Below, piece after piece: positions 1-45,749 of a stretch of 45,749 nucleotides of DNA. The notes beneath the pieces are model-generated. The model was not told where the DNA came from and made no database searches. It saw only the letters and a list, made by a program, of their open reading frames with translations. Position numbers and translations under genes: made by a program. Position 1 is the stretch's first letter. Every line of letters begins with the position of its first letter. This stretch comes from Bryobacteraceae bacterium (GTDB lineage Bacteria > Acidobacteriota > Terriglobia > Bryobacterales > Bryobacteraceae): contig JAICXK010000009.1 of NCBI GenBank assembly GCA_025980435.1, positions 1 through 45,749 on the forward strand. Reading direction: 5' to 3'.

Positions 1-99
1 CCCCAACCAACACGACGCATATCGGCAAGAAGATTGCGCACCTTTTAAGAAATTTCTTCACCACGGTGTTCTCACTATTGACCTAACAACGTGGATGTC

Positions 100-972
100 T
101 CACCGTGTTTGTAAGACCGTGCCAGCCTGTGCAGTCGCAGTGACTCCGGTTTGAGCCGGCCGGTAGTCTGAGTAACTCAAGATCTTGTCGATGATCAGAC
201 TCTTTATGAAAAAGATTTTGGCAGCAGCTCGGATTTCGATGTGTTGCGGAATCCAGATCCCATCGCCGACGCGCGTCTGTTCCATCGTGATGTGTGAGCC
301 CGGTAGCACACGCGCGAGGAATAGTCCTATGGAGAACGGCTGAATCACTTGCCCATCGGCCTTGATCCAACCGAAATTCTCCTTATCGACCCAAAGCTTG
401 CCTTTGACCTTGGAGAACATCCCGCCGTACTTGCCGTGCGGATGATAGCCAGGGTGCGGCGTCGCCTGAAGCACGTAGGCCGGCCTCCCATCGACTATCT
501 CGTCTCCGATCAGCCCGAAGTCGAAGGCCAGGGGCACTTCGCGGATTAGCGAAGTGTTGTCCTCCTCCTCTTGGCGCAGCCGAGCGGTCCGCTCCTCGGG
601 AGTCTCGCGCTTCAGCTTGTTGAGTTGCTCCTTCTGTTTCCTTTGTTCCGCGGGAGATGGCGGCAGTCCGTTGTGTTTCACAAGTTGCTCGAACGGAACG
701 CCGTTGACAAAAATAATTGTCGATACCTCTACATCGGCTGATTTCACGAGTCCGTGCGAATCCAGGCGCCGATCCTCGTCACGCTCCACGTACGTGTAGC
801 GTATGCGCGCCCTCCAACTCCGGTCCGTGGCAGCGATCGAGCGTCTGACGATCGTGTGGACGTCTGGCGCCATGGAATGATTCTGAGGCTGTATGGCGGA
901 GCCGTTACCTTGAGCAAAGCCCCCGGTTGAAGCCGTGATCATGATGATTAGGATTCTCATGCCGAGTTTCAC
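100..972 (-). CDS. secreted protein of unknown function
   Basis: A 290-aa protein with an N-terminal signal peptide: basic start (MKLGMR), hydrophobic stretch ILIIMITASTGGFA, likely cleavage before QG. The mature part is mostly polar, with a Lys/Glu/Arg-rich helix around residues 110-135 and beta-rich surroundings (DEIVDGRPAYVLQATP, GKLWVDKENFGWIK). This recalls outer-membrane lipoprotein-sorting-like folds that bind lipid, but that is only a resemblance. The chosen start is GTG at 972 because it gives a complete signal peptide; an ATG at 960 (MRILII) is the alternative. No clear Shine-Dalgarno is seen for either. It is probably exported to the periplasm. Function unknown. Confidence 0.7.
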   Translation of the reverse strand: MKLGMRILIIMITASTGGFAQGNGSAIQPQNHSMAPDVHTIVRRSIAATDRSWRARIRYTYVERDEDRRLDSHGLVKSADVEVSTIIFVNGVPFEQLVKHNGLPPSPAEQRKQKEQLNKLKRETPEERTARLRQEEEDNTSLIREVPLAFDFGLIGDEIVDGRPAYVLQATPHPGYHPHGKYGGMFSKVKGKLWVDKENFGWIKADGQVIQPFSIGLFLARVLPGSHITMEQTRVGDGIWIPQHIEIRAAAKIFFIKSLIIDKILSYSDYRPAQTGVTATAQAGTVLQTR

Positions 973-1042
973 TTTGGTAAAACCTGATGATCCGGAAACT
1001 AGAAATTAAAAAGACGTATTCCGAACCCTACCTTAGGCTCCC

Positions 1043-1555
1043 TTATACGGCGCCGTTTCGATTGGCTACTTCCGTCCGTAAAACCTCACCCGAGTTCACA
1101 GGTGTGGAGGCCGTTCGAGTCCGCTTTTTCATCCAAACCAGGAATGCAACGAACGGAAGCACACCCGCAAGGAGGATTAGCCAACTTCGTAACAGAGGCG
1201 ACGTGGGGAGGATGGGATTAAAGAGCAGAATGATCGTGGCGAACAGAGCAGTGAACACGTATTGCCGTGTCCGAACGCTTTCGAACATTATGACGATTGC
1301 ACCGAGTTCGATCGCAAATCTCACTACCGTCTGATACGTGGAAACATAAGGAGCGAGAATATACGAGGACGCAACTGCGCTGAAAATTAGGATCCCGATG
1401 CAAGTCCACGTCACGGCCTTGATGCGGGCGGCTGCGCGCTGTCTTTCCTCGAGGAGGTTTTTGTTCAACCACGGACGCCAAACGGTTTCATCCAGCGGCT
1501 TCGAACTATGCGCTTGTGAATCTCGCGGTCCTTCAATATGAACGGTATGGGACAT
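1043..1555 (-). CDS. small multi-pass membrane protein, DUF6804-like
   Basis: A 170-aa protein with a soluble N-terminus of about 45 residues, then roughly four hydrophobic segments (VTWTCIGILIFSAVASSYIL; VVRFAIELGAIVIMF; YVFTALFATIILLF; SWLILLAGVLPFVAFLVWM) and a basic C-terminus. The pattern Y..VVRF...FNP.LP...LLRSW resembles small DUF6804-type inner-membrane proteins, which carry an FNP-x-x-P motif between membrane helices. No catalytic residues are evident. It is transcribed in the same direction as its neighbours, with about 85 bp to the preceding gene. Function unknown; the family resemblance is from memory. Confidence 0.65.
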   Translation of the reverse strand: MSHTVHIEGPRDSQAHSSKPLDETVWRPWLNKNLLEERQRAAARIKAVTWTCIGILIFSAVASSYILAPYVSTYQTVVRFAIELGAIVIMFESVRTRQYVFTALFATIILLFNPILPTSPLLRSWLILLAGVLPFVAFLVWMKKRTRTASTPVNSGEVLRTEVANRNGAV

Positions 1556-1639
1556 CTGACAACGCTTTCTTACTACGGTGCGCTAAGAGGTAAGGGTTGA
1601 AGGCATTTGAAAGGCCAACACGCCAAGGAGCTGAGCGCT

Positions 1640-2164
1640 TCAACTCAGGCACGTGACTCCACCTTCGTTTTCCCAAGTCTGCAGGGCTTTGCCGGCGAAC
1701 AATGATTCGCTCCGAGCGGTAGCAGGTTGGTCGTATAGCCATTCACGCGAACGGAATGGAATTCTTATTGGCATGTTGGATAGATCGTGAAAGCTTCGAC
1801 TTTTTTGAATGTGTCTGGCGTGAGCGACCAGGCTCGTGTAAGACAAACCCAAAAATGATCGCCGTCTCATTTGAGTAATTTCCAAACAATTGCAATTCTC
1901 CCGCTTCACGGCACGGATCACGCGCGCCACGGCACGAGCTGTCCGGGACTGATCACTGAAGCCGAAGCCGCTTCCGCGAATCTCGCCAGCCATGTAAAAA
2001 AATGTCCACCCGGCGTTTTCGATTTCCTTGCCCAATTGCACGCTGGTGGATCCCATGATGGATGACCAACCTGCTGAATAATGCTCGATATCGACTACGA
2101 GAGATTCCGGCATATGAGTACCATCTTCGATCAGCATCGTGCCCACGCGAATTCTATCTGTCAT
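1640..2164 (-). CDS. conserved protein of unknown function
   Basis: A 174-aa soluble protein with no signal peptide or membrane segment. ATG at 2164 is preceded by a purine-rich GAGAAAGAA. The central stretch (ENAGWTFFYMAGEI, later NCLEITQM..RSFLGLSY..LVAHARHIQ) has the look of a conserved bacterial family I have seen in soil bacteria next to unrelated genes, but I cannot attach a name or activity. The C-terminus after about residue 135 (RSREWLYDQPATARSESL) is less structured and may be extended relative to relatives. Confidence 0.6.
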   Translation of the reverse strand: MTDRIRVGTMLIEDGTHMPESLVVDIEHYSAGWSSIMGSTSVQLGKEIENAGWTFFYMAGEIRGSGFGFSDQSRTARAVARVIRAVKRENCNCLEITQMRRRSFLGLSYTSLVAHARHIQKSRSFHDLSNMPIRIPFRSREWLYDQPATARSESLFAGKALQTWENEGGVTCLS

Positions 2165-2204
2165 TTCTTTCTCACGATCTCCGAAAATTCAGGACTTCGT
2201 CGCC

Positions 2205-2876
2205 TTACGGGCGAAAACGCGGCTTGTTTGCAAGCCGAGTCTTGTCTAACTTGCTTTGAGCACTCTGTTCTTCTGCCTTTTGCCGCTCAGGAGCTTCTTG
2301 GGCATCCATTTGAATTCCCCTGGCAACAGCCGCATCAGCTAATGCATTGAGGTGTTTAGAAAAGGCAATTAGTTCAAAACTGGAACCATACGGAGACTGA
2401 GCAAGATTAAATGAGTACTCCGCATCTGCCCAGCAAGCCACGACCGTCACACCTTTACTAAACACGGCTGATGGGAACAGAGTCTCCGCCGCGGGATGCG
2501 TAACAGCGCCGTATCGTATCGAGAAGGCCTCCGTTATGTCCTCGATGCTCAGGCCCGCCGTCTTCTGGTTGTCATAATCGACGATCATCCGAAATAGCTG
2601 GCCGTTATAAAAACTGAATACAACCTGTTCTACCGGGTCCGTATCCCCGGAAGCACCGGAAAACCGCTCAGGATTCCAAGTCAGCTCCTGAATTCGAGCT
2701 GGACGTTGATGGATCATTGTCACTTCAGAGGCATTCATTCCCAAATGCTTCACGGCTGCATCCAGGCTCATTCCAAATTGGAACCCGCGATACGTCGAGA
2801 GGTCAGCGCCGCATAGCAAGGGCGAGAAAAGCAGAAGTAACAAGGGCAGCTTGGTGATCAACCGAAATCTTTTCAT
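2205..2876 (-). CDS. secreted protein of unknown function
   Basis: A 223-aa protein with a clear signal peptide: MKRFR, then a leucine-rich core (LPLLLLLFSPLLCG) and likely cleavage before ADLSTYRG. The mature domain begins YRGFQFGMSLDAAVKHLG, a pattern common in small Acidobacteriota exported proteins in which a first beta strand and helix resemble periplasmic sensor-like or SmpA-type domains. The last ~40 residues are charged (ERQKAEEQSAQSKLDKTR) and probably disordered. ATG at 2876 has a good ribosome site (AAGGAG, about 7 nt upstream). It lies downstream of groEL on the same strand, but 176 bp and a strong hairpin separate them, so co-transcription is uncertain. Confidence 0.7.
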   Translation of the reverse strand: MKRFRLITKLPLLLLLFSPLLCGADLSTYRGFQFGMSLDAAVKHLGMNASEVTMIHQRPARIQELTWNPERFSGASGDTDPVEQVVFSFYNGQLFRMIVDYDNQKTAGLSIEDITEAFSIRYGAVTHPAAETLFPSAVFSKGVTVVACWADAEYSFNLAQSPYGSSFELIAFSKHLNALADAAVARGIQMDAQEAPERQKAEEQSAQSKLDKTRLANKPRFRP

Positions 2877-2951
2877 TGGCGTACTCCTTCAGGAGTGGGA
2901 CTCGACCGAGACGACACTCGTTCTCAGATTTCACAGTGAGTACTCTTCTAA

Positions 2952-2978
2952 GATTCCCGATCGATGCGATCGGGAATC
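2952..2978. repeat. perfect 12-bp hairpin between groEL and the next gene
   Basis: The arms GATTCCCGATCG (2952-2963) and CGATCGGGAATC (2967-2978) are perfect reverse complements around a 3-nt loop. It starts 75 bp after the groEL stop in the direction of transcription. No T-tract follows on either strand, so it is not a textbook intrinsic terminator. It could pause or end transcription, protect the groEL mRNA 3' end, or be a protein-binding palindrome. Confidence 0.6.
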
Positions 2979-3052
2979 CAGAGAAGCGGTTGCGCTTGAG
3001 GCCGCCGGCGAAAATCGCGCGCGGTGCAACACAGACTTAAGATGGCAGAGTT

Positions 3053-4985
<1,933 letters not shown>

Positions 4986-5084
4986 CGCAACCTCCTGGGT
5001 TGTTGGGTTGGCTAAGGGAGGGGTCCTGATGACTGACTTAGTTCAGCGATCAGGAGAGTGGGCGGAAGTGCTCAGTCGTTAACT

Positions 5085-5113
5085 ATAATAGGTTAAGTAG
5101 ATTAATTTGTCAA
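5085..5113 (-). promoter_or_regulatory. sigma70-type promoter for the groES remnant-groEL unit
   Basis: Read on the minus strand: a perfect -35 TTGACA (5108-5113), a 17-bp spacer, and a -10 TATTAT (5085-5090). Transcription would start near 5078, leaving a ~90-nt leader before the AGGAGG/ATG at 4985. No CIRCE element (TTAGCACTC with its inverted copy) is present, so HrcA control is not indicated. Confidence 0.7.
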
Positions 5114-5164
5114 GCTCAATTAGCGCTACACTAAAGAGGCGCTTAATCTACTGCGGTTAAGTAG
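5091..5164. promoter_or_regulatory. direct and inverted repeats, candidate operator
   Basis: GGTTAAGTAG occurs twice as a perfect direct repeat (5091-5100 and 5155-5164). In addition GTAGATTAA (5097-5105) and TTAATCTAC (5143-5151) form a 9-bp inverted repeat. The first copies sit inside the 17-bp spacer of the minus-strand promoter; the last copy ends 15 bp before the start codon of the divergent XRE regulator. This layout suggests one regulator controlling both directions. Binding by the neighbouring protein is inference. Confidence 0.55.
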
Positions 5165-5179
5165 CAAGAAGGAAGCCGG

Positions 5180-6133
5180 ATGGACATAGCCTCTGTAATT
5201 CGACACCGCCTGGATGAACAGGGCATTGGGCAGCGCGAGTTGGCGGTAGCTGCCGAGGTGACCGAGTCCTACATCTCGCAGCTGCTGGCTAAGAAGAAAA
5301 CGCCGCCCGCCCCGGATCGGACGGACATCTACGACAAAATTGCGAAGTTTTTGAAAGTTCCGAGCAAAGAGCTGGCAAGACTAGCCGACACTCAGCGGCG
5401 CGAAGAACTCAAGCGGAAAGTTCTGGATCCTCCGCGGCCTCTTTTTCAGGAATTCCGCCAGCTCATTCTCCGGAAATGCGTAGCCACAAAGAAGAAACAG
5501 ATCACCAATATCTTCGAGCGGGAACCGTTCGGCGAGTTCGAACGCTTCATCACCCAAAAGCTCCTCGACGTAGCCAAACGGGTGGCGAAAGAAGAGCTTG
5601 AAGACGAAAAGTGGATTCACCGCGTAGCCCGCGTTGGCAAGCAAAGCTACGAAGAGACACGCGTCTTAATTCTTGAGTTCCTGGATACAGATGTTTTTCA
5701 CGTCTCGGTTGAAAACTGCATTTCGTTTCTCGACCCGCTTATCGAAAGCTGGGACATCGAATTCGAGAACTTCGGGATGGAGATCGTACTGAACCGCAGG
5801 TTGACGCGAAAGCACCTCAAAAAGCTGGAATTCCGCGAAGCGGAACCCGAGCCCGCTTTCGAAACAGAGCCAGGTCTGGAGGTGTTCCTTGGTGATGCCA
5901 AGCTCAGAGCCGACATCACCGAGCTCGAAATCGCCTTTCTGAAAAGCCTCAGGTTCGACGGAAAACGCCCTTCTCCGCTTTACTATTACCGAGAGCTACA
6001 GAATCTCAGAGACCCGCTCAATTTCGTTCCGTCATCCATCAAAAAACGCCGAGAGCCGGGAACGAAAACTTCTGTCATGAAGCGTGGGGTTCGGAGAAAG
6101 ACCGCGAAACGCCGCAGCAGGCGCCCGACATGA
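5180..6133 (+). CDS. XRE-family HTH transcriptional regulator
   Basis: A 317-aa DNA-binding protein. Residues ~5-60 form a Cro/CI-type helix-turn-helix (VIRHRLDEQGIGQRELA, then ESYISQLLAKKKTPP). The remainder is a charged helical region without a recognised sensor domain, ending in a strongly basic tail (KKRREPGTK, RRKTAKRRSRRP) that could add non-specific DNA binding. The start ATG at 5180 has GAAGGAAG upstream. It is divergent from the groEL unit and the shared intergenic region carries repeats suited to an operator, so it most likely controls that unit and itself. A good alternative is a phage- or plasmid-type repressor. Confidence 0.8.
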   Translation: MDIASVIRHRLDEQGIGQRELAVAAEVTESYISQLLAKKKTPPAPDRTDIYDKIAKFLKVPSKELARLADTQRREELKRKVLDPPRPLFQEFRQLILRKCVATKKKQITNIFEREPFGEFERFITQKLLDVAKRVAKEELEDEKWIHRVARVGKQSYEETRVLILEFLDTDVFHVSVENCISFLDPLIESWDIEFENFGMEIVLNRRLTRKHLKKLEFREAEPEPAFETEPGLEVFLGDAKLRADITELEIAFLKSLRFDGKRPSPLYYYRELQNLRDPLNFVPSSIKKRREPGTKTSVMKRGVRRKTAKRRSRRPT

Positions 6134-6240
6134 GTTACGACGTGGTGTCCCAAACAGCATCCCGAAGTAGCAAAGGCTCCGGCGGGCGCAATCGATTGCT
6201 ACGTGCTCAAACCGGGCAAACTCGTTTGTTGAAATGCTGA
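6130..6240 (+). CDS. doubtful 36-aa frame coupled to the XRE gene
   Basis: An ATG at 6130 overlaps the regulator stop in ATGA form and opens a 36-codon frame (MSYDVVSQTASRS...) ending at 6240. A different frame over the same bases (HPEVAKAPAGAIDCYVLKPG) reads more like real protein, so this may be the frameshifted remnant of a second gene once coupled to the regulator. No function is assigned. Confidence 0.2.
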   Translation: MSYDVVSQTASRSSKGSGGRNRLLRAQTGQTRLLKC

Positions 6241-6360
6241 ATGATTATTATCGCGGCGCCTCGGTCGATGCCGGCACGCTATGCACGTTTACTGTTATGC
6301 TTAAGCAGCCGGACCCACCAATTCCCGCTCGTTCTTTGGATTCGACGGAAAGCAGGTGCT

Positions 6361-6528
6361 ATGCCTTCGATGTTCAGCGTGGGGCCTTGCCCCTCCTGTG
6401 GTTCGGGACACGCGAAAAGATCACGGAGAAATTTTATCGAGCGTACGCTGCTTTGTTGGGTACTACCCTGGCGCTGCAATTACTGTCACTTTCGCTTCTT
6501 TCGGTTGCGGTGGATGGGGAGCGTTTAA
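6361..6528 (+). CDS. small zinc-ribbon protein
   Basis: A 55-aa protein with two Cys pairs, GPCPSCGSGH (residues 9-17) and WRCNYCHFRFF (37-47), separated by an aromatic/hydrophobic linker (FIERTLLCWVLPW). The order CPxCGS-x-RSRR-x-ER-hydrophobic-RCxxC-x-RFF is the layout of short zinc-ribbon proteins that are frequent in Acidobacteriota. Zn binding is expected; the role is unknown. ATG at 6361 is chosen because the motif starts just after it; an in-frame ATG at 6241 would add ~40 residues with no conserved look. AGGTG lies a few bases upstream. Confidence 0.55.
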   Translation: MPSMFSVGPCPSCGSGHAKRSRRNFIERTLLCWVLPWRCNYCHFRFFRLRWMGSV

Positions 6529-6529
6529 T

Positions 6530-6844
6530 ATGACCGTCCGAGTAAAGCTCGAACGGAATAAGATGAGCCGCGGTTACACACTCCTTTGGAGCGATGATCT
6601 CTTCCTATCCAGGAACCCATCCGAATGGAACGGAATTGTGGGCGAGACACGCGAGAGTCTCACTTGGGCACAAGATCTCTTGAGGTGTTGGTCCAAGAAA
6701 AAGACTGGCTTGAACGCCGCATTGAATGAGCATCCCGATATCAGGGGCACATGGAATCGCTCTTTGATCGCGGGCCGTTCACAAGTGACATGCTACTTTC
6801 CTGTGCGCGGGCCGTTTTGCTTTCTCTGCGCGCAGGCCCAGTAG
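6530..6844 (+). CDS. hypothetical 104-aa protein, doubtful
   Basis: The frame opens at ATG 6530, one base after the zinc-ribbon stop, and runs to 6844 (MTVRVKLERNKMSRGYTL...). The middle (SEWNGIVGETRESLTWAQDLLR) has plausible amphipathic helix character, but no motif is recognised and the end (RGPFCFLCAQAQ) looks random. It could be translated by coupling with the gene before it, or be non-coding. Confidence 0.25.
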   Translation: MTVRVKLERNKMSRGYTLLWSDDLFLSRNPSEWNGIVGETRESLTWAQDLLRCWSKKKTGLNAALNEHPDIRGTWNRSLIAGRSQVTCYFPVRGPFCFLCAQAQ

Positions 6845-6896
6845 CCCCGGAGCGCTTAACCGAAAGCCGTTGCACCTTTTTCCAGAGAGAAGAACA

Positions 6897-8180
6897 ATGA
6901 GCAAAATGCCACGTCACGTAGTCGCATTTGTCCTTGCCGGAGGCAGGGGAAGCCGTCTATTTCCGCTGACACAAGACCGCGCCAAGCCAGCCGTCCCCTT
7001 CGGCGGAAAATATCGAATCATCGATTTCGTTCTAAGCAATCTCATCAATTCGAGCGTTTATTCCATCTATGTGCTGGTCCAGTTTAAGAGCCAGTCGCTT
7101 CTACGGCATCTCCGTGATGGCTGGCAATTCGGTGGTTTACTGAAAGATCAATTCATAATCCCGGTGCCGGCCCAGATGCGTTCCGCTGACGAGACATGGT
7201 ATACAGGCACGGCTGACGCAATATTCCAAAATCTAAACCTGATTGAAGATCTCGACGAGCATTTGATAGGGATCTTTGGCGCCGACCATATCTATCGCAT
7301 GAACGTGCGTGACATGGTTGACTTCCACGAGCAAATGCATGCAGATGTAAGCGTCGCAGCCATCCCTGTTTCAGCCCATCTTGCAGCGGAATTTGGAGTC
7401 CTTGAGGCTGCGGCGGATGGTGCCATTCTCGGTTTTCATGAGAAAACGGCACAAGCGCCCACTATTCCTGGTGAACCACACAGCGTGTACGCCTCAATGG
7501 GCAATTATATTTTCTCAGCTCGCACGTTGCTGCGGGAGTTGGAGGCTGACGCTCTGCGATCGGATAGCAGGCATGATTTTGGGCGCGACATTCTACCTTC
7601 TTTGCTCGGACGAGCTGCTATGTACGCGTACGATTATCAGGCGAATGCTATTCCCGGAGACGCGGCGGATGTCCCTGCTTATTGGAGAGACGTGGGAACG
7701 CTTGAAGCGTACTACGAGGCGCACATGGATCTCTGTGGGCTCGTACCTTCCCTGAATCTTTATAACCGGCGCTGGCCCATACGAACGGCCAGCTATCCTG
7801 ACCCGAGTGCAAAATTCAGCTTTGATGAGAAGGGTTGTCCAGCTCAAGCCATAGGTTCAATCATTTCGGGTGGATGTGTTCTCTCGGGAGGCATAGTTCG
7901 TGGCTCGGTACTCGGGCGAGGTGTCCAGGTCCGCAGCGGGGCGGTTGTCGAAAACTCTATCATTTTCGACAATTGCATCATCGGGCCGCAATGCAAGATT
8001 CGCCGGGCGATTCTCGATGAGAACGTCACATTGAGGGGCGACGTGAATATTGGCTACGACCTCGAACAGGACCGCGCCCGTCACCACGTAACGGAAACTG
8101 GCATCGTTGTGGTTACCAGCAGTACCGAAGCCAGCGGCATGCATGGTGCTTCTGCCGCTTCAGCAGGGAGTGATCGATAG
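6897..8180 (+). CDS. glgC: glucose-1-phosphate adenylyltransferase
   Basis: A 427-aa enzyme that makes ADP-glucose from ATP and glucose-1-phosphate, the committed step of bacterial glycogen synthesis. The N-terminal nucleotidyltransferase domain shows LAGGRGSRLFPLT (residues 13-25), RAKPAVPFGGKYRIIDF, WYTGTADAIFQN and FGADHIYRM. The substrate region has EKTAQAP and YASMGNYIF. The C-terminal ~130 residues form a left-handed beta-helix of hexapeptide type (SIISGGCVLSGGIVRGSVLG, ENSIIFDNCIIGPQCKI). Length matches the family. ATG at 6897 is preferred over an upstream in-frame start at 6870 because MSKMPRHVVAFVLAGG fits the family N-terminus. No other glycogen genes are next to it. Confidence 0.93.
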   Translation: MSKMPRHVVAFVLAGGRGSRLFPLTQDRAKPAVPFGGKYRIIDFVLSNLINSSVYSIYVLVQFKSQSLLRHLRDGWQFGGLLKDQFIIPVPAQMRSADETWYTGTADAIFQNLNLIEDLDEHLIGIFGADHIYRMNVRDMVDFHEQMHADVSVAAIPVSAHLAAEFGVLEAAADGAILGFHEKTAQAPTIPGEPHSVYASMGNYIFSARTLLRELEADALRSDSRHDFGRDILPSLLGRAAMYAYDYQANAIPGDAADVPAYWRDVGTLEAYYEAHMDLCGLVPSLNLYNRRWPIRTASYPDPSAKFSFDEKGCPAQAIGSIISGGCVLSGGIVRGSVLGRGVQVRSGAVVENSIIFDNCIIGPQCKIRRAILDENVTLRGDVNIGYDLEQDRARHHVTETGIVVVTSSTEASGMHGASAASAGSDR

Positions 8181-8561
8181 TCAATCGCTGGACCCAACTA
8201 GGAGGTGATTTTTGCTCCGGGATCCCCGGGATGTAATCGTCGGTACGCAAGCTAAGGCGAGCACGCACGAGTACGACCGCACTATCACGGTTGCAAACGG
8301 TAAAAAATTCATTCAGCAAGTTGTTCAGCACACTCGCTGTCGAACTCAAAGCCGATACGGTCCGCATTCTCGATCAGACTGCCAACTCCGAGCCCGGCGA
8401 AGAGACTCAAATGACCACCGAAGATGACGTTCCCGCTTTAAGGGGACTCGTTCGTCGATGATCAAGCTTTGGTCTATGCGCCAGCGGCCCCTCGTCGTTG
8501 CTATCACGATGTCGGTTCCAACGCGCTTGGGCATTCTTTCGTCCTCGCTCGCGCTTTTCTT
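8181..8561. other. 380-bp gap with fragmentary coding-like sequence
   Basis: No single convincing gene. A TTG at 8212 follows a very good GGAGGTGAT site and opens a 71-codon frame. Coding-like stretches then appear in different plus-strand frames: HEYDRTITVANGKKFIQQVV (frame of 8212), LAVELKADTVRILDQTANSE (about 8333-8461), and DSFVDDQALVYAPAAPRRC (about 8445-8565). This is what a small decayed, frameshifted gene downstream of glgC would look like. Chance cannot be excluded. Confidence 0.3.
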
Positions 8562-8867
8562 CTAGACTGACCGTCGCCAATAATTACGCGAGACCTGCCC
8601 CATGGTTCTGCGGAAGACCTCCGATTGAGCCGGACTCTTGATGTTCCGATTTAAGGGAGAATTGCGCAAATCTATCTCGCGTTTCAAAGCGTCGAGGCCC
8701 CGGCGCAGGGCTTCGTAGCGCGACAGCTCACATTCTTTGGCAACACGGTTCAGCTTCCTGTAAAACGACTCGGTTGCCTCAAGCCAGACGGGCCGCCTTG
8801 TGTCGTCGTTTTGTCTACGTGAAGGGCGCAGTTCGCTCTGCATGCCCCCTCCCCTGGGCACGTTCAT
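8562..8867 (-). CDS. small protein with a ribbon-helix-helix-like segment
   Basis: A 101-aa basic protein whose ATG at 8867 overlaps the YhcG stop in ATGA form, so it is translationally coupled to the nuclease gene. Residues ~28-66 (VWLEATESFYRKLNRVAK, then LSRYEALRRGLDALKREI) resemble the strand-helix-helix pattern of small CopG/RHH-type DNA-binding proteins found on plasmids, though the assignment is weak. The C-terminus (FRRTMGQVSRNYWRRSV) is basic. An internal ATG at 8843 is an alternative start. It may act with RepA/YhcG in maintenance of the former element; that is inference. Confidence 0.45.
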   Translation of the reverse strand: MNVPRGGGMQSELRPSRRQNDDTRRPVWLEATESFYRKLNRVAKECELSRYEALRRGLDALKREIDLRNSPLNRNIKSPAQSEVFRRTMGQVSRNYWRRSV

Positions 8868-9922
8868 TTCGCCCCCTTCCCGAGTTCATTTTCAAGCTCT
8901 TCAATGGTAGGCAAACTCCCCTTCAGATCAGCCGGTAGCGATTCCGACAATTTGTATTCTGAAATGCCGATGGGCGTCGTCGTATTTCTGAGGGCGTATT
9001 CCGCCACGACTTGATCCTTCGTCTTGCAGATGATCAGGCCAATGCTCGGCCGATCGTCCGGGTGGCGCAGCAGGTCGTCGACGGCGGCAAGATAGAAATT
9101 CATCTTGCCCACAAACTCTGGCTCGAATGCTTTTGCTTTCAAATCTATGACGACGAAGCAACGAAGCTTCAAGTGATAGAAAAGCAGGTCGATGAAAAAA
9201 TCACTTCCGCCGACGTCCAGCCGATATTGACTTGCAACGAAGGCAAAGCCAACGCCCAACTCCAGGAGGAAATCTCTCAGGTGTGCCAGCAAGCCCTGCT
9301 CCAGCTCGCGCTCGTGAGCGTCCTCAGCAAGCATCAGAAAATCGAACGTGTACGGGTCTCTCGTGATCTGCTGGGCAAGGTCGGACTGCGGGGGTGGAAG
9401 CGTTCGCTCAAAGTTCGTGACTGCTGCCCCAGTGCGCTTGTGCAACGCGGTCTCGATCTGATGCACCAACACATTGCGGCTCCAGCCGTGTTGGATACTC
9501 GCTTTCGCATACCAGACCCGGTCCGATTCGACTGTGAGCTTTTCGAGCAGGGTCAAATTGTGGTACCAGGTAATTTGTGCAAGAACCTCTTGCACAAATT
9601 CCTCCTCCGGCCAGGCCCCTGCGAAAGCTCGCATGTACTTGAGATTTCGGGGCGAAAAACCCTTCATCTCAGGAAAGGACTTCTTCAGGTCCGCTGCCAA
9701 CCGGTCAATCACTTTGGCGCCCCAGTTTTCCCGCTGTTGCCGAACCAGGATGTCCCGCCCAATCCGCCAATACAGCAGGACCAACTCGCGATTGACCGAC
9801 ACGGCCGCTCGCAATTGCGATTCGCGGATATGCTGTTTCAGCTCCTGCAGGAAGACCGGATAAGTATCGGGTAGAGTTTGCTGTTTTGCTATTTGATTTG
9901 ATCTCTTCTCGGATTTTGGCAA
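8864..9922 (-). CDS. YhcG-family PD-(D/E)XK nuclease (DUF1016)
   Basis: A 352-aa protein of the YhcG/DUF1016 family. The N-terminal half carries the family helical domain (LRAAVSVNRELVLLYWRIGR, FPEMKGFSPRNLKYMRAF, ITWYHNLTLLEKL). The C-terminal half is the PD-(D/E)XK nuclease domain (SQYRLDVGGSDFFIDLLFYH, VVIDLKAKAFEPEFVGKMNF, SIGLIICKTKDQVVAEYAL) with acidic and Lys residues in place. Such proteins are linked to mobile elements and recombination or restriction functions; exact substrate is unknown. The start is TTG at 9922, 13 bp after the RepA stop, chosen because AAAGGAG sits 8 nt upstream; a TTG at 9958 inside RepA is the alternative. The gene contains a perfect 13-bp inverted repeat. Confidence 0.85.
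   Translation of the reverse strand: MPKSEKRSNQIAKQQTLPDTYPVFLQELKQHIRESQLRAAVSVNRELVLLYWRIGRDILVRQQRENWGAKVIDRLAADLKKSFPEMKGFSPRNLKYMRAFAGAWPEEEFVQEVLAQITWYHNLTLLEKLTVESDRVWYAKASIQHGWSRNVLVHQIETALHKRTGAAVTNFERTLPPPQSDLAQQITRDPYTFDFLMLAEDAHERELEQGLLAHLRDFLLELGVGFAFVASQYRLDVGGSDFFIDLLFYHLKLRCFVVIDLKAKAFEPEFVGKMNFYLAAVDDLLRHPDDRPSIGLIICKTKDQVVAEYALRNTTTPIGISEYKLSESLPADLKGSLPTIEELENELGKGAK
9572..9600. repeat. perfect 13-bp inverted repeat inside the YhcG gene
   Basis: AATTTGTGCAAGA (9572-9584) and TCTTGCACAAATT (9588-9600) are exact reverse complements around a 3-nt loop. They encode EFVQEVLAQI in the nuclease N-terminal domain. It could form an mRNA hairpin, serve as a binding or recombination site, or be an accident of the codons used. 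Confidence 0.7.
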
Positions 9923-9935
9923 TTGCGATTCTCCT

Positions 9936-10838
9936 TTACCCGCAAGCTCTCTGCTCAATCAGCACGGCGGTCGCTCGATTCACTTCTAAACCTGTGCCGT
10001 CTTTGCTAATCTTCGCCGGGCACTCCGGCCAAAGCACGCGGATGTCTTCCAACCAACCGTCGAGCTTCTCTCGAAACCGGCGTGGCCGCGCATATTCAAT
10101 CGATCCGATCTGGCTGGCCAGACCGCATGGCCCAAACAGCGGAATCATCTCATTTCCTTTTGCCACAAAGCAGCGATAGGAAAGCCACATGAATAGATCT
10201 AAGGCAGCCGGGGCGCCTCCAAGCACCTTCACCGCGTCCAGATCTGCCGGTATTGGATGTGCCACGATCTCGCGGTAGAACTCGTCGCTGAGCACAATCA
10301 CATTCTCGAACTGCTCGGAAACTGGATACTGCTCAGGATCGCGGCTGTACCAGATCTGCGCTTCACGGAAGAAACTGAATCGCGACCTTTGGACCACCTT
10401 GGCTGTACCTCTGAGCGTGTCCGTTCCGAAAAAGATTGTTGCTCCGAAGATTCGCTCGAAGGCGGCGACCAATCGCCGGTACTCCTTGCCGCCCTTGTGC
10501 ATTCCGAAGGTCTCCAGCATCTCCGCAGCCGTGCGGAAGCGAATCGTTTGACTTTGCTGGCGCACCGCAAGCGTGGCCAGGTAAATCGGAACGATACGGT
10601 CCTGTCCAAATGGCAGCCCGTAGTTCGGGTGCCCCGTGACCTGTAGAACAAAATCACCGTTCCGGCGTTCGTAAAGCATTTCGCAGGCAGGCGGCTTGCG
10701 CACCGGCAGCCCACATAAGACAAATGGTCTCGAACTGAATCCCACGTTCTGCTTTCCTTCCTCTCGTTTCAAGCGCACCATGCAACTGCCTTCGGCTTGC
10801 CGTAGTTTCTGTTTTGAAACCACCAGCTCTGGCCGCAT
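9936..10838 (-). CDS. plasmid-type replication initiator, RepA family
   Basis: A 300-aa protein resembling plasmid RepA replication proteins (the RepA_C-like family in Pfam PF04796): RPFVLCGLPVRKPP, YERRNGDFVLQVTGHP, GLPFGQDRIVPIYLATLAVR, later PAALDLFMWLSYRCFVAKG and SQIGSIEYARPRRFREKL. These proteins bind iterons and start plasmid replication. In a chromosomal context it marks an integrated plasmid or integrative element. Start is uncertain: ATG at 10838 is used; TTG at 10925 and ATG at 10781 (with GAAGG upstream) are possible. YhcG follows immediately, so the two were probably acquired together. No iteron array is obvious in the flanks. Confidence 0.75.
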   Translation of the reverse strand: MRPELVVSKQKLRQAEGSCMVRLKREEGKQNVGFSSRPFVLCGLPVRKPPACEMLYERRNGDFVLQVTGHPNYGLPFGQDRIVPIYLATLAVRQQSQTIRFRTAAEMLETFGMHKGGKEYRRLVAAFERIFGATIFFGTDTLRGTAKVVQRSRFSFFREAQIWYSRDPEQYPVSEQFENVIVLSDEFYREIVAHPIPADLDAVKVLGGAPAALDLFMWLSYRCFVAKGNEMIPLFGPCGLASQIGSIEYARPRRFREKLDGWLEDIRVLWPECPAKISKDGTGLEVNRATAVLIEQRACG

Positions 10839-11437
10839 TCGTTTTAAGCTGGCACCAGCCAACTCCAGGCCGTCGGTCCCACTGTTATGTCCCCCGAATA
10901 CACATCGGGCATTCGTGTTTTGCAATCCTCACCTCGCGTCAGCGCCGAACCGGATTCAGCGCGCGTCAGGCGAGCAATTTGGAAGTGATTCCTTGCTGAT
11001 TTTCGGGAGCCAAAGCATCCCCGGCTTCAGGAATGCGATTAATGCGTTAAGCCGGGTTTCGACTAAACCTGAGGAAACTCCATGGATCTCTATGCACTGG
11101 GTTGATCTCCATGAACGCCTTTTGCCTTTATTTACAATCGAGAATCGTTTTCCCAAGCTGGACGTCGCGGGTTCGATCCCCGTCTCCCGCTCCATGTTAA
11201 TGATTTGACGCAATCGCGCATTCCGTCTGACCTGGCTTAGCGTATAACGCATTGATGCATCAACGACGCTCGGCAAATACCTGATTCGAAAACGCTGTGA
11301 GCAGGCGAGTGCCAGCCGGCTGGGCGTGAAGATCAAGTCCCCCTCTCCGCACCAAACTGTAAAGAATGTACGCGTTTTCGTCTGGACCTCATCTGCCTAA
11401 AGCGCCGCGCTCACCGCTCAGGGTCATTCCCAAGGAC
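10839..11437. other. 600-bp gap containing a tRNA fragment
   Basis: No convincing protein gene. The only recognisable content is the 3' part of a tRNA-Gly gene at 11150-11194. An antisense reading frame across it is the usual artefact of such fragments. No terminator with a T-tract is seen after the DUF4157 gene that ends at 11438. Confidence 0.6.
11150..11194 (+). other. tRNA-Gly(CCC) 3' fragment, candidate attachment site
   Basis: Reading rightwards: anticodon loop TTCCCAA, the 3' strand of the anticodon stem GCTGG, T-arm GCGGGTTCGATCCCCGT, acceptor strand CTCCCGC, discriminator T and CCA (11192-11194). The 5' half (GCGGGAG..., CCAGC) is absent upstream, so this is not a functional tRNA. 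A tRNA 3' end starting at the anticodon loop is the usual duplicated core left by a tyrosine-recombinase integration. Because the fragment is on the plus strand, the intact tRNA and the element should lie to the left. Confidence 0.75.
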
Positions 11438-14400
11438 CTACTGCCCGCGCCAGTGCCAACGCACCCAATAGTATTCCTGCACGCGAGTCATCTGCCCCTC
11501 ACGCGCGAGTAACGCGGCGTAGAGCATCGTCTTTGCCAGGTGCGATTCGCGTTCGCGCGAAGTTAGGTCGAACGCTATGTTATTCCCGCCGATAGAGATC
11601 TCGAAATCGGGCTTGATATCCGCAACGCGCGAGTTCAACACAGAGTTCGGAATCGACGCCCGTAGCCACTGATAAGCCTGGCCTTCGTTCTGGAACCATT
11701 GATCGACGGTCCGCTGGAGCACTGTCGGCGAAAGTGTGTTGAAGGCTTGAAGCTGCAGTTCGACATGGGGGACCGCGCCAGCCGGGAAACCCATGGCTCG
11801 CAAAACACGCGCCAGTTCCGCATGCAACATCGTCCCGAACGCTGCGTTACCCGCGGCTCTCCGTCCGCTTGCACGCAGGTTGGTTAGCGCCTGCCGAATG
11901 GCCGTTTGAAGATCAATCGCCATAGGCGCCTGCACAGCCTCCTGCTGGACTTGCTGCTGTCCGGCGCCTTGCTCCAATTGGGCGAAGATCGCGTCAATCC
12001 GCCGTTCGATTCTTTGTTCGCGATCCTGAGCTCTCCACTGCTCTTGCGTCATGGTTCGGGTACCTGGGGCAGGATTGACTCCTCCGAAATCCGGCGCGGC
12101 GGGTTGCGCGGGCGCCCCGGCAACCTCGACCGGGTTTGCTTCCGTGACTTCGATCTCCAATTGAATCGGGTTCCCGGGAACTGGCTCGAGCGCTCCAGCG
12201 GCCGCGGCAGGCAACTCCGGCGCGTTGGCAAGATCGATGGGCGCGGTGAACAAGTCGCCCGGACGTGCGGAGATCATCGGGCTCCGCTGTTCGACCACAG
12301 ACATCAGTTGATCGCCGATCGCTCTGGTGGATCTCGGCATGGAGTAAAGCGGCTCGGATCCCTCAAGAGCACTGGAGACCAATTTGTTGAGGAGACTCCG
12401 TTGAAGATATCCTTTAACGCCCGTTGCGGGTGCTGACGGCGTCGCCCCCGGCACGAGTTCCTCGGGATTCAGCTGCGTGACCGTTTCTGCGGCCGTGGAA
12501 ACTTGCGGTTCCGGTTCACCGGGCTGAACTTCAGAAGCAGCGGCTTTGCCTTCACTTGTCGCTGGAGCGGGAGCTCTGGCAGGCCGCGGCATCAGCCTTG
12601 AGAGTGCGCCGGCTGGACCTCCAACAACACCGCCCCATCCGCCCGCCTCGATCCACGATAAAGGCCCTCCGATCTGCGCCGCCTGGAACCGGCGCTCTGC
12701 TTCTGACGTGGAAAGGTTGGATGCGAGATAGCTTGTCAGATCTGTGGCAACCGAGCCGGAGAACCCACCAGAAAACCCGGCTACGGTCCCTTCCACGTAC
12801 CCGGCCGCCACTGTGCCTTCTTCAAGACCGAGCAGCGTGGACGCGCCGGCACCGAGCCCTTTGCCAAAAAATGGCAGTGCGATGGCCAGATCGCCGATAG
12901 CCCCTTTCACGACATCGCTGATGTGAAAGCCGGTGTAGTCGTTGTAAGAGATGTGTCCCATGCGATAGGCATGTGCACGTGCGGCGTGGGTGTCCATGTA
13001 GCCGCCGCTCGCGACGTTACCGAAGCCGTGCATTAGCTTGTTGGCTCCCAGACCGATCTTGTTCCCAAACCAGGCAAAATACGACCAGCCGCCTTCCTCC
13101 CAATCCTCCGAGGCCGCTTTGCGAATGTCTTCCGCGTTTTCTTCCCAAATCTCTCCCGCCGTCCGATCGGGCATGTTCTCCTTGCGGAAATTGTTCATCG
13201 CCTCCATCGCCTGGCTCGAGCGAGTCGACAGGCTCTGGATATTGGCATTGATCTTGCCGACGAGTTCGGTCTGGTCTTTGTTCCCCGGCATGAGGACGCT
13301 GCTCAAGGTCTCGCCGGCTTTCTTGAGGTCGGGTAATACTTCGTGCCACAGCGTCCAGACTTCGTCCTGCGTGTAGTCGGCCGGGTCGGCAGCCATCTTG
13401 TCCAAGCGCTCGCCGTAGTGCTCGAGCAGGTACTCGGCCTTGGCGTTAAGCTCGGCGATTTCAGCAAGCTGGCGAGCGTCGTTTAGCGCGATCAGCGTCC
13501 AAAGGTAAGCGCCACGGGTCGAGAGAGGATCAAGAGATGCAAGCGCAAGAGCGCCATGATCGTCCTGCAGTTTTTTGAAATCGGTGGTGAACGTCAACTC
13601 GCTCGGCGTGTCCTCGAGACCATCGGGGTCGGGAAGTTCGACATTCACGAGCGGATTTCCAATGGGCTCCAGCATCTGGCGGGCGGCTTCGTTGCGCGCA
13701 ATCTCGGCGATGAATGGCTCGGCGTCCGCATGCGTCCGCGCGGCGTCGAGCAGACCGGGCAGCAGCGCGCTGAGTAGTTCATCGCGCGAAACGTATTCGA
13801 TGCCGGGCGCGAGGAAGTTGCCAAGTGGAGCCTGAGCGAAAAACAGCCCTTGGGGGCCGTCATAAGGCAAGGCGCGGCGGAGGTGCTCGCGTCGATAAGC
13901 GGCGTCCTGTAGCATCTGCAGCGAATCGCGATCGAGCGCAACAGCAAGGAACGGATAGTCGGCGAGCGGGTTCTCCGGTATGGGCGTGCAGACCTGATCA
14001 TCCGCGGAACAGGTCTTGTCGCGCGGCTGACACCGAAGCTGGTTGTCCGGTGAACCCGATTGCTGAACAATGTGCGTGAGTTCGTGCGCGAGGAGCAGAC
14101 GTCCGTCGTGCGATCCGGGCTGGTATTCGCCGCGTCCGAATACGATATCGGAGCCGAGCGTATACGCGCGCGCGTTGAATCGAGCGGCGGAACGCTCTGC
14201 GTCCGGGCCGGTGTGAATGCGGACTCCGGCGAAACTCGCGCCCAAACGAGATTCAAAGTAGTCGCGCTGTGATGGCGAAAGCGGCGCGGTTACGGGCGCG
14301 TTGGCGATCTCGGCATCATCCTCGCCGACCGGCGGAGATGAGACAACGTTCTGCGCGGCAACGTCTGCCTCTTGTTCCTCGCGCAATTTTCGCTGCACGG

Positions 14401-14506
14401 CCTGGTTCCCGGCGTGGCTGAGGGCGCTCGTGCTCTGTGCCTGCGACGTGCCGCGAGTGGCGGCGTCAGGATTTGCCGAAACCTTTTCAAAATCAAATGA
14501 GGGCAT
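11438..14506 (-). CDS. DUF4157 protein with nuclease-like C-terminus, likely eCIS cargo
   Basis: A 1022-aa protein at the end of the eCIS operon. Residues ~75-150 form DUF4157, including FAGVRIHTGPDAERSAARFN and the HELTH metal-binding motif (141-145) of a putative zincin; DUF4157 is a known marker of eCIS-associated effectors. The middle is helical, with a Gly/Ala-rich hydrophobic stretch near residues 530-590 that could insert into membranes. The last ~60 residues contain IKPDFEISIGG...FDLTS, which resembles a PD-(D/E)XK-type nuclease core of polymorphic toxins, with the catalytic Lys apparently replaced. ATG at 14506 overlaps the AAA ATPase stop; a TTG at 14527 is less likely. No obvious immunity gene follows. 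Role as toxin is inference. Confidence 0.8.
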   Translation of the reverse strand: MPSFDFEKVSANPDAATRGTSQAQSTSALSHAGNQAVQRKLREEQEADVAAQNVVSSPPVGEDDAEIANAPVTAPLSPSQRDYFESRLGASFAGVRIHTGPDAERSAARFNARAYTLGSDIVFGRGEYQPGSHDGRLLLAHELTHIVQQSGSPDNQLRCQPRDKTCSADDQVCTPIPENPLADYPFLAVALDRDSLQMLQDAAYRREHLRRALPYDGPQGLFFAQAPLGNFLAPGIEYVSRDELLSALLPGLLDAARTHADAEPFIAEIARNEAARQMLEPIGNPLVNVELPDPDGLEDTPSELTFTTDFKKLQDDHGALALASLDPLSTRGAYLWTLIALNDARQLAEIAELNAKAEYLLEHYGERLDKMAADPADYTQDEVWTLWHEVLPDLKKAGETLSSVLMPGNKDQTELVGKINANIQSLSTRSSQAMEAMNNFRKENMPDRTAGEIWEENAEDIRKAASEDWEEGGWSYFAWFGNKIGLGANKLMHGFGNVASGGYMDTHAARAHAYRMGHISYNDYTGFHISDVVKGAIGDLAIALPFFGKGLGAGASTLLGLEEGTVAAGYVEGTVAGFSGGFSGSVATDLTSYLASNLSTSEAERRFQAAQIGGPLSWIEAGGWGGVVGGPAGALSRLMPRPARAPAPATSEGKAAASEVQPGEPEPQVSTAAETVTQLNPEELVPGATPSAPATGVKGYLQRSLLNKLVSSALEGSEPLYSMPRSTRAIGDQLMSVVEQRSPMISARPGDLFTAPIDLANAPELPAAAAGALEPVPGNPIQLEIEVTEANPVEVAGAPAQPAAPDFGGVNPAPGTRTMTQEQWRAQDREQRIERRIDAIFAQLEQGAGQQQVQQEAVQAPMAIDLQTAIRQALTNLRASGRRAAGNAAFGTMLHAELARVLRAMGFPAGAVPHVELQLQAFNTLSPTVLQRTVDQWFQNEGQAYQWLRASIPNSVLNSRVADIKPDFEISIGGNNIAFDLTSRERESHLAKTMLYAALLAREGQMTRVQEYYWVRWHWRGQ

Positions 14507-16433
14507 GGTAGTGCTTGAAATCGGCAAGCGACGAAGGCTTACCTTGCTTGAACAGTTGACGGCTCACGGCACAGGCGATCTGCCGCATCGTGATGACACC
14601 GCCGTCCTGAGCAGCAAGAAACGCGGCGTCAAGCGCGATGTTGCGGATATCGCCGCCGGTTAGCTGGAATTGCGCGGCCAGGAACGAGAAATCGATGGCT
14701 TTGTCGAGCGGCGCATTCTCCGGGAAGACCTTGAGCCAGAGTTTGCGCCGGTGCTCCTCGTCCGGCGCGGGAAACTCAATGACGTAGTGCAGGCGGCGCA
14801 CGAATGCGTCGTCAATGTTGCGCCGCAGATTCGTCGCGAGAATCACGGTGCCGTCATGCTCTTCGAGTTTCTGCAGCAGATACGCAACCTCGATGTTGGC
14901 GTAGCGGTCGTGCGCATCGTTCACTTCGGAGCGTTTGCCGAATAACGCATCGGCTTCATCGAAGAAGAGAATCGACTGGCTGCCGCGGGCGGCGGCAAAG
15001 ACACGGTCAAGATTCTTCTCGGTTTCACCGATGTATTTACTGACGACGCCCGAAAGGTCGATGCGAAAAACTTCAAGTTCGAGATAGTTGCCGACGACGG
15101 CAGCAGTCATGGTCTTGCCGGTGCCGGAGCCGCCAGCGAAGAGAACCTTCAGTCCTTTAATGCCGTGGTATTTGCGCGCAAAGCCCCAGTCGTCATAAAC
15201 GATGTGGCGGTAGCGGATGGCTTCGGCAAGCTCGCGAATCTGACGGAGAGTCGACGCGGGCAGTACCAGGTCATCCCATGTCTGGCTGCTAAGGAGGCGG
15301 CGCGCGAAGCCGCCGATCGTGCTTTCGGACTGACTGCGGATGGCGCCGGCAAGATCGGCGAGATCGGGTTCGCGGTTCTCGTTGTTAAGCGCGAGCATGT
15401 CGCGCGCGTAGGCGGCGGCGCTTGCGATCTGCGAAGGGCCAATGGAATAGCGGGCGGCGAGTTCGAAGGCAAGAACATTGGGAACCTCGGTGTTCCAGAG
15501 CTGCGCGCGGTCATGATAGCCGGCATCGGGAAGGCGGAGGACGCGGACTGTGTGCGCGGGGATTACGCCGCGCCAGTTGGCGCCGGGCGGAAGCACTATC
15601 CAGATTGGCGCGACAGGATTCGCGAGCTCCTGAAAGAACCGGCGCGCGCCGGTAGCCGCGAGCATTTCCGCCAATGTGAGCAGACAGACGCCGCAGCTTT
15701 CAATGTGCTGCAGAAGCTTGATTGGGGCGGCTTGGTCCGGCGCGTAAAGATCGATGGTGACGAGGGGGCGTTGCGCGAGGTGACATGCGGTCTCGATCGC
15801 TGAGCGGGTATCGTCGAATGAAGCGGATTCGATCAAGTAGAGCCGCGCTAGTGACGCGGTCGCGGTGAGGACATCGTGATGGGTCGACGTGGCTTTGGGA
15901 ATCGTGGATTCCGGAGCTAGTCCAGTAAGATGGCGCAGCACGGTCAAAGGAACAGTGAGTTCGCGCGCGAGAAATCCGTCGCCGGTTGCGGTTAGCAAGC
16001 CAGTGGAGAGAAGCCGGCTTTCCGGCAGAAGAGAGTTGCGGTCGGCTTGCGTGCAGACGCGCAGCGCGAGTTCGACGGTTGGCTTTTTGCGGGATACATC
16101 GTTCTGCAAGTACGCATAGAGCGTCTCGTATTTGAGGCTCAATTCGCCCGCCAACGCAAGTAAGACAACGTCGTGCTCGAATGGCGTGAGTTCGAGCGCC
16201 GCCCATTCGGGAGGGTCTTTGGCCTGGCGCGGCAGCTCTTCGAGAATCTCTGAGCCGCCAGCGATGTTTCGTACCAGGGAATCGACCTGTTGATCGCTTA
16301 CGTAGAGACCGCGGAACTCGTCGAGCGAGAGCCGATATCGCACACGGAGACGAAGGATCTCGCGGTGCAGCAGGATATCGAGGCGGCGAAGTTCGCCGTC
16401 GAAGTATGTTTGCATTTCGACTGCGGTGTCCAT
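14493..16433 (-). CDS. eCIS AAA+ ATPase (Afp15/Pvc15 type)
   Basis: A 646-aa protein with a long helical N-terminal region (1-380) and a C-terminal AAA+ domain: Walker A GGSGTGKT (434-441), Walker B ILFFDEADALFGKR (488-501), sensor-1 Asn in VILATN (about 535), and arginine-finger candidates in FVRRLHY. An ATPase of this type is a conserved component of extracellular contractile injection systems, in the position of Afp15; by family knowledge it is thought to help assembly, cargo loading or sheath recycling. ATG at 16433 lies 9 bp after the preceding stop, and its own end overlaps the DUF4157 gene, so it is translationally coupled to the putative effector. Confidence 0.9.
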   Translation of the reverse strand: MDTAVEMQTYFDGELRRLDILLHREILRLRVRYRLSLDEFRGLYVSDQQVDSLVRNIAGGSEILEELPRQAKDPPEWAALELTPFEHDVVLLALAGELSLKYETLYAYLQNDVSRKKPTVELALRVCTQADRNSLLPESRLLSTGLLTATGDGFLARELTVPLTVLRHLTGLAPESTIPKATSTHHDVLTATASLARLYLIESASFDDTRSAIETACHLAQRPLVTIDLYAPDQAAPIKLLQHIESCGVCLLTLAEMLAATGARRFFQELANPVAPIWIVLPPGANWRGVIPAHTVRVLRLPDAGYHDRAQLWNTEVPNVLAFELAARYSIGPSQIASAAAYARDMLALNNENREPDLADLAGAIRSQSESTIGGFARRLLSSQTWDDLVLPASTLRQIRELAEAIRYRHIVYDDWGFARKYHGIKGLKVLFAGGSGTGKTMTAAVVGNYLELEVFRIDLSGVVSKYIGETEKNLDRVFAAARGSQSILFFDEADALFGKRSEVNDAHDRYANIEVAYLLQKLEEHDGTVILATNLRRNIDDAFVRRLHYVIEFPAPDEEHRRKLWLKVFPENAPLDKAIDFSFLAAQFQLTGGDIRNIALDAAFLAAQDGGVITMRQIACAVSRQLFKQGKPSSLADFKHYHALI

Positions 16434-16442
16434 TGGCTTCGA

Positions 16443-17939
16443 CTATGGAGCTTCGGGGTACAGATTGAACGGCTTTGGAGTGAGCCAGGAAATGGTGTAC
16501 TGCCAGCGGCAAATACCGGTCATGTTTAGGAGCAACTGGAGCGGCGGAGGACCGAGTCGAACGACGCGGCGGTCCTCGTATTCTTCGATGCTGGCTGGGA
16601 AGTCGAGAAAGTTTTCATATAAGTGCGGGAGGCTCGATGTGGAGAAGCCCGGCAGTCGCCATGCGAGTGAACGTGCAATCAGCAGAGCGGGATCTTCCAG
16701 CCATCTGTCACGGCGCGAGGAAAGCAGGTGTGGAAGGCGGAGATAGGCCCGGTCGGCCGGCGCCCGATGCCGCGAGTTGTCACGCATCAAATCCGAAGTA
16801 AGGCACTCGCGGCGAAGCCGGCGGAGCCGGCGTATGGGAATCATCTCTTGCCAGCGCCGGAAGGATTCGGCCGAGAGAGCCGCGTCGATATTGAAGAGCG
16901 AACGGATCAGGGGATCTTCAAATGCGCGTATCGCGCGCGCGGCGCCGAGCACTTTGAGCAGAATCCAGAAGCGGATGAGCTGATCGCTTATCGGAAGCGC
17001 GTCCAGAAATGGGAGCAGGAGGAATACGCCGCCGAATGGCGTGTAGCGGCGATCCGGAATCTCGGCCGTATCCGCACGCGGTTCGAGGAATGGCTCGAAA
17101 ACACTCCGCGGTGTGCCGAGCAGGGGCTCGATGATGACGAAATCCTCGAGGGTGATCAGGTCACGGAGATCGTGGGGCCGGTTCTGCGCAATATATTCGA
17201 TGGCGCGCGCGACTGCTGCCGAATCGAGTTCACGAGCCACCAGAAGCAGCCGGCCGACAGGACGCGCGGCAGGTATCCAGCAGCGTGCCGCGAGCGACAC
17301 GTGAAGGGCCCACCGGAATTCGCCCGCGCCATCGGGCCCGGGCAGCGTAGCAGGGATGGCTGTAATAGGCCCTTCAGGCAGCGTCTTCGCGATGGTATCC
17401 CAGATACGCCGGGCGTCATTCTCGGAAAGCGCGGCGATGATCGAGCGTAGTTCCGCCGCGCTCATGCGGAGCAGGGCGTCAATGCCCTGGGGGTTTGTAC
17501 AGACAGCCGTACGGATGCGCGCGGTCGTCGAGAGATAGTCGAGTCCTTCGAAGCGGCTCTGATACCACTTACGCGGACGCCCCGCGGCAGCATCCGTTAT
17601 ATATGAGAGGAGCAGGCCGGCGTGGTCTTCGAAATGAACGATATCGCCGTCTTGCGGTTCGCCGATGCGGCGAACTAGTGCGGCCGCAAGACGGCCGGCC
17701 CATACCTCTGCGATGGCGTCGTCATTGTGATCAAGGTTGAGGTCAACATCGAAGTGGAGCCGCCGGAATATCCAGATTGACGAATCGTCGCGCCCGGGGG
17801 CTATCGTTTGGAGAGCGCGCGAGAGGACGCCGGGCAGGCGCTTCGCGGCGACAGAATCGAGACGCTCGCGTGTCGCGAGCGGGAACGAGTCATCGTGCGG
17901 GACGAGATAGCTCGAATGGAATTTGCCGACCGCAATCAT
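16443..17939 (-). CDS. probable eCIS tape-measure-like protein
   Basis: A 498-aa protein between the fibre genes and the AAA ATPase, the usual place of the CIS tape-measure protein (Afp14 position). It has an N-terminal segment with IFRRLHFDVDLNLDHN, a helical middle (PQGIDALLRMSAAELRSIIA), a hydrophobic GGVFLLLPFLDALPIS that fits the family pattern of a Leu-rich motif before conserved helices, an Arg-rich region, and a C-terminus with ICRWQYTISWLTP. It is short compared with classical phage tape measures and lacks long coiled coils, so the name rests on position and partial pattern. ATG at 17939 overlaps the preceding stop as ATGA; a longer frame starting at 18041 would lie inside the upstream gene. 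Confidence 0.55.
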   Translation of the reverse strand: MIAVGKFHSSYLVPHDDSFPLATRERLDSVAAKRLPGVLSRALQTIAPGRDDSSIWIFRRLHFDVDLNLDHNDDAIAEVWAGRLAAALVRRIGEPQDGDIVHFEDHAGLLLSYITDAAAGRPRKWYQSRFEGLDYLSTTARIRTAVCTNPQGIDALLRMSAAELRSIIAALSENDARRIWDTIAKTLPEGPITAIPATLPGPDGAGEFRWALHVSLAARCWIPAARPVGRLLLVARELDSAAVARAIEYIAQNRPHDLRDLITLEDFVIIEPLLGTPRSVFEPFLEPRADTAEIPDRRYTPFGGVFLLLPFLDALPISDQLIRFWILLKVLGAARAIRAFEDPLIRSLFNIDAALSAESFRRWQEMIPIRRLRRLRRECLTSDLMRDNSRHRAPADRAYLRLPHLLSSRRDRWLEDPALLIARSLAWRLPGFSTSSLPHLYENFLDFPASIEEYEDRRVVRLGPPPLQLLLNMTGICRWQYTISWLTPKPFNLYPEAP

Positions 17940-20311
17940 TTGCGTTTGCCGAGTGTCGCCTGCAAGAGGCTGAACACCGAGGACACCATGCCGATGGCGG
18001 TGCGGATGGGCTTGACGGAATGCGTGTTCGACGATTCCCACGCGGTACCGATGATGTCGAACCGCTTGCGCTCCACTGCCTCGGGAGGAGAGAGCGCAAT
18101 CGCTGCGCCATCGTTCTTGCCGGAGCAGACCAGGACATCGCCGACGCGTACGCGGCCGCTCACTTTGACGGGCGTTTGGCCGAGCAATGCGACCCTGGCC
18201 TGCCGGATCGACGCCGACATGTTACCGACCACTGCCGGGCGCGTGGAGATCGCGGCGAACTGGTGAGCATCGCGCGTATCGAGCGTGAGTTTGCCATCCA
18301 CGATGGCCACAACATCCCCGGGGCTGACCTGCTCATCGGCGGCAAGGGGCAGGCACTCGGCGAAGTCCGCGCCGGTCGTATTGAGAGCAACGCCCACGCC
18401 GTTGCCTTCGATGGCACCGACCGCGCCTGAGCCCGAAAAAAACGTGATGAAGTTGTTGTCGGCCAGCGCCGGAGACGCGCCGAGCTTGAGAGCGAGGACG
18501 TCGGCGTTAGCACTGGCCGCGTTTTCAATAACTGCGACGTGCTTCGTGATGTCGCCGCCGGGACCGGACTGCGCATCGACCACGTGGAGCTTGCAGGTCG
18601 GCGATGAGATGCCGATGCCGACGCCGCCATCGCCTGGGAACGAGTTCATGGCGATGTTGTTGTTGCCGGCGCTGCCACTCGCCCGGATAAACACGCTGTT
18701 GGTTTCGGAGTGGAGATCGACGGAGCTGCCGTCCGTGCGAAGGTCGATGTGCTTGCCGCCGCCTTCAAGCCGGATGCGATCGCCGACAACGTGCAACTGG
18801 ACGGCCGGAGTCGCAGTGTTGATGCCAATGTTTCCGCCAGCTTGAATGGTCATGCGTGTGACGTTAACGCCGGAGCGGAAGACAAGGTCGTGATTCGTCA
18901 TCGTGGAAATGATGCCGCCGCTCGCATCGGCGCCGATCAGTACTTCATGCGTACCGCCGTCTGCAAGAACATTAAGGTAGGTGCCGCCGCTGCCGGCGAC
19001 CGTAACGGCGCGATTCGGCGATGTCGTGTTGATGCCAACGCGGCCCTGATCATCGACCGCGATTCGCGGGGTATTATCGGCGCTGGACAGATAGAGGCCC
19101 GGACCCGGAGCGGAGTTCGAGAACACGCGGCCCTTCTGCACGCCGTTCTTGTCCTGGAAGATGAGATCACCGGCATCGTCCGTAGCGGCTCTCATAACGA
19201 GATCGCCGTCGTTGATTTCAAGCTTCGCGGAGGGAGCCTCGGTACCGATGCCAACGCGCCCGTCGTCGCGTACCGCGAATTTCGGAACGAAGCCGCTGCC
19301 GGTCTCGGGACCCACTTCGAGGCGGTTGTCTCCAGCCTCCGCCGAGCCAATACGAAGTTGTAGAGAGCGTCCCACGACAGCGCCCGCACGGCGGATCTCG
19401 AGGGGAATGCCTTCATCCTGGCCGAGCGCATTGACGAATACGGCTTTTGAACCGAAGAGCCGCGCGTTCCCCTGAACGCGAAGGTCGCCTTCCACCCATA
19501 CGAGGTCGGGCGATGCGACGAGCGACGCAGCCGTGGTGCGGTTCTTGAGCCGTAACATCCCTTCGGGAGCCTGAATCGCTGCGGAGACGGAGCCGATCAG
19601 AACGCGGAATGCGGCGGCCTTATCTTTATCAGCCGGTAGAATCTTTTTGAACGCGCCCGGCTGCGCCGCAATGGGATTGGGACGCCAGCGGACGTATCCC
19701 AAAGGCACGAGCCACCGGGACTTCGCGCCGGCAGACGGGAACGTCTGAAAAGGAATCGACGCATCCGGGATCAGCGCGTCGGCAGGATCGAACGCATGAA
19801 AGGCTTCTTCGGCTTTGACGCTCGAGCCCGCCACGATGATGTTATCGCGCATGGCCGCGTCGTCACGGGGGCCGATTTCGATGGTGTAAGACTCGAGCGC
19901 GCGGGCGAAATCGTTTCCCGGCGTGCAGGAGGCGAAGCCGGGAGCGGCCTCCTGAGTGGGTATCTCCCGATAGCGAATCCAAACCTCCACGAGACGGCCC
20001 GAGGGTTCATCGATCAGCGGATCGTACACAAACGACTTGAACAGGTCGGCGGGAATGCTCGCCGGGTTAAGCAGCACGATGGGCCGTCCGAAGCCGTCCC
20101 AAGCAAAACCGGGCTGAACGAAGTCGAGCACTTCCCCGCCCGGACCGTCGATCTCCTTGATGCCGAGTCCGACTGCGATACCCCAGGTATGAGCGCCGAG
20201 CGCATGCCGCGCCGCTGCAAGACGCGAGTATTCGAGCGCGGCCGTCAGATCTTCGGCGCCGAGAAATTGTCCTTCAAAAAATTGCGGACGCAAGAGCTGG
20301 TTTGCCGGCAT
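17936..20311 (-). CDS. tail-fibre-like protein with G2-chaperone-like end
   Basis: A 791-aa protein. Residues 1-50 (LLRPQFFEGQFLGAEDLT, THTWGIAVGLGI-like) are the third copy of a head module shared with the two genes before it. The middle (about 350-590) has repeated phage-fibre motifs of the form VGIGTxxPxxKLxI/V (VGIGTEAPSAKLEI, VGINTTSPNRAVTV, IGINTATPAVQLHV, VGIGISSPTCKLHV). The last ~170 residues (TGADFAECLPLAADEQVSPG, AAISTRPAVVGNMS, VKVSGRVRVGDVL) resemble the autoproteolytic intramolecular chaperone (peptidase G2 type) of trimeric fibres. It is likely a receptor-binding or surface fibre of the particle. ATG at 20311 has AGGAG upstream. Confidence 0.75.
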   Translation of the reverse strand: MPANQLLRPQFFEGQFLGAEDLTAALEYSRLAAARHALGAHTWGIAVGLGIKEIDGPGGEVLDFVQPGFAWDGFGRPIVLLNPASIPADLFKSFVYDPLIDEPSGRLVEVWIRYREIPTQEAAPGFASCTPGNDFARALESYTIEIGPRDDAAMRDNIIVAGSSVKAEEAFHAFDPADALIPDASIPFQTFPSAGAKSRWLVPLGYVRWRPNPIAAQPGAFKKILPADKDKAAAFRVLIGSVSAAIQAPEGMLRLKNRTTAASLVASPDLVWVEGDLRVQGNARLFGSKAVFVNALGQDEGIPLEIRRAGAVVGRSLQLRIGSAEAGDNRLEVGPETGSGFVPKFAVRDDGRVGIGTEAPSAKLEINDGDLVMRAATDDAGDLIFQDKNGVQKGRVFSNSAPGPGLYLSSADNTPRIAVDDQGRVGINTTSPNRAVTVAGSGGTYLNVLADGGTHEVLIGADASGGIISTMTNHDLVFRSGVNVTRMTIQAGGNIGINTATPAVQLHVVGDRIRLEGGGKHIDLRTDGSSVDLHSETNSVFIRASGSAGNNNIAMNSFPGDGGVGIGISSPTCKLHVVDAQSGPGGDITKHVAVIENAASANADVLALKLGASPALADNNFITFFSGSGAVGAIEGNGVGVALNTTGADFAECLPLAADEQVSPGDVVAIVDGKLTLDTRDAHQFAAISTRPAVVGNMSASIRQARVALLGQTPVKVSGRVRVGDVLVCSGKNDGAAIALSPPEAVERKRFDIIGTAWESSNTHSVKPIRTAIGMVSSVFSLLQATLGKRK

Positions 20312-20320
20312 CGATGACTC

Positions 20321-21982
20321 CTATGAATTCTTCTGGCGCAGCGCGCGGACGAGGCCATCGATCGTCATCTGCTGCTTATCGACAGTCTGTTGAAGCTCGC
20401 TGATCCGGTTCTTCAGCGCATCGAGCTGCGAGTCCTGCTCTTTTTCGTGTCTCACATCGCCTGCAGCGGCGTCACCGCCGGAGCGCATGAAGGCAGCGAT
20501 CGCTTCCGGCGGAATGGCGGCAGCGAGAATGGGCGCGAGGAGATCGTCGGCAATGGCAACCGCAAGCGGATTTTCCAGATCGAGGTTTTGAAGAAACGGC
20601 GTACTGTTCGCGTCGTTCAGGCCGGCCGCGGCGTAAGCGACGGCTTCGACTCCGCCCGGAGCGGAGGAACTGAAGCGAGTGAAAGAACGGAGAGCAATGG
20701 CCGACAGAACGCCGCTATCCCTATCCGGCGCCGCATTTCCCAAATGGGACCGGCTGAAATCGGCTTTGACGCCCGCTGTGAGATTGCCCTCGCGAGCAGG
20801 CAGCACAGCGCAACAGACTCGCTCGAGTGCCTTACGCAGGTTACGGACATAGGGCAGAAAGGAAAGCCAGTATTGAAGGTTCGGGAACGTGGTGAGGAAC
20901 TTGCGACCTTCGAGGTTGCAGATACGCAGCACCTGGCAATCCTTGAGGCGAATGGTGAGCGTCGCGAGTGGAACACAGTTGGTGAGAGCGGGATCGGGGC
21001 ACGGTGGCAGAAGAGACGAGCACAGGCAGCCGCGCAGGTACTCAATGATCACGGGCGCGAAAAGCTGGAGCGTTTGTACGAGATATTGCTGAGGCGAGAT
21101 TGCCGAGGCCGGACAAGGCACGGTTAGCTTGTCGAAGATCGCGCAGTTCGTTCCGGGGTTCTTGCGGAACAAGTTGATGAGCGCCGTGCGAAGGTCGGCG
21201 CAATACTTCTGCGCCGCGGCCATCGTGAGGTTCGCGCCCGTTGGCGGCGCAGGAAGCGCTGCGGTGAAATCGGCAAGACAGCCCAGGAACCGATCGAACA
21301 TCGCGCCGCGCGGCTGCTCGCGGGTTTCCGCGGGTGCCGGATATGCAACAAATTTGAAGGTCTCGCAGACGGTCACGGGTTCACATTGTGTAGGCGCGGG
21401 ACGGGGCGAGGTCTTGGTCGCTTTTGATCCACAGCTACAAGCGCCATGCGATCCACAGCCACACTTAGGCGCGCAGGCGCCAGTGGAACGCAGCGCGGGT
21501 ACGCCGCGAGACAACGTTTCGTCGTAGCAGAGGGCCAGAATCCACTGCTGCTCGGCCTGTTCGCACACGGCCGGGATCGGGCGCGGCGGAAAGCAGTTGT
21601 CGGGCTCGGGGGTGCAGCATCCCGTGATGAGTTCGCAGATGTCAACCGTCTGATCCGCGCAGAGGATGATGTCGTCTCCGCAAGGGCTGAGCGCATACCC
21701 GCCCCGCACGATAACCTGATTGCCGCACGGGTTGCAGACAACCTCCATTCCGCACGCAACTCCCCAGCCGTGGAGGTAGCGATTGTGGAGCTTGTTCTTC
21801 GCGACGATGTAGTTCTCGAGGCGGTTCAGGTCGGCCTCGGTAAGAAGCTGACCGGCGAAGAAGCGAGGGCGGCAGAGACACTCGAGTCCGCCGCACACGG
21901 GACACGGGATGCAGGGATCGGCAGTGGCCGGCTTGCCGGTTGCCGCGGCGGCCAAGCTGGAGTAAGTCATGGTGGGAGTCAT
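20321..21982 (-). CDS. Cys-rich eCIS protein with shared head module
   Basis: A 553-aa protein. A Cys-rich start (PCIPCPVCGGLECLC) leads into the module RPRFFAGQLLTEADLNRLEN...RYLHGWGVACGMEV, also present in the genes on both sides. A second Cys/Gly cluster (ACAPKCGCGSHGACSCG) lies near residues 190-207, and several more Cys pairs follow, suggesting disulfides or metal sites. The C-terminal ~40 residues form a coiled coil (LDALKNRISELQQTVDKQQM). It has no known enzymatic motif; a structural baseplate or fibre-adaptor role is inferred from position. ATG at 21982 overlaps the preceding stop (ATGA) and has AGGAGG upstream. Confidence 0.7.
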   Translation of the reverse strand: MTPTMTYSSLAAAATGKPATADPCIPCPVCGGLECLCRPRFFAGQLLTEADLNRLENYIVAKNKLHNRYLHGWGVACGMEVVCNPCGNQVIVRGGYALSPCGDDIILCADQTVDICELITGCCTPEPDNCFPPRPIPAVCEQAEQQWILALCYDETLSRGVPALRSTGACAPKCGCGSHGACSCGSKATKTSPRPAPTQCEPVTVCETFKFVAYPAPAETREQPRGAMFDRFLGCLADFTAALPAPPTGANLTMAAAQKYCADLRTALINLFRKNPGTNCAIFDKLTVPCPASAISPQQYLVQTLQLFAPVIIEYLRGCLCSSLLPPCPDPALTNCVPLATLTIRLKDCQVLRICNLEGRKFLTTFPNLQYWLSFLPYVRNLRKALERVCCAVLPAREGNLTAGVKADFSRSHLGNAAPDRDSGVLSAIALRSFTRFSSSAPGGVEAVAYAAAGLNDANSTPFLQNLDLENPLAVAIADDLLAPILAAAIPPEAIAAFMRSGGDAAAGDVRHEKEQDSQLDALKNRISELQQTVDKQQMTIDGLVRALRQKNS

Positions 21983-24510
21983 CGGTCAGTCCTCCTTTTG
22001 GCGGATGGGCGTTTCGCGGCGGCTTCCTCAGCGGAAGGTGCAGCGAAAATGATGCCGGTTTCCTTAAGAAAGAACCAGCTTTCAAAGCTTCCGCCCTGAG
22101 CGAGATTGCCGGATGGGTTCTTGCCGCCGCTGATCCAGGCGGGGTCGCGCTGGTTGACGGCGGACCCGACGCAGGCGCCAATGTTTTCGGCATCGAGAAC
22201 AAGGTTTTCTTTGAAGGTTTTTCCCGTGTAGATAAAGTCGCCTTTCAGGCTCACGCGCAAAACCGGGCGATCAAGTTGCAAGCCCTCGGGCGGAGGCGGT
22301 GGATTCGTGTTGTTGAACGCGTCCCACCAGCTCGTGAGGTCGGTGTTGAAGAATTCCTTATAAGGAACGAACGCCCACCCCGAGGCGGCAGCCTCACCGG
22401 TGTGCGGCGTAGTCTGGGGGCCTACGTCGAGAAGGAACCCATACAGGTGGACGACGGTATAACGGCCGGTGAAGAGCTTTCCATCAATCATCTGAGGAAA
22501 GGCGATGTCTACCAGGAACGTCTGCCTGCTGATGCCCTGCAGCTCAGGCCGGTTGAAGTAGATCGTCAATGTCGGCGCTCCGCGGCTCAGGATCTCTTTT
22601 GGGTTCGCGTCGTAATCGTTGGCGGACTGGAACTCGCCAAAGTCGACAAGGCCGTCGTGGGGCCAATTGATGTCGAGAATCTTCGGCAGGTCTTTGTCGA
22701 GTCCGGCACCTGGATCTCCCTTGGGACCAGGATCGCCTTTCGGACCCGGATCTCCTTTTGGCCCGGGTTTGCCGGCATTCGCGGAGACGCACTCGACCAC
22801 CTTAAGCAGCGTCTGGACGCTAGGCAGGATCTTCCGTCCCTTGCGATTGTCAATGCGCGCGATGTGCGCGGCGGCATCCGCAATGGGATCGGCCGGAGGA
22901 ACGGATTGATTGAGAATTCGGTCGCCCGCATGGTAGTTCTCAATCGTCGCCACAACAACGCAGTTCGCGGTATCGCACGTGCAGCATTTGCCGTTGAGGA
23001 GATCGAGGCAGTTGGTTTCCGTGACCTCGATGATGGCCACTCCACCGTCGCCGGCGACGGCTGTATCGCCGGTCCAGGGGATGTACAGGCCGCCGTCAAC
23101 CGGCAGGGGCTGCGTCGAACCGGCCGCGAGTGCGAACGGCGGCATCGCCGAGCCAGGCTGGTCGAGCCATAGCATCGAGAGATTGACAGCCTGGAGAAAC
23201 GCATCGGCGCCATCGCGTTCAACGACCCAGGCAATGCCGCCATCTGCGGACACGGCCATCGACTCGGGAGGATGATCGAGGGCCACCGTGTGAACAGTGG
23301 CGGATCCGGGTTCAAAAAGCGACAGGTTCTTCTCGGAGCGCGCGGTGATGGCCAGGCGGTCAGGACCGGGAAAGCGGACAACGGCGAGAGCGTCGAGGGT
23401 GAGAGTCCCTGGTGGAACGTTGATAGGCGCCCCCGCCGCCTTCGCAGCGAGATCGGCCACTTGGATCCGGTGCGCCGACGATTCAATGGCGTAGGCCTTG
23501 TCGCTTGCCGTACCGATTGCGAGGCTTTGAAGGCCAGGCGCTAATGTGATGTCGTCCGGTGCGCCGGGAGTGCCGGTGGTGCTGTCGATGTCGGTCTGCC
23601 ACGAAACGACGTGTCCGGAATCATTGAGGAGAGCCACGAGGCGTCCACCCGCTGTTACGCCAAGCTCGACCCCCGCGGCGGAGCCTGCCATCGAGAGCGT
23701 ACGAAACGCGCCTGAGGCAATTGCCGCGGTGTCGTAGACGAGCAGATCCCGTGGACTGTTATCGGCGACGACGTACAACCGCTGGCCGTCATTCGAAACT
23801 GCGATCTCGAGCGCTTTGCGGCCGGCTGGCAGCGGGACGGGTGCAAGTACGCTGTGATTATCGGTGCGAACGGGGAAGACCACGCCTTCCGCGGTAAGCA
23901 CATATAGGCGCTGCGTTGCCTGGTGCACGACGGTCTTCTGCGCGTGCGCGATGTTGACGCTGTTGCGCCACTCGAGCTTGGGAAGGTGGTTGTGTAGCGA
24001 GGCAGGGGGCGGATCGACGACCAGGCCCGGCTCCCAGGATTCGAGGATGCGGTTCGGCGCGCATTGCGTGTCATCGCAGGCGCAGTCATCGTAAAGGACA
24101 GGAATCTTTTCAGTCGGGCACTCTCGATAACGGACGCAGATTTGGATCGTATGAGGTTTGGTATCCCCCTTCAGCGCTTCGTAGCCCTCTAGCGTCGTGA
24201 TGTCGACAGGCTCGAGCTGGCGGACGACGATGTCGTGGCCGCAGCAATCGAGCGCCGCGCCCGGCTCAATCTGAACAATGCGGTTCTGGCACGCGGGGTT
24301 CGGGTGCTGGATGACATTTAGGCCGCACACAACACCCCAGCCGTGGAGCCGTTGATCGTGATGGCGCAACTTGTCGATGTAGTAGGTCTGCTCGTCACGG
24401 AAATCGCGCTCGACCAGGAGTTTTCCCGTGAAGTAGTGGTTGCGCGAGAACGGGCCGATAGCGCAGTCCGAGCAGGTGTCTTTACAGGTGCAGTTGTGTG
24501 TTGAGTGCAT
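21979..24510 (-). CDS. eCIS fibre-like protein: head module, propeller, collagen-like repeat
   Basis: An 843-aa protein. Residues ~15-70 hold the shared module (NHYFTGKLLVERDFRDEQTY, LHGWGVVCGLNV). Residues ~190-450 look like a beta-propeller (AISNDGQRLYVVADNS-type blades, AVSADGGIAWVVERDG). A Cys cluster (CCTCDTANC) follows near 505, then an 18-bp/6-aa collagen-like run GPKGDPG x3 (about 582-600) and a C-terminal beta domain of ~240 residues. This is a plausible elongated surface protein, perhaps for target binding. ATG at 24510 has GGAGG upstream; the end overlaps the next gene by 4 bp. Confidence 0.72.
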   Translation of the reverse strand: MHSTHNCTCKDTCSDCAIGPFSRNHYFTGKLLVERDFRDEQTYYIDKLRHHDQRLHGWGVVCGLNVIQHPNPACQNRIVQIEPGAALDCCGHDIVVRQLEPVDITTLEGYEALKGDTKPHTIQICVRYRECPTEKIPVLYDDCACDDTQCAPNRILESWEPGLVVDPPPASLHNHLPKLEWRNSVNIAHAQKTVVHQATQRLYVLTAEGVVFPVRTDNHSVLAPVPLPAGRKALEIAVSNDGQRLYVVADNSPRDLLVYDTAAIASGAFRTLSMAGSAAGVELGVTAGGRLVALLNDSGHVVSWQTDIDSTTGTPGAPDDITLAPGLQSLAIGTASDKAYAIESSAHRIQVADLAAKAAGAPINVPPGTLTLDALAVVRFPGPDRLAITARSEKNLSLFEPGSATVHTVALDHPPESMAVSADGGIAWVVERDGADAFLQAVNLSMLWLDQPGSAMPPFALAAGSTQPLPVDGGLYIPWTGDTAVAGDGGVAIIEVTETNCLDLLNGKCCTCDTANCVVVATIENYHAGDRILNQSVPPADPIADAAAHIARIDNRKGRKILPSVQTLLKVVECVSANAGKPGPKGDPGPKGDPGPKGDPGAGLDKDLPKILDINWPHDGLVDFGEFQSANDYDANPKEILSRGAPTLTIYFNRPELQGISRQTFLVDIAFPQMIDGKLFTGRYTVVHLYGFLLDVGPQTTPHTGEAAASGWAFVPYKEFFNTDLTSWWDAFNNTNPPPPPEGLQLDRPVLRVSLKGDFIYTGKTFKENLVLDAENIGACVGSAVNQRDPAWISGGKNPSGNLAQGGSFESWFFLKETGIIFAAPSAEEAAAKRPSAKRRTDR
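22712..22765. repeat. three 18-bp tandem repeats encoding GPKGDP
   Basis: Three consecutive 18-bp units (22712-22729, 22730-22747, 22748-22765) differ at a few third positions and encode GPKGDP on the minus strand. They are a collagen-like Gly-X-Y tract inside the 843-aa fibre-like protein and could vary in copy number. Confidence 0.8.
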
Positions 24511-24524
24511 CAGCGGCCTCCTAG

Positions 24525-26525
24525 TTACAGGCGGATTTGGACATTCGGTTTCCTCGCGATAACAGAGTTCAGTCCGATCGAGGACTGGACGCCGATTCGG
24601 AACTTGGGCCGGACGAATTCGACTTCATATTTCGTGTGAGCCGGGCTTTCAGAACGCAGCAGGTTTAGCAAAGAACGGCGAAGCGCGTCCGAGTCTTCGA
24701 GACGGCCGGGAACGAAGACGGTGAAGCGATGCGCCGTGTAGTGAAACGGATCGCGCAACGGGTCATTCGAAGTGACCAGTTGTGTCCCGCCGATTTGGGC
24801 GCCTTCATTCAATTGGCTGCGATTGACGATGCGGCGGCCCCACAGAACGGAGCAGTCACCCAGGCGGCCATTATCGGAAAACAGCCACCTTCGGATCTGA
24901 AAATGTTCCAGGATCAATTCGGGAGCCGGCATACAGCATAAGCGCTCCGGCGCAGGCGGGCAGGTTGGACGCCCTGGACACTTGCAAACGCACGTCTCGC
25001 CACAACCGTTCGGTTCCTGCCCTATGAACTTCCAGCCGATGAAATCGAGCATTTGGCGGCGCAGGTTGTCGCGAGTGCCGCGGCAGCGCAGCGTTTCGCC
25101 GGCATTGGCGAGAATACGGCGGCGTTTCCCCTCGGGAAGTTGGCCGTCCAGCCGGACGCCGATCCACGAAGCGAGCCAGGGGAGAAAGCCGGCTGGCGTG
25201 GCGCGTGGGTCAAAGTAGCGGGCCTGCTCGTCAAGCGTCGTTTCCACCGACCGAAGGGTTGTGTCGAAGATCGCCAGGAAGCGATCCAGAAAATCCGCGC
25301 TGACAGGGTCCTCACCGAAAACGCCCGGCAGGTATCGCCGCAAGCTGATGCGCGGAAATTCGATGCGCGCCCCGTCAATCTGAGGCGAGAAAAAGCCGTC
25401 GCCTCCGAGGTCGAGTTTGAGCCACAGATAGCGTCCTGGCGGGCTTTGGATCAGGCAGTCCCAATCGCCATCGGCCTGCGTGTCGGACGCGGGGTGCGTG
25501 CGCCAGGGTAGATCGGGAAGCGTGATTTGGGCGTCGGGCAGCACGGCTTCGGACGTGTAGGTGCTGATGCCAACGCGGCATCCACGCGGGATCTTGCCAG
25601 TGAGGATAATACGATGCCATTGGCATTGATAGATGCGGCTGTCGAGAGGTCCGCTAATCAGAGTGCCGGCCGTGTAGAGCTGAGCGGGAAGCGGTGGCAG
25701 CGGCTTCAGGATGGGGTTGCCGTCGAGATCGAATGGCGGACCGCCCGCAGACAGGCACATCCCAGACGCGTTCAGGCGCCCCGCAGCATCGTTCGGAAAC
25801 GGCAGCGGCGCAAAGTTCTTGCCGATAGCGGCGGGGCTTGTCGCATCCGGCAGAAGGTTGCCATCGGGATCGAGAACTGCAGCGCCGGGCTGGCCATCAC
25901 GAATGACGTAGATGCGCCCTTCGCAGTCCGAAGCGACGTGGCGAGCGACGCCGAGTCCGGCTACGAATTTGTGATGCCGGCCGGAGATAGAGAATCGGTG
26001 GGCGCCGCCATTGGCGGGGTCGGCAACCCAGACGCGATGCCGCACATCGACCGTAATTCCGGAAGGCTGCCATGGGTTGGTGAGTCCCTTAGGCGAAAGC
26101 CATTCCGCGTGCGGATGAAGAGCTGGAAGCGTGCGGACATCGACCAAGCTTCCCGTCGCGATAAAGAGCAGATCTTTACAGAGTGCGAGCGCGGGACGCT
26201 GTCCGTAGGGGCGATGGTAATAAGGGACGGGATCGAAGCTGCACGCGCACGGGTCGAAGCGTTTGATGTAGCCGTCGGCCGAGGCCAACCAGATCTCGCA
26301 GGCCGAATTGACGGCGACGTTCGCAGGCGGGACAAGTCCGCCGAGACTGCCGGACGGTTCCGTCAGGTCGCGGGCGGCTCCGGGCAGAAGCGCGAGCGCA
26401 AGTTTGTCCGTTATGGTGATACCTTGCGCGTCCAGCACACGCCAACCTGGTGAGCCGCCTAGCAAGGTAAACGTCGGATCGTGCGGCGGGCGCGGGATCG
26501 AAGGAAGTAAAGCGGCGGGGATCAT
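24525..26525 (-). CDS. phage tail protein I-like baseplate protein with NHL propeller
   Basis: A 666-aa protein made of two parts. Residues ~60-270 carry NHL/propeller-like blades (NSACEIWLASADGYIKRFDP, VRHRVWVADPANGGAHRF, CEGRIYVIRDG). From about residue 395 on it matches the P2 gpI-like tail protein of eCIS and related baseplates (FLDRFLAIFDTTLRSVETTL, FDPRATPAGFLPWLASWIGV, LPEGKRRRILANAGETLRCR), including a Cys-rich insert (GCGETCVCKCPGRPTC). gpI connects baseplate wedge proteins to the fibres, so a propeller here would be outward facing. Its ATG overlaps the gpJ stop as ATGA. Confidence 0.83.
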   Translation of the reverse strand: MIPAALLPSIPRPPHDPTFTLLGGSPGWRVLDAQGITITDKLALALLPGAARDLTEPSGSLGGLVPPANVAVNSACEIWLASADGYIKRFDPCACSFDPVPYYHRPYGQRPALALCKDLLFIATGSLVDVRTLPALHPHAEWLSPKGLTNPWQPSGITVDVRHRVWVADPANGGAHRFSISGRHHKFVAGLGVARHVASDCEGRIYVIRDGQPGAAVLDPDGNLLPDATSPAAIGKNFAPLPFPNDAAGRLNASGMCLSAGGPPFDLDGNPILKPLPPLPAQLYTAGTLISGPLDSRIYQCQWHRIILTGKIPRGCRVGISTYTSEAVLPDAQITLPDLPWRTHPASDTQADGDWDCLIQSPPGRYLWLKLDLGGDGFFSPQIDGARIEFPRISLRRYLPGVFGEDPVSADFLDRFLAIFDTTLRSVETTLDEQARYFDPRATPAGFLPWLASWIGVRLDGQLPEGKRRRILANAGETLRCRGTRDNLRRQMLDFIGWKFIGQEPNGCGETCVCKCPGRPTCPPAPERLCCMPAPELILEHFQIRRWLFSDNGRLGDCSVLWGRRIVNRSQLNEGAQIGGTQLVTSNDPLRDPFHYTAHRFTVFVPGRLEDSDALRRSLLNLLRSESPAHTKYEVEFVRPKFRIGVQSSIGLNSVIARKPNVQIRL

Positions 26526-28483
26526 TGATCCTCCGAGAAGTCGTATGCGGTGACGACTTGATGCACGCCGGAGAAGAGCAACATCACGGCGGGAATCGGA
26601 ATGTTCGTGCAGTCGGGCGCAGTTTCGCCATCGACTGTGATTGCGACACTGTCAACACGCGCCACTCCGGGCACGGAAAGCAGGCGCTGATACACACGCG
26701 AGAAAAATATTGTGCCGCCGAATGGCCAGCCCAGTCCGTCTTCGCCGCCGCGGAGCGGGTGGAAGTACTCGACCAGTGCGTCCTGCGCAGCTTCCGTAAC
26801 GGTGGCGAGATCCGCAAGCGGAGACACGGTCAAGTGGACTTCCGTATCTACTCGAACGTACGAGGGCGGGATGACGTACAGCTCTGTTGTGAGCAGCCGC
26901 CGTTGATTGAGATAAGCGCAGACGAGCCGGATGGTAGCTTCGCTCGGCAGCGGGTTGGGTTGATCATTGTCCGGTACAACGATCACCGTCACTACCCCCG
27001 GAATCTTCGTGCCGGGGAAACGCGGATGGTAGAGCGGCAATGCTTTCGCGCGGCGTACGTTGCCGGACTGGCGGGCCAGCTCTTCGAAATCTGAAACGGT
27101 GACGGCGCGGCCGTTTGAGCGCAGCACCGAAGGAGCGCGTTGCTTGGCGTCTTCGATCGATTGCTCGTCGGTGCCGCCCACAGCCGGCTGAAGATTTGCG
27201 ATCTTTCCGTCGTCAATGCCGATTACCGAGACGAGCGGAGTCTTGATCGCACCGGCCGCGACGTTGCCGTTTTTACCGCCACCCGAGCGATAGACCCGAG
27301 CAACCACATTCGAGCCGGCATTATCGACATTCGCGGTGGGGATCGCGCCATGGACGCCGTCGCCGAATCTGATCTCCCCGGTGGTGGCGTTCAGCACGTA
27401 AACCTGATCGTGCGCGCCGGAACTGAAAAAGTCATCGACGCGCTTCCAGACAGTGAAGCCGGTGCCCTCGTCTACTTCGAGCGAAAGCGAGTCTATCAGA
27501 ACGGGCGCGTGAACCAGGCGGAACGTCTGGTTCGGTTCACCGGTCGATCCGCCAAGGACTTCATCGCGCGATGTCTCGGCCTGAATAACCCCAACTGTGT
27601 TCGTGCGGAGCGCCAGAATACGCGGCACGCGATCGAAAGCCGCGCGCGTTAACCGTGCGCGGATCCAATAAAGGCTCGCGGCGACAGTGCCGGCCGTTGT
27701 CTTCGTCATCAGCCCGGCAGCCGGCGCTTTCAGATAAACATGTCCGGATTTAAGGAAGCCGTCCGTTTCGTCTTTGAGCAGCGTGAGCGTGCGCCAGGAC
27801 GAGCCGCTCCAATATTCCCAGGAGATCGTGGATGTTGTTAGCGGAAGGTTGAGGGCGCCTCCGCAACTGGTAAACGTGTCGGGCGACTGCTTTTCTTCGG
27901 CGAAGATGGCGATGTTGATCTCAACCTCGGGAAAGGTGTCATTCAGATCGAAGCCGATCATCAGCGCGCTGCCGTCGGCAGCAGCAGGTCCGAACGGCTC
28001 ATAGCCCTGGTTGCCCGCTTCATTGGTCGAAGTGAGATTGAAAAACGAATAGCCATCGAGCACCTGAACGGCGGCAAGAGTCGCTTTCAGGGCAACCAGT
28101 TCCCGCGTGGTCTCGAACACTATAGGCGGGTCGCCTCCGACGCTTTCGGTAGCAACCGGTGTACCGGCGGGAACCGAAACCCAGGTCTTCGGAGCGCTCG
28201 TCTTAACCGGAAACGTGACTTCGGCAATGGCGGGCTGCGCAGGCTGGAGTTCAATCCCGATCAGTTGCAGAAACTTGAGGTAGTTGAGTTCAGGGACAAG
28301 GCCGATGCGGTAAAGAAGAAGATCGGTCATCCAGGCGAACAGTTGCGCCAGGGTGATGCCGGGATCGGAATCGTTGAAGTCGGTCCATTCGGGGCTGTAG
28401 CGCGGGATGCGCGTGCGCACTTCCGCGAGGATGTCGTCGAAGCGCCGGTTATCGATAACGGGAAGGAAGCTTTCGATCGGCAT
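26522..28483 (-). CDS. baseplate J-like protein (Afp12 type)
   Basis: A 653-aa wedge protein of the contractile baseplate. Signs: the N-terminal LPVIDNRRFDDILAEVRTRI...YSPEWTDFNDSDPGITLAQL and AWMTDLLLYRIGLVPELNYL typical of putative baseplate assembly proteins, GEIRFGDGVHGAIPTANVDN in the middle, and GNVRRAKALPLYHPRFP...PGVVTVIVVPDN toward the C-terminus. Length fits eCIS gpJ homologues. In the assembled particle it would form the wedge around the hub with gp25. The gene starts 2 bp after the gp25 stop. Confidence 0.92.
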   Translation of the reverse strand: MPIESFLPVIDNRRFDDILAEVRTRIPRYSPEWTDFNDSDPGITLAQLFAWMTDLLLYRIGLVPELNYLKFLQLIGIELQPAQPAIAEVTFPVKTSAPKTWVSVPAGTPVATESVGGDPPIVFETTRELVALKATLAAVQVLDGYSFFNLTSTNEAGNQGYEPFGPAAADGSALMIGFDLNDTFPEVEINIAIFAEEKQSPDTFTSCGGALNLPLTTSTISWEYWSGSSWRTLTLLKDETDGFLKSGHVYLKAPAAGLMTKTTAGTVAASLYWIRARLTRAAFDRVPRILALRTNTVGVIQAETSRDEVLGGSTGEPNQTFRLVHAPVLIDSLSLEVDEGTGFTVWKRVDDFFSSGAHDQVYVLNATTGEIRFGDGVHGAIPTANVDNAGSNVVARVYRSGGGKNGNVAAGAIKTPLVSVIGIDDGKIANLQPAVGGTDEQSIEDAKQRAPSVLRSNGRAVTVSDFEELARQSGNVRRAKALPLYHPRFPGTKIPGVVTVIVVPDNDQPNPLPSEATIRLVCAYLNQRRLLTTELYVIPPSYVRVDTEVHLTVSPLADLATVTEAAQDALVEYFHPLRGGEDGLGWPFGGTIFFSRVYQRLLSVPGVARVDSVAITVDGETAPDCTNIPIPAVMLLFSGVHQVVTAYDFSEDQ

Positions 28484-28485
28484 CG

Positions 28486-28893
28486 CTAGTCTGCTTCCTT
28501 GATGTAAAACGGGTACACCAGATTGCCCGTGGCCTGATTCGCCCTGATCTGGTAAGCGACACGAATGAGCAGGAGGTTGGGCTGACCTTCGGCCGTGTCG
28601 ACATCGATCGAGAGCACGTCGATGCGGGGCTCATATGCTACGAGACCTTCCCGGACCGCGGCTTCGACAGAGGCAAGCGTCAATTCGTTGTTCGGCTCGA
28701 ATACGAGGTCGTGGATACCGCAGCCGAAATCCGGAAGCATGAGCCGCTCGCCTTTCGCGGTGCTCAGAATAAGGTAGATCGATTCTTCGACCCGCCGCTC
28801 GTAGGCAGCGCGCGCGAAGCCTCCGCCGGAAGCGATCTGCGGCGGGAACTTCCACCCGGACCCGAGAGTTGCGCGATTGAGTGTGCCGGCCAT
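28486..28893 (-). CDS. gp25-like baseplate wedge protein (GPW/gp25 family)
   Basis: A 135-aa protein with the gp25 core: ERRVEESIYLILSTAKGERL, MLPDFGCGIHDLVFEPNNEL and VREGLVAYEPRIDVLSIDV. gp25 proteins are sheath-initiating wedge subunits in phage T4, T6SS (TssE) and eCIS. Size is typical. It sits directly before gpJ, the normal order. ATG at 28893, 19 bp after the PAAR-like stop. Confidence 0.93.
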   Translation of the reverse strand: MAGTLNRATLGSGWKFPPQIASGGGFARAAYERRVEESIYLILSTAKGERLMLPDFGCGIHDLVFEPNNELTLASVEAAVREGLVAYEPRIDVLSIDVDTAEGQPNLLLIRVAYQIRANQATGNLVYPFYIKEAD

Positions 28894-28912
28894 GGTTTTC
28901 GTTCACGAGTCC

Positions 28913-29626
28913 CTAGCTCACCGTGATGACGGACTCCTGGACCGAGGACAGCCCGCGGCGGCTGACGCCGGTCATGTAGAAGTGATGGCGCCCCGTGCCG
29001 AGTGCGGTGAGGTATGCGGCGCTCAGCGTCAGAGTGACAACTAGTGTTGGAGTGTCCCATGCGCCGCCCGCAGGCACAACAACCGCGCCGGCCGGGTCGC
29101 CGTTTGTAAGGTCGGCATGGCTGGAACTCGGCGGTTCGCTCACGCGCGTGAGAACCCATTGCGACGGAAAGGCGCTGGTGAGCGTGAACGTCACGGGGAT
29201 TGCAGGCACCGGAGTTACGAGAACAAAAGCAGCCGTGGGCGGTGCGGCAACAACGACCGGTGCAACGGCGTCTGCGAGTTCAGAACTCAACGCGGCCGGT
29301 TCAGCACCATTCGCAATCGGAGTGGGCGTGCTGTTGTCGACCGTGTGATGATGCTCGGCAATAAGAAGCGGCAGTCCGGTGAGAGTCTGGTTGAAGTCGG
29401 TTTCGAGAATCGCGTTGGCGCCGGCGATTGTGCTCGCATTGAGCTTCATCGAGCGCAGCGTGTAGCCGACACAGGGAGGCAGAAAGGGACACGTGAGCGT
29501 GCCTGAGTCGCCTTCACGCAGTGCGATGCCGCCTTCAATGCTCCAGATAGGCATCGCCGGGATGCTGGTACCCGCGCCCCCATGTGGGCAAAAGACCGTC
29601 GCGTTTGTGGTCATGATCCTTGGCAT
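28913..29626 (-). CDS. PAAR-like spike-tip protein
   Basis: A 237-aa protein between the spike and gp25. The N-terminal ~100 residues have regularly placed possible metal ligands: C13 and H15 (ATVFCPHGG), C46, C52, and H92-H94 (AEHHHTVDNS), with Gly-rich turns (EGGIALREGDSGTLTCPF). This is consistent with a PAAR-type cone at the tip of the spike. A Pro/Ala-rich linker leads to a C-terminal beta-sandwich-like domain of ~100 residues (TFTLTSAFPSQWVLTRV, GRHHFYMTGVSRRG). Start ATG 29626; ATG 29614 (MTTNATVF) is equally possible. Sequence match to classic PAAR is loose, so the call leans on position. Confidence 0.6.
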   Translation of the reverse strand: MPRIMTTNATVFCPHGGAGTSIPAMPIWSIEGGIALREGDSGTLTCPFLPPCVGYTLRSMKLNASTIAGANAILETDFNQTLTGLPLLIAEHHHTVDNSTPTPIANGAEPAALSSELADAVAPVVVAAPPTAAFVLVTPVPAIPVTFTLTSAFPSQWVLTRVSEPPSSSHADLTNGDPAGAVVVPAGGAWDTPTLVVTLTLSAAYLTALGTGRHHFYMTGVSRRGLSSVQESVITVS

Positions 29627-29632
29627 ATGCGT

Positions 29633-30100
29633 TTACGTGATTTGGACTTGGCCGGCCTTTAGCGCCAGGATGCGCCCGCCTCCATGCAATTCGATCGATT
29701 GCTGAGTGTCGTCGATGACAACGGTTTGACCGCTGCTCGATTGGATCTCGATCTTTTCGCCGCCGGGATTGTCGTCGAGAGTGATCCGGTGACCGCTGAC
29801 GGTTACGATCACGCGCCGATTGCGGTCGGATTCCGGAGGAACATCGGCGCCGTTCCAAAGAAAACCGACAACGAACGGATGATCGAAGTCGCCCTGCTCA
29901 AACGCAACAAGCACTTCGTCGCCTGCTTCGGGCGAAAAGAACAGGCCGCGCGAGGCGCCGGCCATCGGGGCGGCAATCGGGGCCCAGGCGCTCTGCGGCG
30001 AGCCTGGCAGCCACGGAAACTCGAGCAGGATGCGGCCTTCGCCGAGCGGGTCCGCGGTATTAATGACCAGCCCAATTACGACGCCCGGTTGGACGGTCAT
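29633..30100 (-). CDS. gpV/gp5-like spike protein (OB-fold plus beta-helix)
   Basis: A 155-aa baseplate assembly protein V homologue. Residues ~5-95 form the OB-fold seen in VgrG/gp5 (VVIGLVINTADPLGEGRILL, AWAPIAAPMAGASRGLFFSP, GDEVLVAFEQGDFDHPFVVG, FLWNG). The remainder has short alternating strands (HRITLDDNPGGEKIEIQSSS, VVIDDTQQSIELHGGGRI) of the trimeric spike beta-helix. Together with the preceding gpD-like hub it makes the split equivalent of VgrG. Its ATG overlaps the hub stop (ATGA) behind GGAGGG. Confidence 0.92.
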   Translation of the reverse strand: MTVQPGVVIGLVINTADPLGEGRILLEFPWLPGSPQSAWAPIAAPMAGASRGLFFSPEAGDEVLVAFEQGDFDHPFVVGFLWNGADVPPESDRNRRVIVTVSGHRITLDDNPGGEKIEIQSSSGQTVVIDDTQQSIELHGGGRILALKAGQVQIT

Positions 30101-31320
30101 CGTACCCTCCCCGGATCATCGCGTTGCGCCTTGAATTTCGTCGTGTAGCCGTTGTCGTTAATCGTGTGTTCGGTTTCGGTGATGAAGTAAAGGCCGCTGA
30201 ACCGCGCGCCGACTTTCAGAATCTCGACGTGGAGTCCGGCGCGAAGGTCAGGTAGTCCAATGGTCGTGCCTTCGCACTTCACGAACTCATGCTGTGCGTT
30301 ATTGAGAATTGCGAGAGCGCGCTCATGAGCCTCACGGGAGGTGAATACGGGCTCGGTAACAACGATCTCCTCGCGCGGGTCACACTGCTGCATCAGGCGA
30401 TGAATGTCGCGATTGCAGCGGATACGCGCATCGTCCAGCGTCACGCGCTCCACGATGGGCTTCTTTGTGCGGCGGTTCCAACCGTTCACTGTCACCGAAG
30501 CCACCTGTGTGGCGTTCGTCATCTTCGGTTTGAATTCGATGAGCGAGCGGCCCCAGTGAAGCTGAAACGTCACGTCCCGGAGAGCAGGGTTATTGCTGTC
30601 GGGCGGCCCAAAATAGAGACTGCCCGGTGTTTTGCCGGAAGGATCCGGACGGAGCACGACAACATAGCTGCGCCGGCGGGCCCGGGTCAGCAGGAAGTCG
30701 ATATCGTACTGGTTATTTTCGGCGACGTAGTCGATTGGAACTTCGGCGTTGCGTGCGTTCTCATCGATCTTGATGGGCACGGGAAAACGCGGGCCGCCGC
30801 GCGGGTCGCGCAACGTGTTGAGATTCAGCGCAATGTCGCTGTCGCGCAACCCGGGCCATGCGTAGGTGTACTGGCGGGTCCGAAGCTTGTGAAGAATGTT
30901 GAGGCCGCTGACATTCAGGACAGGCGGCGTGGAGGCGCTGAACACCGGACTGATGCTGGTGAAGTTGCCCTTCAGCATCGAAGTGAGTTCACCCACGTAG
31001 CCCATGCGGATCTCGACTTCTTTGCCGCAGGGGGCGAATAGCTGGTAAAGGGCGGCGTCGGTACCGGCCGGCGGATTCGCCTGCGTGAGTTCGGCCATCG
31101 TCTCCTGGCCGACATACTTGAAGCGATTGCGGTCGGCGTCCCAATTATTGATGGCGAGGTCGAAGCCGTCGATCTGCTTGATGTAGTCGTGATAGGTGAT
31201 GCTGGTGACGTCGCGCAGCACATTTCTCGGCAGCCCCACACCGGCGATACGTACTTCGAAACGAGGCGTATAAAACGCCTCTTGAATTTGTGATTCTTGT
31301 CCTAGAGTCACTACGCCCAT
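30097..31320 (-). CDS. gpD-like baseplate hub protein (phage late control D family)
   Basis: A 407-aa protein matching the VgrG N-terminal/gp27-like hub: FYTPRFEVRIAGVGLPRNVL, DVTSITYHDYIKQIDGFDLA, a GKEVEIRMGYVGELTSMLKG segment and, near the end, GLYFITETEHTINDNGYTTK, typical of eCIS late-control-D proteins. It would form the hub that links tube and spike. Start ATG at 31320, three bases after the LysM gene; it overlaps the spike gene by 4 bp. Confidence 0.92.
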   Translation of the reverse strand: MGVVTLGQESQIQEAFYTPRFEVRIAGVGLPRNVLRDVTSITYHDYIKQIDGFDLAINNWDADRNRFKYVGQETMAELTQANPPAGTDAALYQLFAPCGKEVEIRMGYVGELTSMLKGNFTSISPVFSASTPPVLNVSGLNILHKLRTRQYTYAWPGLRDSDIALNLNTLRDPRGGPRFPVPIKIDENARNAEVPIDYVAENNQYDIDFLLTRARRRSYVVVLRPDPSGKTPGSLYFGPPDSNNPALRDVTFQLHWGRSLIEFKPKMTNATQVASVTVNGWNRRTKKPIVERVTLDDARIRCNRDIHRLMQQCDPREEIVVTEPVFTSREAHERALAILNNAQHEFVKCEGTTIGLPDLRAGLHVEILKVGARFSGLYFITETEHTINDNGYTTKFKAQRDDPGRVR

Positions 31321-31323
31321 ACG

Positions 31324-32022
31324 TCAGTCCAATGGCGGAAGCGTCAGAAACGTTCCAGCTTGAAGACGGCGCGGATCTTCGATGCCGTTCGCCCCGGCGA
31401 TGACGCGCCAGTCTCCCGGCCGCCGGTAGTGGTCGCCCGCTACGGAAGAGAGAGTCTCGTCGCTGCGCAGAACGCGGACCTGAGTCTTGTCCGGAGAATT
31501 TAGTCCCAATTGGTTGAGCTGTTGCGTCAGCGGCTTGTATTCGCGAAGCTTGAGCACTGCCGTGGCGCGGAGCGGGACGCCTCTCGGGCTGAAAAGCGTG
31601 TACTTGTGGACGACCTGTTCCACCAGGCAGCGGAAACCGTGTCGCGCCTGGTTGCCGGCCTGAAGCGGCATGTCATGGCCAGGGAATCCGCGGCCCCATT
31701 TGAACTCGCAGACCGGGGGCGCGTGGGAGTCCGGATCAATCTTGGTCAAGGCATAGACCTGGTCGATCAGCGTCGTCACCGCCTTTACTCTGAGCTTGTT
31801 GCCCATTCCGGAGTCGGTTGTATCGAAGAACAGCGTTACGGAAAGGGTTTCGTTCTGACCCCGAATAAACTGCAGGAGCGGCGAATCGAGGCCCGGAATC
31901 GTGATCTCGGCAATATGCACGCTGCGGGTAAACTCGAGTTCGGACGGATTGTACTGGAAATCGATGCGCTGCGGCTTTCGACGCCACGCAACATCGATGT
32001 GACCTTTGAGCGGCGCGGCCAT
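31324..32022 (-). CDS. LysM-domain baseplate protein (Afp7 type)
   Basis: A 232-aa protein. The first ~180 residues match the eCIS 'tube-baseplate adaptor' family (RIDFQYNPSELEFTRSVHIA, GQNETLSVTLFFDTTDSGMG, LVEQVVHKYTLFSPRGVPLR). The C-terminal ~50 residues are a LysM-like domain (VRVLRSDETLSSVAGDHYR, WRVIAGANGIEDPRRLQAGT). The chosen start is ATG 32022 with GGGAGG upstream; an upstream in-frame extension to 32172 lies within the small gene before it and is not protein-like. Confidence 0.9.
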   Translation of the reverse strand: MAAPLKGHIDVAWRRKPQRIDFQYNPSELEFTRSVHIAEITIPGLDSPLLQFIRGQNETLSVTLFFDTTDSGMGNKLRVKAVTTLIDQVYALTKIDPDSHAPPVCEFKWGRGFPGHDMPLQAGNQARHGFRCLVEQVVHKYTLFSPRGVPLRATAVLKLREYKPLTQQLNQLGLNSPDKTQVRVLRSDETLSSVAGDHYRRPGDWRVIAGANGIEDPRRLQAGTFLTLPPLD

Positions 32023-32023
32023 G

Positions 32024-32209
32024 TTACGCCTCCCGCTCCTGTGCGTCGCGAATGCCGGTGCCGACGCGGCGCTCTTCCTCGAGATCCTTTTCGCGTGACT
32101 TCCGTGCGTCGAGGATGGCGATAACGGCCCGCGCAATTGACTCGGCTTGCGGCGCGGCTCTATCCATGACACGAACAGAGCTCGCTATTTCTCCGATTTC
32201 GACGTCCAT
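32024..32209 (-). CDS. small eCIS protein, DUF5908-like
   Basis: A 61-aa acidic and basic mixed protein (MDVEIGEIASSVRVMD..., ending RRVGTGIRDAQEREA). Very short proteins beginning M-x-V-E-I-x-E sit at this place, between the tube and LysM genes, in many eCIS loci and are annotated DUF5908. The helix ESIARAVIAILDARKSREKD is amphipathic. Its ATG shares one base with the tube stop codon, and its stop is one base before the LysM start, so translation is coupled on both sides. Role unknown. Confidence 0.65.
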   Translation of the reverse strand: MDVEIGEIASSVRVMDRAAPQAESIARAVIAILDARKSREKDLEEERRVGTGIRDAQEREA

Positions 32210-32781
32210 TACGTAAGAATTCCTCCTCCTACAAGTTGGCTCGCCACGAGCCCTGCGCCGGCCGCTCCGAGTCCGACGAACGGAACCTGGTAGATGCCTT
32301 CGTGCGTAATGGTCATCTGCTCGATCGCCACTGAGCTTTGCTGCGCGTTCATCGTGGGTCCGGTGTACTTCGCTGGCAAGCCGCGGCGGAAGTACCAGAT
32401 ATTGTTTGGGACATGAAGATCGCTGAGAAGGATGACAAGGCCATCGCGGCGCTTACCCTTCCCTTCGACAAAGCTGTAGCTCCAGTCCCACAGCGAAGTC
32501 AGAGCGCCGACTCCTTTTTTAAGCGTGATCTGGCCCCACTCGCTGCGCGTCGGGAAATGAAGGACCTCGCTGTTGCGTCCGCCCTCCCGGACGTCCTCCA
32601 TGGTGAGTGAAAGGTCCAGGCCGCTGCATTCTTGAAAGCCGCCTATCGCAAGGTCGCCGACGGCGGAAAAGATGATCGACTTCGCGAGCGCCCCGCCGCT
32701 GGACGTATCGAGCAGGCTGACGACGAAGTTGTAGCCCATGGTGGGCATGGGCGAAAAACCAGCGAGCCGAAGCAGTCCCAT
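32209..32781 (-). CDS. tail tube protein, second copy (Afp5 type)
   Basis: A 190-aa phage-tail-tube homologue: MGYNFVVSLLDTSSGGALAK, GGFQECSGLDLSLTMEDVRE, LHFPTRSEWGQITLKKGVGA, LTSLWDWSYSFVEGKGKRRD, then the C-terminal IEQMTITHEGIYQVP typical of the tube family. It carries an additional hydrophobic C-terminal tail (GLGAAGAGLVASQLVGGGIL). Such a second tube variant usually forms the layer next to the baseplate. An alternative start is the internal ATG of MPTMGYNF. Confidence 0.88.
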   Translation of the reverse strand: MGLLRLAGFSPMPTMGYNFVVSLLDTSSGGALAKSIIFSAVGDLAIGGFQECSGLDLSLTMEDVREGGRNSEVLHFPTRSEWGQITLKKGVGALTSLWDWSYSFVEGKGKRRDGLVILLSDLHVPNNIWYFRRGLPAKYTGPTMNAQQSSVAIEQMTITHEGIYQVPFVGLGAAGAGLVASQLVGGGILT

Positions 32782-34776
32782 CTACGCGCCTCCTGTTCGC
32801 TCGCTGACTTCCTGGACTTCGAACTCGTTGCCGGAGCGGCCGACTCGAAGCACGATGAACTCAAACGGTTGGGAGGGAGCGACGCCAACCAGGCAAAGCA
32901 GCCGGCCGTTATCGCGCTCCCGAGGCGGGTTGGTCTCGCTATCGCACTTAACAAAGAACGCTTCGGTTATGCTTTCGCCAACAAGCGCGCCGGCTTGCCA
33001 GATCGCGATGAGAAAGCTTGCGATCGCCAGCCGGATCTTGGCCCAGGTGAGTTCGTCATTGGGCTCGAAAGCGGCCCATTGCAGCGAGATATAGAGCGCA
33101 CGCTCGATCATGATGAGCAGCCGCCGGACATTGACGAAGCGCCAGTCGGTGTCACTCGATACCGTGCGCGCACCCTGAATGCGGATATGCCGTCCGGGAG
33201 CGCTGCGAATTACATTGATGCCGGCGGTATTGAACAGACCGTGGAGTTCGTTGCCCACGGGCGAAGTGACATCCTGCACCCATTCGAGCGGGCTGTTAGC
33301 GGGCGCCTTGTGCACGCCCGTCTCCAGATCGGAGCGGGCATATTGGCCGGCGGCGTGACCGCCTGACGGAATGTCCCGCACGGCTCCGGCATCTTGTCGA
33401 AGCGGATCGACGACGCGCACCCATGGATAATAGAGCGCGGCGTATTTCGAATCGAAGCGCTGACGCCACGCCTCGGCCGCGGCGGGGCCTGTTGTCGGGT
33501 CCGTCACCGTGTTGTACGGCGTTTCAAGGATTGCAATGCGGCTCGCGAGCAGTTCGCACTGGCTGATCATCGCGGCTTGCGCCCGATACACGTCGCTGTC
33601 GGAGAAGACCGGCGGAAGTTCAAACGATGTCTCAACCGTGACGAGCGGCGGCTGGGGAGGATCGAGACATGGGTCGGGCGTGCAGCGGATAGGCGGCGCC
33701 GTCTCGGGCGGTGGAATTGGATGAATGTGAATGTCGGGGATCGCGATGATGCTGATCTCGTCGATTGAGCCCAACGTCTCCAGACCCCGGAACTTCAACG
33801 CGCGAACGAAGTCGTCTTCGCTCGGATCGATGGGCGCGCCGATGAAGTCATCCACAGTGAGAAGGGCAAGTCCGTCGGCGCCGCCGGTCAAACGGAATGA
33901 GTCGCCGGGCAGAACAAGCGCCTCTACCTGGTTGTCCCGCGGCCTCAGCTCGACAAACACGACGGGCGCCGGAGCGGGCGGCAGGATATTGCGGACTGCG
34001 GGATCCGTCGGATCGATCGGCGGAGCGAACACGCGCGGGCCGTACAGGTCGTTCTCGCGGATCAGCGATAGTCCTTGGCGGATCATCACGAGTTGGCCGG
34101 TCTGGAAGACAGCAAGCGCGTACTCGACGCTTTCAATCAGCAGCGGCAGATCCGGGTTGATGCCTGTGAGCGGAGCATCGTATAAGAGCCGCGACTCCGG
34201 ATCGGGATGCATCCAGTAGATTCGGCCCGCGGGTGCGTCGACCAGCGAAATGACACGGTTCGCGACCGCTACGCCATCTTGCCAAGTGCGGATCTGAGTG
34301 GCGCGTGAGAATCCGGCAACGGTAGCGACTTGCGCCGAGACAGCATCGAATTTCCTGGGCATGACCAGGCATTGCGCGCGGTTCGTTTCTGTGAACCGGA
34401 GGCTGAGATTGTTTCCCCACACGCCAGGGCTCGATGCATCGATTCGCCATACGTCGCGGAAGGAATTGCTCAGGATCGCGGAGGCGCTGGCGCAGCCGCC
34501 TAGAGGGTCGCGAGAGGCTACGCGGGTCACCCAGCACCGGCGGCCGCCGTTCTCAAAAAAGCCGCGCACCGCATACGCCAGGTAGCCGATTCCCGTGAAG
34601 CCGCCAAACTGAGCTTCAAACTGGCGATAGCTTTCGATTGGAATCGGAAAATCGACGGGACCGCGCTGCGCGAGGCCCACAAAGCCAGTGATGTCCGTGC
34701 GGAGCGGATCGATCGCCGGCGCTTGGGCATCCGCCCGCTCGTAGTAGACACCGGGTTGTTGATAGGCCAGAAGCAT
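32782..34776 (-). CDS. contractile tail sheath protein, second copy
   Basis: A 664-aa sheath subunit. N-terminal QQPGVYYERADAQ, TGFVGLAQRGPVDFPIPIES and AVRGFFENGGRRCWVTRV; the strand WRIDASSPGVWGNNLSLRF at about residue 120; and the conserved C-terminal half (YAALYYPWVRVVDPL, HAAGQYARSDLETGVHKAPA, DWRFVNVRRLLIMIERALYI, SLQWAAFEPNDELTWAKIRL, GRLLCLVGVAPSQPFEFIVL). It is longer than typical eCIS sheaths, mainly through an extra domain in the middle with several Pro-rich loops (HIHPIPPPETAPPIRCTPDP). ATG at 34776 is used; an in-frame TTG two codons earlier is possible. No clear ribosome site is seen. Confidence 0.9.
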   Translation of the reverse strand: MLLAYQQPGVYYERADAQAPAIDPLRTDITGFVGLAQRGPVDFPIPIESYRQFEAQFGGFTGIGYLAYAVRGFFENGGRRCWVTRVASRDPLGGCASASAILSNSFRDVWRIDASSPGVWGNNLSLRFTETNRAQCLVMPRKFDAVSAQVATVAGFSRATQIRTWQDGVAVANRVISLVDAPAGRIYWMHPDPESRLLYDAPLTGINPDLPLLIESVEYALAVFQTGQLVMIRQGLSLIRENDLYGPRVFAPPIDPTDPAVRNILPPAPAPVVFVELRPRDNQVEALVLPGDSFRLTGGADGLALLTVDDFIGAPIDPSEDDFVRALKFRGLETLGSIDEISIIAIPDIHIHPIPPPETAPPIRCTPDPCLDPPQPPLVTVETSFELPPVFSDSDVYRAQAAMISQCELLASRIAILETPYNTVTDPTTGPAAAEAWRQRFDSKYAALYYPWVRVVDPLRQDAGAVRDIPSGGHAAGQYARSDLETGVHKAPANSPLEWVQDVTSPVGNELHGLFNTAGINVIRSAPGRHIRIQGARTVSSDTDWRFVNVRRLLIMIERALYISLQWAAFEPNDELTWAKIRLAIASFLIAIWQAGALVGESITEAFFVKCDSETNPPRERDNGRLLCLVGVAPSQPFEFIVLRVGRSGNEFEVQEVSERTGGA

Positions 34777-34827
34777 GGTCAAAACGATTGGAAATCGGAT
34801 GAACGAGTTCTTAATGCTCTCCTCTGA

Positions 34828-35259
34828 TTACGCGAGCGCGACACCTTCGTGGACCAGTTCCACTGTCTCGATGGCGACCTCGTTGGTGGTGGCGTTGAAG
34901 TTGGGACCATCGATCTTCTTAATCCAGGCGTTAGTGAAGTCCCACCGCAGGACGTCCACGTGGGACTCGTTCTGAAGGATGATTGAGCCGTTGCGCGTGT
35001 CGGAAATCCCGTTCGCGATGTTGCGATACCAGTCCCACAGCTCGCGGTTTGTGGTGTAGCCGCGCTTCAAAATAATGTTGGGGAACTGGTGAAGACCCGG
35101 CCCCTTGCGCGTGGAACGAACCATATCAGAACCATCGCGGTATTCGACTACGGCGGAGTCGCCGGATAACCCTGTTACTTCGCGGAAGGCGCCCACGGTG
35201 AGCCCGTCGATCTCTACTCGAAAGTTGAATGAAAGAAACGGCATTGTGGGAGTAGACAT
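34828..35259 (-). CDS. tail tube protein, first copy (Afp1 type)
   Basis: A 143-aa inner-tube subunit: FLSFNFRVEIDGLTVGAFRE, TGLSGDSAVVEYRDGSD, GLHQFPNIILKRGYTTNREL, WDWYRNIANGI and the C-terminal NEVAIETVELVHEGVALA are the standard eCIS/T6SS-Hcp-like tube pattern. Size is normal. It is the more canonical of the two tube proteins and should build the tube lumen through which cargo passes. ATG at 35259 with AAAGGAG upstream. Confidence 0.94.
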   Translation of the reverse strand: MSTPTMPFLSFNFRVEIDGLTVGAFREVTGLSGDSAVVEYRDGSDMVRSTRKGPGLHQFPNIILKRGYTTNRELWDWYRNIANGISDTRNGSIILQNESHVDVLRWDFTNAWIKKIDGPNFNATTNEVAIETVELVHEGVALA

Positions 35260-35271
35260 GGCATTTCTCCT

Positions 35272-38200
35272 TTACTCTTCGGCGTGAGCGGTAAAAAGAC
35301 CGATGCGGATAATAACGAACTCAGCGGGCTTCACCGGCGCAACACCGATGACGACAATAAGGCGCCCGTTATCGATATCCGCCTGGGTCATTGTGGTGCG
35401 ATCGCAGCGTACGAAGTACGCTTCCTCGGGCTTGGTGCCCTCGAGCGCGCCGCCGCGCCAGACAGTGCTCAAGAAATTCAAGATCGTTCGCCGGACGCGC
35501 GCCCAGAGCGGTTCGGCGTTCGGTTCAAACACCACCCATTGCAGCCCGACATCGATCGACTTCTCGATAAAGATCAATAGGCGGCGGACATTGACGTACT
35601 TCCAATCGGGATCGCTGGTAATCACGCGGCCGCCCCAGACTCGGATGCCCCGGTTATCCGGACGGAAGTCGCGGATGACATCGATATTTGAGGGAAACGG
35701 ATTCAGGATTTCCTGTTCGCCTTTGTTGATGATGCGCTGCAGGCCCGTGATGCCGCGCACTACCTCATTGGCGGGCGCTTTGTGAACGCCGCGCTCAATA
35801 TCGACACGGGCGTAGATTCCGACTACATGACCTGAGGGCGCAATGGGAACGCTGTGGATGTCCTGCAGGTTCGCGGGGAAAGGATCGTCAATCAGCACCC
35901 AGGGGTAGTAAAGAGCCGCATACTTGGTGTCGTATTGCTGGCGCTGGTTCTGAACATCGGGAATCGAATCGTCCGGCGGCGCGGGGCCATCCAGCACCGC
36001 GAAGCGATAGCGCATGTTCTCGCAGTGACTGATGAGAGCGCCTTGCAGCGCGGCAGAGATCCGGCCCGGTGCGGCGACGATGCTGATGTCATCGACAGTG
36101 GTCAGCGAAAAAAGTCCGGTGCGCAGAACGGGATCGATGTTGTCTGCGCCTTCGTAGATGGCGTCCGTGAGTGTTGCCAGGGAATCGTCGCCGCGCACGG
36201 TTGCGAGCGGATGCCGCGCGGGGCGAGAGCGACCGCTTGGAAGAACGTCGAGCAGAGTTTCGGGTCCCAGGCGGACCTCTTCCGAGGACGCCGGGTCGTG
36301 GATACGGACATAGCGGCTTTCGCCTTCGGGACGCTGGTCGACCAGGCGCAGCGCGCCGTCGATATCGCCGATCACCCGCGGAGCATAGCGGCTGTTGCGC
36401 GGATCGAGCGAAAGATAACGGAATATCTCGCTGTCGATGATCAGTTCATTGCGGGAAGGCCGGGCCGGGTCCGGCTGATGCAGCAGATTTACGCTGATGC
36501 GAAACTCGCGCGAGCGAACGCCGAGACGTGTGCCCGCGCCTTGCGCCGCAGTCTGAGCGGCCTGTTGCGCGGCGCTGAGCCCGGGCGCGCGAAGCGTGAT
36601 GGTCGAATTCGCCTGGCGGTCGATCGACTCGATCTTCAGCAGGTCGCCAACAACGGCATCGTCAGCGAGCGGGTTCAGCAATTCGAGGATGGTGCCGGCT
36701 TCGACGCCGCTGGCCGAGTCAAGCCGGATGTGCAGCGGATCTACGATAGATGCCAGACGGGTCCGTGGAACCGTGCCCGGCCGCTCGTCTTCCACCGATA
36801 TTCGGATGCGATTACCCCACGCTCCGGCATCGAGCGCCTGTACGTCAAGCAGCGGGCTGCGCTCGACCATCAGCGAGCCTTCGGGATGAGCTCGATCAAG
36901 CGGACGATCGAGCTGCACTTCGGCGGCGTTGGCGGCCGTCACCGAGTTCGAAGCGAGGCGGTGAAAGTAGGAGTCGCCGCTTGCCGCAGTGACGCGGACA
37001 ATCGCGTTCATCGCGAAACCTGTGCCATCGGACACCAGCAGCGAGGTGCTGCCAAGAGGCGCCGTGAGGACGAGCGCTGTCGGCTGAACCGCAGCCGTGG
37101 CAACGGCGTTTTGGCGCCGTACATTCGTACCGGGCGGATGCGCGCGGACAAGCGGACTTGAAAGCACCACATTGCCCGGGTCGGGCCCTGCGGATCCGCG
37201 ATTGGAGATCCCGGCGATCGAGACGTACTCATCGTCGGGCGCGTCCCCGATACGGAGCACATCGCCGGCAGCCAGGCTGACGCGATTCGTGAAGCTGACG
37301 ACAATGGCCCCGACCGCGGCCGCCGCGCTGAGCGTTTTTGCGCTGAACGCGGGTACGACGGGGTCGCCAATCGCGTGAGCGTTGAGCAACGCGCTCGCCA
37401 GACTCACCGTGTTGGGGCCGGCGACCGATAGCACTGTGACCGTCTCCTGCGTAGCTCCCGTTCCGACGCGGAGTTGCACGCCTGAATCGATCTGCTGGAT
37501 GGCATTGTTCTGAAGCGTGAAGCTTGTATCGAGTGCGGCGGTCGCTGCAGCCAGCCGCCGGTCGTCGTCACCGAGTATTACGGCTTCGATGATGGAACCG
37601 GCCGCGTATTCCTGGTACGCACCTGTGGTGAGCGAAAGCGTCGCGAGCAGACCGATGCGGCGTACCTCGCGCAGAGACGGATCAGAGTTCGTCCGATCGA
37701 TGACAACTAGGTTGCCCTGCGTGTCGAGGTTGCCGCCGCGGTTATCGACATAGATGAGCCGATCGCCGGAATTGGCAGCGGGTGTGAGGCTCGATGCCTG
37801 AAGGGGCGGGGCTGCCAGCGAAAGCACCCTCGCTGTTGATGTCGAATCGCGGCGAACGACGAGTCCGCCTCCACGTAGCCCGATGCGAGCAGTAGTTGGC
37901 GTATGCACAGTTACCATCCCTGAGTAACGATGCTCGCCGAAAGCCGCCCCTCCGATTTCGAGCAGTACGGAAGCTGCGCCGGCAATCGTCGTGATGTCTG
38001 CGGCGGCGCCGGTCACTTCAATGGCGGTGTCACCGATCTCCGCTGGTATGACCATCGTGAACGGTGCGGTATATGCGGCATCCGCCGCAACGGCGAACTC
38101 TTCGACGCTGATGGCAACCCCGTGCGACGCCGACAGTGGAAATGAGAGCGGCACATGCTTGTTGGCGGTGGCGGCTCCGATCGCTGCTACCTTACGGTAC

Positions 38201-38670
38201 TCGGAGCGGCTGCCATCACCGATGCGTATCCAGTCGCCGGCATTCAGAGCCGAAATATCCAGTGCATAGGCTTGCGGACCCGGCGCCAGCGTGCCGCTGA
38301 GTTCGCCGGCCGAGCGCAGGATCACCGTGTCGGCTCCAGTTGCTGAGCCGCGATCAAACAGCTCGCCCGCGGCGGCGGAGGCGCCCTCTGTGTCCAGGAT
38401 GCGCGTCAAGTACAGGCGTTTCCCGCCGTTGGTAAAGAAGCCCTCCACGGCAAGCGGCGTATAGCAATGGCCTGGAAAGTCGGTGAACGAGAGCCGCTCG
38501 CCGAACCATCGCGTGTAGTCGCCAAGGCTGGTGAGAAGAATGGGAATGTTGACAGGCCCGCGCTCGGTCACACCGATCATGCCCGCGGTGCTGGTGCTGA
38601 CTCCTTCGATCGGTTTACTGCCGGTGTCGATCTCTTCGACGTAAACGCCAGGGGCAAGATATTCGGGCAT
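35272..38670 (-). CDS. giant contractile tail sheath protein with repeat insertion
   Basis: An 1132-aa sheath subunit, about two to three times the usual eCIS sheath. The N-terminus (LAPGVYVEEIDTGSKPIEGV, TAGMIGVTERGPVNIPILL, GFFTNGGKRLYLTRI) and C-terminal third (YDTKYAALYYPWVLIDDPF, HVVGIYARVDIERGVHKAPA, DWKYVNVRRLLIFIEKSIDV, LQWVVFEPNAEPLWARVRR, FVRCDRTTMTQADIDNGRLI) are canonical. The conserved strand ALDAGAWGNRIRISVED, near residue 120 in the other sheath, is here near 619, so ~500 residues are inserted. The insert has ~80-aa beta-rich repeats, each with an 'aGDvlRIGd..eyv' strand and ending in a 'pL.raHp.G' turn (about 430, 510, 593). ATG at 38670. Confidence 0.9.
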   Translation of the reverse strand: MPEYLAPGVYVEEIDTGSKPIEGVSTSTAGMIGVTERGPVNIPILLTSLGDYTRWFGERLSFTDFPGHCYTPLAVEGFFTNGGKRLYLTRILDTEGASAAAGELFDRGSATGADTVILRSAGELSGTLAPGPQAYALDISALNAGDWIRIGDGSRSEYRKVAAIGAATANKHVPLSFPLSASHGVAISVEEFAVAADAAYTAPFTMVIPAEIGDTAIEVTGAAADITTIAGAASVLLEIGGAAFGEHRYSGMVTVHTPTTARIGLRGGGLVVRRDSTSTARVLSLAAPPLQASSLTPAANSGDRLIYVDNRGGNLDTQGNLVVIDRTNSDPSLREVRRIGLLATLSLTTGAYQEYAAGSIIEAVILGDDDRRLAAATAALDTSFTLQNNAIQQIDSGVQLRVGTGATQETVTVLSVAGPNTVSLASALLNAHAIGDPVVPAFSAKTLSAAAAVGAIVVSFTNRVSLAAGDVLRIGDAPDDEYVSIAGISNRGSAGPDPGNVVLSSPLVRAHPPGTNVRRQNAVATAAVQPTALVLTAPLGSTSLLVSDGTGFAMNAIVRVTAASGDSYFHRLASNSVTAANAAEVQLDRPLDRAHPEGSLMVERSPLLDVQALDAGAWGNRIRISVEDERPGTVPRTRLASIVDPLHIRLDSASGVEAGTILELLNPLADDAVVGDLLKIESIDRQANSTITLRAPGLSAAQQAAQTAAQGAGTRLGVRSREFRISVNLLHQPDPARPSRNELIIDSEIFRYLSLDPRNSRYAPRVIGDIDGALRLVDQRPEGESRYVRIHDPASSEEVRLGPETLLDVLPSGRSRPARHPLATVRGDDSLATLTDAIYEGADNIDPVLRTGLFSLTTVDDISIVAAPGRISAALQGALISHCENMRYRFAVLDGPAPPDDSIPDVQNQRQQYDTKYAALYYPWVLIDDPFPANLQDIHSVPIAPSGHVVGIYARVDIERGVHKAPANEVVRGITGLQRIINKGEQEILNPFPSNIDVIRDFRPDNRGIRVWGGRVITSDPDWKYVNVRRLLIFIEKSIDVGLQWVVFEPNAEPLWARVRRTILNFLSTVWRGGALEGTKPEEAYFVRCDRTTMTQADIDNGRLIVVIGVAPVKPAEFVIIRIGLFTAHAEE

Positions 38671-38685
38671 AACGATTCAATCTCC

Positions 38686-39852
38686 TCAGGTCAGGGCAAT
38701 GTCCGCGATGTTTTGGGCCGATTCGTAGTTGGGAACCATGATGTTGTGAACCGCGGGATTGACGCCATCATCGGCCGTCAACTCCAGTTGGCCCACGCGA
38801 TTGAGAGCAGGCAGACGGTAATAGCCGCCGGCATCGGTCGTAACCGAAAACAGGGAAACGATGTGATATTCGGGATCGGGTCCGCCGTCGCCGATCTCCA
38901 CTGTCATCGCGCCCGCGATACCGGCGAGTCCCGCCGTCAGAACAACCGCGTCTCCGGACATGGCGTCAGAAACCAAGGCGTTGTTCGCGCCGAGCGCGCC
39001 CGCTGTCATGCGCTCAACGCGGGCACCCGGACGATGGTCGACGCGGCCGGGATAGCGGAGCACGATCTCAGCCGGTTGACCAGCCACCGAGCTTCCGCTA
39101 ACCGAGAGCACGGTGAGATATTCCGTAAGCTCCGGATCGTCGGCGTCAATGCGACAAATCTCTCCTGGCGCCATGCCGAGCCGGTTCGACAAGCGCCATC
39201 GCGCCGTTCCCGCAGGTGCGTCGTCAAGAAGTTCACTGATATCCGGTGTGATGGCGAAGTCTCGCCGCCGGACCCGCGCTGTGGCGCTTGAACGATTGAG
39301 ATAGATGCCCGGACGCAGCGACACGAGGTCGGGTGCAGCGGGTGGAGGCGCCGCGATGGGCGTCGGAATGCGAAGCCAATACCCGGTGATGCTTACTGTG
39401 GCGCCGGAAACAGGAGCAGTGCCGGCCGCAGAAACGCGAACCACACGGCCTAGCAACTCCACGTTCTCGCGATGAAGTTCGATCATGCCAAGATCGCGAC
39501 GGGTAAAGGTACCCGGGAAAGTCGGCTGATTCACGAAGTGGGCATCCGTCGCGAAGGGAATATAGCGGCGCGCAGCGACACTGAAGTCCACATCGTACGG
39601 ATCGGTCCGCAAAAACGGCAGAGCGCGTTCCGGAACGCCGGTAAGGCCGGCGAATCCGTCAACCGTCGACCGGGGCGCGAGCTTTGGAAACGTCGTGCGT
39701 GCCACGAGTTCTACCGCCGGAGCCTGCCCGGTGTGCTCGTCGCGGAATTCTGCGGATACGATGCTTTGAATAATGCGGCCCGGTCGCAGTCGCGCGTCGG
39801 GCGAGATGATGTAGAAGCGGTCGTCGGTCGTCCAGGTTTGGCGTGACGTCAA
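38686..39852 (-). CDS. eCIS accessory protein sharing the sheath repeat
   Basis: A 388-aa protein of unknown function. The first ~110 residues lack a recognised domain. Residues ~130-190 (ELLGRVVRVSAAGTAPVSGA, YWLRIP) and the C-terminus (TTDAGGYYRLPALNRVGQLE) look like a split carboxypeptidase-regulatory-type beta-sandwich; between them is a repeat of the same type as in the giant sheath (MAPGEICRIDADDPELTEYL, VLRYPGRVDHRPGARVER). The start is a TTG at 39852 overlapping the DUF4255 stop as TTGA, with GGAGG upstream; no ATG fits. It may decorate or bridge the sheath surface; this is inference. Confidence 0.65.
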   Translation of the reverse strand: MTSRQTWTTDDRFYIISPDARLRPGRIIQSIVSAEFRDEHTGQAPAVELVARTTFPKLAPRSTVDGFAGLTGVPERALPFLRTDPYDVDFSVAARRYIPFATDAHFVNQPTFPGTFTRRDLGMIELHRENVELLGRVVRVSAAGTAPVSGATVSITGYWLRIPTPIAAPPPAAPDLVSLRPGIYLNRSSATARVRRRDFAITPDISELLDDAPAGTARWRLSNRLGMAPGEICRIDADDPELTEYLTVLSVSGSSVAGQPAEIVLRYPGRVDHRPGARVERMTAGALGANNALVSDAMSGDAVVLTAGLAGIAGAMTVEIGDGGPDPEYHIVSLFSVTTDAGGYYRLPALNRVGQLELTADDGVNPAVHNIMVPNYESAQNIADIALT

Positions 39853-40469
39853 AGTGCGCCTCCGCCGACGATGACTGCGCTCACGGGCTCGGCCGATTGC
39901 ACCGGCGCGACAGATTCAATCAGTTCAGAATCGATGTTGACCACGGCAGCCTCATAAGACACCGAAAGCTGGTAAGGCTGGTTGAGCGCATTCCAAACCC
40001 GCGCGATGTCTTCGAGCGGCAAGCTTTCGAGCGAGACCTGAAACTCCTGGCCGGAGCCGCTGAGGTCGCCCTCGAGGTCGCCGCCGCGAAAGCGGGGGTG
40101 GTCATGAAAAGTCTGCATCACCTTGCCTAGAATGCGCTGCTCGAGTTCGGCGGAGTTCGGGGAACCCGCACGAACAAACGGCGTAACAAGGTAGTGCAGC
40201 CGAAGCGGCAGCGAAGGGAACCGCGACTCGCGGCCGTTCAGGCGTGTGTTGGGCTGGTTGAGACGGTCGGCATCGCGAATGAGGCGATACATCCAGAGGG
40301 AGACGCCTTCCTGGTGCGCCTCGGACATCTCCTGCGGATTGTTGATCGAGACAATAAGAGTGCCGCCGCTCGCCGGATCAAAGAAAGCCGAAAGGACGGG
40401 ATCGCTCTCCAGCCTGTGACGCACGAACGCTGCTACCGTGAGGCTCGCCGATTGGAGGGCCGGGTACAT
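39849..40469 (-). CDS. DUF4255 protein (Pvc16/Afp16-like tail terminator)
   Basis: A 206-aa protein of the DUF4255 family, which includes the Pvc16-type tail-terminator protein of eCIS: LQSASLTVAAFVRHRLESD, GGTLIVSINNPQEM, GVSLWMYRLIRDADRLNQPN, SLPLRLHYLVTPFVRAG and LEQRILGKVMQTFHDHPRF are characteristic. By family knowledge it caps the end of the sheath/tube and sets its length with the tape measure. Its ATG shares one base with the stop of the gene before it. Confidence 0.88.
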   Translation of the reverse strand: MYPALQSASLTVAAFVRHRLESDPVLSAFFDPASGGTLIVSINNPQEMSEAHQEGVSLWMYRLIRDADRLNQPNTRLNGRESRFPSLPLRLHYLVTPFVRAGSPNSAELEQRILGKVMQTFHDHPRFRGGDLEGDLSGSGQEFQVSLESLPLEDIARVWNALNQPYQLSVSYEAAVVNIDSELIESVAPVQSAEPVSAVIVGGGAL

Positions 40470-40672
40470 CAGTTTCCCGGCGCCTCAGCGCCGCTTCCCA
40501 TGTTGACGTTGGTTGCTTCAAGCATCGTGATAAGCGTCGAGAGGTAAGCGCGGCAGATGACGATGCGGACATACATCAGCGTTTCCTCCCCGCCGAGGTG
40601 TTGTCCAAAATCGATAACGACTTCCTGGTCGTTAAAGCCGACTTTGAAGTAATTCGCATAATGGCCTTCCAT
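40469..40672 (-). CDS. DUF3467-like small protein, first gene of the eCIS operon
   Basis: A 67-aa protein: EGHYANYFKVGFNDQEVVID, FGQHLG, then RIVICRAYLSTLITMLEAT. The pattern (A-N-Y-F-x-V-G-x-N-x-x-E-x-V-x-D-F-G, later a Tyr-x5-helix) matches DUF3467, small proteins of unknown function. Start ATG 40672 is chosen from the family N-terminus; an upstream in-frame TTG (40774) would add 34 residues. A possible sigma54 -24/-12 pair lies 38 to 54 bp upstream. It could be an assembly factor or regulatory partner of the eCIS; no evidence decides. Confidence 0.6.
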   Translation of the reverse strand: MEGHYANYFKVGFNDQEVVIDFGQHLGGEETLMYVRIVICRAYLSTLITMLEATNVNMGSGAEAPGN

Positions 40673-40709
40673 GTTGCCGCCGTCGCTGCCAGGTTCGAAC
40701 GGTTTATAT

Positions 40710-40726
40710 GGCACGCCAGACACCAG
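40710..40726 (-). promoter_or_regulatory. weak candidate sigma54 (-24/-12) promoter
   Basis: On the minus strand CTGGTGTCTGGCGTGCC has the invariant GG and GC spaced by exactly 10 bp, but otherwise matches the consensus (CTGGCAC...TTGCA) poorly. It is the only GG-N10-GC pair between the activator stop and the first eCIS start codon, and would put the transcription start about 28 nt before ATG 40672. Confidence 0.25.
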
Positions 40727-40915
40727 ACGGGGTTCTCGACACCTGCTGCTCGTCTCGGGAACGGGCAACTGCAAGCAGCTGCTCAGGTTATAGTTCGCAA
40801 TTCAGTCGGAGCTCGATGCCGAAAGCTGCTTCCGTTGAGCGATCTCTGTAACCACCATTGGTACAGTGGTGCGGCGAAGATTCGGAATAAGTTGTTGAGC
40901 GGTTAGACGCTGAAG

Positions 40916-40937
40916 TGTAAACCGGACTGTAAACCGG
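40916..40937. repeat. direct repeat TGTAAACCGG, candidate activator site
   Basis: TGTAAACCGG occurs at 40916-40925 and again at 40928-40937, a 12-bp period, about one helical turn. It lies in the non-coding gap between the sigma54 activator gene and the eCIS operon, roughly 190-230 bp upstream of the candidate promoter, a usual distance for an enhancer-type activator site. Function is inferred. Confidence 0.4.
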
Positions 40938-40972
40938 GTGTTACGAACGGGCAACGGCGAGCGCCATTGCGA

Positions 40973-42277
<1,305 letters not shown>

Positions 42278-42914
42278 CGAATCCCCCTCCGCAGAAAATC
42301 ATGGCGATAAGGCGCGGGTACTCTCGCCCGCGCCCGGGACGATGTCCGAATAATACACGAATTTTTACCAGATCGTCCAACGAATGAATGGAGAGTTTTG
42401 CTAAAGCGGCTCGTTCGTGGACGATTTGGTTCAAGTAGCACCTCCGAGATAAGCAATCGGAAGATTGGCAACTACGCTGGAGGAAGGCCAGAGTGTTACC
42501 CAGCTATGTCGCGCTTTCATAAGACGTTCTGCTGATTGTTATGCACAAGCTGAATGTTTCCCCTGTGGTCGGCTTCCAGACCTGGCGCAAGCTCCACTGG
42601 GAACGGACCAGAGGGCATGCCGATCTTCAGCCCTCGGGGTTGCGGCTAGGAAAAACTTCTATTCTGGTAACCGCGCCGGGGAAACCGAACGAAATGGATT
42701 GCTCAAGACCGAGCCTCACTGAGGGCTGCTCCAATTCACGATCACTATGGAGTATGTCTTCACTTCCGGAATCCTGACGGGAATTCCGGATCGGTCAATT
42801 TGCATGGAGAGGCCGGCTTTTCAGGCGCACGTGAAGACAAGGTTACGATCACTTTCGGATGGAGGGCGCATGCGCAGCATTGAATGGAGGCGCCGGCTTG
42901 CGTCCGGATGAGCG
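42278..42914. other. 637-bp gap with regulator leader; rest without a clear gene
   Basis: The part next to the activator holds its GGAGGGGG ribosome site, a GC-rich hairpin (42311-42334) and a weak promoter-like pair on the minus strand, TTGGAC (42375-42380) and TATTAT (42350-42355), with a long 19-bp spacer. From about 42435 to 42914 only short plus-strand frames exist (for example 42541-42777) with no recognisable protein features. I see no gene there. Confidence 0.5.
42311..42334. repeat. 8-bp GC-rich hairpin in the activator leader
   Basis: GGCGCGGG (42311-42318) and CCCGCGCC (42327-42334) are perfect reverse complements around an 8-nt loop, between the possible -10 box and the GTG start at 42277. 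In the mRNA it would be a stable stem about 34 nt before the start codon. It may influence mRNA stability or translation, or be an operator. Confidence 0.5.
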
Positions 42915-43613
42915 CTACTTTACAAGGTCGAGGACGCCGAAAGCTTCGGGCGCGTGGAACGTCGCTTTGTGCGTCGGCTGCCATGCGATGGCCGCGTGTT
43001 GCGCCTTCGGACCTTGTGACCGGTAGAGATTGATTCGCAGTTTGTTGCCCGGCTCGGCTTTCCGGGTATCAATTGATTTGTACGGAATACGCATGCATGC
43101 GTACCATATTTTCTTTTCCGGATCGATCCGTGCTGAAACGACGAAACCCGAGTTCCAGGTCCAGCCGCCTTCGTGATGGGGTTTGTCCAGGTCGATATCG
43201 AGATCAACCCATTCGCCCTGCGGGGAAACTTCAAACTCCTTGTACTGGCGGATATTCTGAAAATCCGAGCCGATAAACGCTTCCGCCACATCCCAGTTCC
43301 ATAATCTGTTGGTTTCGGTATCGGTGCTCGGATCTGGCTTCAGGTTGAGCTGTTGGTAAGGGCAGAGGAAAAGGAGATAAAGATTATCTGTTGTCCAGCG
43401 TGAGCGCACTTCGGTTCGATGGCCCGGGACGAGATTGCCAAATGAATCGCGATCAGCGAATACGGCAGGGGCAGTGCGCCAGAATGCGGAGTTCGGATCG
43501 GATTCGGGCGCTACGTCAGAGGCGGCGCGCTTGCTTTGCATGATGTGAGGTGGCGGTTGGCAGAACGCCGCAGCAAGAAAGATGGCACACACTGAACTGA
43601 TTCGAAGCAGCAT
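42915..43613 (-). CDS. secreted CBM9-like protein
   Basis: A 232-aa exported protein with a signal peptide (MLLRISSVCAIFLAAAFC, likely cleaved near residue 19). The mature part resembles the carbohydrate-binding family 9-like domain: FWRTAPAVFADRDSFGNLV, EVRSRWTTDNLYLLFLCPY, WNWDVAEAFIGSDFQNIRQY, KEFEVSPQGEWVDLDIDLD, ending with IAWQPTHKATFHAPEAFGVL. Such single-domain secreted proteins are common in Solibacter-type bacteria; actual sugar binding is not shown. The start is ATG 43613, 2 bp after the preceding stop; a longer frame to 43790 reads through the upstream gene in a shifted frame and is rejected. It is probably co-transcribed with the Asp-box protein. Confidence 0.8.
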   Translation of the reverse strand: MLLRISSVCAIFLAAAFCQPPPHIMQSKRAASDVAPESDPNSAFWRTAPAVFADRDSFGNLVPGHRTEVRSRWTTDNLYLLFLCPYQQLNLKPDPSTDTETNRLWNWDVAEAFIGSDFQNIRQYKEFEVSPQGEWVDLDIDLDKPHHEGGWTWNSGFVVSARIDPEKKIWYACMRIPYKSIDTRKAEPGNKLRINLYRSQGPKAQHAAIAWQPTHKATFHAPEAFGVLDLVK

Positions 43614-43615
43614 GG

Positions 43616-45749
43616 CTACTTTCCCGGCTCCAGTTCCGGCGTCGCGATGTCGACTATCGCGGGCTTCCCGTTCACGCTGCCGTGCCACACGCTGCCGCCG
43701 AATGTCGTGACATAGATCTTGTCCGGGTCTTTCGGATCGAGGATCACTCGATGTCCCCATTTGAAGTTGAACCCGGGGATGCGGGTCCAATGCTCTCCGC
43801 GATCCGAAGAACGCCAGGCGGAGGATTCAAATCCAGCGGCGTACATGATGGTTGGGTTTCGGTTATCGATGGTGACGTCGTACACATGCTGGTCCCGATC
43901 GAGCACTTGACGCCAGGCGCGCCCGCCGTTATCGGAAATGTAGATTCCGCCTCCTTCTCCGTGCAGCGATGCCGTAGCGCGGGCCCAGGCTGCCAGATAG
44001 AGGCGCTGCGGTGACTTGGGATCGACGGCCAAACCGTTCGGGCCATTGACGCCGGACGGAAGCGCGACGGGTTTCCAATGTTCCGCGCCATCTGTCGACT
44101 TATAGAGCGCGCCATCGCCGGCATTCCCGATACTACCGTCCTCCGAACGGCGCGCCACGATGAGGAACAGCGTTCCGTCGGGGCTGCGCACAACACGCCA
44201 GGCAAACGGCTCCGTTTGGGTGATGCCGTTGTTCTTCTGTGTCCAGGTATGGCCGTCATCCGTGCTTTTGTAAACACCTCGACCGAATGCCGCGGCATAG
44301 AGAACCCGATGGTCCTTGGGACTGGCAGGATCCAACAGCACATGAGTAACTGCCGTCTCCAGCATACCCGCGTTCGATTTCACCCAGGTACGGCCGCCAT
44401 CATCGCTCCGGCAGATGCCGCCCATGTAGTTCTGGATGGAGTTATGCCGCCACATCTTCGGCCTTGGCAGGTCATGCGTGTAGCTGTTCGCACTCCACAT
44501 GCGGCCCTTCACGTCGGGATCAAATGCAACCCAGTAGGTCGTGTTCAACCATTTCCGCGGCACACCGTTCGTGGAACTGGCCCATGATTTGCCGCCGTCT
44601 TCGCTTCGAAATAGACCGATATCGGTGTACGTAACAAACTGGCGATTCCGATCGAAGGGATCGAAATGGATGCCGTAATTGGTGGTTACATCAAGGCCAG
44701 TGGTGGTCCACGCTCCCGGTGAAACTGCGCGCGAATACACTGCGGTCCAGTGCGCGCCGCCGTCCACCGTCCGCATGGTGCGCCCAAAATCGGTGCCGTA
44801 GCAAAGATTTGGATTCTGATCGGCGGCGCCCAGCATGAGAGGATTTTCTGCCCACCCCGGACCGAAGCGCGCTGTAATCCAGGCATCGCGGATGTTGGGA
44901 GCAGCGGCGTCGTTCTCCTTCCACACAAGATTCCAGGTGCGCCCCGCATCGGCTGTTTTCGCCACGCCGAACCAGGTTTTGCCATCCAGATTCAAATGAT
45001 GATAGGAGAGATAGGCTGTCTCAGGATGTTGCAAACTTGTTGCAATAGCGCGCACGGCCGCGGAGTCTCCCGGCAAACGGCATCGCTGCCAGGTTTTACC
45101 CTCATCGCTGGAGACGAAGGGTGTTTCGTTGGAGATGACGTAGATGAGCGGCGCGCCCTCTGAACTGAAACCCGCCGTTGCATTCGTGATTCGTTCCGTG
45201 CCGGGCGCGGGGAAATTGCGAATGCCCTTCGAATCCTTCACGCTGATCGCGTGAGGTCCGGCAAGATACAACGTTCGTGAATGTGGGTCCATCCACATGC
45301 GAAGCGGGGCCTCCGGCAAGGCCGATTCGCGCTGCCAGCTTGCGCCATAATCGCGCGAAATATACAGGGAGGCGCTCTTATTCCGGACGCCCGCCGCGTA
45401 CAGGATTTTGGAATCTGTGGGATCGATTGCGAATGCGGCGATCCGGCCCAGCGGATCGGGGTCGGCAACGATCGATTCATCGGCGTGATCCGAGTTCATG
45501 CGGATGCCGCGAACCGCCGACGGTTTCGGATAGACAAGGTTCCAGGTTTCGCCATCATCCGTACTTCGCCAGAGACCGGTTACATAGGAATACAGCGTTT
45601 TGGGATTAACCGGATCGAACGCGAAGAAGCGAACTGTGCCGCGCAGATTGAACATGCGCCATGATCGGCCTCCATCGTGAGTGATGTATGCGCCGGTCAT
45701 ATCGCAGGACACCAGAACGGTATTCTCATCGTGGGGGCTGACGGTCGGG
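43616..45749 (-). CDS. BNR/Asp-box repeat protein, cut by window edge
   Basis: The frame is open to the right end of the window (the visible start would read PTVSPHDENTVLVSC), so the N-terminus is missing; at least 710 residues are visible. It carries about a dozen Asp-box/BNR motifs of the form S-x-D-x-G-x-x-W (HDGGRSW, DDGETW, DYGASW, DEGKTW, DAGRTW, DGGAHW, DGGKSW, DGGRTW, DDGHTW, DGAEHW, NGGRAW, DRGEHW), forming one or two beta-propellers as in sialidase-like and Vps10-like secreted proteins. No sialidase catalytic residues can be assigned. It is paired with a CBM9-like gene, suggesting extracellular glycan recognition or degradation. Confidence 0.82.
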   Translation of the reverse strand, partial: PTVSPHDENTVLVSCDMTGAYITHDGGRSWRMFNLRGTVRFFAFDPVNPKTLYSYVTGLWRSTDDGETWNLVYPKPSAVRGIRMNSDHADESIVADPDPLGRIAAFAIDPTDSKILYAAGVRNKSASLYISRDYGASWQRESALPEAPLRMWMDPHSRTLYLAGPHAISVKDSKGIRNFPAPGTERITNATAGFSSEGAPLIYVISNETPFVSSDEGKTWQRCRLPGDSAAVRAIATSLQHPETAYLSYHHLNLDGKTWFGVAKTADAGRTWNLVWKENDAAAPNIRDAWITARFGPGWAENPLMLGAADQNPNLCYGTDFGRTMRTVDGGAHWTAVYSRAVSPGAWTTTGLDVTTNYGIHFDPFDRNRQFVTYTDIGLFRSEDGGKSWASSTNGVPRKWLNTTYWVAFDPDVKGRMWSANSYTHDLPRPKMWRHNSIQNYMGGICRSDDGGRTWVKSNAGMLETAVTHVLLDPASPKDHRVLYAAAFGRGVYKSTDDGHTWTQKNNGITQTEPFAWRVVRSPDGTLFLIVARRSEDGSIGNAGDGALYKSTDGAEHWKPVALPSGVNGPNGLAVDPKSPQRLYLAAWARATASLHGEGGGIYISDNGGRAWRQVLDRDQHVYDVTIDNRNPTIMYAAGFESSAWRSSDRGEHWTRIPGFNFKWGHRVILDPKDPDKIYVTTFGGSVWHGSVNGKPAIVDIATPELEPGK

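Follow-up and report, generated by a model that had tools for sequence, protein, structure and literature searches.

Judged by its parts, their order and their intactness in the sequence, the locus described here, from an uncultured acidobacterium, is a contractile injection system (CIS) of known kind. We read it as encoding an injection particle with a giant sheath and an eCIS_core cargo, placed under a lineage-specific control head that consists of a sigma-54 enhancer-binding protein (EBP) and a DUF3467 protein, and we give this reading a probability of roughly 0.65. The window (the whole stretch analysed) is an entire 45.7-kb contig of a MAG in 416 contigs, so the flanking DNA that is visible amounts to about 11 kb and 5 kb.

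Twenty-one minus-strand genes lie at 11438-40672 (Table 1), a count that includes g01 (ATG at 40672) and a 61-aa ORF at 32024-32209. Eight of the 20 gene junctions are overlaps and 19 measure 20 bp or less (widest: 45 bp), and all genes are free of frameshifts and internal stops. Sheath, tube, gp25, gpJ, spike, Pvc16_N terminator and AAA genes were all identified by Pfam in this one locus, as was an eCIS_core (DUF4157) protein (E-value: 2.6e-29). The Pfam matches and intact ORFs bear out the first-pass annotation, which had described a complete, tightly coupled eCIS-type operon of 21 minus-strand genes, and the profile search that it had proposed, run against Pfam and NCBIfam, matched the core eCIS families. 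Most of its parts list stands by Pfam; the hub and tape measure (g18) are matched weakly or indirectly, g18 having no profile match of its own, and the tip (g11), PAAR-like by sequence pattern only, has no Pfam or NCBIfam match. It was also correct that the run holds no head, capsid, terminase, lysis or integrase gene: capsid, portal, terminase, integrase and lysis families had no Pfam match in the run or in the 15 flanking ORFs scanned, a scan limited by the contig ends. Capsid or terminase genes just outside the run, which would have pointed to a prophage, do not occur among those ORFs, so the visible part is not a prophage. The sheath size, the EBP, the tRNA-Gly remnant by the 3' end and the doubt whether the particle is released had been overlooked.

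Table 1. Features of the CIS locus and its borders, by position in the window.
Feature	Position	Strand	Evidence
Sigma-54 enhancer-binding protein (EBP), 434 aa, proposed dedicated activator	40973..42277	-	Sigma54_activat 3.7e-67, HTH_8 6.7e-14
EBP/DUF3467 intergenic region, 300 bp, two tandem GGTTTACA copies	40673..40972	-	no exact TGTYACA
g01 DUF3467-like, 67 aa from ATG	40469..40672	-	Pfam DUF3467 0.0013, below cut-off
g02 cap/terminator Pvc16_N (DUF4255)	39849..40469	-	Pfam 1.2e-37
g03 388-aa accessory protein, weak CarboxypepD_reg-like end	38686..39852	-	9e-5, below cut-off
g04 giant sheath, 1132 aa	35272..38670	-	Pfam sheath C-terminal domain
g05 tube protein 1	34828..35259	-	gp19 3.6e-41; also matches solved tube proteins
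g06 second sheath, 666 aa	32782..34782	-	Pfam sheath C-terminal domain
g07 tube protein 2	32209..32781	-	gp19 2.2e-27
g07b, 61 aa, at the position of small CIS ORFs	32024..32209	-	resemblance by eye
g08 tube-baseplate adaptor CIS_tube, 232 aa from ATG	31324..32022	-	Pfam 1.7e-26
g09 hub, VgrG-related	30097..31320	-	NCBIfam VgrG_rel 7.1e-25, below model's cut-off; best Pfam 0.017
g10 spike	29633..30100	-	Phage_base_V 4.2e-25
g11 possible PAAR-like tip with extension	28913..29626	-	sequence pattern alone
g12 gp25 baseplate wedge	28486..28893	-	Pfam 6.5e-25
g13 gpJ baseplate	26522..28483	-	Baseplate_J 1.1e-22; TIGR02243 8e-105
g14 gpI / CIS12-like fibre adaptor, weak NHL repeat	24525..26525	-	Tail_P2_I 2.6e-8; TIGR02242 6.4e-25; CIS12_fam 1.7e-40 (below cut-off)
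g15 fibre A: crown/CIS13-type N-terminus, propeller-like middle, collagen-like stalk	21979..24510	-	CIS13_fam 5.2e-25, below cut-off
g16 fibre B	20321..21982	-	CIS13_fam 9.6e-8, below cut-off
g17 fibre C, weak Peptidase_G2-like C-terminus	17936..20311	-	CIS13_fam 1e-7, Peptidase_G2 0.019, both below cut-off
g18 tape-measure-like, 498 aa	16443..17939	-	L022 homologue matches CIS_TMP 1.5e-6
g19 AAA+ ATPase (WHD + AAA)	14493..16433	-	1e-16 and 2.2e-25
g20 eCIS_core (DUF4157) cargo candidate, 1029 aa	11438..14527	-	2.6e-29; HExxH in sequence
45-bp 3' remnant of tRNA-Gly(CCC)	11150..11194	+	identity to intact tRNA-Gly 3' end

Both sheaths have the Pfam sheath C-terminal domain (E-values: 4.9e-16 and 2.3e-14). 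The core of g04 occupies residues 1-93 and approximately 847-1131, with a long insertion between them. At 1132 aa this sheath is unusually large, though the eCIS of a related acidobacterium of the same family (G788) has a sheath of 1159 aa whose core is likewise split by a very long insertion; blastp aligns the two proteins at their ends only (residues 1-93 and 817-1130), leaving the insertion unaligned. No EBP adjoins the G788 locus. The accessory protein g03 shares a domain with the long sheath (blastp E-value of 3e-8 to g04 residues 460-578) and is 36% identical to its homologue in a gammaproteobacterial MAG contig (L022); a Streptomyces clavuligerus protein annotated as carboxypeptidase-regulatory-like sits in the same slot. 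The small protein g07b has no Pfam match and no significant PDB match, and resembles by eye the small ORFs in this slot in Cereibacter (59 aa) and L022.

The N-terminal domains of the three fibres match CIS13_fam with E-values of 5e-25, 1e-7 and 1e-7, all below the model's cut-off, and their profile matches 7b5h_AA (All3314 of the thylakoid-anchored CIS structure; E-value: 1e-5), a chain that we take to be the crown. In fibre A, YncE propeller (4.9e-8) and collagen (0.0046) matches are both below cut-off, and collagen repeats are visible in the sequence. The g14 match to Tail_P2_I, the baseplate partner of eBAP-type fibres, is over the cut-off (2.6e-8). From the CIS13_fam and 7b5h matches we infer that the window fibres may be of the eBAP type. 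The C-terminal domain of g20 could be assigned to no family, its last 199 aa having no convincing match.

The protein encoded before the operon has a Sigma54_activat AAA domain, a Fis-type HTH and a visible GAFTGA, the defining motif of sigma-54 EBPs. The adjoining g01 product is short and scores 19.2 bits against a gathering score of 25 bits (Pfam PF11950), below the cut-off; homologues in the same slot pass it (G006: 56 bits, L277: 46, L278: 52), and g01 is 48% identical over 52 aa to the DUF3467 protein adjoining the G006 eCIS. The first-pass annotation had the operon start with DUF3467. It is indeed the first gene, and is better read as half of a regulatory pair with the sigma-54 activator. 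The pair precedes the eCIS at six of the 12 acidobacterial loci examined: it was seen in the window, G006, G027 and G779, and then sought and found in L023/G456 and G801. These loci span three sheath groups, although G779 and G801 have either no placement or one from the ATPase alone. All six EBPs fall in a single clade (100/100) that contains none of the 56 background EBPs in the tree (about 63 had matches above 100 bits; seven were left out). An EBP lies near the eCIS at eight of the 12 loci; EBPs number about 2.5 per Mb in five genomes, and therefore one would be expected within 5 kb of a given place in about 2.5% of cases. The EBPs of G030 and G024 lack DUF3467 and fall outside the six-EBP clade, that of G024 among ordinary EBPs, and G031, G033, G043 and G788 have eCIS genes with no EBP or DUF3467 match in the DNA examined. 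The EBPs adjoining eCIS in L025, L026 and G030 (Nitrospirota, Gammaproteobacteria and an acidobacterium) may form a second, separate clade, which would mean that sigma-54 control of eCIS arose more than once.

A TGTYACA motif was first noticed between the EBP and DUF3467 genes of G006, G027 and G779, each of which has two exact copies (0 of 300 random stretches), and was then looked for in L277 and L278, which have two and four (0 of 1000 random stretches each); these statistics are approximate because the random stretches are mostly coding and come from G000 only. Around 56 other EBPs the motif occurs nine times in 192 kb. The window has no exact TGTYACA at 40673-40972. It has three sites at one mismatch, a number reached by 5% of random stretches, and its best three activator-site matrix scores are equalled by 47 of 1000. 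Scanning with the -24/-12 sigma-54 promoter consensus found no promoter above background before g01 (best score 16.0, background median 16.5); the same scan gave 16.5 in G027, 18.5 in G006 (95% level) and 19.5 in G779 (99% level).

We read the EBP and DUF3467 as a switch dedicated to eCIS, which machines gained by horizontal transfer would reuse; adjacency alone is not regulation. We lean slightly towards the broader view that Terriglobia acidobacteria own such a sigma-54 switch, made up of the EBP clade, DUF3467 and TGTYACA arrays, into which horizontally acquired, structurally different eCIS have been plugged. DUF3467 would then be the built-in feedback partner of the activator. It is unlikely that the pair is an unrelated neighbour sharing a genomic island, with the eCIS constitutive or controlled from elsewhere. 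The lack of a recognisable sigma-54 promoter and the weak activator sites in the window would fit that explanation, as would the colinear L022 operon, which has no EBP or DUF3467 match; against it are the occurrence of the pair at six loci in three sheath groups, the restriction of the EBP clade to eCIS in the set examined and the sites common to five loci.

The proposed model for the locus is as follows. The adjacent EBP would switch on transcription at a promoter before g01. DUF3467, as the first gene product, would tune the switch (its role is a guess). It might, for instance, bind the EBP or the operator, and assembly of the machine would then feed back on operon expression. The giant-sheath barrel would contract on a baseplate bearing three crown/CIS13-type fibres, driving tube, spike and tip into a target cell and delivering the eCIS_core cargo, with the AAA ATPase probably aiding loading. 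Assembly, contraction and delivery are inferred from the gene set. The control head would stay in the lineage, and CIS of differing structure would come in by horizontal transfer.

It is possible, though we think it rather unlikely, that the CIS is cell-bound or cytoplasmic, like the haloarchaeal T6SS-like or Streptomyces systems, rather than a released eCIS, and that the CIS13-type proteins belong to the baseplate or crown and seat it at the producer's own envelope. The best solved matches of g04 are 9ezm (E-value: 5e-112), deposited with the haloarchaeal T6SS-like study PMC11566945, and 8bky (1e-98), which is S. coelicolor Cis2 according to the same study. Sheath trees place the window nearer Haloferax, Streptomyces and methanogen systems than cyanobacterial and Bacteroidota ones, the All3314 match is to a thylakoid-anchored structure, and neither the operon nor the 15 flanking ORFs that were scanned matched a lysis family. 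In a crude hydropathy scan of 20 of the 21 operon proteins (g07b and flanking ORFs left out; maxima up to 1.92), six reach a 19-residue mean of 1.6 to 1.9, which would allow for a membrane segment. These stretches, however, belong to sheath, tube, tip, accessory and fibre proteins, none of the genes evidently encodes a dedicated membrane protein, and the tape measure, adaptor and propeller, collagen and chaperone-like fibre regions suit binding to an outside target.

The remnant at 11150..11194 is identical to the last 45 bases of an intact tRNA-Gly (G006:C40:21933-22007) and is the probable att site of a neighbouring RepA element. This RepA-type gene and remnant beside the 3' end, together with the short visible flanks, are what could be cited for a defective prophage or tailocin with head genes off the contig. 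We consider this very improbable: the operon carries eCIS_core, Pvc16_N, CIS_tube and the AAA ATPase, all of them marks of eCIS, and no head genes are named in the annotated Cereibacter stretches (about 42 kb each). Mis-binning of a contig foreign to the acidobacterium is improbable too. The composition is atypical (operon GC of 0.612, 0.577 in 17 sampled contigs; tetranucleotide correlation of 0.86-0.89 for the operon and 0.90 for both arms, 0.94-0.96 for six other contigs), but left-arm genes have 72-79% DNA matches in same-genus genomes, the other five members of the EBP clade are acidobacterial by kinship or record title, and 141 bp at the right end are identical to a stretch at the beginning of contig C201 from this assembly.

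A review (PMC10598620) describes regulation and triggers as unclear for eCIS loci without conserved regulatory genes. A regulator that stays with the host lineage as the machine varies would point to a switch to test and would explain how a foreign eCIS is usable at once; the EBP clade, DUF3467 and TGTYACA array would serve as a sequence mark for finding eCIS. The regulators that PMC8213781 names for eCIS operons include GerE (GerE/LuxR), whose gene adjoins them, and BTAD, and neither 'sigma' nor 'DUF3467' occurs in its main text. The window likewise has an adjacent regulator, which is instead a sigma-54 EBP with DUF3467. As in g04, the sheath core is interrupted by extra domains in the type 3 multi-domain phage sheaths of PMC9230969 (1032-1283 aa among the entries compared, rows 1-133 and a few more). 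Only phage sheaths exceed 1000 aa among those entries, the longest not labelled phage being 814 (plasmid) and 805 aa. Giant sheaths prompt the question of how a CIS would benefit from extra domains as large as those otherwise listed for phages. The fibres share several features with the eBAP-type eCIS fibres of PMC12923769: a Tail_P2_I adaptor, fibre genes downstream of gpJ/gpI, a propeller and collagen architecture and several fibres per locus.

The particular gene set, with its DUF3467 start, 388-aa repeat protein and three fibre-like proteins, had been proposed as new. This does not hold: more than one fibre is published for 23.4% of 2585 fibre-bearing loci (PMC12923769), Cereibacter and Streptomyces likewise have an accessory protein at the position of the 388-aa one, and the same gene order is found on Cereibacter plasmids and, almost gene for gene, in L022. 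The shared order is cap, accessory, sheath, tube, sheath, tube, small ORF, adaptor, hub and spike, continuing through gp25, gpJ, gpI, collagen fibre, fibre and tape measure to the ATPase. In the sheath trees the window groups with L022 (100/84 and 98/90) and Cereibacter joins them (99/95 and 96/91). The eCIS of the same genus, L038, lies elsewhere and groups with L023, and the G027-G030 group is separate too. The operons of C. azotoformans p2 and C. sphaeroides p.B (NZ_CP090024.1, CP031753.1) are colinear with the window, sharing the accessory gene between cap and sheath, two sheath-tube pairs, small ORF, collagen-like and second fibres, tape-measure slot and ATPase. They differ in being plasmid-borne, in a sheath of 821 aa rather than 1132 aa, in two fibre genes rather than three and in having two genes, of 312 aa and 131 aa, where the window has its tip gene; the stretches compared have no EBP or DUF3467 match. 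Upstream of the L022 operon, LuxR-type and GGDEF genes were noted by eye. This operon (Gammaproteobacteria MAG 128-326, JALUUH010000060.1) differs from the window in GC (0.43), in a scarcely similar tip gene and in carrying two other eCIS_core cargoes, one with a HINT end. It is colinear with the window from cap to ATPase and, like it, encodes three fibres, a 384-aa counterpart of g03 and a giant sheath of 1127 aa (55% identity over 1150 aa).

The operon lies on contig C317, which is the whole window (45,749 bp) in a draft genome of 416 contigs that is 93.5% complete. Its genes are tightly packed: 8 of the 20 junctions overlap, 19 are of 20 bp or less and the largest is 45 bp. The 21 genes counted in the first-pass annotation are correct if a 61-aa ORF, g07b, is included; ORFs that resemble it are 59 aa long in Cereibacter and about as long in L022, an operon of a gammaproteobacterial MAG. 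A gene for a sigma-54 enhancer-binding protein (EBP) is located directly upstream of the DUF3467-like gene g01. The best overall explanation is that the operon encodes an injection particle with the adjacent EBP as its switch and tuning by DUF3467, and that this control head (EBP plus DUF3467) is kept as the contractile injection system (CIS) changes (probability roughly 0.65).

Locations of the features discussed, in the window and in related loci
Feature	Location	Strand	Remark
Cpn60-type chaperonin gene	window 3053-4720		Pfam E-value: 1.3e-82
RepA-like and YhcG nuclease genes	window 8864-10925		beside the tRNA-Gly remnant
RepA/RPA gene	window 9936-10925
tRNA-Gly(CCC) 3' end	window 11150-11194		45 bp
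Operon	window 40672 to 11438	-	21 genes
g07b	window 32024-32209	-	61 aa; stops just ahead of the adaptor ATG at 32022
EBP gene	window 40973-42277	-
Match to start of contig C201	window 45609-45749		exact, 141 bp
Giant sheath ORF, G788	G788:C278:27006-30485 (L200 7006-10485)		1159 aa
EBP, Nitrospirae	L025 1354-2370		second eCIS-linked clade
EBP, Gammaproteobacteria	L026 4210-5160		second eCIS-linked clade
EBP, acidobacterium G030	L015 16677-17606		second eCIS-linked clade
tRNA-Gly to eCIS interval, G006	G006:C40:22500-31500 (L009)
Cargo candidate of L022	L107 8557-12237

The same control head precedes the eCIS of the same-genus genome G006, which belongs to another sheath group and whose DUF3467 protein passes the Pfam cut-off. 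The window proteins share 48% identity over 52 aa (g01) and 46% over 361 aa (EBP) with those of G006. G027 and G779, too, have the pair ahead of eCIS genes. Given its spacing in G006, the pair was predicted upstream of L023 (genome G456, chosen with DUF3467 already listed there in the genome survey) and looked for at G801, and was present in both. Across 12 acidobacterial loci with a sheath or Pvc16 match (window, G006, G024, G027, G030, G031, G033, G043, G456, G779, G788 and G801), an EBP lies near the upstream end of the operon in eight, six of which also have DUF3467. Neither was found in G031, G033, G043 or G788 within the DNA examined (for G033 a 21-kb contig, for G031 7.7 kb beyond the sheath). 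Not among the 12 loci are the contigs of G797 and G781, where neither sheath nor Pvc16 was matched, G030:C212, matched by the spike alone, and eCIS_core-only contigs, as well as six of the 23 genomes with eCIS_core (G019, G769, G785, G800, G803 and G812; weak matches). The DUF3467 family occurs in 8 of 22 eCIS-bearing genomes vs 3 of 14 control genomes. Among 10 DUF3467 places, those in G461 (contig as G006:C40) and G456:C12 adjoin an eCIS; the family was not found at the guessed spots in L044 and L093.

EBPs scoring above 100 bits number 9 to 19 per genome in the five genomes counted, or about 2.5 per Mb, which puts the chance expectation of an EBP no more than 5 kb from any one place at 2.5%. 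A 67-EBP tree unites the six that accompany DUF3467 in one clade (100/100), which contains none of the 56 background EBPs (63 were counted and seven left out). A second eCIS-linked clade (100/99) unites EBPs from Nitrospirae, Gammaproteobacteria and the acidobacterium G030, two of the three being short (about 350 aa). The EBPs near the G024 eCIS are placed among ordinary EBPs. In the open-licence literature, no title or abstract start among the matches listed pairs CIS with sigma-54, EBP or RpoN, or with DUF3467, which does not prove absence. In the part of PMC10599522 consulted, a sigma-54 match, the CIS phrase appears in the reference list only, and the text of an eCIS review (PMC10598620) contains neither "sigma" nor "RpoN".

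The region between EBP and DUF3467 contains two exact TGTYACA sites in each of G006, G027 and G779 (0 of 300 random stretches). Because the motif was first noticed in these three, two loci examined later (L277 and L278) provide a fair test; they contain two and four exact sites, respectively (0 of 1000 random stretches each). Around the 56 other EBPs there are nine sites in 192 kb. The corresponding region of the window has no exact TGTYACA. It has three one-mismatch sites (equalled by 5% of random stretches), a matrix score equalled by 47 of 1000 random stretches and, in place of the motif, two tandem copies of GGTTTACA. Since the window EBP branches off before the other members of the six-EBP clade, the window site may, at a guess, have drifted. 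A sigma-54 promoter scan gave no candidate that stands out in the window; G006 scored at the 95% background level, G779 at 99% and G027 at the median.

The proposed model for the working of the system is as follows. A signal would activate the EBP, upon which sigma-54 polymerase would transcribe the operon, with transcription modulated by DUF3467. The particle would then assemble to a length set by the tape measure and cap, and the ATPase would load the eCIS_core cargo. Binding of the target by the fibres would be followed by sheath contraction. The product could also be a cell-bound machine, not a released particle: the nearest solved sheaths of the giant sheath g04 are from a haloarchaeal membrane-bound system (as presented in part of PMC11566945) and from Streptomyces, and no match to a lysis family was obtained. 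This is the less likely reading. No obvious anchor protein was found, although one could have escaped the hydropathy scan.

The sheath g04 has 1132 residues, with an insertion from residue 93 to about 847. Sheath matches occur in 70 of the 80 loci kept from a tube-alignment scan; among the 105 complete sheath ORFs in these 70 (a sample skewed towards tube-similar loci), the longest is the L022 orthologue (1127 aa), followed by one of 831 aa, and the median is 488. Of the PMC9230969 table rows consulted, those above 1000 aa are all phage entries. A giant sheath unique to the window among acidobacterial loci was ruled out by the G788 ORF (same family), in which the sheath ends are recognisable and the insertion is not alignable with that of g04. 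Residues 460-578 of g04, within the insertion, are related to residues 221-338 of the accessory protein g03 (E-value: 3e-8), and therefore the two proteins have a domain in common. The predicted g04 structure is of low confidence (pLDDT 54, pTM 0.41); of its insertion, only about 370-520 and 620-770 look ordered.

For the last 199 aa of the cargo candidate g20, the best Pfam match is insignificant (0.064), plasmids gave no match and no relative on viral contigs was confirmed; the last 299 aa have no PDB match. In 396 acidobacterial genomes, the 199-aa query matched itself and one weak relative (25%, 6.6e-4); no match was found in 282 genomes of another phylum, a search run without a positive control. 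A single-sequence fold was unusable (pLDDT 44), and by eye only the C-terminus looks PD-(D/E)XK-like.

The operon adjoins a tRNA remnant and probable mobile DNA. The 3' end of tRNA-Gly(CCC) lies between the RepA/RPA gene and the operon, and an intact copy is present in G006:C40, about 12 kb upstream of that contig's own minus-strand eCIS. Between tRNA-Gly and eCIS, G006 encodes a DUF4280 protein, two Ser/Thr kinases, two PP2C phosphatases and FHA/VWA proteins. A kinase/phosphatase/FHA set recalls post-translational control of the T6SS; in G006 such genes adjoin an eCIS. Of 60 genomes searched, 25 (among them the window's own) give RepA-like matches, some of which are weak; some genomes have several copies, and in a two-contig genome several lie in the main replicon. 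A plasmid-borne operon, prompted by the RepA/RPA gene, was rejected in view of these main-replicon copies and the tRNA-Gly remnant; the contig has no terminal overlap. From sequence, the RepA/RPA gene is read as an integrated element, of what looks like a family integrating at tRNA-Gly. Integration at tRNA genes, and plasmid location of 7.6% of eCIS, are described in the part of PMC8213781 consulted. Given the exact match at its right end, the window is probably extended by C201 of the same assembly. At the DNA level the chaperonin gene is matched at 72-79% in same-genus genomes, and contig C133 of the window's own genome holds a second copy (73%); in G016 and G004, matches to it and to the next gene share a contig.

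In a 72-row sheath-core tree, the window joins L022 with support of 100/84, Cereibacter with 99/95 and a contig from Nitrospirae with 92/84. L038, the same-genus system, is placed with L023 in a supported 19-row clade that also holds cyanobacteria and Chloroflexi, G027 and G030 form a separate group (100/99), and G031, G033 and G043 are placed far away. A 38-row tree, which omits G031, G033 and G043 together with mainly Bacteroidota rows of a 74-row set, is concordant (the window's groups have 98/90, 96/91 and 91/76); in it, G788 has a long branch and no fixed place inside the window's wider clade. The groups used from an AAA tree with long branches, shallow support and no G027 are window and L022 (98/98), G006 and L023 (100/94), and G779 and Crocosphaera (98/93). 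In 396 acidobacterial genomes, g03 is convincing only in the window's own (two others have E-values near 8e-4). The operon was probably acquired by horizontal transfer. The GC content is 0.612 in the operon, 0.539 in the left arm and 0.577 in 17 sampled contigs.

The three fibre-like proteins, originally considered part of what is new here, share an N-terminal domain by alignment. This domain resembles NCBIfam CIS13 (E-values: 5e-25, 1e-7 and 1e-7, each under the model cut-off) and, as a profile, matches All3314 in structure 7b5h (1e-5). The sections of PMC12923769 consulted describe such anchor domains, name 7b5h for the tCIS crown and record Tail_P2_I adaptors, fibres of propeller-collagen type and loci with several fibres; the three-fibre set is inside the published range.

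A tube-alignment pattern scan of one genome per species (84,980 species) gave at least 593 stretches, at least 455 encoding a relative. Among the best 80 loci, which were kept, L022 has the top overall score and the only g03 match. Its contig matches the window's gene order from g02 through g19 (g11, a possible PAAR-like tip, had no match at the cut-off used), and best segments are from 20% (tape measure) to 65% (tube 1) identical to the window. The L022 tape-measure homologue matches CIS_TMP, and L022 has two different eCIS_core cargoes. One L022 cargo candidate has a weak eCIS_core followed by a HINT/intein-like domain at its end. The gene set that the first-pass annotation took to be new is therefore known elsewhere, in colinear operons in L022 and on Cereibacter plasmids, and a carboxypeptidase-like protein occupies the g03 slot in Streptomyces. 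Cereibacter azotoformans and C. sphaeroides both carry plasmids with the gene order of the window operon.
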